Source: Undaria pinnatifida (taxonomy: Eukaryota > Sar > Phaeophyceae > Laminariales > Alariaceae). Taken from it: 64,000 nt of DNA. The position numbers and the translations under genes were made by a program. Under the pieces are notes generated by a model. The model worked only from the letters and a program-made list of their open reading frames with translations, made no database searches and was not told the origin of the DNA. Positions 1 to 64,000 of the stretch are shown piece after piece; within the stretch, counting starts at the first letter, position 1; each line of letters starts with the position of its first letter. Location of the stretch: contig JABAKD010000002.1 of NCBI GenBank assembly GCA_012845835.1, positions 5,764,106-5,828,105 of the forward strand, read 5' to 3'.

Positions 1-500
1 TAGCCTGGAAACAAAAGGCTCTTCGTCTCGAACAATTTTGAGACGAGGTTGCGAGTCGGCCTCGGAAGCAGCAATGACAATCTGCTTGTTGGCGTGGGAC
101 CCCACCTCGTCGTAACATGGCGTACCCGGGGAGATACATTATAATATACTTGAAGAGATCGGAGTGCATTAGGCAAATCTTGGACTCAACAACCTCTCAA
201 ACAAGTTCGAGGCAGCGAGATGAGCCTGTCTCGGAAGTAGCAATCCAATCCTTGTCTACTTTTTGGCCGAGGGTCCCATCGCGCTGGAAAATGGTGAACC
301 CATCGAGAAAAAAGGGACTCATGTAGAGAGATTGAAGTACCACATGCCAGAACATGGCGAACCCGAAAAGATAACCGAGAGGCAGAGAGATTGGCCTCTG
401 GGGGTTGTTATCGTTAGGGGACATCCTTGTTCCATCGCCAGGGTTCATAAGTGGATGGATAAGGATCTTGCGCCGGATGTAACTCAGTGATCGCATTGTG
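1..500. repeat. Two degenerate copies of an unknown unit, no gene assigned
   Basis: About bases 25-120 and 200-305 align as a decayed direct duplication. Both contain a CTCGGAAG.AGCAAT core followed by a pyrimidine-rich stretch and an ATGG. Short open frames run on both strands, but none could be matched to a known family, and the best plus-strand frame (to 490) has a TGA upstream. The stretch may be a decayed mobile element or a repeated exon edge of a gene lying to the left. Confidence 0.3.
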
Positions 501-2144
501 CAATCTTCGAGGCCTCAGTTTCCTCGAGTCTTTATCTGGACGGTCGGATACTAGAGGAGTGTAGCTCATCCACTCGACAGGATTGAGTGACGCGATTCTG
601 TGATTATAGGGGATAGGCCTGATCTGCTTGGCAGGTCTGAGTGGTATACTCAGGTGTGTTCAAACCAAATACTCGCGACTCTCGTCCACCAATTCTTGTC
701 TTCAACGATCTCACAGCTAAGGCGCCCTTCTCTTCTTGCATGTTTTTCTCGTAACAGGAGACGTGAAAAACGTCTGCAATTAATACGAACTCGTAGTCAA
801 TCCAAAGTCACCCACACAACACCGCCGTATTACGGCAAAAAGAACCCAGCAATAGCCAGCACCCAATAAAAAAAAGTCGCGACAACTTCATTGCGGTAAA
901 AGAGCGGCGAAAAACAGCGAGACAGGGCCGAGACAGCCACCAGGGCAATCAGTAACCACCATACCCTCCTCCCTGCAAACGAGAGAACGCCGGCCAATCT
1001 AAAGCAACGAAAAATACCGCTGCGGCAATGACATCTCGCCCATATGGTACACCCTAAAGTTCGTTGTAACCGAAGTTGACGACGGGAGAGGAGTAAAGTC
1101 CCTCCCATCCCCCTCGCCCAACCCCCTTCTCCCCCACCCTACCCCCTATCCCCGTCCCATCCCCGCCCTCAAAACACGGCAGAACCATATGCAAACACAA
1201 CACCACACGTCCACAACACAAACTCACTGTCAGTGACGCCGTGCCGCGCCGCACCGCGACTCTCTGCTGCTGCAAAACAGGTATTGACTGTTGTACAGGG
1301 CTCCCCCAGCAGCACCGGCCGGCATTTTCCAGGAAATAGTTTAGTCTCGTGTCCCTCCCGTGTGTTAAACGATCTCAAGATCTCACGCAGTCAACGAGTG
1401 GTCTACTGTACGTGTAAGACAACTGAGCAAAAGCAAAACAAAACAAAACAAAAAAGACACAAGAAACAGAAAAAAAAACATTAAAAAAATAAATAAAAGT
1501 TGAAGGCAACTTCAGGTTGAAGAGGTTGGGAGAAGGACTCTACCTCCACGCACACAGAACCACGCCCTCCCCCCGCCACCACCGCCCATACCCCCCCCTC
1601 CTCCCCCCCACAAACCCACCCGCCCACAGCAGACGCCGAGCAAAACCGCTGGTCGACAGTACTAACCACCTCGAAGCAGTCGCGCAATCAAACACCGAGG
1701 TTAATCCGGCCATCTATCCCCGGTCATATCGAGGACTCTGACAGCCGCCCCCCCCGGCCCCCTCCCCCACATACACGCCTCATCTCGCGCCCCCCCACTC
1801 ACCATTACTCAGGTGGATGCCCCAACAACACAGAGGGGCACAGAGTGACACACAGGGGTGACACAGGGGTCACCCATCGACAATGGTCAGTCGCCAAGCA
1901 AAAGAGCGGTACTGTAAAAAACAAAACACTCCCCTAATCCCGAACGCTAAAAAAAAACAAGACAAAAAGTGCGGCCCCAACACCGAAAGAACCACCCGCA
2001 AGAATCATCCAAGGCAAGCATCAGGCGAAAATATCCCGCGAAATCTTCCCACTCAAAGCATCGCGCTCACGAGTACAACGAGCGAGCACAACGAGCGAGC
2101 ACAACGAGCGAGCACAACACCCAAACACAAGCGCCAAATAATCA
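501..2144. other. 3' flank of AP-2 alpha, no gene recognised
   Basis: I see no supportable coding exon here. Composition is uneven: 1430-1500 is A-rich and 1555-1800 is C-rich. Two short tandem motifs occur: a CACAGAGGG-like repeat near 1830-1870 and a direct repeat of ACGAGCGAGCACA near 2076-2112. The AP-2 alpha 3' UTR and polyadenylation site should lie here, reading leftwards from 2144, but I cannot place the site. Confidence 0.4.
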
Positions 2145-2446
2145 TCATGCGCCCACTCCTCCTCCGCCGCCCCCTTCTCCACCAACTCCTATCCCTCCTC
2201 CTGCACCTGCCCCCCCTGCAAGCTGAGTGCGAAGCACGTTGCAGAGAGCGAGAGCGACAGTCCCATGGACAGCCCGAACAGCAACTCGGAAAATCCCCGC
2301 GGGGGGATCGACTTCTAGGCGCAGCATGGCCCCGAGAGATATCCTGTTGCCTTCTGGGGTGGATGAGCCGGTTCGGAAAGTCCCTGCGGCGGCTAGGGTT
2401 GCGGCGGGGCTGCCACCGTTGCTGCCGGCTACGCCGTCAGCGATGC
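2145..2446 (-). CDS. AP2A: AP-2 alpha exon 25, ear C-terminus and stop (1175-1274)
   Basis: Encodes [20 protein letters not shown] and [11 protein letters not shown], matching GCLLRLEP...YRLTLRT and the final LCELL helix. A Gly-rich tail of about 25 residues follows, ending VGA and TGA at 2147-2145. That tail is longer than in animals. Confidence 0.93.
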
Positions 2447-5400
2447 CTGCGGGAGGATGGGGGAGGAGATAGGGAGGTTGATGACGGTACGGGGCGCGCG
2501 GTGTGTGTATGATCGACAGACACAGACAGCGGCACACACAGACAAACAACTACGCAAACACGCAAGCAAACAAACAAACAAACAAACAAATCACGCACGC
2601 AAATAAACAAACAAACAAACAAACAAACAAACAAACAAACAAACAAACCATCCAACCAACCAACCAATCACCCAACCACTCAACCACCCAACCACCCAAC
2701 CACCCAACCACCCAACCACCCAACCACCCAACCAACCAACCAACCAAACCAACCAACAAAACCAACCAGACCAACCAACAAACCAACCAACCAACCAACC
2801 AACCAACCCACGAACCACCCAGCAAACCAACCAACCAACCAACCAACCAACTATCCAACCAACCAACCACCCAACCAACCACCCAAGTCAATAAAAAAAC
2901 CACTCACCCATCTTGACGCCCGACAACACCATGGCGCGAATCTCTGCCCAGCGTGCTGCCGTCACCGCCGCTCCGAGACGGACTTCGCACTCCTCTCCTC
3001 TCGCCGAGTTCCCCAGCATCTCCCACCGACGCGCAAAGTCCGAAGCCTCCAGCTGCACCAGTCGCGGGCAGGCGATAAGACACAACAGACCCTCCGTTAA
3101 ACTACTATGCGTCCACGGCTGATTCTATAAGTTTTCGATAGCAATGAGATACAGTAGCCTTTACGAGACGTCTGGATTAGTATTTAGGGTAAAGTATGGA
3201 AATCGGGAAATACATTGATACATGAGTTTTAATGTGGTCCACCAAATTTCCAACGAAAAAAAAAAACGTAGGATTGTTTCCGGACAAAGCTCACACATAT
3301 CTATCTACTTTCCAGTTTCTGGACAAGCCGTGGTCACTGGTAGGTGTCGTCCCTTCTCCCCCCCCCGTTCCCGCCTTCAACTCTTATCGCGCATAGGGTT
3401 CAGCAATCCCACTGCTCGTCGATTTTTGATCGAGTGTTGCTAACTCACGCTCTCGCGCTTTCCGCAAGTCAATTTGTGCACAAAGAAAAAGTCCCCACGA
3501 ATTTATACGGGTACGCACTCGGGGGGATTCGAACTCACGAAACTGACCTATACCAGGCTCGAGGATAACCTGAAACGCCACCGGGGCGACCGCACTATAC
3601 AGCGGTAGCTTGCGCTGCCGGAGTAGTAACGGGGACCGCCGAGAGGGACAGCTCACGCTATCGCTACAGTGGGAACCAAAGGATACGCCAGCCAGCGCTA
3701 GATTGCGAATGCAATTGAGTTAAATCGACACACAACATGTATGAAAATACGTGGAAGTGTGGTGAGCTTACGCTTTCTTTTCCCCCATCCGCCGGAGGAT
3801 AAACAAAAGAAAAAGTTCAGCATTCTACGGTATAGAGGTGACATCACCATTTTTTTTCGGAGGTTCCCTCCCCACTGGAGGGGTTCCTTCTTAAAACCTC
3901 TCCAAAAAAAAAACGAATTCGTAATAAAAAAAAATAAAATAAAATAAACTGCTATGAGTACAGTACACCGGATGACCAATCCCATGGCCGCCTAGGTATA
4001 CAACGAAAAATCGTGCAGAAACATGGCGAAATTTCCGACGGTCGTGGGCTGGGAAGCCCGCCCCGCCATTCAGGAACCGTTTTCGCCAAAAAAAGGTATA
4101 CCTTAACACCTCTCTCGTAGCACGCGGCACTCCCGGGACTTCAAGCCAACCACATCCCGAAGGGAAGCCTTGTACAATAAACCTCATACAATATAGTGGG
4201 TACCCCGATTTAAGAGCGCCCAGGATAAGAGCGTTCGGGACTGACGATGGGGCAAAACGGGGATGTCCAGCCTATCGTACTAAAAAGCTGTGTATTTTCT
4301 ACCACGGATAAGAGCAATGTGTAGTCAAGAGCGCTTGTTTCGGCTTTGCCACGGGGCGCTCTTAACTCCTTCAGAGCCCCCGAACCCTTCCCTACACTAA
4401 ATCCAAGTGATTGTGTCCTCAAAACGGGTTTCCAGTTGTAAAGGCGTTAAATCGGATACCCACCGCACCAAATTTCATACCAGGTACGCAGTACAAGTAT
4501 ATGTACGTGGAAAATAAATCGGAAACCCACCGCACCAAATTTCATACCAGGTACGCAGTACGAGTACGTATACATGAAAAAATATGCATGTTATTGACCG
4601 AAAGGGCGAAGGTGCGCCAAGTAGTCCCCGGTTTGCGTGGCTGGTTTAACCAAAATATCGCCTGCGGCATGCCAGATTGCGTCGCCCCTCGGGAGCCACC
4701 CCACCTCCCGAAGGGGAGCCCGACAGCTTTACAGCATGTGCACAATAATTATTATTTCGGCATATTTGCAAAAGCTCGTCCCGGGCAGCCGCGGGTCTTT
4801 CTCTCGCCCTTACAGCCTCACGCTTTCGGGTGCGAGGCACGCAGGGGGGCCGCCGGGTACAATACACATCGGGGTCCTGGCCGAGCTCCGTGGCGGGTGC
4901 TGTGGTCGAGCGAGCCGGTTCCTTTTCAAGGGAATTAGTTCGGCCTCGTCGAGCCGTGGGACATCACTATAAAAATAGAATAAAAAGTAAAAAAAAGTGG
5001 GGCGGTAGTAGACGTCGTGGGATGTCATCTTGTGGGATACTAAAATGTTTCAGGGTGGTTCATGTGTGGGATTGCAAACGATCCGGCTCTCACCTGAAGC
5101 GGCTCGAGGAAGCTGCAAACCGTCACCGGCAGTCGCAGGTTAAACGCATGTGGTCGCCCATCCAGCATGAACGAAAACGTAGCGGCGGGGGATTCAGAGA
5201 ATGGCTACGCAGCGCACAGCAAGAACAGCAGCAACAACAACAACAACAACCACAACGACAGTAGCGAGGGACGGAGCGAAGGGTGGCAATAAGTCGTAAA
5301 ACAACGCCTGATACAACAAGGGCGGCACATAGTTTTCGGCAAAAAAACATTTGACGGCTTCTGCGACAGCGGTAGCACTTTCGAGGAAATTCTTTTCTTG

Positions 5401-7289
5401 CGGGACAACGGGGCGCTCCTCAATTTGACCCCTTTTGAGAGCCCCCCAAAATCCCTCCCGATAGTAACTTCAAGTAAATTTGTAAAAAAAAAGGGGTTCC
5501 AGTTGTAAAGGCGTTCTAACCCAAAACCGTCGGCATTTCGTCGTTTAATTTACTCCTTTTTTTTTTACCTACAAAAGATCATGGAGATTGTGTATCGGAT
5601 TAGCCCCTTCCATTTTTTCTTCTTAAAAAAAAAAGCCCCTCCGTACAAAAGGCCATGGAGATTGTGTATCGGATTGGCCCCTTCCTTTATTTTTTCTAGA
5701 AAAAAGCTCCCCGAGTGAGAAGCTCCGGAAAAACGGTTACACCTCTACCGTACCATGTGCCTATTTTCTGTTGACGTGAACCAATAACGCCTTTACAGCT
5801 AGCTGGAAATCCTTCCGGGCGACAAATTTACTTCAAGGTAGTATAATATGGAGAGGGATTTGGGGGCTGTAAAGAGGTTTCAAGCTCCAGAAAAATGGCT
5901 TGACCTCTCCCGTAGCATGTGCCATTTTCTGTTATAACGTGAACCATTAACGCCTTCACAGCTGGCTGGAAACCCTAAAGGAAACAAATTTGCTTCAAGT
6001 TAGTATGGGAAAGGATTTCGGGGGCTCTAAAGAGGTTTTAAGCTCCAGAAAAATGGTTACACCTCTACCGTAGCATGTGCCACTTTCTGTTGACGTGAGC
6101 GTTACAGCTGGAAACCCTGTCGGGGGACACATTTACTTCAAGGCAGAAAGGTATGGGGAGGGATCTGGGGGCTCTAAAGGGGTTATTATTACCCAAAAAT
6201 CGTCGGAAATAGCATTCTTGCTTGGCAAACATGATTTTGTTTTTACACCTACGCACTATCAGTTTACCCAAACGTTTTTTTTTTTTCCTCAGAAAGGCAG
6301 TATATCTCCTCAAGTCACCACCCTCAGAAGGAAAAAAAGAGCCAGTGCACATTTAGCGTAGCACGCGTTTTAAGACAAAACAGGAGAAGGCGATGAACAG
6401 TAATGAGCAACGACAACAACAAAACGCCGCAAAACAAGCGAAAATGAAACAAAACAAGAAACGGGAACAAAAAAAGCAGAACAAAACAAAACACAATACC
6501 AAAGAGCAAAAACCAGGCCCAACACCACAATACCGGCACAATACAAAAGAGCAAAAGCCAGGCCCAACACCACAATACCCCCCAAAGAAAAATAAAAAAA
6601 AAACACACACACAAGGCAAAAGGTTAAAAACAAAAAGTAAAACGCAACTTTCCACGAAATTCTCGATTTGGCATCTGTCTATCTTCTCTACAAAACTAAA
6701 AACAACGACACTAAGAGACAAGTCGCTCACCGCCCGCCCACCGCCTATCAGGCAGAGGGCAGCATGTCATGGCGGATGTCCTCACCCAGAGACACTCACT
6801 TGCCCATGAAATTATGCTGTGGGCTCTTCCACCAAGCTTATATACCAAAAAGCAAAAAACAAAAAACAAAAGCCTAAACCCAAAGGCAAAACTAAACAAA
6901 ATACGGCAAGACCACCTAACTATTGTAGCACCCAAAAACAAACAAAAACAAAACCTACACACATAATATAAAAATAAAAGTACAATCCGGCTGTGAGATC
7001 GAAGATTTCGTCGAAACTCATATTTGCAAGCTGTGTGTGATACTCCGATCGCGCGTATTACGGGTTGTGTGTCCTCATTAAGGATATAGGTCGGCGACTC
7101 CCCTTGCAACTACAATGTAGCTATCAGGGTCAACAGGGTGATGTTAGACAGTCTGTGCGCGGGAACTATAAAACGTGTTTCTGAGGGGGACAAAATCTGA
7201 CAGCTGTGGAAGGACATGCATCAGTATATCAAGTGTATCCTGTAATTCGTATAACCGGTGAGGAGAGGGCGGAGTGTTCGAAGGGTTGA

Positions 7290-7333
<44 letters not shown>

Positions 7334-10300
7334 AGGATTTCCCACAGCTTTCGGTCGCATAGATGTAGGGGCTTGCTATACGCGTGGTGCCAGGTCTAGG
7401 CGATGTTCGGGTGGTGGGGAAGGAGAGGGCGTTTGGAGGGGGGGGGGGGGTGAATTGGAGCTACGGGATGGATGACTAGACATATAATGAGGTGATACCA
7501 ACTGCTTTGTAGCGTAATTTACTCTTGTCATATTTGATTATAGATGGGGTGTTTGAACAAGAGGGAGCGGGGGAAAAAAGAAAAGGGGGGGGGAGGGGGG
7601 GGGGGATGAATTGGAGCTACGGCATGGATGACTAGAAAGATAATGAGGTGGTATCAGCTGCCTGGTAGTGTTTCTTACTCTGGCATAACTTGACTTTAAA
7701 AGGGGCGTTTGAACAAGCGGTATCGGGGGGGGACGGGTGGGACAACTCAATATGTGCGCGGAAACTATAAATCCTTCAAGGGGACAAATCTGACGGTCGT
7801 AGAAGGAATGCATCAGTTTATATCACCTGCCTGGTATTGTTTACTTCGTATTATTCTAGCAGATTGGATGTTAGGCGTGGTATACAATGTGATATAGCTT
7901 CGTGGTGTGTTATTGTGCATGGATCGCAAGATAAAACATTTCAATCGATAGGTGTAACCATGTAGTTACCATGACTTTACCGTGTCGATGTGGGGCTCTG
8001 AGGTCGCTAATTATAAGACAGAGACACACATTGCAAAATACAACGAGCGAGGTGATGTTGTCATACAATGTCACCACCATTGAGTACGAGGGGGAGACGT
8101 GCAAATCATCAGTATTTATTAATAGATGGTTACACCTATCGATTGACATGATTTTACCGTGCCGATGTGGGGCTCTGAGGTAGCTAATTATAAAACAGAG
8201 ATACATCTTGCAAAATACAACAAGCGAGGTGACGCGGTCATGCAATGACACCACCATTGAGCACGAGGGGGAGAAGTGCAAATCGTCAGTGTTTTGGGAA
8301 CACTTGATGCACCCTCGCTCAACTACGTTACTTCGTTAAGCATACTTATTTTGGCATAGGATGGGAGGCGATCATGCAGATGGTAAGTAGAAAATACCCC
8401 ACGCACTACCTGGTAGGCTGGTAGCGTGATCTACCGCAATTTTAACATATCTGCCTGTACTTCCTTTTCACATTATTATTTGCTAATGTACGATTATACG
8501 CCAATGATTTAATCCGTATACCAGTATATATTATAAAAAATGAAAAGTACACTTCAGCTGTGAGATAGATCGACCAAAAATGGTTTTTTGATCAAAACTC
8601 AGCTTTGCAAGCTGCGTGCAATACTTCGATCGCGCATGTTACGGGGTGTATACCGTCGTGAAGGCTACACAGGTCGGTGAGCCCCTTGCTAATGCCAGGG
8701 TCAACAGGACTAAGACGTTCTTATATTGTACTGAAAGGCAAAACAAAAACAAATTTACGGCAAGACCACCACACTCGCCCCAGAAAAAAAAATTAAAAAA
8801 TAAAAAATAATAATAAAAAGCAAAACAAACAAATTACGGCAGCAAGACCAAGTGCACCCACCGCCCACCGCCCATCGTAAAACAGCCAGCACCCCACATT
8901 GGTTGACGATGCCCTCCTTACCTGCAGACACTCGCACATGAAAATCTGTTGGGCTCTTCCACCGACTTGAAGGGCGGTTGGAACTTCCCCGAGCTGGGAC
9001 CTTAGGTATGGCACCTGTCAGGGCATCGACAGCCAGACAGAGGCACATATACAGTGGGCACCCCTTCACAAATGGAAACCCGTTTTTGTGGACAAATAAC
9101 TTAGAATTAGTATCGAGAGGGGTTTCGGGGTGCTAAACAGGTTAACGCCTTAACAACCGGAAACCCGTTTTCGTGGAAATCATTTGGAATAGATATGGGA
9201 TAATTTCGGGGCTCTCAACAGAGGTTATGATCCGGGCCGAAAAATTCTCTTCACAAGCGTTCTTCGTTCTTGTGGAAAAGCATTTTTGGAATTAGTGAGG
9301 GAGGATTTCGGGGCTCTGAGAGGTATGACCCGGGCCGAAAAATCCTCTTCACAATCGTTCTTCGTTCTTGTGGACAAGCATTTTCGGAATTAGTATGGGA
9401 GAATTTCGGGGCTCTAAATAGAGGTATGATCCAGGCCGAAAAAAAATCCTTTTCACAATCGTTCTTGTTAACTTTTTCTGCTGCGAAAAATAGTCTACAG
9501 TACGCACAAACTCAAATCAAAGTACTTGACTTTTTTTAGTCGCGGCCGATTGGCCCTCTCTCAACCCGTGCTAATCTCTTAAGACCTTTCGTGACTTGAT
9601 TACGGTACAGCGACACAACAAAAGTACAAACGCGTTCTTACCATGGCGCGAACGTGCAGCACGCGGCAGCGTGTCTTGCAGCAACCCGCACACTGGAATT
9701 CGAAAAAATGGAAAATCGTCGCCACCTAATCTAGCAGCCCGCATAGCTTGGTGTAAAGGGCCCTTAAATCGGCAGTTTTGTTGGTAATTTTTTCCCCCCT
9801 GAAGCTCCAAAAGGATATATTTTATAACCTGGCCTATGTCGACTTTTGCGGGACTTGATAGAAAAAAGCTTAGACCTTATGACAATGGAAAGCCGATAGT
9901 TTGGTCTAAAAGTTTGCAAAGCTTCTTTCGGGGGGTTATTTGCTGAAAGATTCCGGGTAACGTCGCTATGGGGAAAATATTACTGATGCGTTTTTTTTTC
10001 TCTGGCTATTTTTGGGGTCATGCGGTCCAACAGGTCAATTTGTCTATTTTTCATCAAGCCTTGATCAACACTGCCCACCAAACACGATTGACCTTCGGTC
10101 TAGAGGTAGAGACAACCCATGGCCACTCCTCTCCGTTTCGGACAAGACCACATGAGTGTAGGTGACAGCGCAAAGTAGTTTATCTTGATCCATGCTCTAG
10201 GGCGTGAGAGGTTGCTTGTGTTGTCCTGTGGTCTTCCGTCACATCCTATCAAAATTCTGTTTTTCGCCTGTTGGGAGGCGATAGAGTTTTTGTCTCAGTT

Positions 10301-11045
10301 TTCTACACACCAGCTGCCAAATGTGTTTTCAACAGAAGCTTGATCGGCGCCCGCCACAAATCACCGGCCGTAGAGTGGGCGCTCTACACCTAGGGGCCCT
10401 AACGAGCTCGTCACGTTCAGACTTCACCACGCTGTCGTTAATTTCGTCGAACAAAGTTTGTGGAGAACCCGAAATTGCGCCGGGTCTAATTCAAGATCTG
10501 CTTCTGAAATTCTCAGGCCGATGTTGCCAAGATCGCCGCGAGAAATCGCTTTTCCCCGAATTCTGGAAAGTTGCAAAAAATCATTCTACCAAATTGGTTC
10601 CATAGGCGAACGTTCAGGCAAAGTTTGGCTCGGATCTTCAGGAATTTCCAACTTTTGGCCTTCCATGGTCACCGGTCTTGCGGGCCAAAAACAAAAAAAC
10701 GATTGCAATATTCTTCAGGTGTGTAATATTAGTAGTAGCATGAGCACGCAGCAGTACGCGAGTAGGGGTTCCCGTGCGAGTCTTTGCACTGGTGTAGTTC
10801 GGGCACCGCTGTTGTTACCATCGCCAACTAGCAGTGGCGTAATCGTCATTTTTCATCGTCAAATCTTGCCTCTGAAGGCTAAAAGGGTTGAAACCTAATA
10901 CCCTGGTAGTTCAGTAGTAGTAGTAGTAGTGGTAGCAGTAGTAGCAGTGGTAGTAGTAGTAGTAGTAGTAGACTACTGGCAGTAGTAGTTGTAGTAGTAG
11001 CAGCAGCAGCAGTAGTAGTAGTAGTCATAGTAGTAGTAGTATTAA

Positions 11046-11086
<41 letters not shown>

Positions 11087-11091
11087 CTACT

Positions 11092-11134
<43 letters not shown>

Positions 11135-11178
11135 TAGTAGTGGTAGTAGTAGTGGTAGTGGTAGTAGTAGTGGTAGTC

Positions 11179-11212
<34 letters not shown>

Positions 11213-11233
11213 GAGTAGTAGTAGTAGTAGTAG

Positions 11234-11272
<39 letters not shown>

Positions 11273-11273
11273 C

Positions 11274-11308
<35 letters not shown>

Positions 11309-12179
11309 CAGTAGTAGTAGTACCGACAAACATAGCAATCAGAACCAAACATGGTTAAAAACTACAGCAAATTGCGGCTACTAAAATGGAATATACAAAG
11401 CAGTAGGTTTTTGTGCGTATCGAGGGTTCCCGGTCGTGTGCGGCAGAGCAACATGACCGCCTTATTGGGGGAAGCGGCCTTATTCATTCCAGGCTATGAG
11501 TGCGATTCCCCAGTCACGCGAAGCGATTTTCACTGCCTTATATCGGGATAACGCCTTATTCAGACCGACTTATATCGGGATACCGCCTTATTCAGACCGC
11601 CGTATATCGGGATACCGCCTTGTTCAGACCGCCTTATATCGGGGTACCGCCTTATTCAGACCGCCTTATATCGGGATACCGCCTAATTCAGACCGCCTTA
11701 CATTGGGATACCGCCGTGTTCAGACCGCCTTATATCGGGATACCGCCTTATTCAGACCGCCTTATATCGGGGTACCGCCTTATTCAGACCGCCTTATATC
11801 GGGATATCGCACTATTGGGGGCAGCCCTACTGTATCTGCAAATGATACACTACGAAAATAACACGTACCGTTGGGATATCAACCCGGAAGTCGGACAGCT
11901 CTGCGCTTGCCAGATTGTAGTAGTAGAACGTCAGACGTCCCTGAGAAGACCTGTACTCGTGGACCACTCCGATCTGGCCAAACGAAAACATCAAAGGGCG
12001 GGTGGTGGTGGTGGTGGGTTGTTCCCACAAAAACTCGTTGCCATGCCCGCTGGTGCGGTTTTACAGGCTAGAAAAAGAAAACAACCCGACACGGAGAAAG
12101 CAAAGGGCAAAACAAGCATAAAAAATACGGACAAAAAGAAAACGCAAGAACAACAACAGACAACATCAACAACAAAAAC

Positions 12180-12236
<57 letters not shown>

Positions 12237-15200
12237 AAATCACGCGACACATAAAAACAAACTCAATTTGAAGCGAGGCAAACCTTGATCGGACCCCCCT
12301 CGAATAGGATGCCCTTGCCCCCCACCACCAGCGCCGCAAACCAGCCCTCTACCTCTCCATTCATTGATGGTGGTACGCCTATCGCCCCCCCACCCCCACC
12401 GCCAACCGCACCAACACCAGCACCACCATCCCCCCCTCCCGTCATAACTCCGCCTCCATATCCACCGCCGTATCCCGATGGGTCGAGGCCAACGATCCCC
12501 GCCTGAGCGGCGCCTCCATCCCCACCCCCCTGTCCCTGCATCCCGCCGTTTTGGTATGGAACTGCCGACGTTCCTCCGTCACCGTCAGTGGTGCCTCCGC
12601 CGTCGAGCAGGTTGTTGTTGTAGTTGTTGGCGTTAGCGTTGTTGTTGCCGTAGCTGTTGTTGTCGTAGTTGTTGCTGTTGTTGTCGTTGGCGGTGTTGTT
12701 GTCACCATACGGGACAAGGTCGCTTGTGATGCCACTGTTGTTGTTCATGCCACTGTTATCGGTGTTGTTGTTGCCGTAGAAGTTGCTCGCGCCAGGGGCA
12801 GCCTCGTCGTACAACAACCCGCCACCCCCCGCGCCGCCGGCGCCGCCGCCGCCGATGTCCTCACCCTGATATACCGCTACCTGCTGCTGCTGCTGGATCT
12901 GTTGGTTCGGATGCTGGTACTCCTGCTGCTGCTGCTGCTGGTTCGGCTGATACAGCTGCTGCTGCTGCTGCTGCTGCGGCTGCGGCTGTTGCTGCTGCTG
13001 CCCGTCATAGTCGATTAGACCGCCGCCACTACCGCCACCGCCGTAATAATCGTCGAGTTCTGTTCATCGACGGGCGAACAGTAGAAAGGGCGTGAAAGAG
13101 CGCGAGCGCGAGCGCGAGCGCCAAGGGGGGGGGGGGGAGGTAAAGGGCCTGGAGCACTAGTTCGGATAACAAAAGAAGAACTGACCTTCAGTCCACTTTC
13201 TCCCGGGGGTTCGTAGGCGCAAAACAACACGGCAACGCGCGCTCATGGATGGATGGCACTACGGGTTCCACAAAAAAAAAAAACACGAAAACGGTGCAAA
13301 TGGTGCTCCGTCCTCTCATTTCCTCACCCCCCTCCCTCTTTAGAGACAGAGCAGTGAACTAGGGTGAGCGGACGGGTGCCCCCCCCCCCCCCCCCCCCCC
13401 CCCCCAAACTCGCCGCCCACCGCCCCCCCCGCGGACCACTCCCACCACCCCGCTCTTCACCTGATACTCCTCCTCCTCCACCGCCTACAGGAACGACGGC
13501 GCCCGCGTAGCTCTGGTCAGGGTACTGCCCCTGCACTGCTCCGACTTCACCCATAGTGATAGCTGGTACAGCTTGGGGGTTATGCTGGTTGTTCTGGTAG
13601 TTGTCCTCATCTCCCCCTCCGATGCCCAAGAGGTCATCCACCTCCACCTGGGGTTGGAGGAACGTATGGAGGGCAGAGGAACGGAAGGAGGGGGAGGGGG
13701 GGGGGGCATGGTTGTCCTGTTGAATCTTTCGGCGCGTGTGTTCGCTCCTGCTCCGATTATGCCACCCGTCCATTCCAAAATCGTATAGTACCTCGAGACA
13801 GACTCAACAAAAAAAACGTAACATAACCAGGTACAACCCAAAAACAATACAACACAACCAAACGCAGCACCCAAGCCAAGACCAGCCAAGACAAGGCAGG
13901 GTAAGTCAAGGCAAGGAAAGGCAAGGCAACCCAGCCCAGTCCACCCCAAATCATCCCAGTCCAGCCCCCCCCAGCCCAGCCAAGCCCGACCCGAAGACAA
14001 GACACGGCAAGACAAGACACGGCAAGACAAGACAAGACAAGACAAGACAAGACAAGACAAGACAAGACAAGACAAGACAAGACAAGACAAGACAAGACAA
14101 GACAAGACAAGACAAGACAAGACAAGACAAGACAAGACAAGACAAGACAAGACAAGACAAGACAAGACAAGACAAGACAAGACAAGACAAGACAAGACAA
14201 GACAAGACAAGACAAGACAAGACAAGACAAGACAAGACAAGACAAGACAAGACAAGACAAGACAAGACAAGACAAGACAAGACAAGACAAGACAAGACAA
14301 GACAAGACAAGACAAGACAAGACAAGACAAGACAAGACAAGAAAAGAAAAGAAAAGAAAAGAAAAGAAAAGACAAGACAAGACAAGACAAGACAAGACAA
14401 GACAAGACAAGACAAGACGAGACAAGAAAAGCCAAGCCAAGCCAAGCCAAGCCAAGCCAAGCCAAGCCAAGCCAAGACACTCCACCACAACATATCACAA
14501 TCGCAGAGCAAACGCACCTGTGGAGGAGGTTCTTCCCGCACGACAAGCTCCCCCCCTCCTGCCCCGTCCCCGTCCCCCCCACCCCGGCCCGCCCCCGCCC
14601 CACCCCCCGCTTCTCGACGGCCTCCTTTGGCAGTGCCGCGGGTAGGCGTGGCGTCGGAATCATTACCGTTGCCGGTGCCGGCTTCATGTTCTGCGGAGTC
14701 ATCGCTGCCGGGCCCCACCCCTGACCGGAGGCCTTCCTCGGCGCCAAGCTCTTGTTCTTCCAACCTTCACACGTACAAAAAGGGAAAGAAAAGGGGGGAA
14801 AAAAACAGTTTTTTTTTGCCCGTTCTGCTTTATTACTATTTTTTTGCCATTCTCAAGTTTCGAAAATCTGGAAACTCGACATTGAACCGGTGGGATAATT
14901 GTACTTTAAAAAACGCAAAAAAACAGAGAACCAAGGAGAAAAACACGCAAAGAAAAAAAACAGACGAAACCGAAACGACCAACACAAAACAGAACACAAG
15001 CATGACGAACACTAAACACCCCCCCCCTCCCCGAGAAAAAAAAAAACGCAAAAACGCAAAACGAAACGAAACCCCCGCCCCCTCCCCCCCCAAAAAAACG
15101 CAAAAACGCAAAACGACTATTAACAGAGATAAATATGACAAACTACTGTACGAAAAAAACCTCAAGCCCCCAAAACAATCAACTAAACGTGGCTCCGTGA

Positions 15201-18200
15201 CTAAAGACTGAACGTCTTCGTACCTCCCTGTGGACCTTGGTACTAGCTAGCGCCAAGGGGAGTCGCCGACCAACCAATTATCCTTCTTGAGGGCATTTAC
15301 ACACCCCGTAAGGCGCACGATCTGAGTATCGTATCATACAGCTCGCAAAGGCGAGCTTGGACAAGATTATCGATGTCCCAGCGGTTAGGGCCATCGCACG
15401 CTAGGGGGTGCAGCAGATTCCAAGAATTTTCTGAGCAGATTCTAGGAATTTTCTGAGCAGATTCCAAGAACTTTCTGAGCTCCTAGCGTGAGGAGCTCAG
15501 ACATCTCACCCACCCGAAACATGACTTCGAAGGCATTATTTCGCGCAACCCGGCCAGCAGCTCCTATGCGCTGGTCCAAAAAAATGTATACCAGGTATGC
15601 TCGTAAAATATTCATACCAGCTCAACCGGTCAGAAACGTTTGGCCCAAACAGAAGTGCACCCCCCCTGCCGCGACATGAAGGACAGGACTGCCTTCCGCA
15701 GCACTAGACTAGCTTGTACTGTAGGCCGCCGCCTAGCCTAGCAATCGGCAAGGGGGATATCGTCCCCCTCCCGCTCGTGCTCGTGCGCTCTGCTGTACTC
15801 GCAGGGCTACGCGCGCGAGCCGCTCTAAACCTCGAGGGCGATCACCGCTTCCCCTTGCGCCCGGTCATAACACGCCCACCAGCCGGTACGAGCCCCCAGC
15901 ATCCAACATCTTCATTCGTCAGTTTCGAACAAAACGGACATCTTGAGGTAGTAAATACATTAAAAAAAAAGGGGTCCCGAAGAGGGCAACTACGGGAGAA
16001 ACATCTGACAAGAGCACACGATGGACCCCCAAAAAAGCGCATCCCCCCATCGTGCTCAAACAATAGATGGTTCTGGTTACCATGTACACCTCCCCCGCAA
16101 TGGAAGTAAAACTAAACAGAAAATGGCGCAAAAACGAAAACCGACAACCGCGCACCTCCGACGCAACCTTGCTTCCGGCCCGCTCTCCCGGTCCTCCGGG
16201 AACGCTGGCATCTCTTTCAACACCTGCAAGCAGCAGAGCCAGATGGGAAGCGGGATAAGAAAAAAAACAACAGAAAAAAAAAAGAGTGGTGCGCAGCCTA
16301 CAACACAATTGATCCACTCACCAGTGAGTAATGGCGCCGTTTCCGTGACGTCGATGCCCAATACCCGGCAGCTCGAGACGATCGTCTTTAGGTAAAAATA
16401 TGGTACCATGTAAAAGTTAATCATTGCTTATGACGTAACTACCGCCCATTAATACAGTTCGTGACATTATGACTGTTCATGGAACCTGGATCGACCGTGG
16501 TGCACGTGTGCATTGGATTCGTCTGCTACTCTCAATCCCTTTAGAACCCCAAACCTCTCCCTATGCTAATTCCAAGTGATTTTCCGCCAAAAACGGGTTT
16601 CCAGTTGTAAACGCGTTAAGCTGCTGCTGCTACTGCTGCTGCTGGGTTTTCTGGGGAGAAGACGTCGTTCAACATGGGGAAGGGGAGTAGGGGCATGATA
16701 CCGGGGTATATTTATCGGTTTTTAAAAAGTGCCGATGTGTACCGTGAACTCGTTCATCCGTGTGCTTTGGCGCTGGTTTAAGCTGGTTCTTAAGCTGGTG
16801 GTGTTTTTTATTGCGGGCAACCGATGGTACAGCCTTGAGTTAGTTGACTATACATCGACAGCTGTAGTTAACTTTCTTTACACAAGAACTGCCGCCCAAA
16901 CGCATCGATGCCTTTTCGATGACGTCGATGCCCACATTCGGCAGCGCGAGATACGTGCAGGACCTCTCGAACATTTCACAACGTAGTCACCCGCCCAACG
17001 AATACATTTCGAGAAGTAACTGCCGCCCAAGTCATTTGTACATCTGCCATTGCATCAATTACCGATGACGTAATTCCCGCTCAACGAACACATTTCACGA
17101 CGTAATTACCGCCCAACGTAGGTGTACCTCTTCCATGGCACAAGTTACCGTTGACGTACTTCCCTCTCAACGAAGTATTTCCCGACGTATTTACTGCCCG
17201 ACGTAGGGATGCCTCTTCTATAACTTCGACGTCCATACCAGGAAGCTCGAGGTAACCGCAGTACTTCTGCGCAGCTAATACATTTGACGACGTCTTTAAC
17301 GCCCAAGGAATACACGTCACAACGTAATTACCTCCTGGCCACTAAATCTCGCGACGTAGTTACCGCCAAGCGTACCAAGATGGAAGGCGCATGCTTGTAT
17401 CTCTTCCACGGCGTCGATGTTCACATCCAACCGTCCAACGAACACATTTCACGGCGTAATTACCGCCCAACGAATGCACACCACTACGTAATTACCGCCC
17501 AATGAACGCACAGCAAAACGTGATTACCGCCCAACGAACACACAGCACTACGTAATTACCGCCCAATGAGTGCAGATCATTACGTAATTATCGACCAACG
17601 TATAGTTACCTCTTCCATGACGTCGATGCCCATATCCGGCAGCTCGAGATACTCGCAAGACCTCTGCTGCAGCTCCAAGTTCTGGCTAGAGCTGAACCTC
17701 TCGAACACCTAAACAACCCAAAATGCAGCAGCAGCCGTGGCAAACCGTGCGGCGGAACACACAAACGAAGGCGGAATAAGCGGCGGGATTATGGACGACA
17801 AACGTGGCGACATAACATAGCCATGCGGGAGAATAACAAAGCAAAGAGCTAAGAAAGTAAAGCAGAAAGAAGTGAAGCGATGGGGCGGTGGCACTAGGGG
17901 GCTACGCGGGCCCCTCAAACCGCACGGTGCACCGTAACACACAACAGCAGCGGGATGAGCGGCGGAATTAGGGTCTACAGTATGACAGCTGCGAAATAAC
18001 GGTACCACGCGGGGAGGAAACAGAGCCAAGAGCTAAACAGTAAGCACTGGAACAAAGGAGCGGTGGTATTCGGGGCCTACGCAGCGGAACAACGGAGCTA
18101 AGCGGCCCAATGAAGGGCTGATCGGCCACAGAGAGTAGCGCGGCGAAACAACAGAGCTAACCAGCGGAGTAACGGCGCCAAGCACCGAAGTAACGGAGCG

Positions 18201-21200
18201 AAGTGGTGGAGCAACGGGGCAAAGCTGCGGAAGTAATGGGGTTTGACTAGTCTAACGGGATACTTGAGAAAACACAACTCATGTTAGAAAACAAGGCAGG
18301 CATGCTCACAGGCGTCACTTGCTCGCGGCACTCGGGGTAGAGGTTTGCCAGCTTGGCGTAGGTACTAAGGAGCAGCGCCTTCGTTGCGGCCCCGACCGCC
18401 ATGAAGTGCTGGTGCAACACGCGGAACTGGTCCTGTCCGGACATGTTCTCCTGTGATATGATGGGATTGGCGAGAAGGTAAGGAGGGGGGGCGGTATAAA
18501 CGGAGAGGCCAGGCACGAAAAAAATGACGAAAAGGAAAACGTTCGAAAAATATAGCAGCAAGGAAACAACCGAACAGCCAAGCCACTGGCCAACCCGCCA
18601 GCGATGCCATCAACCTGCTGCCTAGTCAACACACCCAACAAAAAAGAAACCAATCGGACCAACACACCAACCAACCAAATGGCTAACGACCCGATCAAAC
18701 TACCAACACACCAGCCAAACAGCTAAACCAAACCAAACAAATCACACCAAACCAGCTTACCAACTCCCAAACCAGCCAATTTACGAACCAACCAATTCAC
18801 TGACCGACCTCCCAACAAAACAAACCAAAAACGAGCCAGCCAGCCAGCCAGCAAATCAACCAACCAACCAAAAAAAAAAAAAACACTTCGCCTACCAAAC
18901 TACAAAAAACGACAAACCATATACACAAATCAAAACGGGCAACAAACCGACCAATCAACCCCCAAACTGAAGAGAGGATAACAACCGACGCACCAACCCA
19001 CTCCACCTACCCAGATAATCCCCCGAACGACGGACCAACCAAACCAACAAAAAGACAAGAGTCAACCAATCGAATTTGTTCGAAGATGAACCGTCAGACC
19101 GAGCGACGAAACAACCAGCCATTCAACGATAAAAATCAACCGGTCCAAAAACTTGTTCGGTGATGAACCATCCAACTAATCAACGATAAAAAATCAACCA
19201 TCTAATCCGTTAATCAACGACACAGACAAACCAGCAAACCAACCCACCAACGACCCTATCAAGACGATCACTACGATAAGGTGTGGCAATTTTGGGCTAA
19301 AATAAGAACAAAGCCTGAAAGGACGGGACGGGGCACCTTAGCCCTAAATCGTCATAATGGTTTTTCTTGCTTAGCAATACAGCATTTTTATGTGTACCAA
19401 AGCCATGGAATCGTTTAGTTCATTGGGTAGCACGTTCAGCATACTCAAAAATAGTGGTTGCCTCAGGCGGCACTGTATCTCCTCAAGTCACCGGCCACAG
19501 AAGGAAAAAAAGAGCCAGTGCACCTCAACCGTAACATGCAGCTCAAACAAAAACCAACCAACCAAACCAACCAACCAAACAACCAACCAAACCAAGCAAC
19601 CGACCAACCCACCAGAACCAACCAACCAACCAAACCAGCCAACCAACCAAACAAACCAACCAACCAATCCATCAACCAACTAACCAAACGAACCAACCAC
19701 CCAAACGACCAACCGAACCTGCTCGGCGATGAAATATCCAAACTCTCCAAGGATGTAACCGCCGACATTCACCGCAGTCTCGTGAGCGCGGGGGGATTGA
19801 AGAGCCACAAACAGGCGCTCCGCCGCGTAGGCCTGGCCAGAAAATGGGGGTAGGTTAGGGTAGGGTGAGATGGAGGGTAATGTAGGGTATGATAGGGTAG
19901 GGTAGGGTAGGGTAGGGTAGGGTAGGGTAGGGTAGGGTAGGGTAGGGTAATGAGGGGGTAAGGTAGAGTAGGGTATGGCAAGTTAGGGTAGGATGTGGTA
20001 AGGAGCAATACGGAAAGGTAGAAGCGTAGGGTAGGGCAAGGTGAGGTAGCGCTAGGTAGGGTGAGGGGTAAGGTAGGCTTCGGTAAGGTGGGGGGTGGGA
20101 AAGGGAAGGGCAAGGTGCGGTGGGGCAGGGGGGGGTAGGGTACGGTAGCATACGGTAGGGTGCGGCAGAGCAGGGTGGGGTAGGTAGGGCAGGTTAGGAT
20201 ACGGTACGGTACGGTACGGTGCGCTAGGGTCAAGTAGGGTAAGGAAGGGAGGGGTAGGGCAACGAAGGGTCGGGTAGGTTACGGTAGGGTACGGTAGGGT
20301 GGGTACGGTAGGGTAGGTTACAGCAGTGTTGACGTCGAAAGATGAAAAAATTGAAGGCATCAGCGCAATCAAGGTAGCCTGAGCGAACAACGCCATGAGC
20401 GTAATCAAAATAGTAAAATTCATCGGCTTCACACGAATCAAGCTCCTCAAATAAATGAAACCTATCAAACAAAAACACATTGCGGCCAACACAAAAACTA
20501 CGCGCGCGAAAATTGCAACATACCAACCAACACTAGAGATGCCACGACAAAACAAAAACGATTGCAAGATTTACTAGTCAACCGACGTTACAAATGAAAC
20601 TAAGAACACTATACCGGCACCAGCGCACAGGCCACAAAAAAAAAAAAGCAATCGAAAACGCAAAAAAAATCGAAACCCGCCCTCGCCTGCAAGTCCTTGT
20701 GGTTGGTGACGATCTGGATGATGCGATGCCAAACCGCCCCCGCGACGAAGTCGCCGGCCACCGCGATCATTTCCAGCATCTTATCCACGTACCTGTCAGA
20801 ATGTTTGGCAACAAACAAACCCCAAATTAACGGACGCACAAACGAATTATCGACAACCGCACACGAATATATACCACGTGGACATGGACACACCAAGCAT
20901 GTGTCAATGGTGCTCTGAGGGTGCAGCTGTTGACACGTTGAGATATCTTTTTTCCTTCTTTCGCCAAAACCATGCCTACCGCCACCACTGTCAACAACCA
21001 GCACCACCATCGCCGCCACCACCTCCACCACCATCGCCACCCCTCCTCGCCCCCCCCCCGCCCCCCCCCCACCGCCACCGCCCCTTTCCCGTTCCCACCA
21101 TCACCATCGAACCAGCAACACCACCACCACACCACTATTGCACCATCACTCCCACCCCCACCATGACCCTCCCCTCCAACCAGCAACACCACCTCCTCCA

Positions 21201-24200
21201 CCTCTACCACCACCACTACGATCACCTACCCCTTGCCATCATCACCGCCGCCACCGCCACCACCATAGCCAACAACAACCCCCGCCCCCCCCTCCCCCGC
21301 CTCCCCCCTTCCCCCACAAGCTAGGCAGTTACAGTCGTCCGTGAACTTCTCAGCTAGGATGGCAATCCTAAGCACCTCCCGACCCCCCCCCCCCCCTTCC
21401 TTCCCCTCCCCCCCGACCCGTTCCACTACTATTCCCCCTTACTCCCCGCTTCTCCCCCCCCTTGACCTCCCCCCCACCCCTCACACTATCCCCCCCCCCC
21501 CCCCCCCCCCCGCGGCGTTCCCTTGCCCCGTCTGCCAGACTCACCAGTTAAGGTCGTCCGTGAACTTCTCAGCTAGGATAGCGATCTTGAGCACCATTTC
21601 CTCCCGAATGCCGGCCCCCGACGCAGCCAGGTACGTCGCCAGTTCTTCGACAATGTCAGTCCCGTTAGATTCGTCCGCCATAACGAAAAGAAGGTCTAGC
21701 GCCCGCCTTCGGATGCTGATATCCGCATCCTGTGAACATATAATGAAAAAAAAAACGGCAACAAAAGGGAACAAGAATAAACCGCCTACCATACATATGA
21801 TGGAGAAGTATAGTGGAAACTACAGTAATAAATTTATAAAATAGATGTGATGTTAGATCTAGCCCAAAATTCCGCACCTAAAAAGTAAAATACCAACGCT
21901 TACCATTATAGTGGACAAAAAATGGGACCCCTCCTGATAAAAACTCGCCCATATAGTATATTCCAAGTACCGACAACGCAGCTTGCAAAGATAAGTATTG
22001 ACCTGAAATTCGTCGAACTCACGGCTGACGTCCTTGCAATATTTTTTTATAAAATCGTACTCAAGAGAGTTGTGAAAAAACCATAACTGTAGGAAAAGAC
22101 AGCCGTGACAACGCTATTCGTAAAAAAAAAAAAAAAATGCGTTTGCCTGGCACGGCAGAGTTGAACATCAGACACCCGTGAAAGAAACAAAATATTCGAA
22201 TTAAAAGAGTCATAAAAAATACGGTCGAAAAATATCGTCGCAAAAAAAGAAGTCAAACCCGGAAATATTCCGTAAAAAATCGAAAGAAAAGAGTCGTCGA
22301 AAAGACGGTCGAAAAATATCGTCGCAAAAAAAGAAGTCAAACCCGGAAATATTTCGTAAAAAAAATTGGTGCGTCAAGAGAGATGCGCAACAAAGACAGC
22401 CGAATAGCAGACATTCGTGTGTGATAGTGTTGGTCGGAGGCATGTGTGGCTACGGGGAGAGGGGGAAGGGGGGTGGGAGAGGGCATCGACGGGAGCGTTA
22501 GATTGGTCTGCCACAACACAAAGAAGATGTAGCGCCCTCCTTTGGATGCTGATATCCGCATCCTACCAGGTACTAAACAAAACGAAGAGAGTCGTGCGTG
22601 TGGCCGTGTAATGGTTGGAGGCGCATATAGCCAGAGGGGGAGGAGCGGGAGGGGCGAGGGGGGGGCGGCAGGGACAGTGTCCACCAGGACTATAACTACA
22701 TTCCCAACCGTATACACGCGGAACCAGCAATCGCGAGACGACGACACCCCCCTGCAGCGCATATAAGAGACGAGGGGTGATACCGACGAGTGGCAACAAC
22801 TGCAAGCACACCTAGATCGAAAAAACGGTTATGTACCTTACCCGATGCCTATGTTTAGCTTAGGGAATAGAACAAGAGCGCAGCACACAACAGTCCCCTC
22901 TCCCCCCCCTGTCCCCCCACCTCCACCCCCCCCCCCCCGTCTGTACACCCACGCCCGTATACCTTGAGGGACATTAGCACCGTGGCCTGGTGCTTCTTAG
23001 CCGTCTCGTTGCCTTCCAGCCTGGCCAGGCGCGACATCACCTCCAGACCCAAGTAGCGGATGTTCGGTTCCTGAGAGAGCGCGTGGAACGCAGTACAAGC
23101 AGTACAAGTGGCGTCATATAGGCACCGCGAACAACCGATTGAGGCCGGCAATGTCTATCGAAATAAACAGACCAAAATACGTTGTGTCCATCGATTGACT
23201 GTATCACCCGCTCAACAATATACCCCCATCCCCCCCCCCCCCCCCCCTTCCACCGCCTCCCCTCCCCTCCACCCTTCCTATTGGGCCTCTTCCCCCCCAC
23301 CCCCCACCCTAATGGACCTCTCCCCTCCCCCCCCCCCCCCTCTTGACCTTCCCCACCCGCCACTCTAACCCCTCCTCCTCGGGAATGCGATTGTGATGCG
23401 CTTACCTTGACAGCAATGAACCGACCCAGCAGCGTCATCGCCTTCGATCGAAGCTCCTCATTGCTGTCTTGCCCCTGAAAGACGGCACCAACAGCAGCAA
23501 ACCACAACAGAAAAATAATCGTGATGCAGATCGGGAAGGAATAGCGCTGGTGGCTAACGGGCAAGGCACGCAGACGACACCAACAGACGCGCGCTACGCT
23601 AGAGGTGTAGCGCTTTGGTAGCGAAAACACACATATTTTTCTGGGTGGTTGTGCTCCTTGGGCCATTCCCAACCCCTAACCTTATCCTAGTCTAACTCCA
23701 AGTGTTTTGTTCCCATGTCGGGAGTGCGGTGCTAAAGGGGTTCATTAAGCCACAGCTCTTGGAAGGTCATTCTCGTTTTGCAGCATGATAATTTCGTACA
23801 CGAGCCGTTCCACGGCACGTAGCCCCCCCCAACTCCTCTTCAACGAAATCGCCGGTTTAAAAAACCAGCTCCCGGTCGTATCTCCTGAAACATACGGTGT
23901 CCCTCGACACCCCGGCGTCATCGATCGATAGACCTTCGCACACACAAGCAACTACATGGATACTTTTCTTTCAGTAGTGCTCTTCTTTGTGTCGAGCAGC
24001 CATGAAACGTTCGTCACACAAAATCGCTGGTTTGGGGCGGGGGGGGGGCTATCGTAGAATCACTCACACCTAGGCCATCGGGTTGCACTTTTCATTTCTA
24101 TACAAAGGTCAGTTTTTTGGGGGGTGGGTGGGTGGGCGGGACCAAGCCCACTATTGGGGGGACACTTTTTAAGGCCGCTTATTTCGTGAGCTAAGGAGGC

Positions 24201-27200
24201 GTGTTACCATAGAGGTGCGCCACTTTGTTTCTAATACTACCCCTCGATTTGGGAGCTTAAGACCTCTATAAGGCAAAACACTTATTTGGAGAAAAATAAA
24301 CCCGCTAAACCGGTTGAAAAGGTCCCATGGCCTAGAGGTACACGACGAGAATCATTCATGCAAAAACAAAAATATCCCATCATTATTTTTTTTTTTCCCG
24401 ACGATTTTGGGTTAAGGAGCCCCGTCGTTCAGAAACCGTTTCAGACGAAAAAGTGATACTACCTCTATCGAAGCACTACGCGTGTAAGGATCACTCGCGC
24501 GACGAGCGTCTACCTCACATATTTTGCAAGCAGCATGTTTTTGCTTGTGCATTGCTTGTGCATCTTTTTACGGTTTTCCGATGTTGATCGCCATGGATCA
24601 TATTTGTCGCGCTCGTTTTTTTTAGTAAGGTGCAGAGCCGTTCGCGCTATCAATAGCGGCTTAGTTAGACGCATGCTACGTGCAGAGGTAGCACTTTTCG
24701 TCTGAAACGGTGCACCTCTACCGTAGCGCATGTAAATAACAAAACAAACAAACGAATAACAACCACGACAACAACAACAACCACCACCCCGACAACAACA
24801 ACAACAACCACAACAACAACATCAACCACAACAACAACAACCACAACAACAACAACAACCACAACAACAACAACAACAACCCGAACAACAACCACAACAA
24901 CAACCACAACAACAACCCGATCAACAACCACAACAACAACAACAACAACAACAACAACATCAACCACAACAACAACAGCCACAACCACAACAACAACAAC
25001 CACAGCAACAACAACAACAACAACAACAACAACCACAACAACAACAACGACAACCACAACAACCACAACAACAACCACAACCACAACAACAACAACAGAC
25101 GCCCACAAATTGCACAAGTACATAAAACAAAACAAAAAAACGTAAAACAAAAAGGAACATAGGCAGTGCGCACTGTATTCGTGGCGTGTTTTCGACGAGA
25201 CACCAACTTTTGTTGGATACGAAACACAAACACCACGCAGTTTGCTTTTTGTTTTTGTTTCTGTTGATCCCATCTATTTTCTTCGCACTTTCTCTTCATC
25301 TCTCTTCTCTCCCTCCCTAGACGAAGCTCAGATCCAGCGTCAGCCACTAAGCAGACTCTTCTCTCCCTCCCCCACCACCGTACGTGCCTTCATTTTTTAT
25401 CGCGAGAAAACTTCACCCATTTCTTCCCTCGTTGACTCGCATCAAATTGTACGTTGAACACATCGAACGTCACAATCCACCGCCAACCCAACCCGCAAAA
25501 AATCAGCGAAAATAGAGGTTAGAACATACGCTTTTCTTGCCATTTTCTTCTTGATTTCGTACCATTTTTTATTTTTATTTTTTTGTGGGTTGGTTGGTTG
25601 GCCTTGGGCAATCTTACCAGTATTACGTTCGTCGGCTTCAATACCATTTTACCTCTTTTTCCAACCCAAAATACTGTCTCAATCCAACGCCAACCCAACC
25701 CGCAAAATATCAGCGAAAATAGAGGTTAGAACATACGCTTTTCTTGCCATTTTCTTCTTGATTTCGTACCACTTTTTATTTTTATTTTTTTGTGGGTTGG
25801 TTGGTTGGCCTTGGGCAATCTTACCAGTATTACGTTCGTCGGCTTCAATACCATTTTACCTCTTTTTCCAACCCAAAATACTGTCTCAATCCAACGCCAA
25901 CCCAACCCGCAAAATATCAGCGAAAATAGAGGTTAGAACATACGCTTTTCTTGCCATTTTCTTCTTGATTTCGTACCACTTTATTTTATTTTTTTGTGGG
26001 TTGGTTGGTTGGCCTTGGGCAATCTTACCAGTATTACGTTCGTCGGCTTCAATGCCATTTTACCTCTTTTTCCAACCCAAAATACTGTCTTTGGGAGGGG
26101 AGTCGCAAACACCCTATCAGGGGTTTTACCTCTTTGTCCAACCCAACCTACTTTCTTTAAGGGGGGATATCGCAAACACCCTATCAGGAGTCAGTGTGGG
26201 AGGCATAGACGCGCACAACCAACTAACCAAGACATACAACCCAAAAACAGAAGAAAATGACGGAACGAGAGTGACTTACATGGTGGATGATGACATTGAC
26301 TGCCTCAAACAAGATGCAATGGTCCGCGTTGCTCTTGTTTACGCTCGCCGAGATCTGCACACGAAGGGCGGGATCGGGTTGGGTCCGAAAGAGAGAGTAG
26401 TGACTTTACCGGTCGTCGCGCACAAAATCCCCTCAGACACATCATTACACACACCAAACGAAATACCTGATCAGTTACAACGACTTTCGAATTTGCATTG
26501 TGTGTTTTCAAGTACCTTTGTTTTCTTTCATAAAAAAATCCCAAACCTTCACAGTACGACTTTCGAGTTTGTTGTGTGTGTTCGATAGGTTTTTTCCAAC
26601 CAAAAAAGACAAGGCGTCGACCAACTCAACCCTGCTACTAGCCCTATAACCTCGGTCCTATCCCAGGCTACGGTTACGCCTTGAGCCCGGCGTCGCGGCG
26701 TGTTTAGGAGTTTCCTGGCAACAATGTCCGCGAACAAAAAATGAGCATGTTTTGCATGTAGGCTACCAAGCATGTGCTCGGACAAAACCTGAAAATGTTT
26801 CCTACGTACGCTCTCAAGCGTGTCTCGAGGTAAGAAAACGCGGTAAAAATCTACTGCCAAGAAGGAGAGCGAAGCCACACGAGTGGCGGTCAGAGTTTCC
26901 CCCATCTATACACGACATGTCGAAGTCATGCGACAATACAACGAAAACAACGTCAAACTCTTAAAAAAGGGTCGGAACAACGTAAGACAAACGAGAGCAC
27001 TGCTGTGGACATAGGACAAATTTAAGAGATTACCTGGCACTATTTACGTCCCCAAATTCTTCTGTATGTCGACTTGGTTTAAAGTTGCCCCCCATGGCTT
27101 GGGAAAAATAAACAAAAAAATACACCAAAGGCGACGACAAAGTTTGTTTTCTTCTACTGTACCCTCGACAAGTTTGCTTAAAAACAAATCTGCCTAATCT

Positions 27201-30200
27201 ACCATTACATTTGTAAGCATTTCTCCACGTTTCTTTTCACTATTAGAACAAGTTTGCTTAAAAACGAAAAACAAAACACGAATTCTCTGACAAAAAGCCA
27301 TACGATTCCTCACATTTGGAAACTCTGATACGTCATTTGCTCAAAAAAAAAAACTGATCACCTCTTTTTTGAAACACACTTTGAAAAAAAAAAAAAAAAA
27401 CAGGACTCCTGGCACAACCAACTCTCACGTGGAAAACGTCAAAGCAATTCACATTCAAAGCCCGGATTCCTGACAAAACATCACGATTTTTCGCAAAAAT
27501 AAAATAAAAAAAAAGTCGCGTTCTCTTTTTATCGTCACGATTCCTCACATTTCACACGACGCGTATGAAAATACGTGGAAGTGTGGTGAGCTAAAGCTTT
27601 ATTTTTCCCCATCCGCCGGAGGATGAAAAAAAAAAAAAAAAAAAAAAAAAAATCGGGGGGGGGGGGGGGGGGGGGGGGTGAAATCGCGCTCCTTGGACAA
27701 ACAAAACAAGTCTAACCTCGGTCTTGGTGATGATCTTGTCGAGCGCCTCATCCAGCTTCTCCCGCTGACTCTCGTCCGTGGGCGGGGGAAACAGCTGCAG
27801 AAATTTGAGCAGCTTTACATGCATCCAGGGTGTGGGCGTGCCGTAGTACAGGTAGTCCGAAGCGCAAGCCTTGTGGATAACCTAAAAAAAATAAACGAAA
27901 CAAAAATCCGCGGGGGGAATTATAGAGGGGTGAGGAAAGGGGCGGAGAATGGGGTGAGGTGAGGCGGCGTGGAGTGGCGTGGGGTAGGTCAGGGTGGGGT
28001 GGGGTGGGGTGGGGTGGGGTGGGGTGGGGTGGGGTGGGGTGGGGTGGGGTGGGGTGGGGTGGGGTGGGGTGGGGTGGGGTGGGGTGGGGTGGGGTGGGGT
28101 GGGGTGGGATGGGGTGGGATGGGGTGGGGTGGGTTGAGGGAGAGACAAGTGGGAAGGGGTGCGTGGGGGAGGGAGTGGAGGAACAAAAATACACCCGAGA
28201 CGGGACGCCGCCACAAACGGTCGATTCGTGTTGCGGGATATACGGTACCTACGCTGCTGCCAAATAGCTAGCTCACCAGCCTTGTGAGCAGGTGGATGAC
28301 GTGCGGGACTAGCCCCTCGTAGTTGTCGGGACTGCGAAGGGCGAGGCCGATCAAGAGAGACATCACAGAGGTCACGACTCCGAGGTTCTTGTTCTCAAGC
28401 AGACGCGCCTGGCGCCATGGACATGGGAGGGGGGGTGGGGGAGGGGGGGGTCGGTGATGGCACGTCGGAAATACACACGTTGGAAACTGCTGAGAAGCCT
28501 ACGAACCGCACAGAAACAATAGCAACAGCACCAGCAACAACACGAGCACCAACACCAACACAACCATCACAAAAAAAAAACGAGCACCTCCAACAACATA
28601 ACCATACCAACACTAACGCCGCCAGCACCACGACTGCCGACACCGCCTACCAAATCACCACAACCACCACCACAACCACCAACATCACCCTATCGAAACC
28701 AAAACCACCCCCACCAAACCCAACACTACCATCACCAACACGCCCACAACGGCAACTTCCAATACCAACACCAACACCAACACACGCACCACCACCGCCA
28801 CCCTAAACACCACCAGGAAAACCAACATCAACCACGACGACTACGACGACCACCACCAACAGCACCAACACTAACACCACTCAAACATGCAACACGAACA
28901 CCACCACAACAACCACCACAACAACCAACACAAACACCACCACATAACCCGACACGACCACCACCAAAACCAACACAATGAACGCCACCACCGTCACCAA
29001 CAAATCCACTACGGCCACCCTCACGACACCACCCCAACCACCATCACCGCCAACATCACAAACATCAACAACACCAGCACCCTCCCCCCCTCCTCATCCC
29101 CCCCGCTCCCCTCACCCTCCGTATCCACCATCCCCCGTCCAAACCCACCACCTCCATCGACCACGCATCTCACCATCTTCTCCGCCCATTCACTGTGCAC
29201 GAGATTTCCAGGGTGCTCCCTGAAGAACCTAAGGAAACACAAAGCCGCTTTCTTTCTCACAGCCGGGTCCGTTCCCTTCGTCACTAACAGCCGCTCCACC
29301 TCCTACATTATGCAGGCGGTAGGCCGAACGGGAAGGGGGGGGGGGGGGGGGGGTATTCACCATCATGCATGGCCGTAGTCGTATGACCATAGATCCTGGC
29401 ACCCCTACAATGCCGGGACGGAGCACGTCGGGTTTTCACCGACCAGGCAGGCATTGCTTGCACCGTGCGCGGAGCGCCTTATGGTGTTCGGCGAGTCGCA
29501 CGAAGGCTGAGCTGCGTCCAGGTAAGGACCACATGTGAGGCGGACCTCGGCGCTTTGTACTCGTGTTCTCTTGCGTATGGGTGGCTGCTTCGAACTACTT
29601 CATTGTCCCGGTGTGGCCGGTTCAAGAACGGGAACAGAGCCTAACCATGGGGAGAGTGAGGTGGGATCAGAGATCTTCATCAAGACGCGTGCTACGATGG
29701 AGGGAAAAAAAAATACCAATAAAAACCGACGTTTACAGCATCGACCCCCCGAGGCAACGCGGGCTGCTTGGATGATCGGTGATACGTCCGAGCTGCAACA
29801 ATACAACAAGACGCACGAGACAAAGACCCCGTTCGTACCGCTTGCTGCGCACTGACGGGAGACGGTGGACGGACACCATCGCACTTGTAATGATTCTTTG
29901 GTTGCTATAACCGCGCTCCTAAAGGGTTCATTACGACGCGCGCTACGATGGAGGTAGCACTTAATGGCCAAAGCACTCTGCGAGCGACGGGGCTCCTTGG
30001 CCCAAAGTCGTCGGAAATTGGCCATTGTTCAGTGTGCAACGCTAGTTTTTGCGATGCCTAGCCCATGGATCTGTTCATCGGGTTAGCGCTAGGGTTACTT
30101 ACTTGTAAAAAATGTATATATATACTCCTGGAGATCCGCGTAAAAAAAGCGTAAGCTCCATACACTTTCGTTTGTGTACCAGTTTTTGTCCATCTGCAAA

Positions 30201-33200
30201 ACGCAGACTTGGTGTTAACCTCGCGCCTTCGATTAAGCCAACACCGTGGACTTGGTTACTCAAAATAAGCTTTTGGCTGAGGCAGGGTAAGCTATGAGGG
30301 TGCGGTAGGGGCGGTGCCCCCACACGGTACGGGGGGTACCCTCATACCTTACCCTGCCTCAAGCCACTCCCACGAGTGGCCCTTACCCTGCCTCAAGCCA
30401 CTCCCACGAGCGGCGCTGCGCCCCACTGACAACAATACTTTTGGACAAAACTTTTCGCCTAGCATAGATTACCATCCAATTGCTGATCCATCAATATCGA
30501 AAAATATAAGAGCACAAACGCTTAAGACCGGACAGGAAGAGGGGGGTCACTCGCGCGAGCCCAAAAAAAAGTGACCCTGTCTACTGCAGCCTTGGAGCCG
30601 GAAAAAAAAGGTGCATATCTACCGTAGCGTGCCTGTTAACCCCCTTAAGAGCCCCCATATCCCCCCTATACTAACTTCAAGTAAAAATGTCTCCAAAAAA
30701 GGGTTTCCAGTTGTAAAGGCGTTAACCCCCCTTGGAACTTCAAACAAAAAAAAAAAGATGGAAAAAAAAACTGCCGATTACAGCATCGGCCGCACGAAGC
30801 AACCCGACCTGCTGCTGCTGGTGTAGCAGCCGATGTGTTCGAACCGCACCATAAGAAAGAAACCGTGAGGTACGCGTGAGGCATGACGATGTGATACTCG
30901 GATTGCCTTTTTTTTTTTGCTTTTTTTTTTAATCCTCCGGCGGATGGGGAAAAATAAAGCTTAAGCTCACCACACTTCCACGTATTTCCATACGCGTCGT
31001 GTGCCGATTCAACTCAGTTGCTTTCGCAGCCCAACGCTAGCTGGCGCACCCTTCGGATCCCACTGTAGGGACAGCGTGAGCTGTCTTTATCAGTGGTCCT
31101 CGTTACAACGATTGCCTTGAGATCCTTCTTGATGGTTGATTACATTGCGCTCGTCGCTTTTGGGTCTGTATGAATCGGTCCCCAAACGGTTTAACCCCGT
31201 TTACCACTGCGCACACGTTTCGGGGAAAATATTTGCAATTAGTGTGGAACACCTGTAGGCAGTAGCAAAAGGTCAACAACATACAATCGTTCTCATAGTC
31301 ACTAAACAGACGCCCCACTTCCCACAATACGGAGGCGGTGGCCACGAGGGGATAGGGGGGGGGGGGGGACAAACCACAAACCGAAGCTAACCGAGTCGAA
31401 CCGAACCGAAATGAGAAGCGGAGGAAGGCAAGAAACTTGCCGCTATTTCCGTGTTGTCCCCATCCACGGTAGATATCCATAAAACCAATTTCAGCCCTTC
31501 CCCGCCCCCATTCCTCCTGGCTCCCAATTTTCCGCCGCCCGGGCATCTCTCGGGGTGCGATGGTCTAGGGTATGACAGACTACGGTTATGCACGACCATG
31601 ATTACACCGACACTCCCTGGTCCTCGCAATCGCGTTTCGCCTGCGTGGTGTTTGCTCACTGCAACCATGATGGTGAGTGACATGATGCTGAGATATGGCT
31701 AAATTTTTCAAAACAAAAGGGGAGGGGGGTGCACACTTACCGGCAGTAACGCCTCGCACAGATCGCTCCCTCCAAGGTTCGCGACCGTTGCCAAGGCAAG
31801 CGTCTGCACATTCACAGCCAATCAGCCGTCGTGGGGAGGCACCGACAGCCAATCAGCGACAGACCAGAGACATCGCCAGCCAATCAGCGAGAGACCAGAG
31901 GTGCCATCAGCCAATCAAAGGTGGGGGAGAGGTGAACGTTAGGGTCAGAGCGACTGTTGAGGTCGTTGCGGATAGTGTTCAACCCAACAGACATGCCAAC
32001 CCAACAGACATGCCAACCCAATACGCTAAATCGAACAGACGGGCAATACCGACGGACAGACACACCGGCAACAACAGACCGACTGATAAGAACGACCGCT
32101 CGACCAACCTGCGTCAGGCTGGAGTGGCGGTGGAGATTGTCGTGGATGGTATCCATGGTATAAATAACAACCAAGCCAACAAACAAAAAAAAACAATAAT
32201 GGGGTGTTTGCGATTAGGACTTTTCTGTTTTGTCGGGAGAGGGGGACAATCCCCCCCGTAAAACATCAAGACCTGATTGGGTGTTGCTCAATTTATTGCA
32301 AAATTTGCTGTCCAGTTGGGCTAGAGCTGCCCCGACGGGTGAAATTCGTTGGCTGTGAGCAGCTGGGCTAGAGCTATCCTGACCAACCAAACCCAAGAAA
32401 TATGTTGAGGACTGCGGGTTTAGAAAAGAAGGCCATTTTGGACGTTTTAGCTAGTTTTTCGTGGGTTGGGTTTGCCTTGGGTTAAAACATTCGTCAGTTT
32501 CAATACAATTATCATATGTTTTCCAACCGAACCAAACTTGATATCCCACAAAAACCCAGACGGAAAAGATGCAAACACCGAAAAGCCGACAGTCAATCCG
32601 TCCCCGGTTGGCACCTCCCTGGCATCTCCGGGGGTACCCACTTCGACACCCCCTTGGTGCGTTTCTTGCGGAACGGTCCAGCTTTTCTTTGGTTTCTTGC
32701 TCGGCCTTTGTTGTTTTCAGGGCTTTTCACGGGTCGGGTCAAAGTCCGACCGACGGCACAACCATAAGCAAACACAAACCGTCGGTCATCTGTCGATCCG
32801 TCCGGTCGACGGCACAACCAACCCGACCCGGGCGGGCGCGGCTGCTGAGGCTGTTGCGGGTGGAGTGTAACTACCAAGAACCGACAGAAAATAATGCAAA
32901 ACATAAGAACAGACCAACCAGCAGAACAACCCAACCCAGTCATCAAAACAGCCATCCGACCAACCTGAGCCGGGCTGGAGTGGCTGTTGAGGTCGTTGCG
33001 GATGGAGTTGATGACCAAGGTCATCATCTTGTCTCCCGACCGCAGCAGCAGGCTCACTGCGATGTACCCCACGTTCTTCTCGGAGTACCTACAAAAAAAA
33101 AACATGCCACGAAAGTCATTACAAAACAATACCAGGTACACTATTAACTAGTACAGGGCACCTAAACAACACGCAGAAACATTTAGTACGCAGCTTGCAA

Positions 33201-36200
33201 AGATGAGTACCGACCCTGAAGTCGTCGAACTCACAGCTGACGTCGATACAATATTTTTTATTACATAATGCTGACCCAAGCTGGGTTTCCTAGTTAGGAG
33301 AGGGTGCGCCCTACACTAACTTCAGTATAACGGCTCCGGGGTTTCTTGGCCGTTTTAGCATGTTTAGCACCAAACTCCCGACATGGGGACAAGAAACTTG
33401 AAGTTAGTACGAGTTGAAAATGGGTTAACGTCTTTACAACTGGAAACCCTTTTTGGGGAAAAATCACTTGGAATTAGTATAGGGAAAGGTTTGGGGGATC
33501 CAAAGGGGCTAAGCTCCCGCAAAACATTAGCCTGCCTTTCTTATTCCCGTGCTTCTTATTCGGTATTCTGTACTAAATACGTCAGCTCTAGGTTTGGCCG
33601 ATTTGGAAGATAACACGCGCGGGCAAATAATTGATTTCCACTTGGTGGTCCTGATCTTCCACGGAAGATCTGTATGGCCTATAGATAATGTTGCCGGGCG
33701 GGAGTCGTACGATCTGCATGATCTAGCACATGTTCCCGGGGTTGGATCTGTTTTCCACATATACAGATCCTGCAGGAAATATCATGACGGCAGCCATAGG
33801 ACCTGTTGTAGATTATCTAGATCGTGATCTATCCGACTTCTTGAAAATAAATACAAATGAAACACTGCCGCACCGGCCACACGAAGCAGCCCGGGCAGTT
33901 GTGGTATGTGTCATCGTGAGACACGCCCGAAGCGCAGGGTAAGGAGAATCACGAACAAACATCAGCCGTGTGCAGCCTTGATTCGTCCGAGACCCACCGT
34001 CGAAATAATCAAAATTGTACCGGCGCAGGCAAACATTCTGCGATACCCAGATCGAAGACAGAGCAATTTCAGCTCTCGATTCCTGGGTTGCTCATATCTC
34101 AACTTCTTGGCCAAACTTTACAGGGCTCGACCGAAGGAGGCCGGCATATCGACAGTGCGACTTCACTGGAGACGCGAGGTCAAGATCAAATCAAATCTGA
34201 ATTTAGCGAGTGCACACTCACCGTTACACGAACGAAAGCGTATTGAGTTGAAGCTGTTTTACGCGGGCCTCTCTCTTGAGAGGATCTACAAGAAAAAAAA
34301 AAAAAAAAACAGCGGTCCGTGACGCGTACTGCTGTAGTCAAGTAACTCAGTTTTTTTATTTTTGCGGATCGTCCGTCATAGAAACGGCATCACAGCGTGT
34401 CTATGGGTAGGGTAACACCCACGTCGAGGTGAGGAGACGTACACTTAATAACACAGCACATTTACGACACGTACGCAGCATGACGACGGCACTCATGCTG
34501 CTTCCCGCCCACACCAGACGCGGCCAAACACACCGCAGACCTCGCTTTTCTTAGGCCGCTGTACATGCCCTGTCGGCAACGATTACGACAAAGTCGTTCT
34601 ACGGTAGCCCCCCCGACTTTTCTTCAACGAAAACGCCGGTGTTGTAACCAACTCCCGGCCGTACCCTCTGAAATACGGCGCCCCTTGCCACCCTCCCCGA
34701 CGTCATCATTCGATGATCCTTTGCTAGAAAAGAACATGAATGGAAGACGTTTGTTTTCATAGCGCCCTTCCTCGTGTCGAGCAGCCATGAAACATTGGTC
34801 GAAGAAAATGGCTGGTTTGGGGGGGTGATCGTAGAATCAGTCGACATGTGTGTGTTATTTTTTATCAATTGTAGCACCATCCAAGCTATGGTGCATTGCA
34901 ACACCATCCACGTCATGGTGGCACGCTGTCAACACTCCGTACGTACGTACTATTCATACAGCAGCAGCAGAGTAACAAACTTGCAGCGAGAAACAAGCAA
35001 AAAAAAAAAAGGTCAAGAAAAAATTACTCACTTCGTGGACCCGATGAGACAGATCATCTCCATGTGCCCGAAGTCGATCTCGTACCCCAGCATGAACATG
35101 TACACCAGCTTCCACACATACCTGTCGTAGCGTGCAAATGCGGTGTGCGTGTGTGCGCTTTCGCATTAGACCATTCTTTCTACCCGTCGGCATCCAGCAC
35201 ATGCAGTGTCCGCGCTGCTTCTTCATGTGTCCGCGCTGCTTCATGTGTCCGCGCTGCTTCTTCATCCTATGATGGAAAAAAAAAAGCTCAGTGGTCACAA
35301 ATTCCCTTCCTTCCCCCTCCCTGGCCCGTCGCCTACCCCCCCCCCCCCCCCCCCGAGCATACCCACCGCCATGATATCATCATCACCCCGTCCCCTCCCA
35401 AATGTCGGAGGTGCCTCCATTAGGAGAGCAAGAACGGTCCGATGCGGCTATTCGAAACAAACAAAAATGAGGGTACTATAGATCCCCCCACAACTCGTAA
35501 TGAGGCTAAGACGCGAAATGTCAAAAGAGATACAACCCTGTGACGGAGCCATCAACCGTGGGAGCTCGAGGTCAGGCATGCACCAACGGTCTGCCAGCAG
35601 CAAACGCCCTACAAAATTCCCCCCACGATACGAGCATTACCCCCGCCCCAAAAAAAGTTGGAGGTGTCTCGGTTATGAGTAGGAACGGTGTTCCAGCTCG
35701 ACAAGGATGCGTGGTCAATGGTTTTAAGCCTGCGGCAAGCAAAATTTACGAGTACGCCCCCCTCAACCCCCCTCCCCGGCCTCATCTCACTTTTTCCTGT
35801 TGTAGCTGCTGAGTCCCGACGGAGAGGTGAACTTATTCCGAATGTTTGCCAACTCCTTGTCCACTCGTTGCTGAAATAATGTGGGAAGCCGGATGGGAGG
35901 AGAGGGGGCAAGGCGGTGTCGGGGGAGGGGTAAGACGGGTTTGGGGGGGGGGAGGGGGGGGAGCGGGCGGAGTACCCCGCAGACAAGAGCGAATCATTAG
36001 AGAGTGAGCTGGGGGAGGGGGTGGGGAGGGCGAGGGAGATGCGCACACGGACTCACAAGCGTGCACACGCGGGGACGTACAAGGCATGAGAGAGATTAGA
36101 GAACGCATATGTTAATGCCAATTTACAGCTGCAAACATGACCCAACTCAGATTCCAAGAATAGTAGCCTATCCCCAAAAATGCGCCGGCAGTTGCACGGG

Positions 36201-39200
36201 TAACGAAGGGCTTTGCACACACAATTTTGTCGGACACGGGGGGGGGGGGGGGGTTGGGGCCAGCATCCACCAACTGCTGCGGGTTCCAGGGTTACAAGAA
36301 GCGTTTCCACATGAAAGCTTTTCGGCGGGGGGTAAAGGGGGGGGTAGCATCCGACTAACCGCTGTCGGTGTCAACCTCGGGCTTCGGCAGCTGCAGCTGC
36401 AGCAGTAGCGTCGGCCCACAGTTCAACAACAGCAGCATTAACTCCGCTGCCGCGGAACCGCCGCAACAGCAAAGCACTACTATCCTACTGTTGACGAGAC
36501 CGCGCAGCTGTTCAAGCGCCACCTGCCGAGGCAGAGGCGAACCAACCGTTGTTTTTTATTTCTGGGGCTCCTCGCTCGAGGACCGCCTTATACCTCACCC
36601 CCCCCCAAATGGTGTTGAGCAAGCTGAAAGTGCAACCAGACGAACGAAAACGACCCACCATACATATGATAGAGCAGTATAGTGGAAACTACAGTAATAA
36701 ATTTATAACATAAATATGATGTTCGATCTAGCTCAAAATTCCCCACCTAAAGTAAAAATACCAACACCAACCATAATACAGTAGGTGGCCCTATATAGTG
36801 CGGGTGTCCGATATTGTGCGGGTGAAATCGCTTGGCACAATTTAGACCCCTCTATAGTGGCCGGTTTTTATATAGTGCGGGTGCCCCGTATAGTGCGGGT
36901 AAATTTTTCGTGACACATACCCGCACAATATAGGGCCACCTACTGTAGTGGAGAAAAACAAAACATATATATATATATATATATTAAACAAAAGAATAGG
37001 ACCCCTCCCATTAAGAAATACTCACCCACATAGTATATTACAAGCACCAACAACGCAGCTTGCAAATACGAGTATTGACCTGAACTCCGTCCAACTCACG
37101 GCTGACGCCGTTAGACTATTTTCACAAGAAAGAAACTCACCCACATAGTACATTACAAGTACCAACAACGCAGCTTGCAAAGATTAGTATTGACCCTAAA
37201 TTCGTCGAACTCACAGCTGAGGCGTTCTTGAAAGTATTTTTACAAAACGCATGTCCTAGGTACACAAAAAATAGCAAAACAAGGATTTGACATATCCGAC
37301 GGTTTTGGGTTATATAGCGCCGTCACAACCGGAAACCGTTTTCGGGAAAAAGTACTTGGCCTTAGCATAGGGAGGGGTTTGGGGGCTCTCAAGGGGCAAA
37401 GAAGCCCCATCGTTCAGATGCCATTCTCGCCAAAACTGTGCTAGAGCTACCTCTATCGTCGGACGCGGCCAACAAAAATACTCAACGTGAATCTCTCCCC
37501 TCCTCTCTCCATTTTGAAGGTGGCGACATGGGGCTTTAAAGTTTTAATATACGTGTTTTAAATGCGCCAGCCGTGAGTTCGACATTTTTTAGGGTCGATA
37601 CTCATCTTTGCAAGTTGCGTTCACGGTACACCGTGTTTGTCATCACAAATAAAACCTCGCGTTTGACACGTGGCACATGATCACACGTCATGATACGATA
37701 AAGGTGACTGCGCTGCCGGAGTAGTAACGGGGACCGCCGGCAGGGACAGCTCGCACTATCGCTGGATTGCGAATGCAATTTTGGTGAAGTCGACACACTA
37801 CGTGTATGAAAATACGTACAAGTGTGGCGAGCGTAAGCTTCATTTTCCCCATCCGCCTGAAGATAAAGGAAAAAAAAAGGCGGGGTTCACCTTTTCGATT
37901 CCAAAAACTCGTTTTCAGTTGAGGGGGGGCTCAACAATACATACACTCCACCCCACCCACAAAAGCTGATTTTGAGAAAAATAATGAACGCGCAATTCCG
38001 ATCAACAAAAATCCCATGGTCTAGATTAGGTGTACAACAAAAAAATGCCAGGTTTTGCAAAGTAAGAATGACATGCCGACGATTTTGGGTTCACGCCTTT
38101 GAAACTGGAAACCCATTTTTTGGGGGGAAATTACACTTGAGTCTACGACAGAGGTGTAGACAGTAGCACTTTTTGACTTTTTTTTTTTTCTGAATGAAGG
38201 GGCTCCTTGACCCTAAATTCTTCGGCAATAGGCAAGAAATTCTTACGCACGATTCTTGTTGTGCAACCTACCTACAAGAAGGTCATGGGATTTTTTATCC
38301 GGCAGCAGCTTTGTTTTTATCCAAATCAGTTCTTGGGAGAGGTCTTAACGCCTTTAGAACTGAAAACCCTTCTTGGGGACAAAATTACCTAAAGTTAGTA
38401 TAGGGAGGGGTTTGGGGGCTCTAAAGGGGTTGAGCTTCCAAATTGAGGAACCCAAGAAGAAAAAACGGTGCACCTCTATCTTAGCACGGACAATTGCGCG
38501 TAATTAGTACCGGGAGGGGTTTTGGGGCTGTAACCGGGCTTTTAAGGGGTACCCCTGTCCAGACAATATTTTGTTAGTACCACTATTAAGACGTTTATTA
38601 TGGCGAATATTTTCATCGATTATTTCTCTCTTTAACCGGGATCTCCGACGCCAAAAATAAAAACCATCCACTATGGGACCAGAAATCATCGTTATTTCTG
38701 GGTTCAGAAATAATCGAGGCCAGAAATCAGCGGATCTGGTGATTTCTGAGCCCAGAAATAACAGTTCTTCCAACCTCTCAGAACTGGGATTATTTGACTT
38801 TTGGATACTACCTCGTACCAAGTATCACATGTCACCACTGCTTATACTGTACCTGGTATGATACTTGTCTGCTGTACACGTCACGCATCACCCACAACAA
38901 AGAATTACAAACACACCTACGACAGCATACTGCGCTTGTTGTGTGCGAGACAGAGCTTCGTCCTCACCCAAACGCGACAGCAGCAGCACCACTACCATCG
39001 AAACCACCACAGGCACACCACACGAGCACCACAACACCAGCACAGCAGAAAAGACAGCAGCAGAGGCGGTGGTGACCTAACGTCGCCGACTGCTGTACAC
39101 GTCACCCATCACCCACAACAAAATAATTACAAACACACCTACGACAGCATACCGCGCTTGTTGTGTGCGAGACAGAGCTTCATCCTCACACAAACGCGAC

Positions 39201-41803
39201 AGCAGCAGCACCACCACCATCGAAACCACCACAGGCACATCACACCAGCACCACAGCAGCAGCGCAGCAGAAGAGACAGCAGCAGAGGCGGTGGTGACCT
39301 AACGTCGCCGGCGACAGTGTACGTGCCAGATTTAAAAAATAAAGGCAAACGGCAAAACAAGACCTACCAATTCAAAATGAAACCACTTTCCAAAAATCAG
39401 AAGCCATAATGGACGCCCCTTATTTCTGATGCAGTTATTTCTGGAGCCTCAAAACTACAAAAATAATCGCCAGAAATAATCGCTCAAAATTTTTCCATAA
39501 TAGTAGGTCTTAGTAGGTAAAAAGTACAATTAATAATTGAAGTGCAAATTTCAGTAGGAGGCCCCCAGCAAGGCGGTGGAGAGCAACATGACCGCCTTAT
39601 TGGGGGAAGCAGCCTTATTCATTCCAGGCTATGAGTGCGATTTCCCAGTCACGCCAAGCGATTTTGAGTGCCTAATATCGGGATACCGCCTTATATCGGG
39701 ATACCGCCTTATATCGGGATACCGCCTTATATCGGGATACCGCCTTATTCAGACCGCCTTATATCGGGATACCGCCGGATTCAGACCGCCTTATATCGGG
39801 ATACTGCCTGACTCAGACCGCCTTATAGCGGGACCCCTACTGCAGTTGCATTCGGAACCCAGTTTTGGTGCTGCCCCGACCCAGACTGGGTGGCGTCATC
39901 TGCTTTGTTGCTGCGTTTTTGCTTGCTAATGATCTACTGGAAATTATTAGGCTTTGTGTTGTACTCTGTACGGGAGCAGCGATGACGGCATGGACACAAC
40001 TGCTGCTGTCGTCAGAAACAGTGCGCAGGTAACAGACCATGCGGCAGTGCTCCTGTTCCTACGGTACGGTCTCAGCATGCTTGCTGCCCCTGATGTTGGT
40101 TTGACGGTGTCATCTGCTGCTGTGTTGCTGTGTTGCTAGTTGCTGGCAGCCTGTTGTGCTTTGTTTTCCATTTTTGTGGTGCCGACCTGTTTCTTTTCCT
40201 TTCTTGTTACTGAATAGTCTGACGTGCTGGCTTGTACCTGGGACGTTTCTTGCTTCTTGCCCGCGTGCTCATTGCAGTTGGCATTGCACGGCCTAATCAC
40301 CTTGCTGTATTTGCAAATGTGTACTGTTGTATCTCTGTCTCGTATTTGGCGACCACAGAGCTCGACTCCCTATGACATGAAGCATCAGCACGGACACTGG
40401 TTGTGCTGAGTGTAGATGGGTGGAATGATCAGTTTAATGCGAAAACCCACACACTCAACCCCTACCATCGTAGAACGCGCCATCATTTCCCGTCAACCCA
40501 ACGGAAGAAAATGCTGAATAATTCTCGCGATAAAAAATGAAGGCACATACGGTACCAGTGGTGAGGGGGGGGGAGGAGGGCCCGCTTTGTGACCCGGGAT
40601 CTGACATACTACTGGGAGGGAGCGCGAAAGTAGTGCGAGGAAATAAATGGGATGAAGGACAAAACATGAAGTAGCACCACCCCCCTCGTTCAGCTGTCTC
40701 GCTGTACCTGGAACCTGGAACATGATACACATCGTAGTTTTTTTATGTTGTTTTGTTGTTCTCACATAATCAAGTCCGTGGTCACAGGACAGGCTCCAGC
40801 CACTTTGGAGCTGAGGAATACCCCAGGGAAGAAACACAAACCACAGGCGGTACACTCTATGGTACACGCATATATCATAGCTGACGCAATTCATGCCTCC
40901 ACCAGAAACATACAAAGGTGAAATCGGGAGTCAGCCTACGATGTGCCAGGTCCATACTGGTGCATACGTCTCACTACTCGCGCCTGGAAACACCGACTAC
41001 ACAAGTACCGCTTATTTGAAATATCATGCCAGGTGTACCAGGTAAAATGTACCTGGCACCAGGTACCGACCGTGCTTGGTTACGAAGCGCAAGCACTATC
41101 GAAAACAGACTGCGAGCTTCAGGCCCGGCGCTCTTGAGCTAAGGTTCGTACTCGCATAATGGAGCGATCATTACCCCGGCGGTTGGTTGCTGCCTCACCT
41201 CCAAGCCCGCCCCCACTCGATACTCGACCCAAAGGCTCAAGACCATAAATTGACGCACTTTTTTTTTCAAAGTAAAACGGCAACACTGCTGCAACTGCCG
41301 CTATTGAAAAAAATAATTCTCGCAGTTCATGACTGCGTATGTACCTGCTGGCTGCGCCGGGTAAGGTCGTTCGCAGCTTGAGACGACGAGACGAAAACCA
41401 ACGAAAGAAAAGATGCTTCTCATATTCCTCACTCCACCTATCATACACACAGCAGTAGTACAGCAGTACTACCGCACAGATAGTACTCGTATCATCATAT
41501 ATAACTCAGCAGTACGTATACCTGGTATATGATAGGGCAACATGACCCGGCACACACGAGAAACACCAACCAGGCGGCTGTACCTACTCCTCTCTTTGCG
41601 ACCTAGTCGTTTTGGTTCGGCGTGCGGTCGGTATGTGCTCGCACGATAGGTTGCAGAATTTACAGCAGGTTTACAGCACTGACCTGCTCCAGGGCCGAGT
41701 TGGAACAAAGCCGGATCTCCTGGATAAAGTTGTGAAGACCTCGCGGCTGATTGGCCCCCTGCACCCCCCCCAGCGCCTCCGACAGCACCTGCTTCACGTT
41801 CAT
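2145..41803 (-). CDS. AP2A: AP-2 complex subunit alpha (alpha-adaptin), 25 exons
   Basis: Large subunit of the AP-2 clathrin adaptor, which binds PIP2-rich plasma membrane, cargo and accessory proteins during endocytosis. CDS is the complement of join(2145..2446, 2908..3052, 5094..5204, 8922..9014, 11869..11973, 12284..13059, 13461..13647, 14518..14764, 16156..16223, 17610..17708, 18319..18450, 19719..19832, 20687..20792, 21545..21729, 22963..23070, 23406..23474, 26280..26354, 27717..27881, 28277..28408, 29174..29302, 31741..31803, 32965..33088, 35032..35121, 35791..35870, 41684..41803). All 25 phases agree and sum to 3,825 nt: 1,274 residues plus stop. The trunk (1-619) follows plant and animal alpha-adaptins without gaps. 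The RKKYVWK segment (65-71) matches the PIP2-binding lysine patch. The hinge (620 to about 1000) is Gly/Asn/Gln-rich and carries a DDLLG motif. The ear (about 1000-1274) keeps the platform Trp (W1136). The family is usually 940-1,010 residues; the excess is hinge. It lies head-to-head with the V-ATPase F gene. Confidence 0.95.
2540..2890. repeat. CAAA and CCAA microsatellite
   Basis: About 2565-2645 is a near-perfect CAAA tetramer run; 2645-2890 is an imperfect CCAA/CCCAA run. It lies in intron 24 of AP-2 alpha, between exons 24 and 25. The long open frames on both strands here are repeat artefacts. Confidence 0.95.
2908..3052 (-). CDS. AP2A: AP-2 alpha exon 24, ear platform (residues 1127-1175)
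   Basis: Encodes [13 protein letters not shown], matching the DFFQRWKQL platform segment with the Trp kept (W1136). The second Phe is replaced by Ala. Acceptor GTGCAG, ends in phase 1 at GG|GTGAGT. Confidence 0.92.
3320..3592 (-). mobile_element. SINE-like element with tRNA-type promoter (copy 1)
   Basis: On the minus strand it has GGTGGCGTTTCAGG (A-box-like) and GAGTTCGAATCCC (perfect B-box core), then a body matching 43955-44215. Shared body motifs include CGTATAAATTCGT, TGCACAAAT, GCGGAAAGCGCGAGAGCGTG and GTGACCACGGCTTGTCCAGA. About 250 bp, in intron 23. Confidence 0.65.
3596..3800 (+). mobile_element. A-tailed SINE-like element, family B (copy 1)
   Basis: Body runs from GCGCTGCCGGAGTAGTAACG to CATCCGCCGGAGGATAAA, ending in an A-rich stretch. 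The same body occurs at 27555-27655, 30925-31110 (minus) and 37708-37880. It abuts the tRNA-type element at 3320-3592 tail to tail. Confidence 0.65.
5094..5204 (-). CDS. AP2A: AP-2 alpha exon 23, ear (residues 1090-1126)
   Basis: Encodes [20 protein letters not shown] then FLEPLQ, matching the F-x-Y-G-G...LP-(I/A)-T-x-(N/C)-KF-(F/L)-(Q/E)P block. Acceptor GCGTAG, donor GTGAGA. Confidence 0.92.
5400..6190. repeat. Repeated 'TTACAGCTGGAAACCC' dispersed element cluster
   Basis: Four or more tandem-like copies carry the motifs ACACCTCTACCGTA, CGCCTT(T/C)ACAGCT, GGAAA(T/C)CCT and GGGGGCTCTAAAG. Related copies occur at 9105-9440, 16530-16620, 30640-30725, 33410-33500, 37310-37400, 38100-38430 and 60390-60620. 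Non-coding, in intron 22. Confidence 0.7.
6727..6845 (-). repeat. Decayed copy of AP-2 alpha exon 22 with its 5' splice region
   Basis: Reads like exon 22 from LGGRA on (GTGGAAGAGCCCA shared), then diverges with small indels. It continues past the exon-intron junction into sequence matching true intron 22 (GGGCGGTGGGCGG). A GTGAGG-like donor remains. It lies in intron 22, about 2.1 kb from the true exon, beside duplicated flanking DNA (6975-7140 matches 8530-8715). Confidence 0.75.
7291..7332 (+). repeat. Poly-G run of 42
   Basis: An uninterrupted G tract within a G-rich stretch in intron 22. Similar G or C runs of more than 15 occur elsewhere; length may be inexact in the assembly. Confidence 0.9.
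7970..8285. repeat. Two-copy tandem repeat of about 185 bp
   Basis: The block CCATGACTTTACCGTG(T/C)CGATGTGGGGCTCTGAGG...CACCACCATTGAG(T/C)ACGAGGGGGAGA is present twice (about 7968-8100 and 8148-8280). Confidence 0.8.
8922..9014 (-). CDS. AP2A: AP-2 alpha exon 22, ear (residues 1059-1089)
   Basis: Encodes [20 protein letters not shown], matching the GGAQVQQV-x-N-(I/F)EC beta strand. Acceptor GACAG, donor CAG|GTAAGG. A decayed copy lies at about 6727-6845. Confidence 0.9.
9105..9460. repeat. Four-copy repeat of a dispersed-element end
   Basis: The unit GGAATTAGTATGGGA..ATTTCGGGGCTCT..AGAGGTATGA(T/C)CC.GGCCGAAAAAT..CTTTTCACAATCGTTCTT recurs about four times with a period near 115 bp. Confidence 0.75.
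10424..10666 (-). pseudogene. Degenerate open frame, unknown family
   Basis: The minus strand begins [20 protein letters not shown], has one in-frame TAG after 26 codons, then continues about 53 codons including [20 protein letters not shown]. After the final stop a shifted frame continues ([16 protein letters not shown]). It looks like a broken gene or mobile-element fragment in intron 21. I do not recognise the family. Confidence 0.25.
10908..11322. repeat. TAG trinucleotide microsatellite, about 415 bp
   Basis: Nearly uninterrupted TAG/GTA repeats with scattered GTG, CAG and GAG variants. Open frames of single amino acids here are artefacts. Confidence 0.97.
11401..11832. mobile_element. 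TIR element with CAGTAGG ends and an internal 34-bp minisatellite
   Basis: Left end CAGTAGG, right end CCTACTG (inverted). Both this element and 39552-39842 begin internally with AGCAACATGACCGCCTTATTGG and carry a tandem unit CCGCCTTATATCGGGATA..TATTCAGA (about 8 copies here). It ends 37 bp from the exon 21 donor. No transposase frame. Confidence 0.7.
11869..11973 (-). CDS. AP2A: AP-2 alpha exon 21, ear (residues 1024-1058)
   Basis: Encodes [20 protein letters not shown], matching (L/I)QIG(L/I)K-x-E(F/W)R-x-x-x-GR(M/L)-x-(F/L). Donor GTACGT; a TIR element ends about 37 bp beyond it. Confidence 0.93.
12175..12237. repeat. AAC microsatellite
   Basis: About 20 AAC units in intron 20, next to the Asn-rich exon 20 but in the opposite strand sense. 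Confidence 0.9.
12284..13059 (-). CDS. AP2A: AP-2 alpha exon 20, Gln/Asn/Gly-rich hinge and ear start (765-1023)
   Basis: The largest exon (776 nt). Poly-Gln blocks with interspersed Tyr and Pro come first, then an Asn-rich segment (residues about 850-910), then a Gly-rich segment. It ends [20 protein letters not shown], matching the family's GVLFEN at the start of the ear. Phase 1 in, phase 0 out at AAG|GTTTGC. The composition is prion-like. Confidence 0.9.
13379..13405 (+). repeat. Poly-C run
   Basis: An uninterrupted C run of about 27 in intron 19. Confidence 0.85.
13461..13647 (-). CDS. AP2A: AP-2 alpha exon 19, hinge (residues 703-765)
   Basis: Begins [12 protein letters not shown]; the DLLG motif also occurs in animal and plant alpha hinges. 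Then Asn/Gln-rich and Gly-rich sequence. Acceptor CCCCAG, ends in phase 1 at CAG|GTGAAG. Confidence 0.83.
13990..14470. repeat. GACAA pentanucleotide array
   Basis: About 75 GACAA units, interrupted near 14341-14370 by GAAAA units and flanked right by GCCAA units (14430-14475). It lies in intron 18. The hundreds of open codons on either strand are repeat artefacts. Confidence 0.97.
14518..14764 (-). CDS. AP2A: AP-2 alpha exon 18, hinge (residues 620-702)
   Basis: The frame is fixed by exon 17 (phase 2). It begins [12 protein letters not shown] and turns Gly/Glu/Ser-rich, ending EEPPPQ at CAG|GTGCGT. Low-complexity linker with no domain. A roughly 400-bp GACAA microsatellite lies just downstream in the intron. 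Slightly less certain than trunk exons because there is no homology to check it. Confidence 0.82.
16156..16223 (-). CDS. AP2A: AP-2 alpha exon 17 (residues 598-620)
   Basis: Encodes [20 protein letters not shown], matching (V/L)-x-EMP-x-FPERES at the trunk-hinge border. Ends in phase 2 at GAG|GTGCGC. Confidence 0.94.
16330..17600 (-). repeat. Minisatellite array containing repeated 3' edges of AP-2 alpha exon 16
   Basis: Copies of the exon 16 end (CTCGAGCT..CCGG..ATGG..TCGACGTC..GAAGAG) recur at about 17390-17425, 17205-17260, 17128-17145, 16900-16975 and 16335-16385. Between them is a roughly 30-bp unit with core CGTAATTACCGCCCAACGAA, which also matches the start of intron 16. One copy, read on the minus strand, still encodes [14 protein letters not shown]; another encodes [14 protein letters not shown]. 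Confidence 0.8.
17610..17708 (-). CDS. AP2A: AP-2 alpha exon 16 (residues 565-597)
   Basis: Encodes [20 protein letters not shown] then [13 protein letters not shown], matching the (D/E)-(V/L)-E-(L/I)-QQRAVEY(L/F) block near the trunk end. Donor GAG|GTAACT. It is followed by a long array containing copies of its own 3' edge. Confidence 0.93.
18050..18240. repeat. Degenerate repeat of GGAGCAACGGAGC type
   Basis: A 15-20 bp unit (GCGG.G.AACGGAGC.AAG) recurs about eight times in intron 15. Confidence 0.6.
18319..18450 (-). CDS. AP2A: AP-2 alpha exon 15 (residues 521-564)
   Basis: Encodes [20 protein letters not shown] and [15 protein letters not shown], matching the (T/I)-x-x-LLSTY-(A/I)-K block. 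Donor CAA|GTGACG. Confidence 0.94.
18600..19250. repeat. CCAA-rich degenerate low-complexity tract
   Basis: Imperfect ACCAACCAA repeats with point changes throughout, in intron 14. No coding sequence recognised. Confidence 0.8.
19540..19720. repeat. CCAA microsatellite
   Basis: An AACCAACCA run that directly abuts the 3' end of exon 14 (19719). Confidence 0.9.
19719..19832 (-). CDS. AP2A: AP-2 alpha exon 14 (residues 483-520)
   Basis: Encodes [20 protein letters not shown] and [15 protein letters not shown], matching the HE-x-(L/M)VKV(G/S)-(G/A)YILGE(F/Y)G signature. Donor GTTCGG. Confidence 0.96.
19855..20330. repeat. GGTAG pentanucleotide array (interstitial)
   Basis: TAGGG pentamers, perfect around 19896-19948 and imperfect elsewhere. 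It lies between exons 13 and 14 of a gene, so it is not a telomere end. Confidence 0.92.
20687..20792 (-). CDS. AP2A: AP-2 alpha exon 13 (residues 447-482), GC donor
   Basis: Encodes [18 protein letters not shown] and [15 protein letters not shown], matching WYVD-x-(I/M)L and W-(Y/F)-R(V/I)(I/V)Q(I/F)VTN. The exon ends CAG|GCGAGG. A nearby GT donor would put exon 14 out of frame, so the intron appears to be GC-AG. Confidence 0.92.
21325..21385 (-). repeat. Decayed copy of the 3' part of AP-2 alpha exon 12
   Basis: The minus strand reads [18 protein letters not shown], against true exon 12 [17 protein letters not shown]. The donor GT of the true exon is lost here. It lies in intron 12, about 160 bp downstream of the real exon. 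Confidence 0.85.
21545..21729 (-). CDS. AP2A: AP-2 alpha exon 12 (residues 386-447)
   Basis: Encodes [20 protein letters not shown] and [20 protein letters not shown], matching the [12 protein letters not shown] and REE-x-x-LK-x-AILAEK signatures almost exactly. Ends inside a Trp codon (TG|G). Partial decayed copies occur in the introns on both sides. Confidence 0.97.
22040..22365. repeat. Local duplication of about 90 bp
   Basis: GGTCGAAAAATATCGTCGCAAAAAAAGAAGTCAAACCCGGAAATATT-type sequence occurs twice (about 22222-22275 and 22308-22360), in intron 11. Confidence 0.85.
22508..22566 (-). repeat. Decayed copy of the 5' part of AP-2 alpha exon 12
   Basis: The minus strand reads [19 protein letters not shown], against [19 protein letters not shown] in the true exon. 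An AG acceptor-like dinucleotide immediately precedes GATGCGG, as in the real exon. It lies in intron 11, about 780 bp upstream of the real exon. Confidence 0.85.
22963..23070 (-). CDS. AP2A: AP-2 alpha exon 11 (residues 350-385)
   Basis: Encodes [20 protein letters not shown], the [10 protein letters not shown]-x-M signature of alpha-adaptins, then [13 protein letters not shown]. Donor GTATAC. Confidence 0.97.
23406..23474 (-). CDS. AP2A: AP-2 alpha exon 10 (residues 327-349)
   Basis: Encodes [17 protein letters not shown], matching the helix before EPN(I/L)RYL. Acceptor TTTCAG, donor GTAAGC; 69 nt, phase 0. Confidence 0.94.
23813..24067. repeat. Dispersed repeat, about 250 bp (copy 1 of 2)
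   Basis: Matches 34594-34850: TAGCCCCCCC.ACT..TCTTCAACGAAA..GCCGGT, then CTCCCGG.CGTA, then GTGTCGAGCAGCCATGAAAC and GGCTGGTTTGGG..G. Non-coding, in intron 9. Confidence 0.75.
24755..25105. repeat. CAACAA/CCACAA microsatellite
   Basis: About 350 bp of AAC trinucleotides with CCA and CCG variants, in intron 9. Confidence 0.95.
25500..26115. repeat. Three-copy tandem repeat, period about 207 bp
   Basis: The unit contains GAACATACGCTTTTCTTGCC, GTGGGTTGGTTGGTTGGCCTT and CAATACCATTTTACCTC and is nearly identical in three copies. The period is a multiple of three, so a 345-codon plus-strand frame stays open. It lies within intron 9. A diverged relative lies at 32455-32560. Confidence 0.92.
26280..26354 (-). 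CDS. AP2A: AP-2 alpha exon 9 (residues 302-326)
   Basis: Encodes [20 protein letters not shown], matching the NVNK(N/S)NA-x-H-(A/C)-(V/I)LFEA block. Acceptor GTGCAG, donor GTAAGT. Confidence 0.95.
27555..27655 (+). mobile_element. A-tailed SINE-like element, family B (5'-truncated copy 2)
   Basis: From GCGTATGAAAATACGTGGAA to CCATCCGCCGGAGGATG, followed by a run of about 28 A. In intron 8, about 60 bp from exon 8. Confidence 0.7.
27717..27881 (-). CDS. AP2A: AP-2 alpha exon 8 (residues 247-301)
   Basis: Encodes [20 protein letters not shown], matching the YTYYG-x-P-(S/A)PWL-x-VK-x-(L/M)R-x-LQ block, then [17 protein letters not shown]. Donor GAG|GTTAGA. Confidence 0.96.
27990..28135. repeat. 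GGGGT pentanucleotide array
   Basis: About 26 GGGGT units, almost perfect, in intron 7. Confidence 0.97.
28277..28408 (-). CDS. AP2A: AP-2 alpha exon 7 (residues 203-246)
   Basis: Encodes [19 protein letters not shown], matching (Q/H)LL(D/N)(E/D)-x-(D/H)LGV(L/V)T-x-x-(T/M)SL. Phase 0 on both sides, donor GTGAGC. Confidence 0.95.
28500..29100. repeat. ACC/AAC-rich degenerate low-complexity tract
   Basis: Irregular CACCAACAC-type triplets across about 600 bp of intron 6. Long open frames here are compositional. Confidence 0.85.
29174..29302 (-). CDS. AP2A: AP-2 alpha exon 6 (residues 160-202)
   Basis: Encodes [10 protein letters not shown], then [17 protein letters not shown], the very conserved V(R/K)(K/Q)-(K/S)-AALCLLRL(F/Y)R signature. 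Donor ATG|GTGAGA. Confidence 0.96.
29347..29475 (-). mobile_element. Fragment of a roughly 490-bp dispersed element
   Basis: The minus strand matches the 3' end of the copies at 49318-49822 and 59758-60245: GGTGCAAGCAATG.CTGCCTGG, CGTGCTCCG, CTATGGTCATACGACTA and CGGCCATGCA. Confidence 0.75.
30274..30366. repeat. Inverted repeat (hairpin) with about 30-bp arms
   Basis: Left arm 30274-30303 (TGGCTGAGGCAGGGTAAG..) pairs with right arm 30336-30366 (..CTTACCCTGCCTCAAGCCA) with few mismatches. The right arm plus about 12 bp is repeated again at 30381-30412. Confidence 0.85.
30925..31110 (-). mobile_element. A-tailed SINE-like element, family B (copy 3)
   Basis: The same body in minus orientation, with two T-runs (30906-30932) representing its A tail. 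It contains CATCCGCCGGAGGATT, ACGTGGAAGTGTGGTGAGCTT and CAGCTCACGCTGTC on the element strand. Confidence 0.75.
31741..31803 (-). CDS. AP2A: AP-2 alpha exon 5 (residues 139-159)
   Basis: Encodes [20 protein letters not shown], matching the plant alpha-adaptin block (LALT-x-VGNIGG-x-x-x-AE-x-LAP). Acceptor ..GTGCAG, donor GTAAGT; 63 nt, phase 0 both sides. Confidence 0.93.
31922..32872 (-). repeat. Three decayed copies of the 3' end of AP-2 alpha exon 4
   Basis: Minus-strand reads are [14 protein letters not shown] at 31922-31985, [16 protein letters not shown] at 32105-32170, and [13 protein letters not shown] at 32815-32872; the true exon has [15 protein letters not shown]. Two keep a GTTGGT-like donor. 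The intron sequence after each donor is also partly shared, so the unit spans the exon-intron junction. Confidence 0.8.
32965..33088 (-). CDS. AP2A: AP-2 alpha exon 4 (residues 97-138)
   Basis: Encodes [15 protein letters not shown] and [16 protein letters not shown], matching the Y-x-EK-x-GY and (V/I)-N-(S/A)-(I/V)-(R/K)-ND helices. Donor is CAG|GTTGGT. Three decayed copies of its 3' end lie downstream in intron 4. Confidence 0.95.
33500..34330. other. Unassigned unique-looking sequence in intron 3
   Basis: Open frames occur on both strands (for example plus 33549-33827), and there are several near-palindromes around 33655-33840 (GATCTTCCACGGAAGATC; TCTAGATCGTGATCTA). No family recognised; possibly a decayed mobile element. 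It ends in an A run near 34295. Confidence 0.3.
34594..34850. repeat. Dispersed repeat, about 250 bp (copy 2 of 2)
   Basis: Partner of 23813-24067, in intron 3. Confidence 0.75.
35032..35121 (-). CDS. AP2A: AP-2 alpha exon 3 (residues 67-97)
   Basis: Encodes [20 protein letters not shown], matching the KYV-x-K and G-x-(D/E)IDFGHME signature. With exon 2 it completes the basic patch for membrane phosphoinositide. Phase 2 in and out. Confidence 0.95.
35791..35870 (-). CDS. AP2A: AP-2 alpha exon 2 (residues 41-67)
   Basis: Encodes [14 protein letters not shown] and then SSYNRK, the family's RV-x-KELANIR-x-KF and Y-x-x-KK block. Acceptor ..TTTCAG, donor GTGAGA; ends in phase 2. The 5.8-kb intron 1 lies upstream. 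Confidence 0.93.
36779..36945. mobile_element. MITE-like element with TIRs and TA target duplication
   Basis: 167 bp bounded by CAGTAGGTGGCCCTATA on the left and its inverse on the right; about 27 of the first 30 bases pair. TA flanks both sides (36777-36778, 36946-36947). No coding capacity. TA duplication and CAGT ends suggest the Tc1/mariner/pogo superfamily. In intron 1. Confidence 0.85.
37040..37245. repeat. Two copies of the GCAGCTTGCAAA dispersed repeat
   Basis: About 80-bp units at 37050-37120 and 37165-37240: GCAGCTTGCAAAGAT.AGTATTGACC, CGTC(G/C)AACTCAC.GCTGA, then T-rich. Other copies: 6975-7055 (minus), 8530-8625 (minus), 21985-22050, 33190-33270, 37570-37622 (minus) and 45745-45805. 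Confidence 0.75.
37708..37880 (+). mobile_element. A-tailed SINE-like element, family B (copy 4)
   Basis: Starts GCGCTGCCGGAGTAGTAACG and ends CATCCGCCTGAAGATAAAGG then A-rich; otherwise as the copy at 3596-3800. Confidence 0.75.
38570..39540. mobile_element. TIR element carrying two 221-bp direct repeats
   Basis: Left flank TATTATGG.GAATATTTTCATCGATTATTTCT is inverted on the right (from about 39500) with about 75% identity. Sub-terminal TTATTTCTG/CAGAAATAA motifs recur on both sides. The interior is a direct repeat (38869-39085 and 39090-39309) beginning CTGCTGTACACGTCAC. No transposase. In intron 1. Confidence 0.6.
39552..39842. mobile_element. TIR element with CAGTAGG ends and an internal minisatellite (copy 2)
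   Basis: 291 bp. Left CAGTAGGAGGCCCCC, right inverse CAGTAGGGGTCCC. The interior shares AACATGACCGCCTTATTGGG and the CCGCCTTATATCGGGATA repeats with 11401-11832. No coding capacity. Confidence 0.75.
41684..41803 (-). CDS. AP2A: AP-2 alpha exon 1 (residues 1-40), start codon
   Basis: ATG at 41803-41801. After about 20 extra residues comes [16 protein letters not shown], matching the family N-terminus (RGL-x-x-FI-x-x-IR-x-C). It ends in phase 0 at CAG|GTCAGT. No other in-frame ATG precedes the conserved block, so this start is preferred. Confidence 0.9.
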
Positions 41804-42323
41804 ACTTCCCCGACCACGTCACCCGGCTCCCCTTCTCACCACCCGCCCCTCCCTCCGCCCCTGTCTGCTCTCTCTCCCTGCTGTGAACTCTTGAAAATGG
41901 ACGTCCTTTACTCGACAAGAGATAGAAACAGTCAAAAGTTCCACGGAATCTGATGTCGCCGGAGCGTGCGGCGTCCGGGAGTCACAATTGGCGTCCGGAA
42001 TATTTTGCTACAACTTTCTGCGCCTTCACGAACACGCGATTAGGTGAGCTCGCTGCCGCTTCTGTGTCTGCTGGCTGCTCACAGCTGCTGCTTTGAGGCT
42101 GTGATGAGCAACAAACGAAAATTCTTGCATTTACAGCGAACGGACTCAGGAGTTCAACACAATTGTTTGGGCGTTTTGATGCATGGGAAACGGGAGATAA
42201 GCTTCAGCGAACACACAACGTGTTGCACCTGCCATCGGAACATCTGAGGACGAAGTAGGGACGTAGAGGGTAAAGAAGGCGAAACACTCCTAAGTTAAGC
42301 TTCTACGGCAACCGCTCGCGAGT
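41804..42323. promoter_or_regulatory. Head-to-head intergenic region, probable bidirectional promoter
   Basis: 520 bp separate the start codons of AP-2 alpha (minus) and V-ATPase F (plus). It must hold both 5' UTRs and promoters. A CCAAT pentamer in minus orientation lies at 41987-41991, and the motif GGCGTCCGG occurs twice (about 41970 and 41990). No TATA box is evident. The role is inferred from geometry. Confidence 0.55.
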
Positions 42324-42365
42324 ATGGACGAGTCCGGGAAGCTGATTGCCATCATCGGGGACGAG
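42324..42365 (+). CDS. VMA7: V-ATPase F exon 1 (residues 1-14)
   Basis: ATG at 42324; encodes MDESGKLIAIIGDE and ends in phase 0 at GAG|GTGAGC. Confidence 0.96.
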
Positions 42366-44460
42366 GTGAGCGAGGAAAAACCTGGGGGGTTCTGAAGAGT
42401 CTGCTTCTAAGCTACTGCTACGCACACAACAACACGAAGAGCGCTTGCTGTATGCTGCTGCTGCTGCACGTACACCTACCTACCTTCAGCCTTTGCTTTG
42501 ATTGCGGTCTCCTCGAGTTCGGGTGTGCATACGTGTGCTGGTGAGGACAGGCAAAGCCTCGAAGCAAAGCAGCACAGCCCGGACCCATGTGCGCTTGTTC
42601 TCTGTCACACGCATGACTGCACGCACAAGAAGAGAGCTTGCTGCTGCAGTACGTGCACGCCTGCTACGTACCTGGCGTGCAACCGCCGTCTCGTTCTCAA
42701 CGTCCACTAGCCTCGCAACATAGCTACGCATACCGCACCCCCGTGCCTCTGTTCTTTATCAGATGCACGATAGCACGGACCACGTTCTCGCACAAAGAGG
42801 GTGCCTGCTGATGTTGCTTCTGTATGTCCGGCTCTAGTGATTGCAGTTGTAGATGTGCTTCTACCTGCTGAGGGCAGGGCCTCGAAGCAACGCCACGCCG
42901 ACCGTACCCAGCAAGTACCCTTCTGTCACACGCGCCGTCTGTACAGCTCCCTGTAGTGCACGGCCGTCTGCCCCATTGTCGACGGTGGTGTACAACCACA
43001 TTTTGTTCCTTTTCTTGGCACTTTTGCAACTCTTATTTTTTCCCGTTTCAATTCCAAGTGTTTTTGCTCCTGCAACGGGTGTTGATGCTGGACAGGACCA
43101 CCGCCAAAACATAAGCCTCTCTAATTCCAAGTATTAAGAGTCCGTTCGTTAATCATGACGCGTACATTCACATTCGCGGTACCATCTTTATCTGGTATCA
43201 CACGCTAATTGTGAGGAGCTTTGAGGCAAATACGATAGTCGCTCGTACAGTAGGTGCTTGCATGCCCTGCTTCCCCCAACCCTCAGTCGGCCACCCCGCA
43301 ACTTTGGGTTTATCTCCTCGTCGCACGGCTGCGTTTGAGGCCGTTTTTCGTGCGCAGCTTAGCTATGCAGGACGGCTGTACGTATAGCGAGGTCGTTCAT
43401 ACCATACAAGTACAGCATATTTATGAAGAATGAAAGCATGACTGACGGTGCCCTCCCATGTTTGAGGGCTCTTCAAACTTCAAAAATCAGATGAGCGTGT
43501 GTTTGTTTAGGTGAACACTCTGGGGGTATATCACTGGGTACCTACCCTAGTACCTGGTACGACCTAACCAAGCAGGTTTGGGAGCCGGGTGCCCTAAGGC
43601 GTATTCCCTACCAAGTGCATTCTTCAATAATATATTAGTTAGCACCTTGTATGTATGAATGAAATATGATACAGCAGGTAAAAAGCGTTACGAACTAATG
43701 CTGATCATATCATACGATGCCAAGCTCAGCATATAGACTAGAATAGCAGTACTCCCGTGTCCCTTGTACCTGGTACGATACACGTTTCTTTTCTTTCCTT
43801 TCCTTTCCTTTCCTTTCCTTTCCTTTCCTTTCCTTTCTCTTCTTATCTTTTCTTTGTTTCTTTTTTCCAATTGACTCATTGACTTGCGCCTGACTTGCGT
43901 ATGCGTAGTGATAGGTACCACGTCTAATTTATACGTGGTAGTCTTTCTTGGGTGTCAAGCGGTATAGTCTAGTCGGTTTTCCCAGGCGCGAGTAATCGTA
44001 TAAATTCGTTGGGACTTTTCCTTGTGCACAAATTTACTTGCGGAAAGCGCGAGAGCGTGAGTTAGCAACACTCGATGAAAAATCGACGAGCAGTGGGATT
44101 GCTGAACCCTATGCGCGATAAAAAATCGAAGGCAAGAACCGGGGGGAAAGGGATGACACCTGTGACCACGGCTTGTCCAGAAGCGGGAAAGTAAAAGTGT
44201 GAGAACGAAAAGAAAAAAATGAGACGTATGCACCAGTATAGACCTGGCACATTGTAGGCTGACTCCCGATTTCACTTTGAATATGTTTCTGGCGGAGGCA
44301 TGAATTGCATCCGCTGTGATATACGTATGCGTGTACCACCTTTGGTTTGTTTGTGTTTTCTCGCTGGGGTATTCCTCAGATCCAGAGTCACTAGAGCCTG
44401 CCCTGTGACCACGGACTTGATTATGCGAGTTACTGTGAAAACATCAAGAACAACAGCAGC

Positions 44461-44494
<34 letters not shown>

Positions 44495-47400
44495 ACCGTA
44501 TACCAGGTAATACATACCTGGTCAGCCGTTCGTTCGTGTTTTGTTCTGTGTACATGGCGACATCCACGCCCAACAACACCCACCACGCGCACAGGCTCTG
44601 TGTATTGCAAAATGGTGATTGTTATCCCTGCGTACTCACATCTCGTACTCGTCGGGAGGATCTTCTTCCTGTACCTCGTAGAGTCGATATAAGTGCCACG
44701 TGCAAGCTAGGTGTTACACCAGGTATGCGAAGTACACGCTCCGCTGTCACATGTTACTAATATGATCGTACCTGGTATGACACGAGACAGACCATGCTGT
44801 TGCTGTTGCTGTTCTTGTACCCCTCGTTTTCACTATCCAGCTTTACGCTCGGCGGTCTACGCAGCATGTCGTGGACACAAGGGCGTACGTACCCTTCTCC
44901 CGTTCTACAGGCCTTGCCTGTTGTCGCGCAGAGGGCTACTGTCATGTGGCATTCGCGCTGCTTGTCGAGTTTCATCCATGTGTACCAACTCGCGCTCGAG
45001 CTTTCGGCGACGTCCGGAGACAGCAGTAGTGAACCAAGTGTTGTATCCCAAGGGCGAATATTTGTATGCTCTGCAATACCCGGGCATAAAATGTGGTTGT
45101 TTGGGTCATACTATTGTGGGTGCCCTAGGCACTTTGTACGTGATACCCTACTAGACAAACCCTTGAAAATATTGTTACATCACCGCTCGAAAGCAGAGGA
45201 CAGGCAACGACGGTAGCAGCCGCTTCCGAAACACTTTGAGGACAGACACTCAGCATACTCGCCGCTGTACTATACGAACAAGCGAGTCGAGCGGAACCAA
45301 GACGGGACGATTCGAGATCATGGGAGACAAGCTCAGCCAGGACGAGATCAGTCCAGTCGAAATATGTTTAGGTCAGTCGATACGAGATCAACCGAAATGA
45401 GATCCGTCGAGACAAGGCGAGATCAGTCGAGTCTAGTTCCGTCGAGATGAGTCGAACCGAGACCGGTCGAGATCAATCGAGTCGAGTTGAAACCAAATGG
45501 TTCGGTCGAGATGGGTCGATATGATACCGGGCAGTCGAGAGTCGAGATCAGTCGAGTCAAACTCAGTCGAATGGAACTCAGTAGACCCAAACTCAGTCGA
45601 GTCGAACTCCGTCGAGGCGAGATCTTTCGAAACGAGGTCATTCGAAACGGGATTTGTCGAGACGAGATCAGTCGAGTCGATAGTAGCTGTATCAAGGCAA
45701 GTCGAGCCGAGGGCGACCAATCGTGAGGATGGGTCGAAATAATATATGAGTTTCGACAAAATCTTCGATCTCACAGCTGGAGTGTATTTTAATTTTTATA
45801 ATATACCTAGTACCTGATGTATTATTAGTCGAGAGGATATCGGTCGGTCAAGCCCAAATCCACGAATCGAGCTGAGTCGTGTGTCGAGAGTACCGCTGCA
45901 GTGGGGGGCTGCCCCAATAGTGCCGGTGTGTGCCAGCCCAATATACCGGCATTATCTAGGGCACCGGCACTATTGAGAACAAGTTTACTATAAAGGGCTC
46001 CTTTTGGGCCGAGCGATTTGACCGGCACTACAGAAAGCGGTGACACTATTCAGCCAGCATTATTGAGAGCCCTCGCTGTAGTCGAGTCGAGACGAGACGC
46101 GCAGAGATGAATCGAGAATAGTCGACACGAGTCTAATTACGAGACTTGATAACTTGAGTGTTGAGACCAGATGAGTGTCGAGACGAGATGAGCCGAGTCG
46201 AGTCGAGTAGAGACATCGCTGGTCGAACGCAGGGAAAAGCCAACGCTGACGGTGGTTGGTGATTGCCCCCCCTCTCACATGCTTGAGCGGTGCGCGCTGG
46301 CTGAGGCTCGCGCGGTCTATGGCAGATTTTCTGCTCTTTTTTGCTCGTAGTGAAACATGTTTGAGCGGCTCGCGGTCTCTACCTTTTGTACGAGTGCAGT
46401 AAGCGCCCTCTGATACGACCGGGGTCCTCGCCCAGGCTATATTATTTTTTTTGAGAAAGGGTAGGGTGTGCTCCACTGCAACGTCGTTATACCCGCTCCC
46501 CTGTTCCTTACGTACCTGTAAATACCAGGCAGTTTTATGGTTTTGCTATTTCTTACGAGAGGGCCGGTAGTGTCGACGAGTCGAGTCCAAACAAGTCCAG
46601 ACGATGACGAGACGAGTCGAGATGAGTTCGGTGCAGGTTATGGTATGAATCGAGTAGGAGTCGAGACGAGGCGAAGTTAACCGAACCGAGACGGGATGGA
46701 ACGGGGCTGGCGGAGTAGCGTGGAATCGAGACGAAACGATATAAGTCTACGGGGTAAAGGGATTACATACGGGTTTTTCAGGTATATGAAGCCTCTGCTG
46801 TAGGAAAGGTTCCCAATGAACGTGGCAGCGTCTCCCCGCCGCCACGGGCACTTTTTCTTACGCGCGATGTGAGGCAAAGAGTGAGCCTTCCTTCACTTTG
46901 CGGTGAACGGCGTGAGAGCTCAAGGCGATCTCTGACATCGGCGTACCGGTTTGGTCGTGCACCGAATATGCCGGGATGACCGGAATATCTTCGGATGGGT
47001 TGTACCGTCCGTTGGATCTTCCGATTGTACATGTGTGGAACGATCGTTCCACGTGCCTTTCCCAAGACCTGTCCTCCACAAGTACTTGTGTTTCTTGCCA
47101 CGGTAGCCGCCACAAAAAAACTTCCGGATTCGCGCGCCTCTCCGACCGAGCACGTCCACGCGTTCATCGGTCCGCCATATACGAGAGCGTTCGAGCGCGT
47201 GAGCGGACGGACGAACTACCACCGTCGCCGCTGTCCGTCCCTGCTTCCCGCCGGCGATGTCTAGACGCGTCTAATCTCATCCCGACTGGAGTCGTCTCAT
47301 TTAATTTCGATATCGTCGGTCCGCCCCTCCCTAATTAAAAAAAATATGAATTCCACCCCATTTATTCCCTAGAATCTAGATTAGCTCCTCGTGGAAAACA

Positions 47401-49975
47401 TAGGAAGTGTTTTTTGTGGAGGCGATCGGGGAAAGAAACGCAGATTTACAAGGTAACTATTGTGAAGACTCCTTCGGCACTTGAGAGGGAAAATAGGACA
47501 AACAGCTGACCCTCCCCACACACCCCGCTATCCCTTCACTCCCTGCACCTGTTCCCTCTCCCCCGGCCGCGTGATGCTTGTTGTCTGTTTGTGTTTGGCC
47601 GCATCCCGTTTGTTTACCGGCTTTTGGGTGCTGGCTGGAAAAACCCCTTTTCAGGATACGGTAACCGGGTTTTTGTTGGCGGGAGTGGGCCACCGTACAG
47701 TCAACACTACCAACTTCCTCGTCGTCAAGAACGGTAAGCGAGCGACACTTTTTGCTTTGTTTTCGTTTTTGCCCCGCTTCTGTTCCCGCTGTCCGTTGCA
47801 TTGAGATGAACGATAGTGGGGCCTATATATATGGCGGTCAGGACAAGACGGCCACTCGAGACAAGGCGCCCATAATCGGCTTACACCACCGAGCTCGATA
47901 TATGGCGATATTGGCCCTATTTCATAGCGTTACACGCCCTATATTCATTCCCCATGCTCGACTCCACTTCAACACAAAACCTCCACTGCTGTTCCTCTCC
48001 CTGAGAGAGAAGAGATAGCCCACACCCCTACTGCTGCTGCTCCTGCTGCAAACACGGACGTACCCCTAAAGTACAACGAGCAGTGGGGATAAGCAGGATG
48101 CCCTGTGCGGCAGAGGCGAACTGTGCCTTGAACGCTTTGTAGTACGGTGCTGTCGTTTCTCGTTCCGTGCAGCCCTTTGCTTCATCTGCTGGTCTGTAGC
48201 ACGCTGTACTGTGCAACTTGTTCCGTATTCACTCGATAGGGAGGTACCGCCGTATTTTGAGGAAGTACTAAAATCGCAAAAGGGCGACCCTCCGCCCTGT
48301 AATTTATAGGGCGACCTTTCGATACAGGGCGGTGATAATTCCTTCGCGCTATACCGCCTTCTATAGACCCCACTAACGGTAGTGCATTAATGAGTTTGTT
48401 TAGGGGTGATGATGGTGGTGGTGGTGGTGACATTGGTCATGGTGATGTGGTGGTGGTGATGTTGTTGTTGTTGTTGTTGTTGCTATTGTTGTTGCTGCCA
48501 ATGCCCTTACCGTCGCCAAAGTTTTTGTCGTTGACGTTGATGTTGTCAACGCATTTGCTGTTGTCCTTCATCTCCCCCCCACCCCCGCGCGCGCTGTAGA
48601 CACTACCGTTTCTCAGATCGAGGAAGCGTTCAACCGCCTGACCAGCAGGGATGACGTAGCGATCGTCCTCATCAACCAGCACGTTGCCAATGAGATTCGC
48701 CACGTGCTCGGTTCCTACTCCAAGACCATCCCCACCGTGCTGGAAATCCCCAGCAAGGACGTCCCGTGAGTTTTATTTGTTGTGCTCGGTATACTACAGT
48801 TTCGCCTCAGCCCTTTCGATGTTCTGGAGTTATGACAATTTGGACTTGAGAATTCTGGAAGAATTGGCTCGATTTTTGCACTAGGAAATATTTTTATTTT
48901 TATTTTTGTAATGTAGGACGCACCCTGCTTCACATAAGAACTTGAGCCTGCCCCAAAGCAGGATTTTGTTCAGTGGTGTCGTGTACTGTACAGTCTCCGC
49001 CATGATTCGTGCATATCGTCTCCCATGATTGCGATTTGTGTTCGTCCGTCGTGCGTCCGTGCGTTATGTGTGTCCACCTTCTGTCAATGTTTTCAGCTCA
49101 AGAGTGAGATGCTTCCAATGTGGTCCTTGTTTTGCATCAGGTACAAGGCATTCGCCCCCCCCCCCTCCCAAACAATACCCTGCCACCTATGAATGGTGCG
49201 CGTCGGGCCGCTCTTTTGCGATGTCCTACTCCCCCCCCCCCCTTCCCGCCCCTCTTAAAATATAGATACCAGGTATAATAGTTGGCCTTTGTTGGCACCG
49301 ACGCTGTAAAACATTTTATGTATATTGGGGTTGCCGTCGGTTGGCAACGACGCTGTAGAACATGCCAATCACTGCGTGAGCTAGACAACCAGGGTACATA
49401 TTTTTTTTGACGGTCACTATGATGGTTATCGAGTTAGGTCATATCGTACGGGGTGGGGAAACCTAATTTCGCACAAGGGGAATGATCGCATCACGTAGTG
49501 TGAATACGGTAAGGCACTCACAAGGCAGTTACATAGTAATACCCATTGCTGTCTCTGGAGTGACCATACCAGAAAACAAAGTAACTCATTGGCGCTGTCA
49601 TCCACAAGCAAGGAAGTAGGCACAAGGTGCCGAAGTCCGCCTTACGAGCGGTTCTTGGAAGGATGCAGTTCACCCTTCATGAGACTTTCCGAACACCCCC
49701 CGGCGCTTCGCGCTTGGTGCAAGCAATGTCTGCCTGGTTGGTGAAAATCCGACGTGCTCCGTCCCGGCATGGTAGGGATGCGAGGGTCTATGGTCATACG
49801 ACTACACGGCCATGCACAAACTGAGTACTCCCCCCCCTCCCGCCGTCCCTCCCTCCTGCCCCCCGCCCCCCCGTCCGCTCCAAATGAACGGCGACTTGAC
49901 GTTGACAGGTATGACCCTGAGCAAGACTACATTATGCAGCGAATCAACATGATGCTCGGAGCGGCGCAGTCATAA
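42324..49975 (+). CDS. VMA7: V-type proton ATPase V1 subunit F, 4 exons
   Basis: Subunit F sits in the central rotor stalk of the V1 sector and helps couple ATP hydrolysis to proton pumping into vacuoles and endosomes. CDS is join(42324..42365, 47655..47733, 48600..48765, 49909..49975), 354 nt: 117 residues plus stop, close to the usual 115-125. The protein begins MDESGKLIAIIGDEDTVTGF (family: KLIAVIGDEDTVTGFLLGG). It continues NTTNFLVVKN, then AIVLINQHVANEIRHVLGSY (family: ILINQ-x-IA-x-x-(V/I)R) and IPTVLEIPSKDVPYDPEQD, and ends MLGAAQS. Splice phases 0, 1 and 2 all join exactly, with GT-AG introns of 5.3, 0.9 and 1.1 kb. It lies head-to-head with AP-2 alpha. The introns carry GTCGA-rich repeats and interspersed elements. 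Confidence 0.97.
42400..42980. repeat. Decayed duplication in V-ATPase F intron 1
   Basis: A block including GA(G)GGCAGGGCCTCGAAGCAA and TTCTGTCACACGC is seen at about 42540-42620 and again at 42865-42945. No coding sequence assigned. Confidence 0.5.
43797..43840. repeat. CCTTT pentanucleotide array
   Basis: About 8 CCTTT units in V-ATPase F intron 1. Confidence 0.92.
43955..44215 (+). mobile_element. SINE-like element with tRNA-type head (copy 2)
   Basis: The head GGTATAGTCTAGTCGGTT resembles a tRNA A box. The body matches 3320-3592 in minus orientation at about 85% by eye. The B box is not intact here. Confidence 0.55.
44450..44500. repeat. AAC microsatellite
   Basis: About 15 AAC units, in V-ATPase F intron 1. 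Confidence 0.9.
45280..46740. repeat. GTCGA-rich degenerate tandem array, interrupted
   Basis: A unit of about 10-25 bp around GTCGAGACGAGATCAGTCGA fills 45280-45725, 46078-46210 and 46570-46740. A TIR element (45899-46078) and unrelated sequence split it. In V-ATPase F intron 1. Confidence 0.85.
45899..46078. mobile_element. MITE-like TIR element inserted in the GTCGA array
   Basis: 180 bp. Left CAGTGGGGGGCTGCCCCAAT, right inverse CAGCGAGGGCTCTCAATA. Internal CCGGCACTATT copies in both orientations. TA follows the right end; the left flank is TG, possibly a decayed duplication. Confidence 0.65.
47655..47733 (+). CDS. VMA7: V-ATPase F exon 2 (residues 15-41)
   Basis: Acceptor TTTCAG; encodes DTVTGFLLAGVGHRTVNTTN then FLVVKN. 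Ends in phase 1 before GTAAGC. Confidence 0.97.
48415..48500. repeat. GGT/GTT microsatellite
   Basis: GGTGGTGAT then GTTGTT triplets about 100 bp upstream of V-ATPase F exon 3. Confidence 0.85.
48600..48765 (+). CDS. VMA7: V-ATPase F exon 3 (residues 41-96)
   Basis: Acceptor CTGTAG; encodes TTVSQIEEAFNRLTSRDDVA, then the LINQHVAN and TVLEIPSKD signatures. Ends in phase 2 at CCC|GTGAGT. Confidence 0.97.
49318..49822 (+). mobile_element. Dispersed element, about 500 bp (copy 1)
   Basis: Aligns throughout with 59758-60245: GTAGAACATG..ATCACT.CGTGAGCTAG, GAATGATCG.ATCACGTAGTG, CAAGGCAGTTACA, CCTTCATG.GA, GCTTCGCGCTTGGTGCAAGC and ending CGGCCATGCA. No coding frame. It lies in V-ATPase F intron 3, ending about 85 bp before exon 4. 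Confidence 0.8.
49909..49975 (+). CDS. VMA7: V-ATPase F exon 4 (residues 96-117) and stop
   Basis: Acceptor GACAG; encodes YDPEQDYIMQRINMMLGAAQ and S, then TAA at 49973-49975. This is the C-terminal helix of the family (YD-x-x-x-D-x-(I/L)-x-(R/K)R). Confidence 0.96.
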
Positions 49976-49979
49976 CCTG

Positions 49980-50135
49980 GCCTGCCCTACCCGTATCTTA
50001 CTCTACCCTACCCTCCTCTACTCCACCCTACCCTACCTTACCCTACCCTACCCTTCTATACCCCTACCCTACCCTTCTCTACCCTACCCTACTCTACCAT
50101 ACCCCTACCCTATCCTTACCCTCTTTTCGGCAGTC
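49980..50135. repeat. CCCTA pentanucleotide array
   Basis: About 150 bp of CCCTA/CCTA variants immediately after the V-ATPase F stop codon, within its likely 3' UTR or flank. Confidence 0.9.
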
Positions 50136-50574
50136 ATGGCCCATGTTTTTGGATTGCTTAGAACCAGAGGCAGTTTTGTTTTGGAGTACAAGGATACCAA
50201 GGAATGGCCACCAAATGAAGTGATAGCTCTCGTTGATAAGGAGCACGGTCATCTTGGGGGGGGGGGCAAGGTGGCGAGGGAGGGGGGAGTCTCGCGTTTT
50301 TTGCGCCGCAGGAAAGAGTGAGGCAAGAGCAATCCGGAAGAAGAGTTTGGCGGCATGACGGTGCAGCTTTATCGGCGGGCAGATCCCCGCCCTGTACGCG
50401 TTTCCCGCGGTTTGTTTTTCGTTCGTGTTCTTGTGTTCGTTTTACCGGCGGCTATGAGAGATACTTAAATCATTTGCTGTTTGCTAGGACCACTAACAAG
50501 ATGGCGGCAGGAGGGGGGCGGGGGGTCTGGATTGGAAAGGAGGCAGGGGAGGGAGGGGACAGGGGGGTGGGAGT

Positions 50575-50695
50575 GGGGGGGTGGAGGAAGCGGAGGGGGG
50601 AGTCTGGCAGATGCCATCAGGGGATGGCATCTGGGGGGGTGGAGGAAGCGGAGGGGGGAGTCTGGCAGATGCCATCAGGGGATGGCGGCTTGTTT
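50575..50695. repeat. Two-copy 59-bp tandem repeat
   Basis: GTGGAGGAAGCGGAGGGGGG followed by GTCTGGCAGATGCCATCAGG is present twice in a row; each unit includes a short inverted GATGCCATC/GATGGCATC pair. Confidence 0.92.
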
Positions 50696-50699
50696 GGTG

Positions 50700-52700
50700 T
50701 TCTCTCTCGCTAGGTGTGCTTAGCTCTCGCGTGTTGTATGCCGATATCCGGTTGGTGATATACCGCTGTGTGGTTCCGCACAGGATGAATACGAGCAAGT
50801 AAGCGGGCGGAGGGCGGGGGGCATTGCACGCGGTACGCTACCCAGTCCGCTCTACGTACAAGTACTATAATTTTATTTTGTTTGTTCAGGGCGTTTGTCG
50901 CGCTTATGCATGCTTCTGCTATGCCACGACTTGAAATATTTATGTTTTGTTGTGTTCGTTGCTCGACTGATGTAACTATCTCGGCGCGTGAAGAGGCGAA
51001 AAAAAGACAATAATAAAAAAAGACGATGGCGAACAGTACATGCCACATTTTTCCAGTGCCCTTTATAGTAACTCGGACTCCTGAGTTAGGGGATGGTATG
51101 CTCTTTTACCCAAACCACACTTCACGGGGTTGTACAACACACTCGTACGTACCAGGTACCTGGTACATAACATGACAGTTGTCGGGCTGGAGATCAAACG
51201 GGATCACGCCTACGATAGAGAGGTATATTTCAGGGCCTCGTATTTTTGCAGCTCATTATCGCACGCGTGTCTCCTTTTGGGCTTTTCCGTTCCTTGTAAA
51301 TCACCGTCATACAATTGTGTGTTGCTCGGTCGGCGCCTGTAAAATACTAGTGCACGTCAATTTTCGAGTGGAGGTTTGATCATTAACCGCTCGCGCGAAT
51401 GACCCAAATTTGGTAGTCCAAATCGGGGTATACCCCCCCAGCCCTAGCCTTGGTTACGGACTGGTCGCGGAATCGTGCTCAAGGTGCAACGCATACAAGA
51501 ACTGGCGCATTGCGCCGAGTACGCATCGTTGCCGTGTGAAGATGGGTGTGGAGCGTCTGTGATCGGTTTGACGAAAAAAATGACCAGTGGAGAACCCGCC
51601 AGAGTCATGCCTGGGAAACGAATTCGTGCAGTCGCTTGAGAGTGGGTCACACCGGCAAAGCAAGTCAAGCTACGGTAGTACCATACACTCTGATGGTCTA
51701 TTATCTGAGGACCCAACGCCACCCGCTCTAATTGTGAAAACGGTTAAACGACAGCTGCCGACGAACGAATTCTGCGTGGTTATTTTTCTTTTCTTGGGGC
51801 TTGGGTCTTGACTGAGCACTTTGGCTCCGCTGTGATCACGCCGGAGGGGCAATTATCTGCGCTATGCACACGACACGTACTTGTCGATACGATTTCCCTT
51901 TCTTTGTTTCCGTACGCTTGCAATATGTCATCTCCACTTTACTTGTATTAAAACTGTTTTATTTGCGCCACACGTGAGTTTTGTCCACCTCCACAAAAAT
52001 ATCAACGGACAAGCACATGCGGATGGTAACTACCAGGTACACAGTAAACTGTTAATATTATCGGCTTGTGTAATTTAGCCAAATGTGATATAATTCATTC
52101 AGCAGGAGGGGGAGGAGGCCTAGAGTAGCACATGTCTAGGCTTCCTCTCGCACAGAGAGCCTGTGTGTCCGAGGCTGATCCACAACCCACGGCGAGCACC
52201 TCGCAGTCGGTCACGTGGCGCAGGCTGACCACACCACGATGACACGATACCGTTCGCGCCACTATTGACTAAAGTGTATTAAGATGTTTGCAATTATTAA
52301 TATAATTATAATGGTTCTTATTTTTCCGTCTGATTCATTCGACGATCTTTGTTCCTGTTCGGGGAACACATTTTTTGTCTGCGGCGGAATGCTGGGCTTC
52401 CGATGAAAACGAGGCAAGCACAGAGCGAGTGCCGTGCGCCCGCTGCTGCTGTGCTGCCGTTGCTGCAGGGCCTCGGGGCCATCCCCCCCACACAGCAGGT
52501 AGACCTTCAATGTTGAAATCTTCTGCTGATGCCCGAAAGCCGCGTGTGCATTCCCTCCCTCCCCCGGCCGACTGCATACCTCAACCTTTCCAGCGCGGTC
52601 CGCGAATTGTCTGAACATCACAGTCTGGGTCTACGGACCTTTTCTACTCTCTGAAGCACTTCGTAGATCAGAGAGCAAATAACCCACGGCTGTATATACG
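50700..52700. other. Intergenic, no gene recognised
   Basis: Short open frames only. A minus-strand frame at 52335-52577 (DFNIEGLPAVWGGWPRG) and the complementary plus frame are protein-like in composition, but I found no splice context or family for either. A near-palindromic TACCAGGTACCTGGTA lies near 51150. Confidence 0.35.
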
Positions 52701-52702
52701 TA

Positions 52703-53560
52703 GACTAGATCGTCGTTTGGGTTTTGGATCCACCCACCGCCGTGCACGGCGGCATGGCGAAGTCCTGTAGGAGATCCAGTTCTCGGGCGGTGATGGCCCT
52801 GTCGTCGTCGTCTGCCCAGATCCTGCTCGCCCTGACCGTCCTGCTAGCTCCTTCGTCGTGGGATGGCCTCCAGTGCTGTCCCGGTCGGCTTCGATGCTGG
52901 ACATCGTCATCGTCAACGTTAGCTCTGCGTACCACCACCACTGCTGTACCTGGGAGCTCCTCTGGAAGGTCGGTGGCGGGGTTTGCTCTTGCAGGCGAGT
53001 GGAGAATTGGGAGGGGTCGTCTCGGTCGAGACCGCATGCTGCATGCGTAAGGACTGCATTGTGCATGGCTCGACAGAGAGTGATGTGTGTTGTATAGTCT
53101 AGACTACACAAATACCTGGTAGTTATCACGTAAGGCAATAAATACCACATGACAATACCACATGATTCTTGCATGATCAAAAGATTTCTCAGTTGAGGTG
53201 CTGCTATTAATAACTGTGCGTACAAGCATTAATAGTGGTAGGAGGAAGGAAGGTCGGCAGTGGCATACGTATACGCCCTTTGCCTTGCCAGTGGGTGCAG
53301 ACAGGGGAAAGGGGGGGGGTGTCGTCAGGAGATCGGTGTGCGTGTCGTCTCGATCGAGACCGCACGTTGCTTATATATAGGATTGCAGTGCACATGCATG
53401 GCTCGATGGGAGTGCGGGGTGTGTGTTCGTTTGTGTGATGTGCCACGGCAGCTGTGCGCAAGAGTAGATCTGGGAGGTCACTCGCGGGGTACGCCCTTGT
53501 CGGTGAGGGGGTTCGTCTCGATCGAGACCGTTGTCGCCTAAGTGTGCCTACTGTACGTAG
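52703..53560. repeat. Repeated block with TCTCG(A/G)TCGAGACCG palindrome; possible decayed coding unit
   Basis: The GTCTCGATCGAGAC palindrome followed by related sequence occurs at about 53020, 53345 and 53515, each preceded by matching G-rich sequence. A minus-strand frame (52703-53037) ends with DDDDRAITARELDLLQDFAM and a stop. The plus strand of the same DNA has a signal-peptide-like frame (52753 on, ILLALTVLLAPSS). I cannot decide which, if either, is real. Confidence 0.35.
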
Positions 53561-55449
53561 TATCAAACTGCATGTTTCGGCCGGGGGAGGGTGTGGCGGC
53601 TACCAACTATAACAGAGTCATAGTACTACAGTTAAGTCGTGTAGTAATGGCCCTTCTGTCAAACTGCATGTTTCGGCCCGGGGGGGGCGTGTGGCGGCTG
53701 CTAACAGTAACAGAGTAATAGTACTATAGTATGTCGTATAGTAATGATCCTGCTGGCACTGCTGCTGCAAGTAGCATACCGCGTACCACTGCTGTGGTTG
53801 CGTCAACACACCCAAGGCGGTGTGCATTGTTTGTGTGTAGCTCGACAGACAATGTTGTGCGCTTGCTTGTTTGTGCATTCTGATGTATCGTCGTCGTTGC
53901 GGCAGAAGATTATTGGTGAAGAGTATGCAGCTCGTCTACACAAACGTATCGCATAACGCTGTACGACATTTTTGCCTGTTACTAGAAGAGTGGACGTATT
54001 GAGATCCGTGTGAAATCTCCATCATGTAACTGCATTAGGCCAGGCTGGCCGCCGGCACTCCCACACAACGCACATGCATGGCAAGTACTAACATACAGGT
54101 ACTTACGTATACATGCTGATGGTCGACGAGCTCGAGCGGGGCCGGCTACTGCTCACGACGGTATAGCAGCAGCGGATGGGCTGCCTCGAAAGCGACCTAC
54201 CGCAGACACGTTCTGGCAGGAGCTGACCTCTGGCACGAAAATGCAAACAGCAAAACGTAAATTTGGTCAGAGGTTTGATGTTTTGTGCCTGCCCTTCCAA
54301 CTCGAAAAACCGTTTTCAATTACGGCACAGTATTACTGTGCAACTGCAGTCGGAACTCCCCACAAAGGATGATCATGCGCCCATATTCCATTGCGGGCAG
54401 GAACGATTGTTACACGGCCACTCGTACACCGCGCGGGGAGAGTCCTGCTATCAAGAGCAGGGCGAGGTCGAGCAGATTGTGGAAGGCGTCGATACCGTAA
54501 CTACTGCAGAGACAGGGGAGGGGGTGCAGGGGAGCATTTCGCAAATTGCAGCCATGATGCCCGGAACAAACCCTATGTGAACAGCCATAGCACATACTCG
54601 TGCAGCATAGACCGGCAGACGCAGCACATACAGGCAGACTCAGCACAGACTGTATGTAACACTTCTGTAGTCTGGTGTCTTGCGTGCGAGCACTATTTGA
54701 GGCCTCGGTCGCTCCTCTCCCTCGGCTTTAAAATCCTCATTGTTATTTGGAATATGTGTCCCACATACAGTACGAGTATACCCTGATACGTCGTACTATA
54801 TCATACGAACAACCATTGGTGTTTGTTGATGATGCTCTATGACTTAGCCGTAAATCCTTTCGTGATTGGCTGCTTGTTTTGGGTGGTCCATGGGCTATGG
54901 CATAGAAAAGAAAGGGCTATACCATAGCCCATAGGTGGTGGAAAAAACGTTGGCGGTGTGATGATGGTGCTGTTGTGCTGCTGGTGGTGCTGTTGATGTT
55001 GGTGTTGTCGCTTCCTGGCATTTTTCTCCGTTGTGCATTTAGACCTCGAGAAAGAAAATCGCCCTAGGTGACGATTGCAGCCTCGGCCACTCGAGTAGCG
55101 CTCCGACCGCATTGTCAATCCCAATCCTCTTATCACTGAAAGCCATCAGGAGAAAAATCACTCATCTTTCAAGTATTCACCCCCCCTCCTTTCATCCCTC
55201 CGTCTGTGATGGGGCTGTTTTAAGCAGAAGACCAGCTGTATTTCCAAATTCAGGTCGTGAGGAGGTCAAAACAAAGGGGGGACTTATCGTATGAGGATCT
55301 ACACCGTTTTCGGCCTGAAAACGCCTCCCAAGTAAAACGTAACCTGTCCCCGTACCAGGCATCTGATCGCTGAGGTTTTACTAGCCCTCAAGGACAATGC
55401 CGTAACACCCCCGCCCCTCCCTCCGTCCCTCCACCCCCACCGGCTTCAG
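53561..55449. other. Intergenic or unresolved exons, no gene assigned
   Basis: A two-copy repeat (AAACTGCATGTTTCGGCC.GGGG..G.GTGTGGCGGCT) lies at 53562-53640 and 53657-53735. Splice-like segments occur at 54390-54470 (minus, YGIDAFHNLLDLALLLIAG after a CTGCAG acceptor) and 55359-55401 (plus, HLIAEVLLALKDNA between AG and GT). The second could be an upstream exon of the VHL-like gene, but the phase does not join directly. Confidence 0.3.
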
Positions 55450-57582
55450 GCACTGTTCCCGATTTCGTCATTTCACCGGAGGAAAAGGAAGAACCGCCAA
55501 AGAGGCGTTATTGTCCTGCGGAAACCCCAGTTTCGCGCGCTAAAGCTAACAACCCGCACCCCGGACGAGGACCGACCTGTAGAATTGTGGACGTGATAAT
55601 CGAGAACAGCTCGGGGATGAAGATCGGAATATATTGGGTGGATACGGAAGGCCAGGAGGTGAACGACATGCCACTATACTGTTTATGTCACTGTGAAAAG
55701 TCCAAAGTTCAAATGCAGGTGTGAAGAGTAGACCTGATGTGCAAGCGCTCCTATTCAGTTTCTTTTCCTTCTTACGATAACTAATTGCCTCGCACGGTAG
55801 CATCAACTACATATGACACCCAGGTCAACCTTGCGTACGTGACCTGGCCAACACTTCGACCTCACGCATGTGACCTCAGCCAACACATTGCGTGGTAGAA
55901 TGTCGTGCAAAACTGGTTTCCTCTTCCATACCTAAACAAACGACGTCTAACCCATAGACTAGTTCGACAGCATACCCAGCACTCTGCATACATTTACTTG
56001 GCTATGTAGTGAACATCTACCTTTGTCGGGTGGATATCTTGAGGATCCTACTCTCTAACATACTGTAAATGTACTATAAATAGTGCTACGTATGCTACTG
56101 CTACTTCTGCTGCTGTTGCTGCTTTGCAGCTGCTACGGCTACTGCTACTACTGTTGCTGCAGCTACTTCTACTGTTGCTGAGTAAGCACATGATCCGTAC
56201 ATATGCTTGCAGTTAGATCGCACAAGAACGGCATCAAGTTGGCGTGGAGTGATCCTGCATGTGCGTTGACATGCCCTTTTATTGTTAACCGCGTCAGAGG
56301 TAGCGTGGTATGAGGTGGCAGGGTCGGCGGCCAAACCTCCAGGTACATGCAGCCCTTTAACATGCTATAGGGGGCTCCCATAGTGCTGGTTAAATAGGGC
56401 CGCTGCTATCTAAAGTGCCGGTTGAATACTGCCACTGTTTTCTATAGTACCAGTTGCATAGGGTCGCTGTCGTCTATAGGACCGGTTGAATAGTCCAACT
56501 GCTTTTATAGTGCGGGTTGCATAGTGCCACTTCCCTCTATATGATGCCGATTGAATTGCGTTAATTCTCTCTAGTGCCATTCAAATGGTGCCACTGCTCT
56601 CTATAGTGCCGGTTGAATAGTGTCATTGCTCTCTATAGTGACGGTTGAATAGTCTCACTGCTCTCCAAAGTACCGGTTGAATAGTGCCACTTTTTTATAG
56701 TGCGGGTTGAATAGTGCCACTGCTCTCTATAGTGCTGGTTGAATAGTGCCACCGCTCTCTATAGTCGCGGTTGGATAGTGTCACTTTTCGCTGTAATGCC
56801 GGTTGAATAGTGCCACTGCTCTCTATAGTGCCGGTCAATTATCTTGGCATGACTGGAACCCTAAAATATCTCTTATGGGAGCCCTATTTCCAATCAAAGA
56901 TATCGGATGACGGCACTGTTGACTTTTGACGGACAGTTGTCAAGGATCGACCACTCTATACTAAAACTAGTATATTAATTTTAACGAGGCCTCGACGGGA
57001 CAAAACTAGACCGTCAACCATCATCTTTGAATAGTGCACTATGCCCTGAATAGTGCCGGTGTATTAGGCTGACTCTTACCGGCACTAGCGGGAGCCCCTC
57101 ATTGTACCGTTAACCCATTTAGCACCGCACTCCCGACATAAGGGACAAAACACTTGGAGTTAGAGTAGGATCATTTTAGGGGTCGGAAATGGGTGCACCC
57201 GCTTCGCCCATGTCCAGCACGCCATTGGGCTGGGCGTCTTTTTTTAACGCCCCCCCCCCCCCTCCCCTCACACGCGTGCAAAAACAAAAAATCGAATATA
57301 GGTGTGGCAATTCTCCGTAAACGCCGGACATGCCGCAATCATCACGTCCTGTCGAGAGCATTACTGGAGAGCGCGACCATTCTCTCCCGATGGCAGGCGT
57401 CGCCTTCTCTTTGAGGGTCTGGTTCCGCAGCTATCCATGCCCACCCGCCTGCTACCGTCTTCGGAGGACACCTCGGAGGATTTGCATATGTGGAAGGTGC
57501 TGGCGTGCGAGGGGTTTCCACTTCCGACGGCGTTCGATTTGGCGTCGTCGCTTGGCGGAGCAGGAGGCTTACAGCTGTCACG
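55450..57582 (+). CDS. Partial gene model, possible VHL beta-domain-like protein (two exons seen)
   Basis: Exons 55450..55718 and 57302..57582 join in phase 0 (CAG|GTGTGA donor; ATATAG acceptor). Exon A ends IIENSSGMKIGIYWVDTEGQ followed by EVNDMPLYC. Exon B begins VWQFSVNAGHAAIITSCREH followed by YWRARPFSPDGRRRLLFEGL. Across the joint the pattern (N-x-S..., W-x-D-x-(E/D)G, then G-x-x-x-I-x-S-x-x-x-H-x-W-x-x-R) resembles the VHL beta domain, where the same spacing precedes the hydroxyproline-binding strands. No elongin-binding BC box is visible. Upstream and downstream exons are not resolved: exon A starts mid-codon and exon B ends in phase 2. The second half of exon B has a decayed copy at about 57775-57850 that keeps the same reading frame, which supports coding. 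The VHL call is by eye and could be wrong; coding on this strand is more likely than the family name. Confidence 0.4.
56365..57105. mobile_element. TIR element with an internal 32-bp minisatellite
   Basis: Left GGGGGCTCCCATAGTGCTGGT is inverted at the right end (GGGGCTCCCGCTAGTGCCGGT). The interior is about 14 units of CTCTCTATAGTGCCGGTTGAATAGTGCCACTG-type sequence. TA follows the right end. No coding capacity. It lies between the two VHL-like exons. Confidence 0.7.
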
Positions 57583-57769
57583 GTAAGCACAGGCAAAACA
57601 GCTCCAGCGATCAACAAAAAAAAGAAAGAAAAGAGGTTTCAGAATTTGTATACCAGAGGTGCTCTTCTTGTACGTGCCGTATCAGAGAAAGGGAGAGGGG
57701 CGGGGGGGGCTTCGACTCATCACCTACCTAAGGTTGGAGGGTTCTCGTATCCCATGGTCTATCAAGGTA

Positions 57770-57852
57770 ATTTAGGCAATGATGCTGCCGGGGTTTCCAC
57801 TGTCGCAGGCGTTCGATCTCGCGTCATCCCTTCGTGTGGCGGGACACTTGAA
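57770..57852 (+). repeat. Decayed copy of the 3' part of the VHL-like exon
   Basis: Reads MLPGFPLSQAFDLASSLRVAG against ACEGFPLPTAFDLASSLGGAG in the exon at 57302-57582. It lies about 200 bp downstream of that exon, in the expected intron. Confidence 0.7.
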
Positions 57853-57859
57853 GACGCAT

Positions 57860-59757
57860 GCGACGACGATAGAGGCAGAACTTTTCGGCATTTTTTTTTG
57901 TTTTTCTGAGCGACGGGGGTTCCTTAATCCAAAATCTTGTGAATAACGTCGTAATTCTTGATTTTTTGTGCAACATCTGATTTTTTTTTACAGGCAATGA
58001 ATTTGGTCACATTAGGGGTTTCCCCTATCAGTTTTGCTCCAAATCAGTCATTTTGGGCGAGGTATGGCCAAAGGCGACGGCAGGGTAGTGGTAGGGGGGA
58101 TGTTACGACGGTGTTATGATATATACCACAATTTTCCCTGCTGGTGCTGGGTTTTTGCCGCTCTCATAGCACGAGTGACTCTGTAACCTACTGACAAAAA
58201 GTATTTTATTGTTAATAGGGCGAGTTTTGGCGAAGCGCTTAGCTTACCGGTTCATTGCGGATTTATATCGCCAAAAAAACAAAAACCGCGGAAGCTTAGG
58301 ACGGCACAGGAACGGCGAGGTCACTCGTGCGCGTGGCCCTAAAAGCTACAGCAAAAACTGGCCCCATAAGTGTGCCCCCCCTACCCTAGCCTTTGGCCGT
58401 GTGTAGAGATTTCTCCATTGAGGTGCATCGTAAAATATTGTGTGCAACGTAACCGTGGAATGCGTCTGAAGCTGTCACGGAGGGCAACTTAAAGCTTCAA
58501 CGATACAACGGAAACGAAATCAACGCACGAGTACAACAACGCTTTTCTCTGAAATATTTACCAGTTTTTGTGTTTGGTGTCAAAAACGAAAAGCTCTCAA
58601 CGACCGAGACAAAAGAAGCACTTTTGTTTTTGTTGTATGAAAGTCGATTTGTTTCGTTGTAGTTGGTGCCAAGTCAGAGAATGGCGGGGGGTCACGAGTC
58701 CTTCCCCCCTGCCTAGTGTTCGAGTTTCGGTACGCCGTGGTAGGCATATCCCTGTAGTTGGCTGCAGCTGTGAGTACGAACGGCACACACCACCAGAAAT
58801 ATTCTCGCCATTCCCACATATGTACTTTTTTCGCTCAGTTCCAAATCGAATCCCTCGAAAGTCGGGCACGCGCCCGCAACAAACCACAACACCACCACAC
58901 ATACTGGTATAACGTGGTTCACGCAGTATTACCGTATTTCACGCAATGTCGACGTATTTCACGCAATATCGCCGTATTTTACGCAATATTACCGTATTTC
59001 GCGGAAGATTACCGAGTAACTTGCAGGATTACCGTAAAACAGGCCTGGGACACATGGTACGGCAGAGGTGCACCAATTATTTTCTGCGGCTCCGTCACGT
59101 GAGCACCTCTACATTATAATACCTCACCCAAACTACTGATTTTATTCAGAAATACAGCTGAAAAGGAAACAAAAAATGAAAGCGAAAAAACCAAAAAGGA
59201 AAAAAAAACAAACTAAAACGAATGAAGCCGAGGCCCACACAAACAACAATTACACGAACTGAAAAACCAAAGAAAATGACATTCCGACGGCTTTTTTTGG
59301 GCTAAAACCGTTCCCAGCTCCTAAAATCATTTCAAGCCTGACTCCAAGTGTTTTTTCCCCATTTCGGGACTGTAACGGCGTCAAGGAGGAGCCCCGTCAT
59401 TGAGAAAATACTCTGGCCAAAATGGTGCTACTCGTATTCCTGTTGTCGTGGCGAGAGTGCCCCTCGGTCGCTTTTTTCGAAGATGCGTTGCTCGACCGCG
59501 GGATCCGAGCTGCATCGGGAAGGTTACCCCCCTGTTTTTTCCAGACCCGGACGTGGGCCGCCAAACCCGAGCGGCCTTATACCTCTCGGTGGCGCGACGT
59601 GACAGAAAACAAGTCGATCGTGGTGGTGCATGCCGCGAAGTAAAAAAAAACAGACACAAAAACAAAAAAAATAGGGAAGTTAGCTTCTCGCGCAAAGTGG
59701 CACAGCTGCTGGAGTAGAATAGAAGGTCCTAAGAGCGCCCCCCCTCCCCCTCGCCCG
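57860..59757. other. Interspersed-repeat-rich stretch, no gene recognised
   Basis: 58200-58400 shares GCTTA.GAC.GCACAGGAA.G and GGTCACTCG.GCG with 30510-30570. 58915-59040 has a short repeat of ATTTCACGCAATATTACCGT (5 copies). 59050-59110 and 59280-59420 carry ends of the dispersed families that have CTACGGTAGAGGT and CCAAGTGTTTT motifs. Confidence 0.5.
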
Positions 59758-60245
59758 GCGTCGGTTGGCCACGACACTGTAAAACATGTCGTTCACTACG
59801 TGAGCTAGGCCACCAGGGTGCCATTTTTATTTTTTTATTTAGGCGGTTGATCATAGCTTGCGGTCGAGTTAGATAATTTTGTGCGCGGTGGAGAATTTGT
59901 GCTCCGCACTAGACGAATGATCGTATCACGTAGTGATCATGATAAAGGCACCCACGAGGCAGTTACACAGTGCCCCCACTGCTGTCTCTGGAAGTGACCA
60001 AACCGGAAATTTAGTTAACTCGCTGAACCTGTCATCCATACGCAAGTCCGCCTCACAAGCGGTTCTTAGTCGGATGAAGCTCACCCTTCATGCGATTCGC
60101 CGAAACGCTTCGCGCTTGGTGCAAGCAATGCCTGCCTGGTCGGTGGTAACCCATCATGCTCCGCCCTGACATTGTAAGGATGCGAGGGTCTAATAGCTAC
60201 TACCAGGTATACCCTATGGTCATACCACTACGGCCATGCATGGAT
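59758..60245 (+). mobile_element. Dispersed element, about 490 bp (copy 2)
   Basis: Partner of 49318-49822, same orientation, about 80% identical by eye. Confidence 0.8.
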
Positions 60246-62299
60246 ATTGTGTACCCTCCCCCCCACCCCCTGTCGGTCTATCGTAGTCGATGGGTGCTAC
60301 GTTAGAGGGGCATCATCTTTTTTCTCAGGCTCTTGGCGCGAGGAACTATGACGATGCGTCCGACGATAGAGGTAGGATTTTTCTTCTGAAATGTTTTCTG
60401 AATGACTTAAGACACTCCTTAACCCCAAATCGCCGGAAATAGGCCATTTTCGTTTTTGGCATGCTTCTCGTCGCGTACCTAGGCCATGGGATTTTTCACC
60501 CAGCCTTAGCAGTTTTGTTTGGCTCCACATCAGGTTTTGGGAGAGGTCTTGAGCTCCCAAGATTGAGGAAACCCCAGGGAAAAAGTGGTGCACCTCTACC
60601 GTAGCACACGCGTCCTATACTAATTCCAAGTAAACTGATTCGAATTAACTGAAGAAGTGAAACCCGACGGACAAACCCATGGGATGCGTATACGGAAATA
60701 ACGGTGCAAAACAAAAAAAAAATTGACATCTTTCCAACGATTCTCGGAGTTAGGGAACCCACGGTCGTTCACAACATTTTCAGCCCGTCGTTCAGCCAAA
60801 AAACTCCTACCTCTATCGTAGCCCGCGCCAGTCGCGCGTAACACGGGGAGAATGTTCATCCGAAAGAAAAAGAGGAAGGAAACCCGCCGAGATTTACGTC
60901 ATAACTGGAAAATATTTCGACGAATGCCCTTCCAAAGCCACCATTTTGGTTGTGTGTGCCGTGTGCTCACACATTCTAGGGTGTACAGAGGTGCATACCA
61001 CTGCTTTTTTCAAAGAAAGTTTCAAGTCACTTGAGGTGCTCCATGTATCCCGTCCAAAAACGTTTTTTTTTTCTAGAAGTACAAGTGCTTGCAACCCGAT
61101 CAATAATCTTGTGCCCTAAAGCCGTATCGGCACATAAAACCGAGAAGAAAAAAATACGACTTCAAACCTAATTCGTATGGTATTTTCCAAGCGATATTGG
61201 GTTGGAAAGCCCACAAGTCCAGAAAAGAAAAATGCCGAACGCTGCTATATCTATCGTGTATTAACAGTAAAAAAGTTATGCCCCCCCCCCCCCCCCCCCC
61301 CCCCCGGGTTTCCACAGAATAGACTCTGAATTTCGCCTCAGGGGGTGTGTTCTCTTTCGTGGTATACGGTAGTAGGCAACTCTCCGGGAGTTGTTCCAGC
61401 GTTAACACAGACATATGCTACGGCAGAGGTTCACCAATAATTGTCCAATACTTTTCTGAGGCTATTCACTTGAAGAGTTCTATAGGTTTCAGTATAGAGC
61501 TTATTTCAAGTGAACTGAAATTGCCCAGCCCGATGAGTACACCCATGATCTAGGTATATAAACACGTAATGCTTCATATATATATTTTTCGGTAATTCCA
61601 ACGGTTTTTTGGGTTAACGAGCCCCCTTAAAACCAGAAAATATATTAGTTAGCCAAAAAGTGCTACCTCCCTATGTCGTGCAAGGAACGCGTCTTGGTAC
61701 CAGGAGAATACAGGGAGGTTTTTCGATGAACCTGTGTACGCACTGAAGCCACGTTAAAGGGGTACGCCTACAAGTGTTCCGTATACCCGTAACTGAATGT
61801 TGGCCACAAAACGAATGTGCACGCGTCCCGAATATGACCAAGTCCCATTGCGTAACAGTACGTGACATGCTGCTGTAAAGATGCGCGGTTCTTATTTTGC
61901 TGCGGCTCCACACTTGAATTGGAGCTCTCTATATAATGGTTCTTTTTTTTGAGGGGACAATAATTTGGTCAGGAGTTTTTTTCGTGTCGGCCTCAGTATG
62001 GGATTCTCGGAACTGGAATTTTTCGGTTAAATCGCTTCGTTCGAGCGCCATCTTAGGGGGAAAGCTCCAACGCCCCTCGCCCTGCCTTATCCGTTCTGCA
62101 CCTCGACGTGAACGCGTATAGACGCTGAGCGAAACAAGCGAGAAGTTGCAAAAAAGTTGTATTTTGGGGAGGTATTCTCGAGGCTTCGGTTGTATCTCGA
62201 CGTCTGCAGCGTCTGCAGAGCGTGATGATTTCCAAAATTGGCATCGTTTCCAAACAGTAGGTGCTAAGTTTTGAATTTTGCGGTGGTATACTCTCGAGC
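60246..62299. other. Repeat-rich flank of the satellite, no gene recognised
   Basis: Contains ends of the CTACGRTAGAGGT family (60354, 60590, 60805, 61416, 61665) and a 25-base C run (61281-61305). A minus-strand frame spanning 61929-62300 is only an extension of the satellite frame. Confidence 0.45.
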
Positions 62300-64000
62300 G
62301 TTTGTTTTGCTTGAATGAACTCTGCAGGGCTTGAACGAATAAAACACGGAAAGGTTGTGAAGAATGAGATGCAAGAAGATTAGAAAGGCTGCAAGACGAA
62401 CAAGATGCGTCCACAAGAACGCGTGTCATACCCGTAGTAGATCGTTCTAATTCGTCTTTATATGTTGCGTTTGGTGCTGTTGAAGTGTTTATCAATTTGA
62501 GCGTGCTTGGTCTGCACGTCAACCTGATATAGGCTCTAAATCGTTTTTTACGCGAACTATTATGCAAATAACGTAAGCAGGGCTTGAACGAATAAATCAT
62601 GGGAAGTGTTTTTTCAAATGCCATTTTAAAGGACATCATTTCCCGATTGGCATCATTTGCAAATTCCTCTCCCAGGCAATCTGATATAGGCCCAAAGTCG
62701 TTTTATTGCGCGACGTATGGTGCAAACAACTAACCAAAATGCGACCGCGTAAATAGTTGCGAGCTTAGTTACGCTTTGACCCAATAGGCCAATGTTTCTT
62801 GCGCGACCTATTAAGCAAGTAACTAGCCAAGTTGCGTTTGTTTTGCTTGATGTTTGCAGGGCTTGAATGAATAAATCGCGGGAAATTAGGAGTTGTGAAG
62901 AACGCGATGCAAGAAGGTTAGAAAGGCTGCAAGACGAGATACGTCCACAAGAACGCGTGTTGTACCAGTAGTAGATCGCTCTAATTCGTCTTTATATGTT
63001 GCGTTTGGTGCTGTTGAAGTGTTTATCAATTTGAGCGTGCTTGGTCTGCACGTCAACCTGATATAGGCTCTGAATCGTTTTTTACGCGAACTATTATGCA
63101 AATAACGTAAGCAGGGCTTGAACGAATAAATCATGGGAAGTGTTTTTTCAAATGCCATTTTAAAGGACATCATTTCCCAATTGGCATCATTTGCAAACTC
63201 CTCTCCCAGGCAATCTGATATAGGCTCAAAGTCGTTTTATTGCGCGACGTATGATGCAAACAAATAGCCAAAATGCGACCGCGTAAATAGTTGCGAGCTT
63301 AGTTACGCTTTGACCCAATAGGCCAATGTTTCTTGCGCGACCTATTAAGCAAGTAACTAGCCAAGTTGCGTTTGTTTTGCTTGACGTTTGCAGGGCTTGA
63401 ACGAATAAAACACGGAAAGGTTGTGAAGAATGAGATGCAAGAAGATTAGAAAGGCTGCAAGACGAACAAGATACGTCCACAAGAACGCGTGTCATACCAG
63501 TAGTAGATCGTTCTAATTCGTCTTTATATGTTGCGTTTGGTGCTGTTGAAGTGTTCATCATTTTGAGCGTGCTTGGTCTGCACGTCAACCTGATATAGGC
63601 TCTAAATCGTTTTTTACGCGAACTATTATGCAAATAACGTAAGCAGGGCTTGAACGAATAAATCATGGGAAGTGTTTTTTCAAATGCCATTTTAAAGGAC
63701 ATCATTTCCCAATTGGCATCATTTGCAAACTCCTCTCCCAGGCAATCTGATATAGGCTCAAAGTCGTTTTATTGCGCGACGTATGGTGCAAACAACTAGC
63801 CAAAATGCGACCGCGTAAATAGTTGCGAGCTTAGTTACGCTTTGACCCAATAGGCCAATGTTTCTTGCGCGACCTATTAAGCAAGTAACTAGCCAAGTTG
63901 CGTTTGTTTTGCTTGATGTTTGCAGGGCGTGAACGAATAAACACGGGAAATTAGGAGTTGTGAAGAATGCGATGCAAGAAGATTAGAAAGGCTGCAAGAC
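62300..64000. repeat. 533-bp tandem satellite, three full units plus a partial, runs off the window
   Basis: Anchors GCAGGGC(T/G)TGAA(C/T)GAATAAA fall at 62324, 62856, 63390 and 63922 (periods 532, 534, 532). Units are over 95% identical. Each unit contains about three related sub-units built on CTGATATAGGC..AAATCGTTTTTTACGCGAAC..ATTATGCAAATAAC. A minus-strand frame starting MMSFKMAFEKTLPMIYSFKP opens in every unit. Confidence 0.95.

What the first reader, a model, noticed from the sequence alone, without database searches (positions are those of the whole stretch)
6727..57852. Exon echoes: decayed partial copies of exons, often spanning a splice junction, in adjacent introns
Seen directly: exons 4, 12, 16 and 22 of AP-2 alpha and the VHL-like exon each have 1-5 partial copies nearby. 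Copies often extend across the exon-intron boundary and keep a donor or acceptor. Reading frame is often intact but diverged. This is not exon shuffling of whole exons; tandem duplication seems to start at exon edges and then decay, at five places in one window. It may reflect a genome-wide process and could supply cryptic splice sites or alternative exons.
Basis: partly seen in the sequence, partly recalled or inferred. Interest (0 to 1): 0.78.

Follow-up and report, generated by a model that had tools for sequence, protein, structure and literature searches.

The report
Tandem-copied exon edges in kelp introns
In this kelp genome about one sampled exon in five has a decayed partial copy of its edge lying in the neighbouring intron, left by ordinary local DNA duplication that spares the working exon, much like the so-called mirages known from amphioxus genes.

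Summary
The "VHL-like" locus is duplicated too, but neither that name nor its exon status is supported. The genome is taken to be Undaria pinnatifida (wakame kelp). In a sample of 110 exons (window, ten CCT-chaperonin genes, one adaptin gene) 23 have local copies and 21 have junction-spanning ones. All 44 copies are direct repeats. All 39 junction-spanning copies obey one rule: 5'-edge copies lie upstream, 3'-edge copies downstream. Matched non-exonic segments show no such rule (231 right, 220 wrong of 2,200). Copies decay like neutral DNA: source-copy dN/dS 0.53; 17 of 44 carry a frameshift or stop. Intron bases within 50 bp of exons are covered by local copies about half as often as those 100-800 bp away, so duplication does not start preferentially at exon edges. 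Best reading: pervasive small tandem duplication of genic DNA, filtered by selection that keeps each exon intact. This matches the "mirages" of amphioxus genes; limited searches found no report for a brown alga. It is not exon shuffling, and nothing indicates alternative exons.

The parts
32965..33088 (-).
32817..32878 (-). copy of x4 3' edge with donor, 141 bp downstream
   Evidence: 79% over 62 columns
32056..32149 (-). copy of x4 3' edge, donor GT and adjoining intron, about 855 bp downstream
31948..31979 (-). copy of an x4 segment near the 3' edge, 1,030 bp downstream (alignment stays inside the exon)
   Evidence: 88% over 32 columns
29174..29302 (-).
31288..31368 (-). copy of x6 5' edge with intron flank, about 2 kb upstream
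21545..21729 (-).
22496..22582 (-). copy of x11 5' edge with AG, 830 bp upstream
   Evidence: exonic copies only local in a whole-genome search
21279..21376 (-). copy of x11 3' end, about 215 bp downstream; runs into G-rich intron unmasked, stops at the exon end when simple repeats are masked
17610..17708 (-).
17154..17276 (-). copy of x15 3' edge and intron, about 398 bp downstream
16899..16967 (-). copy of x15 3' edge, 698 bp downstream; reads GC where the source has donor GT
16341..16378 (-). copy of an x15 segment near the 3' edge, 1,271 bp downstream
   Evidence: 92% over 38 columns
8922..9014 (-).
6734..6833 (-). copy of x19 3' edge and intron, about 2.1 kb downstream
57790..57849 (+). 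copy of that frame, 279 bp downstream

Best explanation
Small tandem duplications (copy spacings here 111 bp to 2.1 kb, some grown into multi-copy arrays) occur along all genic DNA of this kelp. When one breakpoint falls inside an exon and the other in the adjacent intron, the exon survives intact on one side and a partial copy with its splice site is left in the intron. For a 3' edge the working copy is the upstream one; for a 5' edge it is the downstream one. Selection removes duplications that break or double an exon, so survivors are partial and point one way. The spare copy then decays neutrally. Shown here: locality, direct orientation, polarity, neutral-like decay, no excess of copies next to exons. 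Inferred: that selection made the polarity, and that duplication arises by end-joining-type repair rather than homologous recombination.
For: 44 of 44 local copies of 110 exons are direct; 39 of 39 junction-spanning copies obey the polarity rule, at 22 distinct edges. Matched non-exonic segments of the same regions are 231 right, 220 wrong of 2,200; real exons have 0 of 110 wrong (Fisher p = 1.8e-5). Local direct copies cover 17.2% of non-exonic bases, inverted ones 3.2%; exon bases 8.4% and 0. Exonic columns are 81.8% identical, intronic columns of the same copies 69.5%, and exon divergence is the lower in 25 of 27 pairs with 15 or more columns on both sides, as expected when only the exon is conserved. 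dN/dS 0.53 (bootstrap 0.41-0.63); the neutral expectation with one constrained partner is about 0.5. Against other genes' regions the 110 exons gave 6 hits, from 4 exons. A 511-Mb search with x11 found itself, its two neighbours and one match to flanking intron. Eight of 13 young two-copy arrays have junctions within 4 bp of exact abutment, so no long homology is needed.
Against: The one-edge right-polarity class is about twice the background rate (21/110 versus 231/2,200; p = 0.011); after removing conservation in silico a non-significant excess of 15-27% remains (the expected 12.8 uses my estimate of 11% duplication growth). Copies lie up to 2.1 kb away, so many no longer abut and need later insertions, deletions or loss of the units between. 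The sample is two conserved protein families plus one window, not random genes; 4 of 12 regions (C22b, C34b, C57, C38) show no copies. Some exon edges are uncertain (C13b_6 start has stops in frame). A whole-genome search with x4 missed even its own local copies, so absence of distant copies is tested only in part.
Confidence: 0.86

Rival explanations
1. Exon-intron boundaries are mutational hot spots (for instance through splicing- or transcription-coupled breaks), so duplication really starts at exon edges.
For: Right-polarity, junction-spanning copies at 21 of 110 exons versus 231 of 2,200 matched non-exonic segments.
Against: Any direct copy: 23 of 110 versus 531 of 2,200. Intron coverage falls towards exons (10.8% at 0-50 bp, 18-22% at 100-800 bp, 13.6% beyond); a uniform rate predicts about half at the edge, because only one of the two copies can sit there. 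Added neutral change in exons lowers 21 to 16.3 or 14.75.
Confidence: 0.08
2. The copies are alternative or mutually exclusive exons, or remnants of ones that were whole.
For: Some copies keep frame and a splice site (GT in 19 of 29, AG in 5 of 10).
Against: None of 44 alignments covers both exon edges; 17 of 44 carry a frameshift or stop and dN/dS is 0.53. GT retention does not differ significantly from the 14 of 29 expected at intron identity (p = 0.09).
Confidence: 0.03
3. Mobile elements captured exon pieces, or spliced RNA was copied back into the gene.
For: Dispersed repeats are common in these introns (at least 43 places for 7439-7729).
Against: Copies include intron sequence, keep orientation and order, and are local; x11 has no distant exonic copies.
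Confidence: 0.02
4. Assembly artefact (misjoined haplotypes or read errors).
For: Not tested with reads.
Against: Alignments are 59-92% identical with a consistent exon/intron difference and recur in 8 of 12 regions, which sequencing error would not give.
Confidence: 0.01

Closest known systems
[quoted passage not shown] PMC3087553, passages incl. part of the abstract seen)
   Same: Tandem, partial, span a splice junction, occur at both 5' and 3' boundaries, one to several copies, many keep AG/GT, copies lie in the intron beside the intact exon.
   Different: Here in a brown alga, found at 21 of 110 sampled exons, mostly diverged, spacings up to 2.1 kb; length polymorphism, somatic instability and RNA effects unknown here.
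Internal gene duplication (Gao and Lynch 2009; not held; seen only as cited in PMC4974935)
   Same: Duplication of gene segments as a common event.
   Different: As cited and by title it concerns duplicated segments and intron creation; here existing introns are lengthened.
[quoted passage not shown] PMC4974935 and PMC3443670, passages seen)
   Same: Tandem duplication near splice signals; the potato case also crosses an intron-exon boundary.
   Different: There the duplicate creates a new intron; here the copy sits inside an intron that already existed.
Tandem exon duplication and mutually exclusive exons (PMC6071210, passages incl. part of the abstract seen)
   Same: Tandem genomic duplication of exon plus adjoining intron.
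   Different: Whole exons kept by selection there; partial, decaying copies here.

Membership tests
Mirage (exon-intron boundary tandem duplication) | Same-strand local duplicate spanning an exon-intron boundary | tested here: met
   39 of 44 copies span one boundary, all direct
Mirage (exon-intron boundary tandem duplication) | Both 5' and 3' boundaries affected | tested here: met
   8 five-prime and 14 three-prime edges
Mirage (exon-intron boundary tandem duplication) | Repeat clusters with several units | tested here: met
   C29a_5 has 7 copies, C34a_6 has 4, C29b_9, x4 and x15 have 3 each
Mirage (exon-intron boundary tandem duplication) | Repeat unit 10-160 bp, abutting | tested here: inconclusive
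   Some abut (C18_5 spacing 123, C29b_9 spacing 111); others lie 0.3-2.1 kb away
Mirage (exon-intron boundary tandem duplication) | Length polymorphism, no disturbance of splicing | not testable with these tools
   No reads or RNA available
Tandem exon duplication / mutually exclusive exons | Whole exon copied with both splice sites | tested here: not met
   0 of 44 alignments span both edges
Tandem exon duplication / mutually exclusive exons | Copy under coding constraint | tested here: not met
   dN/dS 0.53, 17 of 44 with frameshift or stop
[quoted passage not shown]
   39 of 44 copies carry adjoining intron sequence and lie within introns that keep their own splice sites
Introners or other mobile elements | Dispersed copies of the same sequence | tested here: not met
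   6 hits from 4 of 110 exons to other gene regions; x11 exonic copies local only in 511 Mb

The most novel reading that the evidence does not exclude
Kelp introns lengthen largely by continual small tandem duplication, and exon echoes are its datable fossils: because the parent exon is conserved, each echo has a known source, direction and one-sided clock, so the rate and age profile of intron growth can be read gene by gene.
Probability: 0.4. Interest if true: 0.6.

Novelty: new member of a known kind. Interest (0 to 1): 0.42.

Why it matters
For amphioxus mirages the generating mechanism was called unclear (PMC3087553, passage seen). Here the same structure appears at 21 of 110 sampled exons of an unrelated lineage, and its frequency, orientation and decay fit background duplication plus selection, with no boundary-specific process needed. 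That gives a testable general rule (5' echoes upstream, 3' echoes downstream) and offers a clock for intron growth. Such copies could also mislead gene annotation and read mapping (inference).

Tried and rejected
Rfam scan of the window: nothing. VHL by recalled-protein tblastn and by Pfam: no support. The idea that copies end exactly at exon edges (suggested by x11) was dropped: with larger flanks most copies run into intron (39 of 44), and the intronic parts diverge faster. The idea of exon-edge hot spots was tested and not supported. A first dN/dS (0.51) used a wrong frame for x4 and was replaced. A Fisher table had a slip of one and was replaced. Rows dropped: 4 of 82 CCT matches (three weak lone matches and one outside the fetched stretch). 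x21's match was dropped as simple repeat. Whole-genome search with x4 returned only itself: it missed even the local copies, so absence of distant copies rests on x11 and the swap control (where the window as target was cut to its first 20 kb). The non-exonic background of the window includes some intergenic DNA and may include unrecognised exons.

Full report
WHAT THE WINDOW IS. The window is G000:C26:5764106-5828105 of a 511,146,479-bp assembly in 68 contigs. Contig C34 is 16,510,065 bp long, exactly the scaffold N50 printed for the Undaria pinnatifida assembly (511.28 Mb, GC 50.14%; PMC7058681, passages seen). The organism is therefore taken to be Undaria pinnatifida, a laminarialean brown alga (lineage). 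On the minus strand, about 35.9 to 2.1 kb, lies AP-2 alpha: its spliced N-terminal part scores Adaptin_N E 1.5e-103 and AP-2 alpha chains E 2e-149, against 2e-69 for AP-1 gamma. The last exons (x17-x22) rest on weak matches to a recalled ear domain. A V-ATPase subunit F gene lies on the plus strand (PF01990, E 2.2e-15). The "VHL-like" name has no Pfam support.

CHECK OF THE OBSERVATION. With 60-bp flanks, exons x4, x6, x11, x15 and x19 of AP-2 alpha and the open frame at 57488-57581 have local direct copies. x11 is copied on both sides: its 5' part lies 830 bp upstream and its 3' part about 215 bp downstream. A search of the whole assembly with x11 finds itself, these two copies and one match to the flanking intron. 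The same search with x4 finds only itself, so it is not sensitive enough for older copies.

A LARGER SAMPLE. The Pfam family PF00118 marks exons of CCT chaperonin genes one by one (82 matches; 78 used). Ten gene regions were fetched, and one adaptin gene (six exons). With the 26 window exons this gives 110 exons in 12 regions. With 500-bp flanks and simple repeats masked, 23 of 110 exons have local copies (44 alignments within 3 kb, E up to 1e-3): 17 CCT exons in seven genes and six in the window; regions C22b, C34b, C57 and C38 have none. All 44 are direct. Of these, 10 cross a 5' exon edge and all lie upstream; 29 cross a 3' edge and all lie downstream; five stay inside the exon, all downstream; none covers both edges. 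Counted by edge this is 22 of 22, in 21 exons. One CCT exon, C29a_5, has seven copies of its 3' edge downstream of it.

CONTROLS. In the same regions 2,200 pseudo-exons of matched length outside the known exons were scored alike: 531 have a direct local copy, 231 a one-edge copy of the right polarity and 220 of the wrong polarity. Real exons have 21 and 0 of 110. The reversed-sequence control gave 0 hits; exons against other genes' regions gave 6 hits from 4 exons (the window as target was cut to its first 20 kb). In earlier scans with 60-bp flanks, exons with local copies were 5 of 26 (window) and 17 of 78 (CCT), against 164 of 600 (AP-2 alpha span) or 195 of 600 (wider window) and 510 of 2,000 random segments. 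The window's background includes some intergenic DNA.

IS THE EXON EDGE SPECIAL? Coverage of bases by local direct copies is 8.4% in exons, 10.8% at 0-50 bp from exons, 12.7% at 50-100 bp, 18-22% at 100-800 bp, 13.6% beyond 800 bp, 17.2% overall outside exons; inverted copies cover 3.2% of non-exonic and no exon bases. With a uniform duplication rate the edge should show about half the deeper coverage, since only one copy of each pair can stay at the edge; that is roughly what is seen. The one-edge right-polarity class is about twofold above background (p = 0.011). Because exons are conserved, their copies stay recognisable longer: adding 15% or 20% random change to exons in silico lowers 21 to 16.3 or 14.75 of 110, against about 12.8 expected from the background rate with my estimate of 11% growth (Poisson p 0.22 and 0.31). 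A modest edge preference cannot be excluded but is not shown.

DECAY. Aligned exonic columns are 1,769 of 2,163 identical (81.8%), intronic columns of the same copies 2,354 of 3,388 (69.5%). Source-copy dN/dS is 0.53, bootstrap 0.41 to 0.63; with one constrained and one free partner about 0.5 is expected. Frameshift gaps occur in 13, stops in 7, either in 17 of 44. Donor GT is kept in 19 of 29 and acceptor AG in 5 of 10; 14 of 29 GT would be expected from intron identity, p = 0.09.

MECHANISM. Shown: local, direct, partial, one polarity, neutral-like decay. Inferred: small tandem duplications arise throughout, and selection keeps those that leave one intact exon. A unit running from inside the exon into the downstream intron leaves the first copy working and the second as echo; the mirror case puts the echo upstream. 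Among 13 young two-copy arrays, eight have junctions within 4 bp of exact abutment, one has 11 bp of overlap and four have larger gaps (7, 23, 36 and 81 bp), so long homology is not required; end-joining-type repair is a reasonable but unproven source. Multi-copy arrays suggest later slippage or unequal exchange.

COMPARISON. [quoted passage not shown] Anatomy agrees; polymorphism and RNA behaviour could not be tested here. Intron gain by tandem duplication (PMC4974935, PMC3443670, passages) and mutually exclusive exons (PMC6071210, passages) fail defining features. Searches of the paper library touching brown-algal or kelp exon and intron duplication (only the top 10-15 of 57 to 952 papers were listed, and I read listings only, apart from passages of PMC7058681) showed no report of this in brown algae; the library lacks most subscription journals.

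VERDICT. Limits: two conserved families plus one window, approximate exon edges in a few cases, no RNA, no second species.

Noticed in passing
window 7439-7729: Looks like a two-copy tandem repeat but is a dispersed element with at least 43 matches across the assembly.
   Followed up: partly
window 6963-7107, 8528-8689, 15254-15382, 33188-33259, 45744-45804: Stretches that match one another in both orientations inside and outside AP-2 alpha: an interspersed repeat family.
   Followed up: no
window 25469-26090: Three head-to-tail 207-bp units about 98% alike inside an AP-2 alpha intron: recent tandem duplication.
   Followed up: no
window 11535-11810 and 39685-39833: The same 32-bp minisatellite unit forms arrays at two places 28 kb apart.
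   Followed up: no
window 62298-64000: Long tandem repeat with a period near 535 bp, about 94% alike, running to the window end.
   Followed up: no
window 20680-20690 (AP-2 alpha x12 donor): The exon appears to end CAG|GCGAGG, a GC-AG intron, among otherwise mostly GT-AG introns.
   Followed up: no
G000:C56:13738358-13738450 and 13738565-13738639: Two overlapping Adaptin_N matches about 200 bp apart (model 42-72 and 43-67), perhaps another echo visible at protein level; DNA not fetched.
   Followed up: no
L044-L045, exon C29a_5 of a CCT gene: Seven downstream copies of one exon 3' edge, spaced about 83 bp; all seven alignments run past the exon end.
   Followed up: partly
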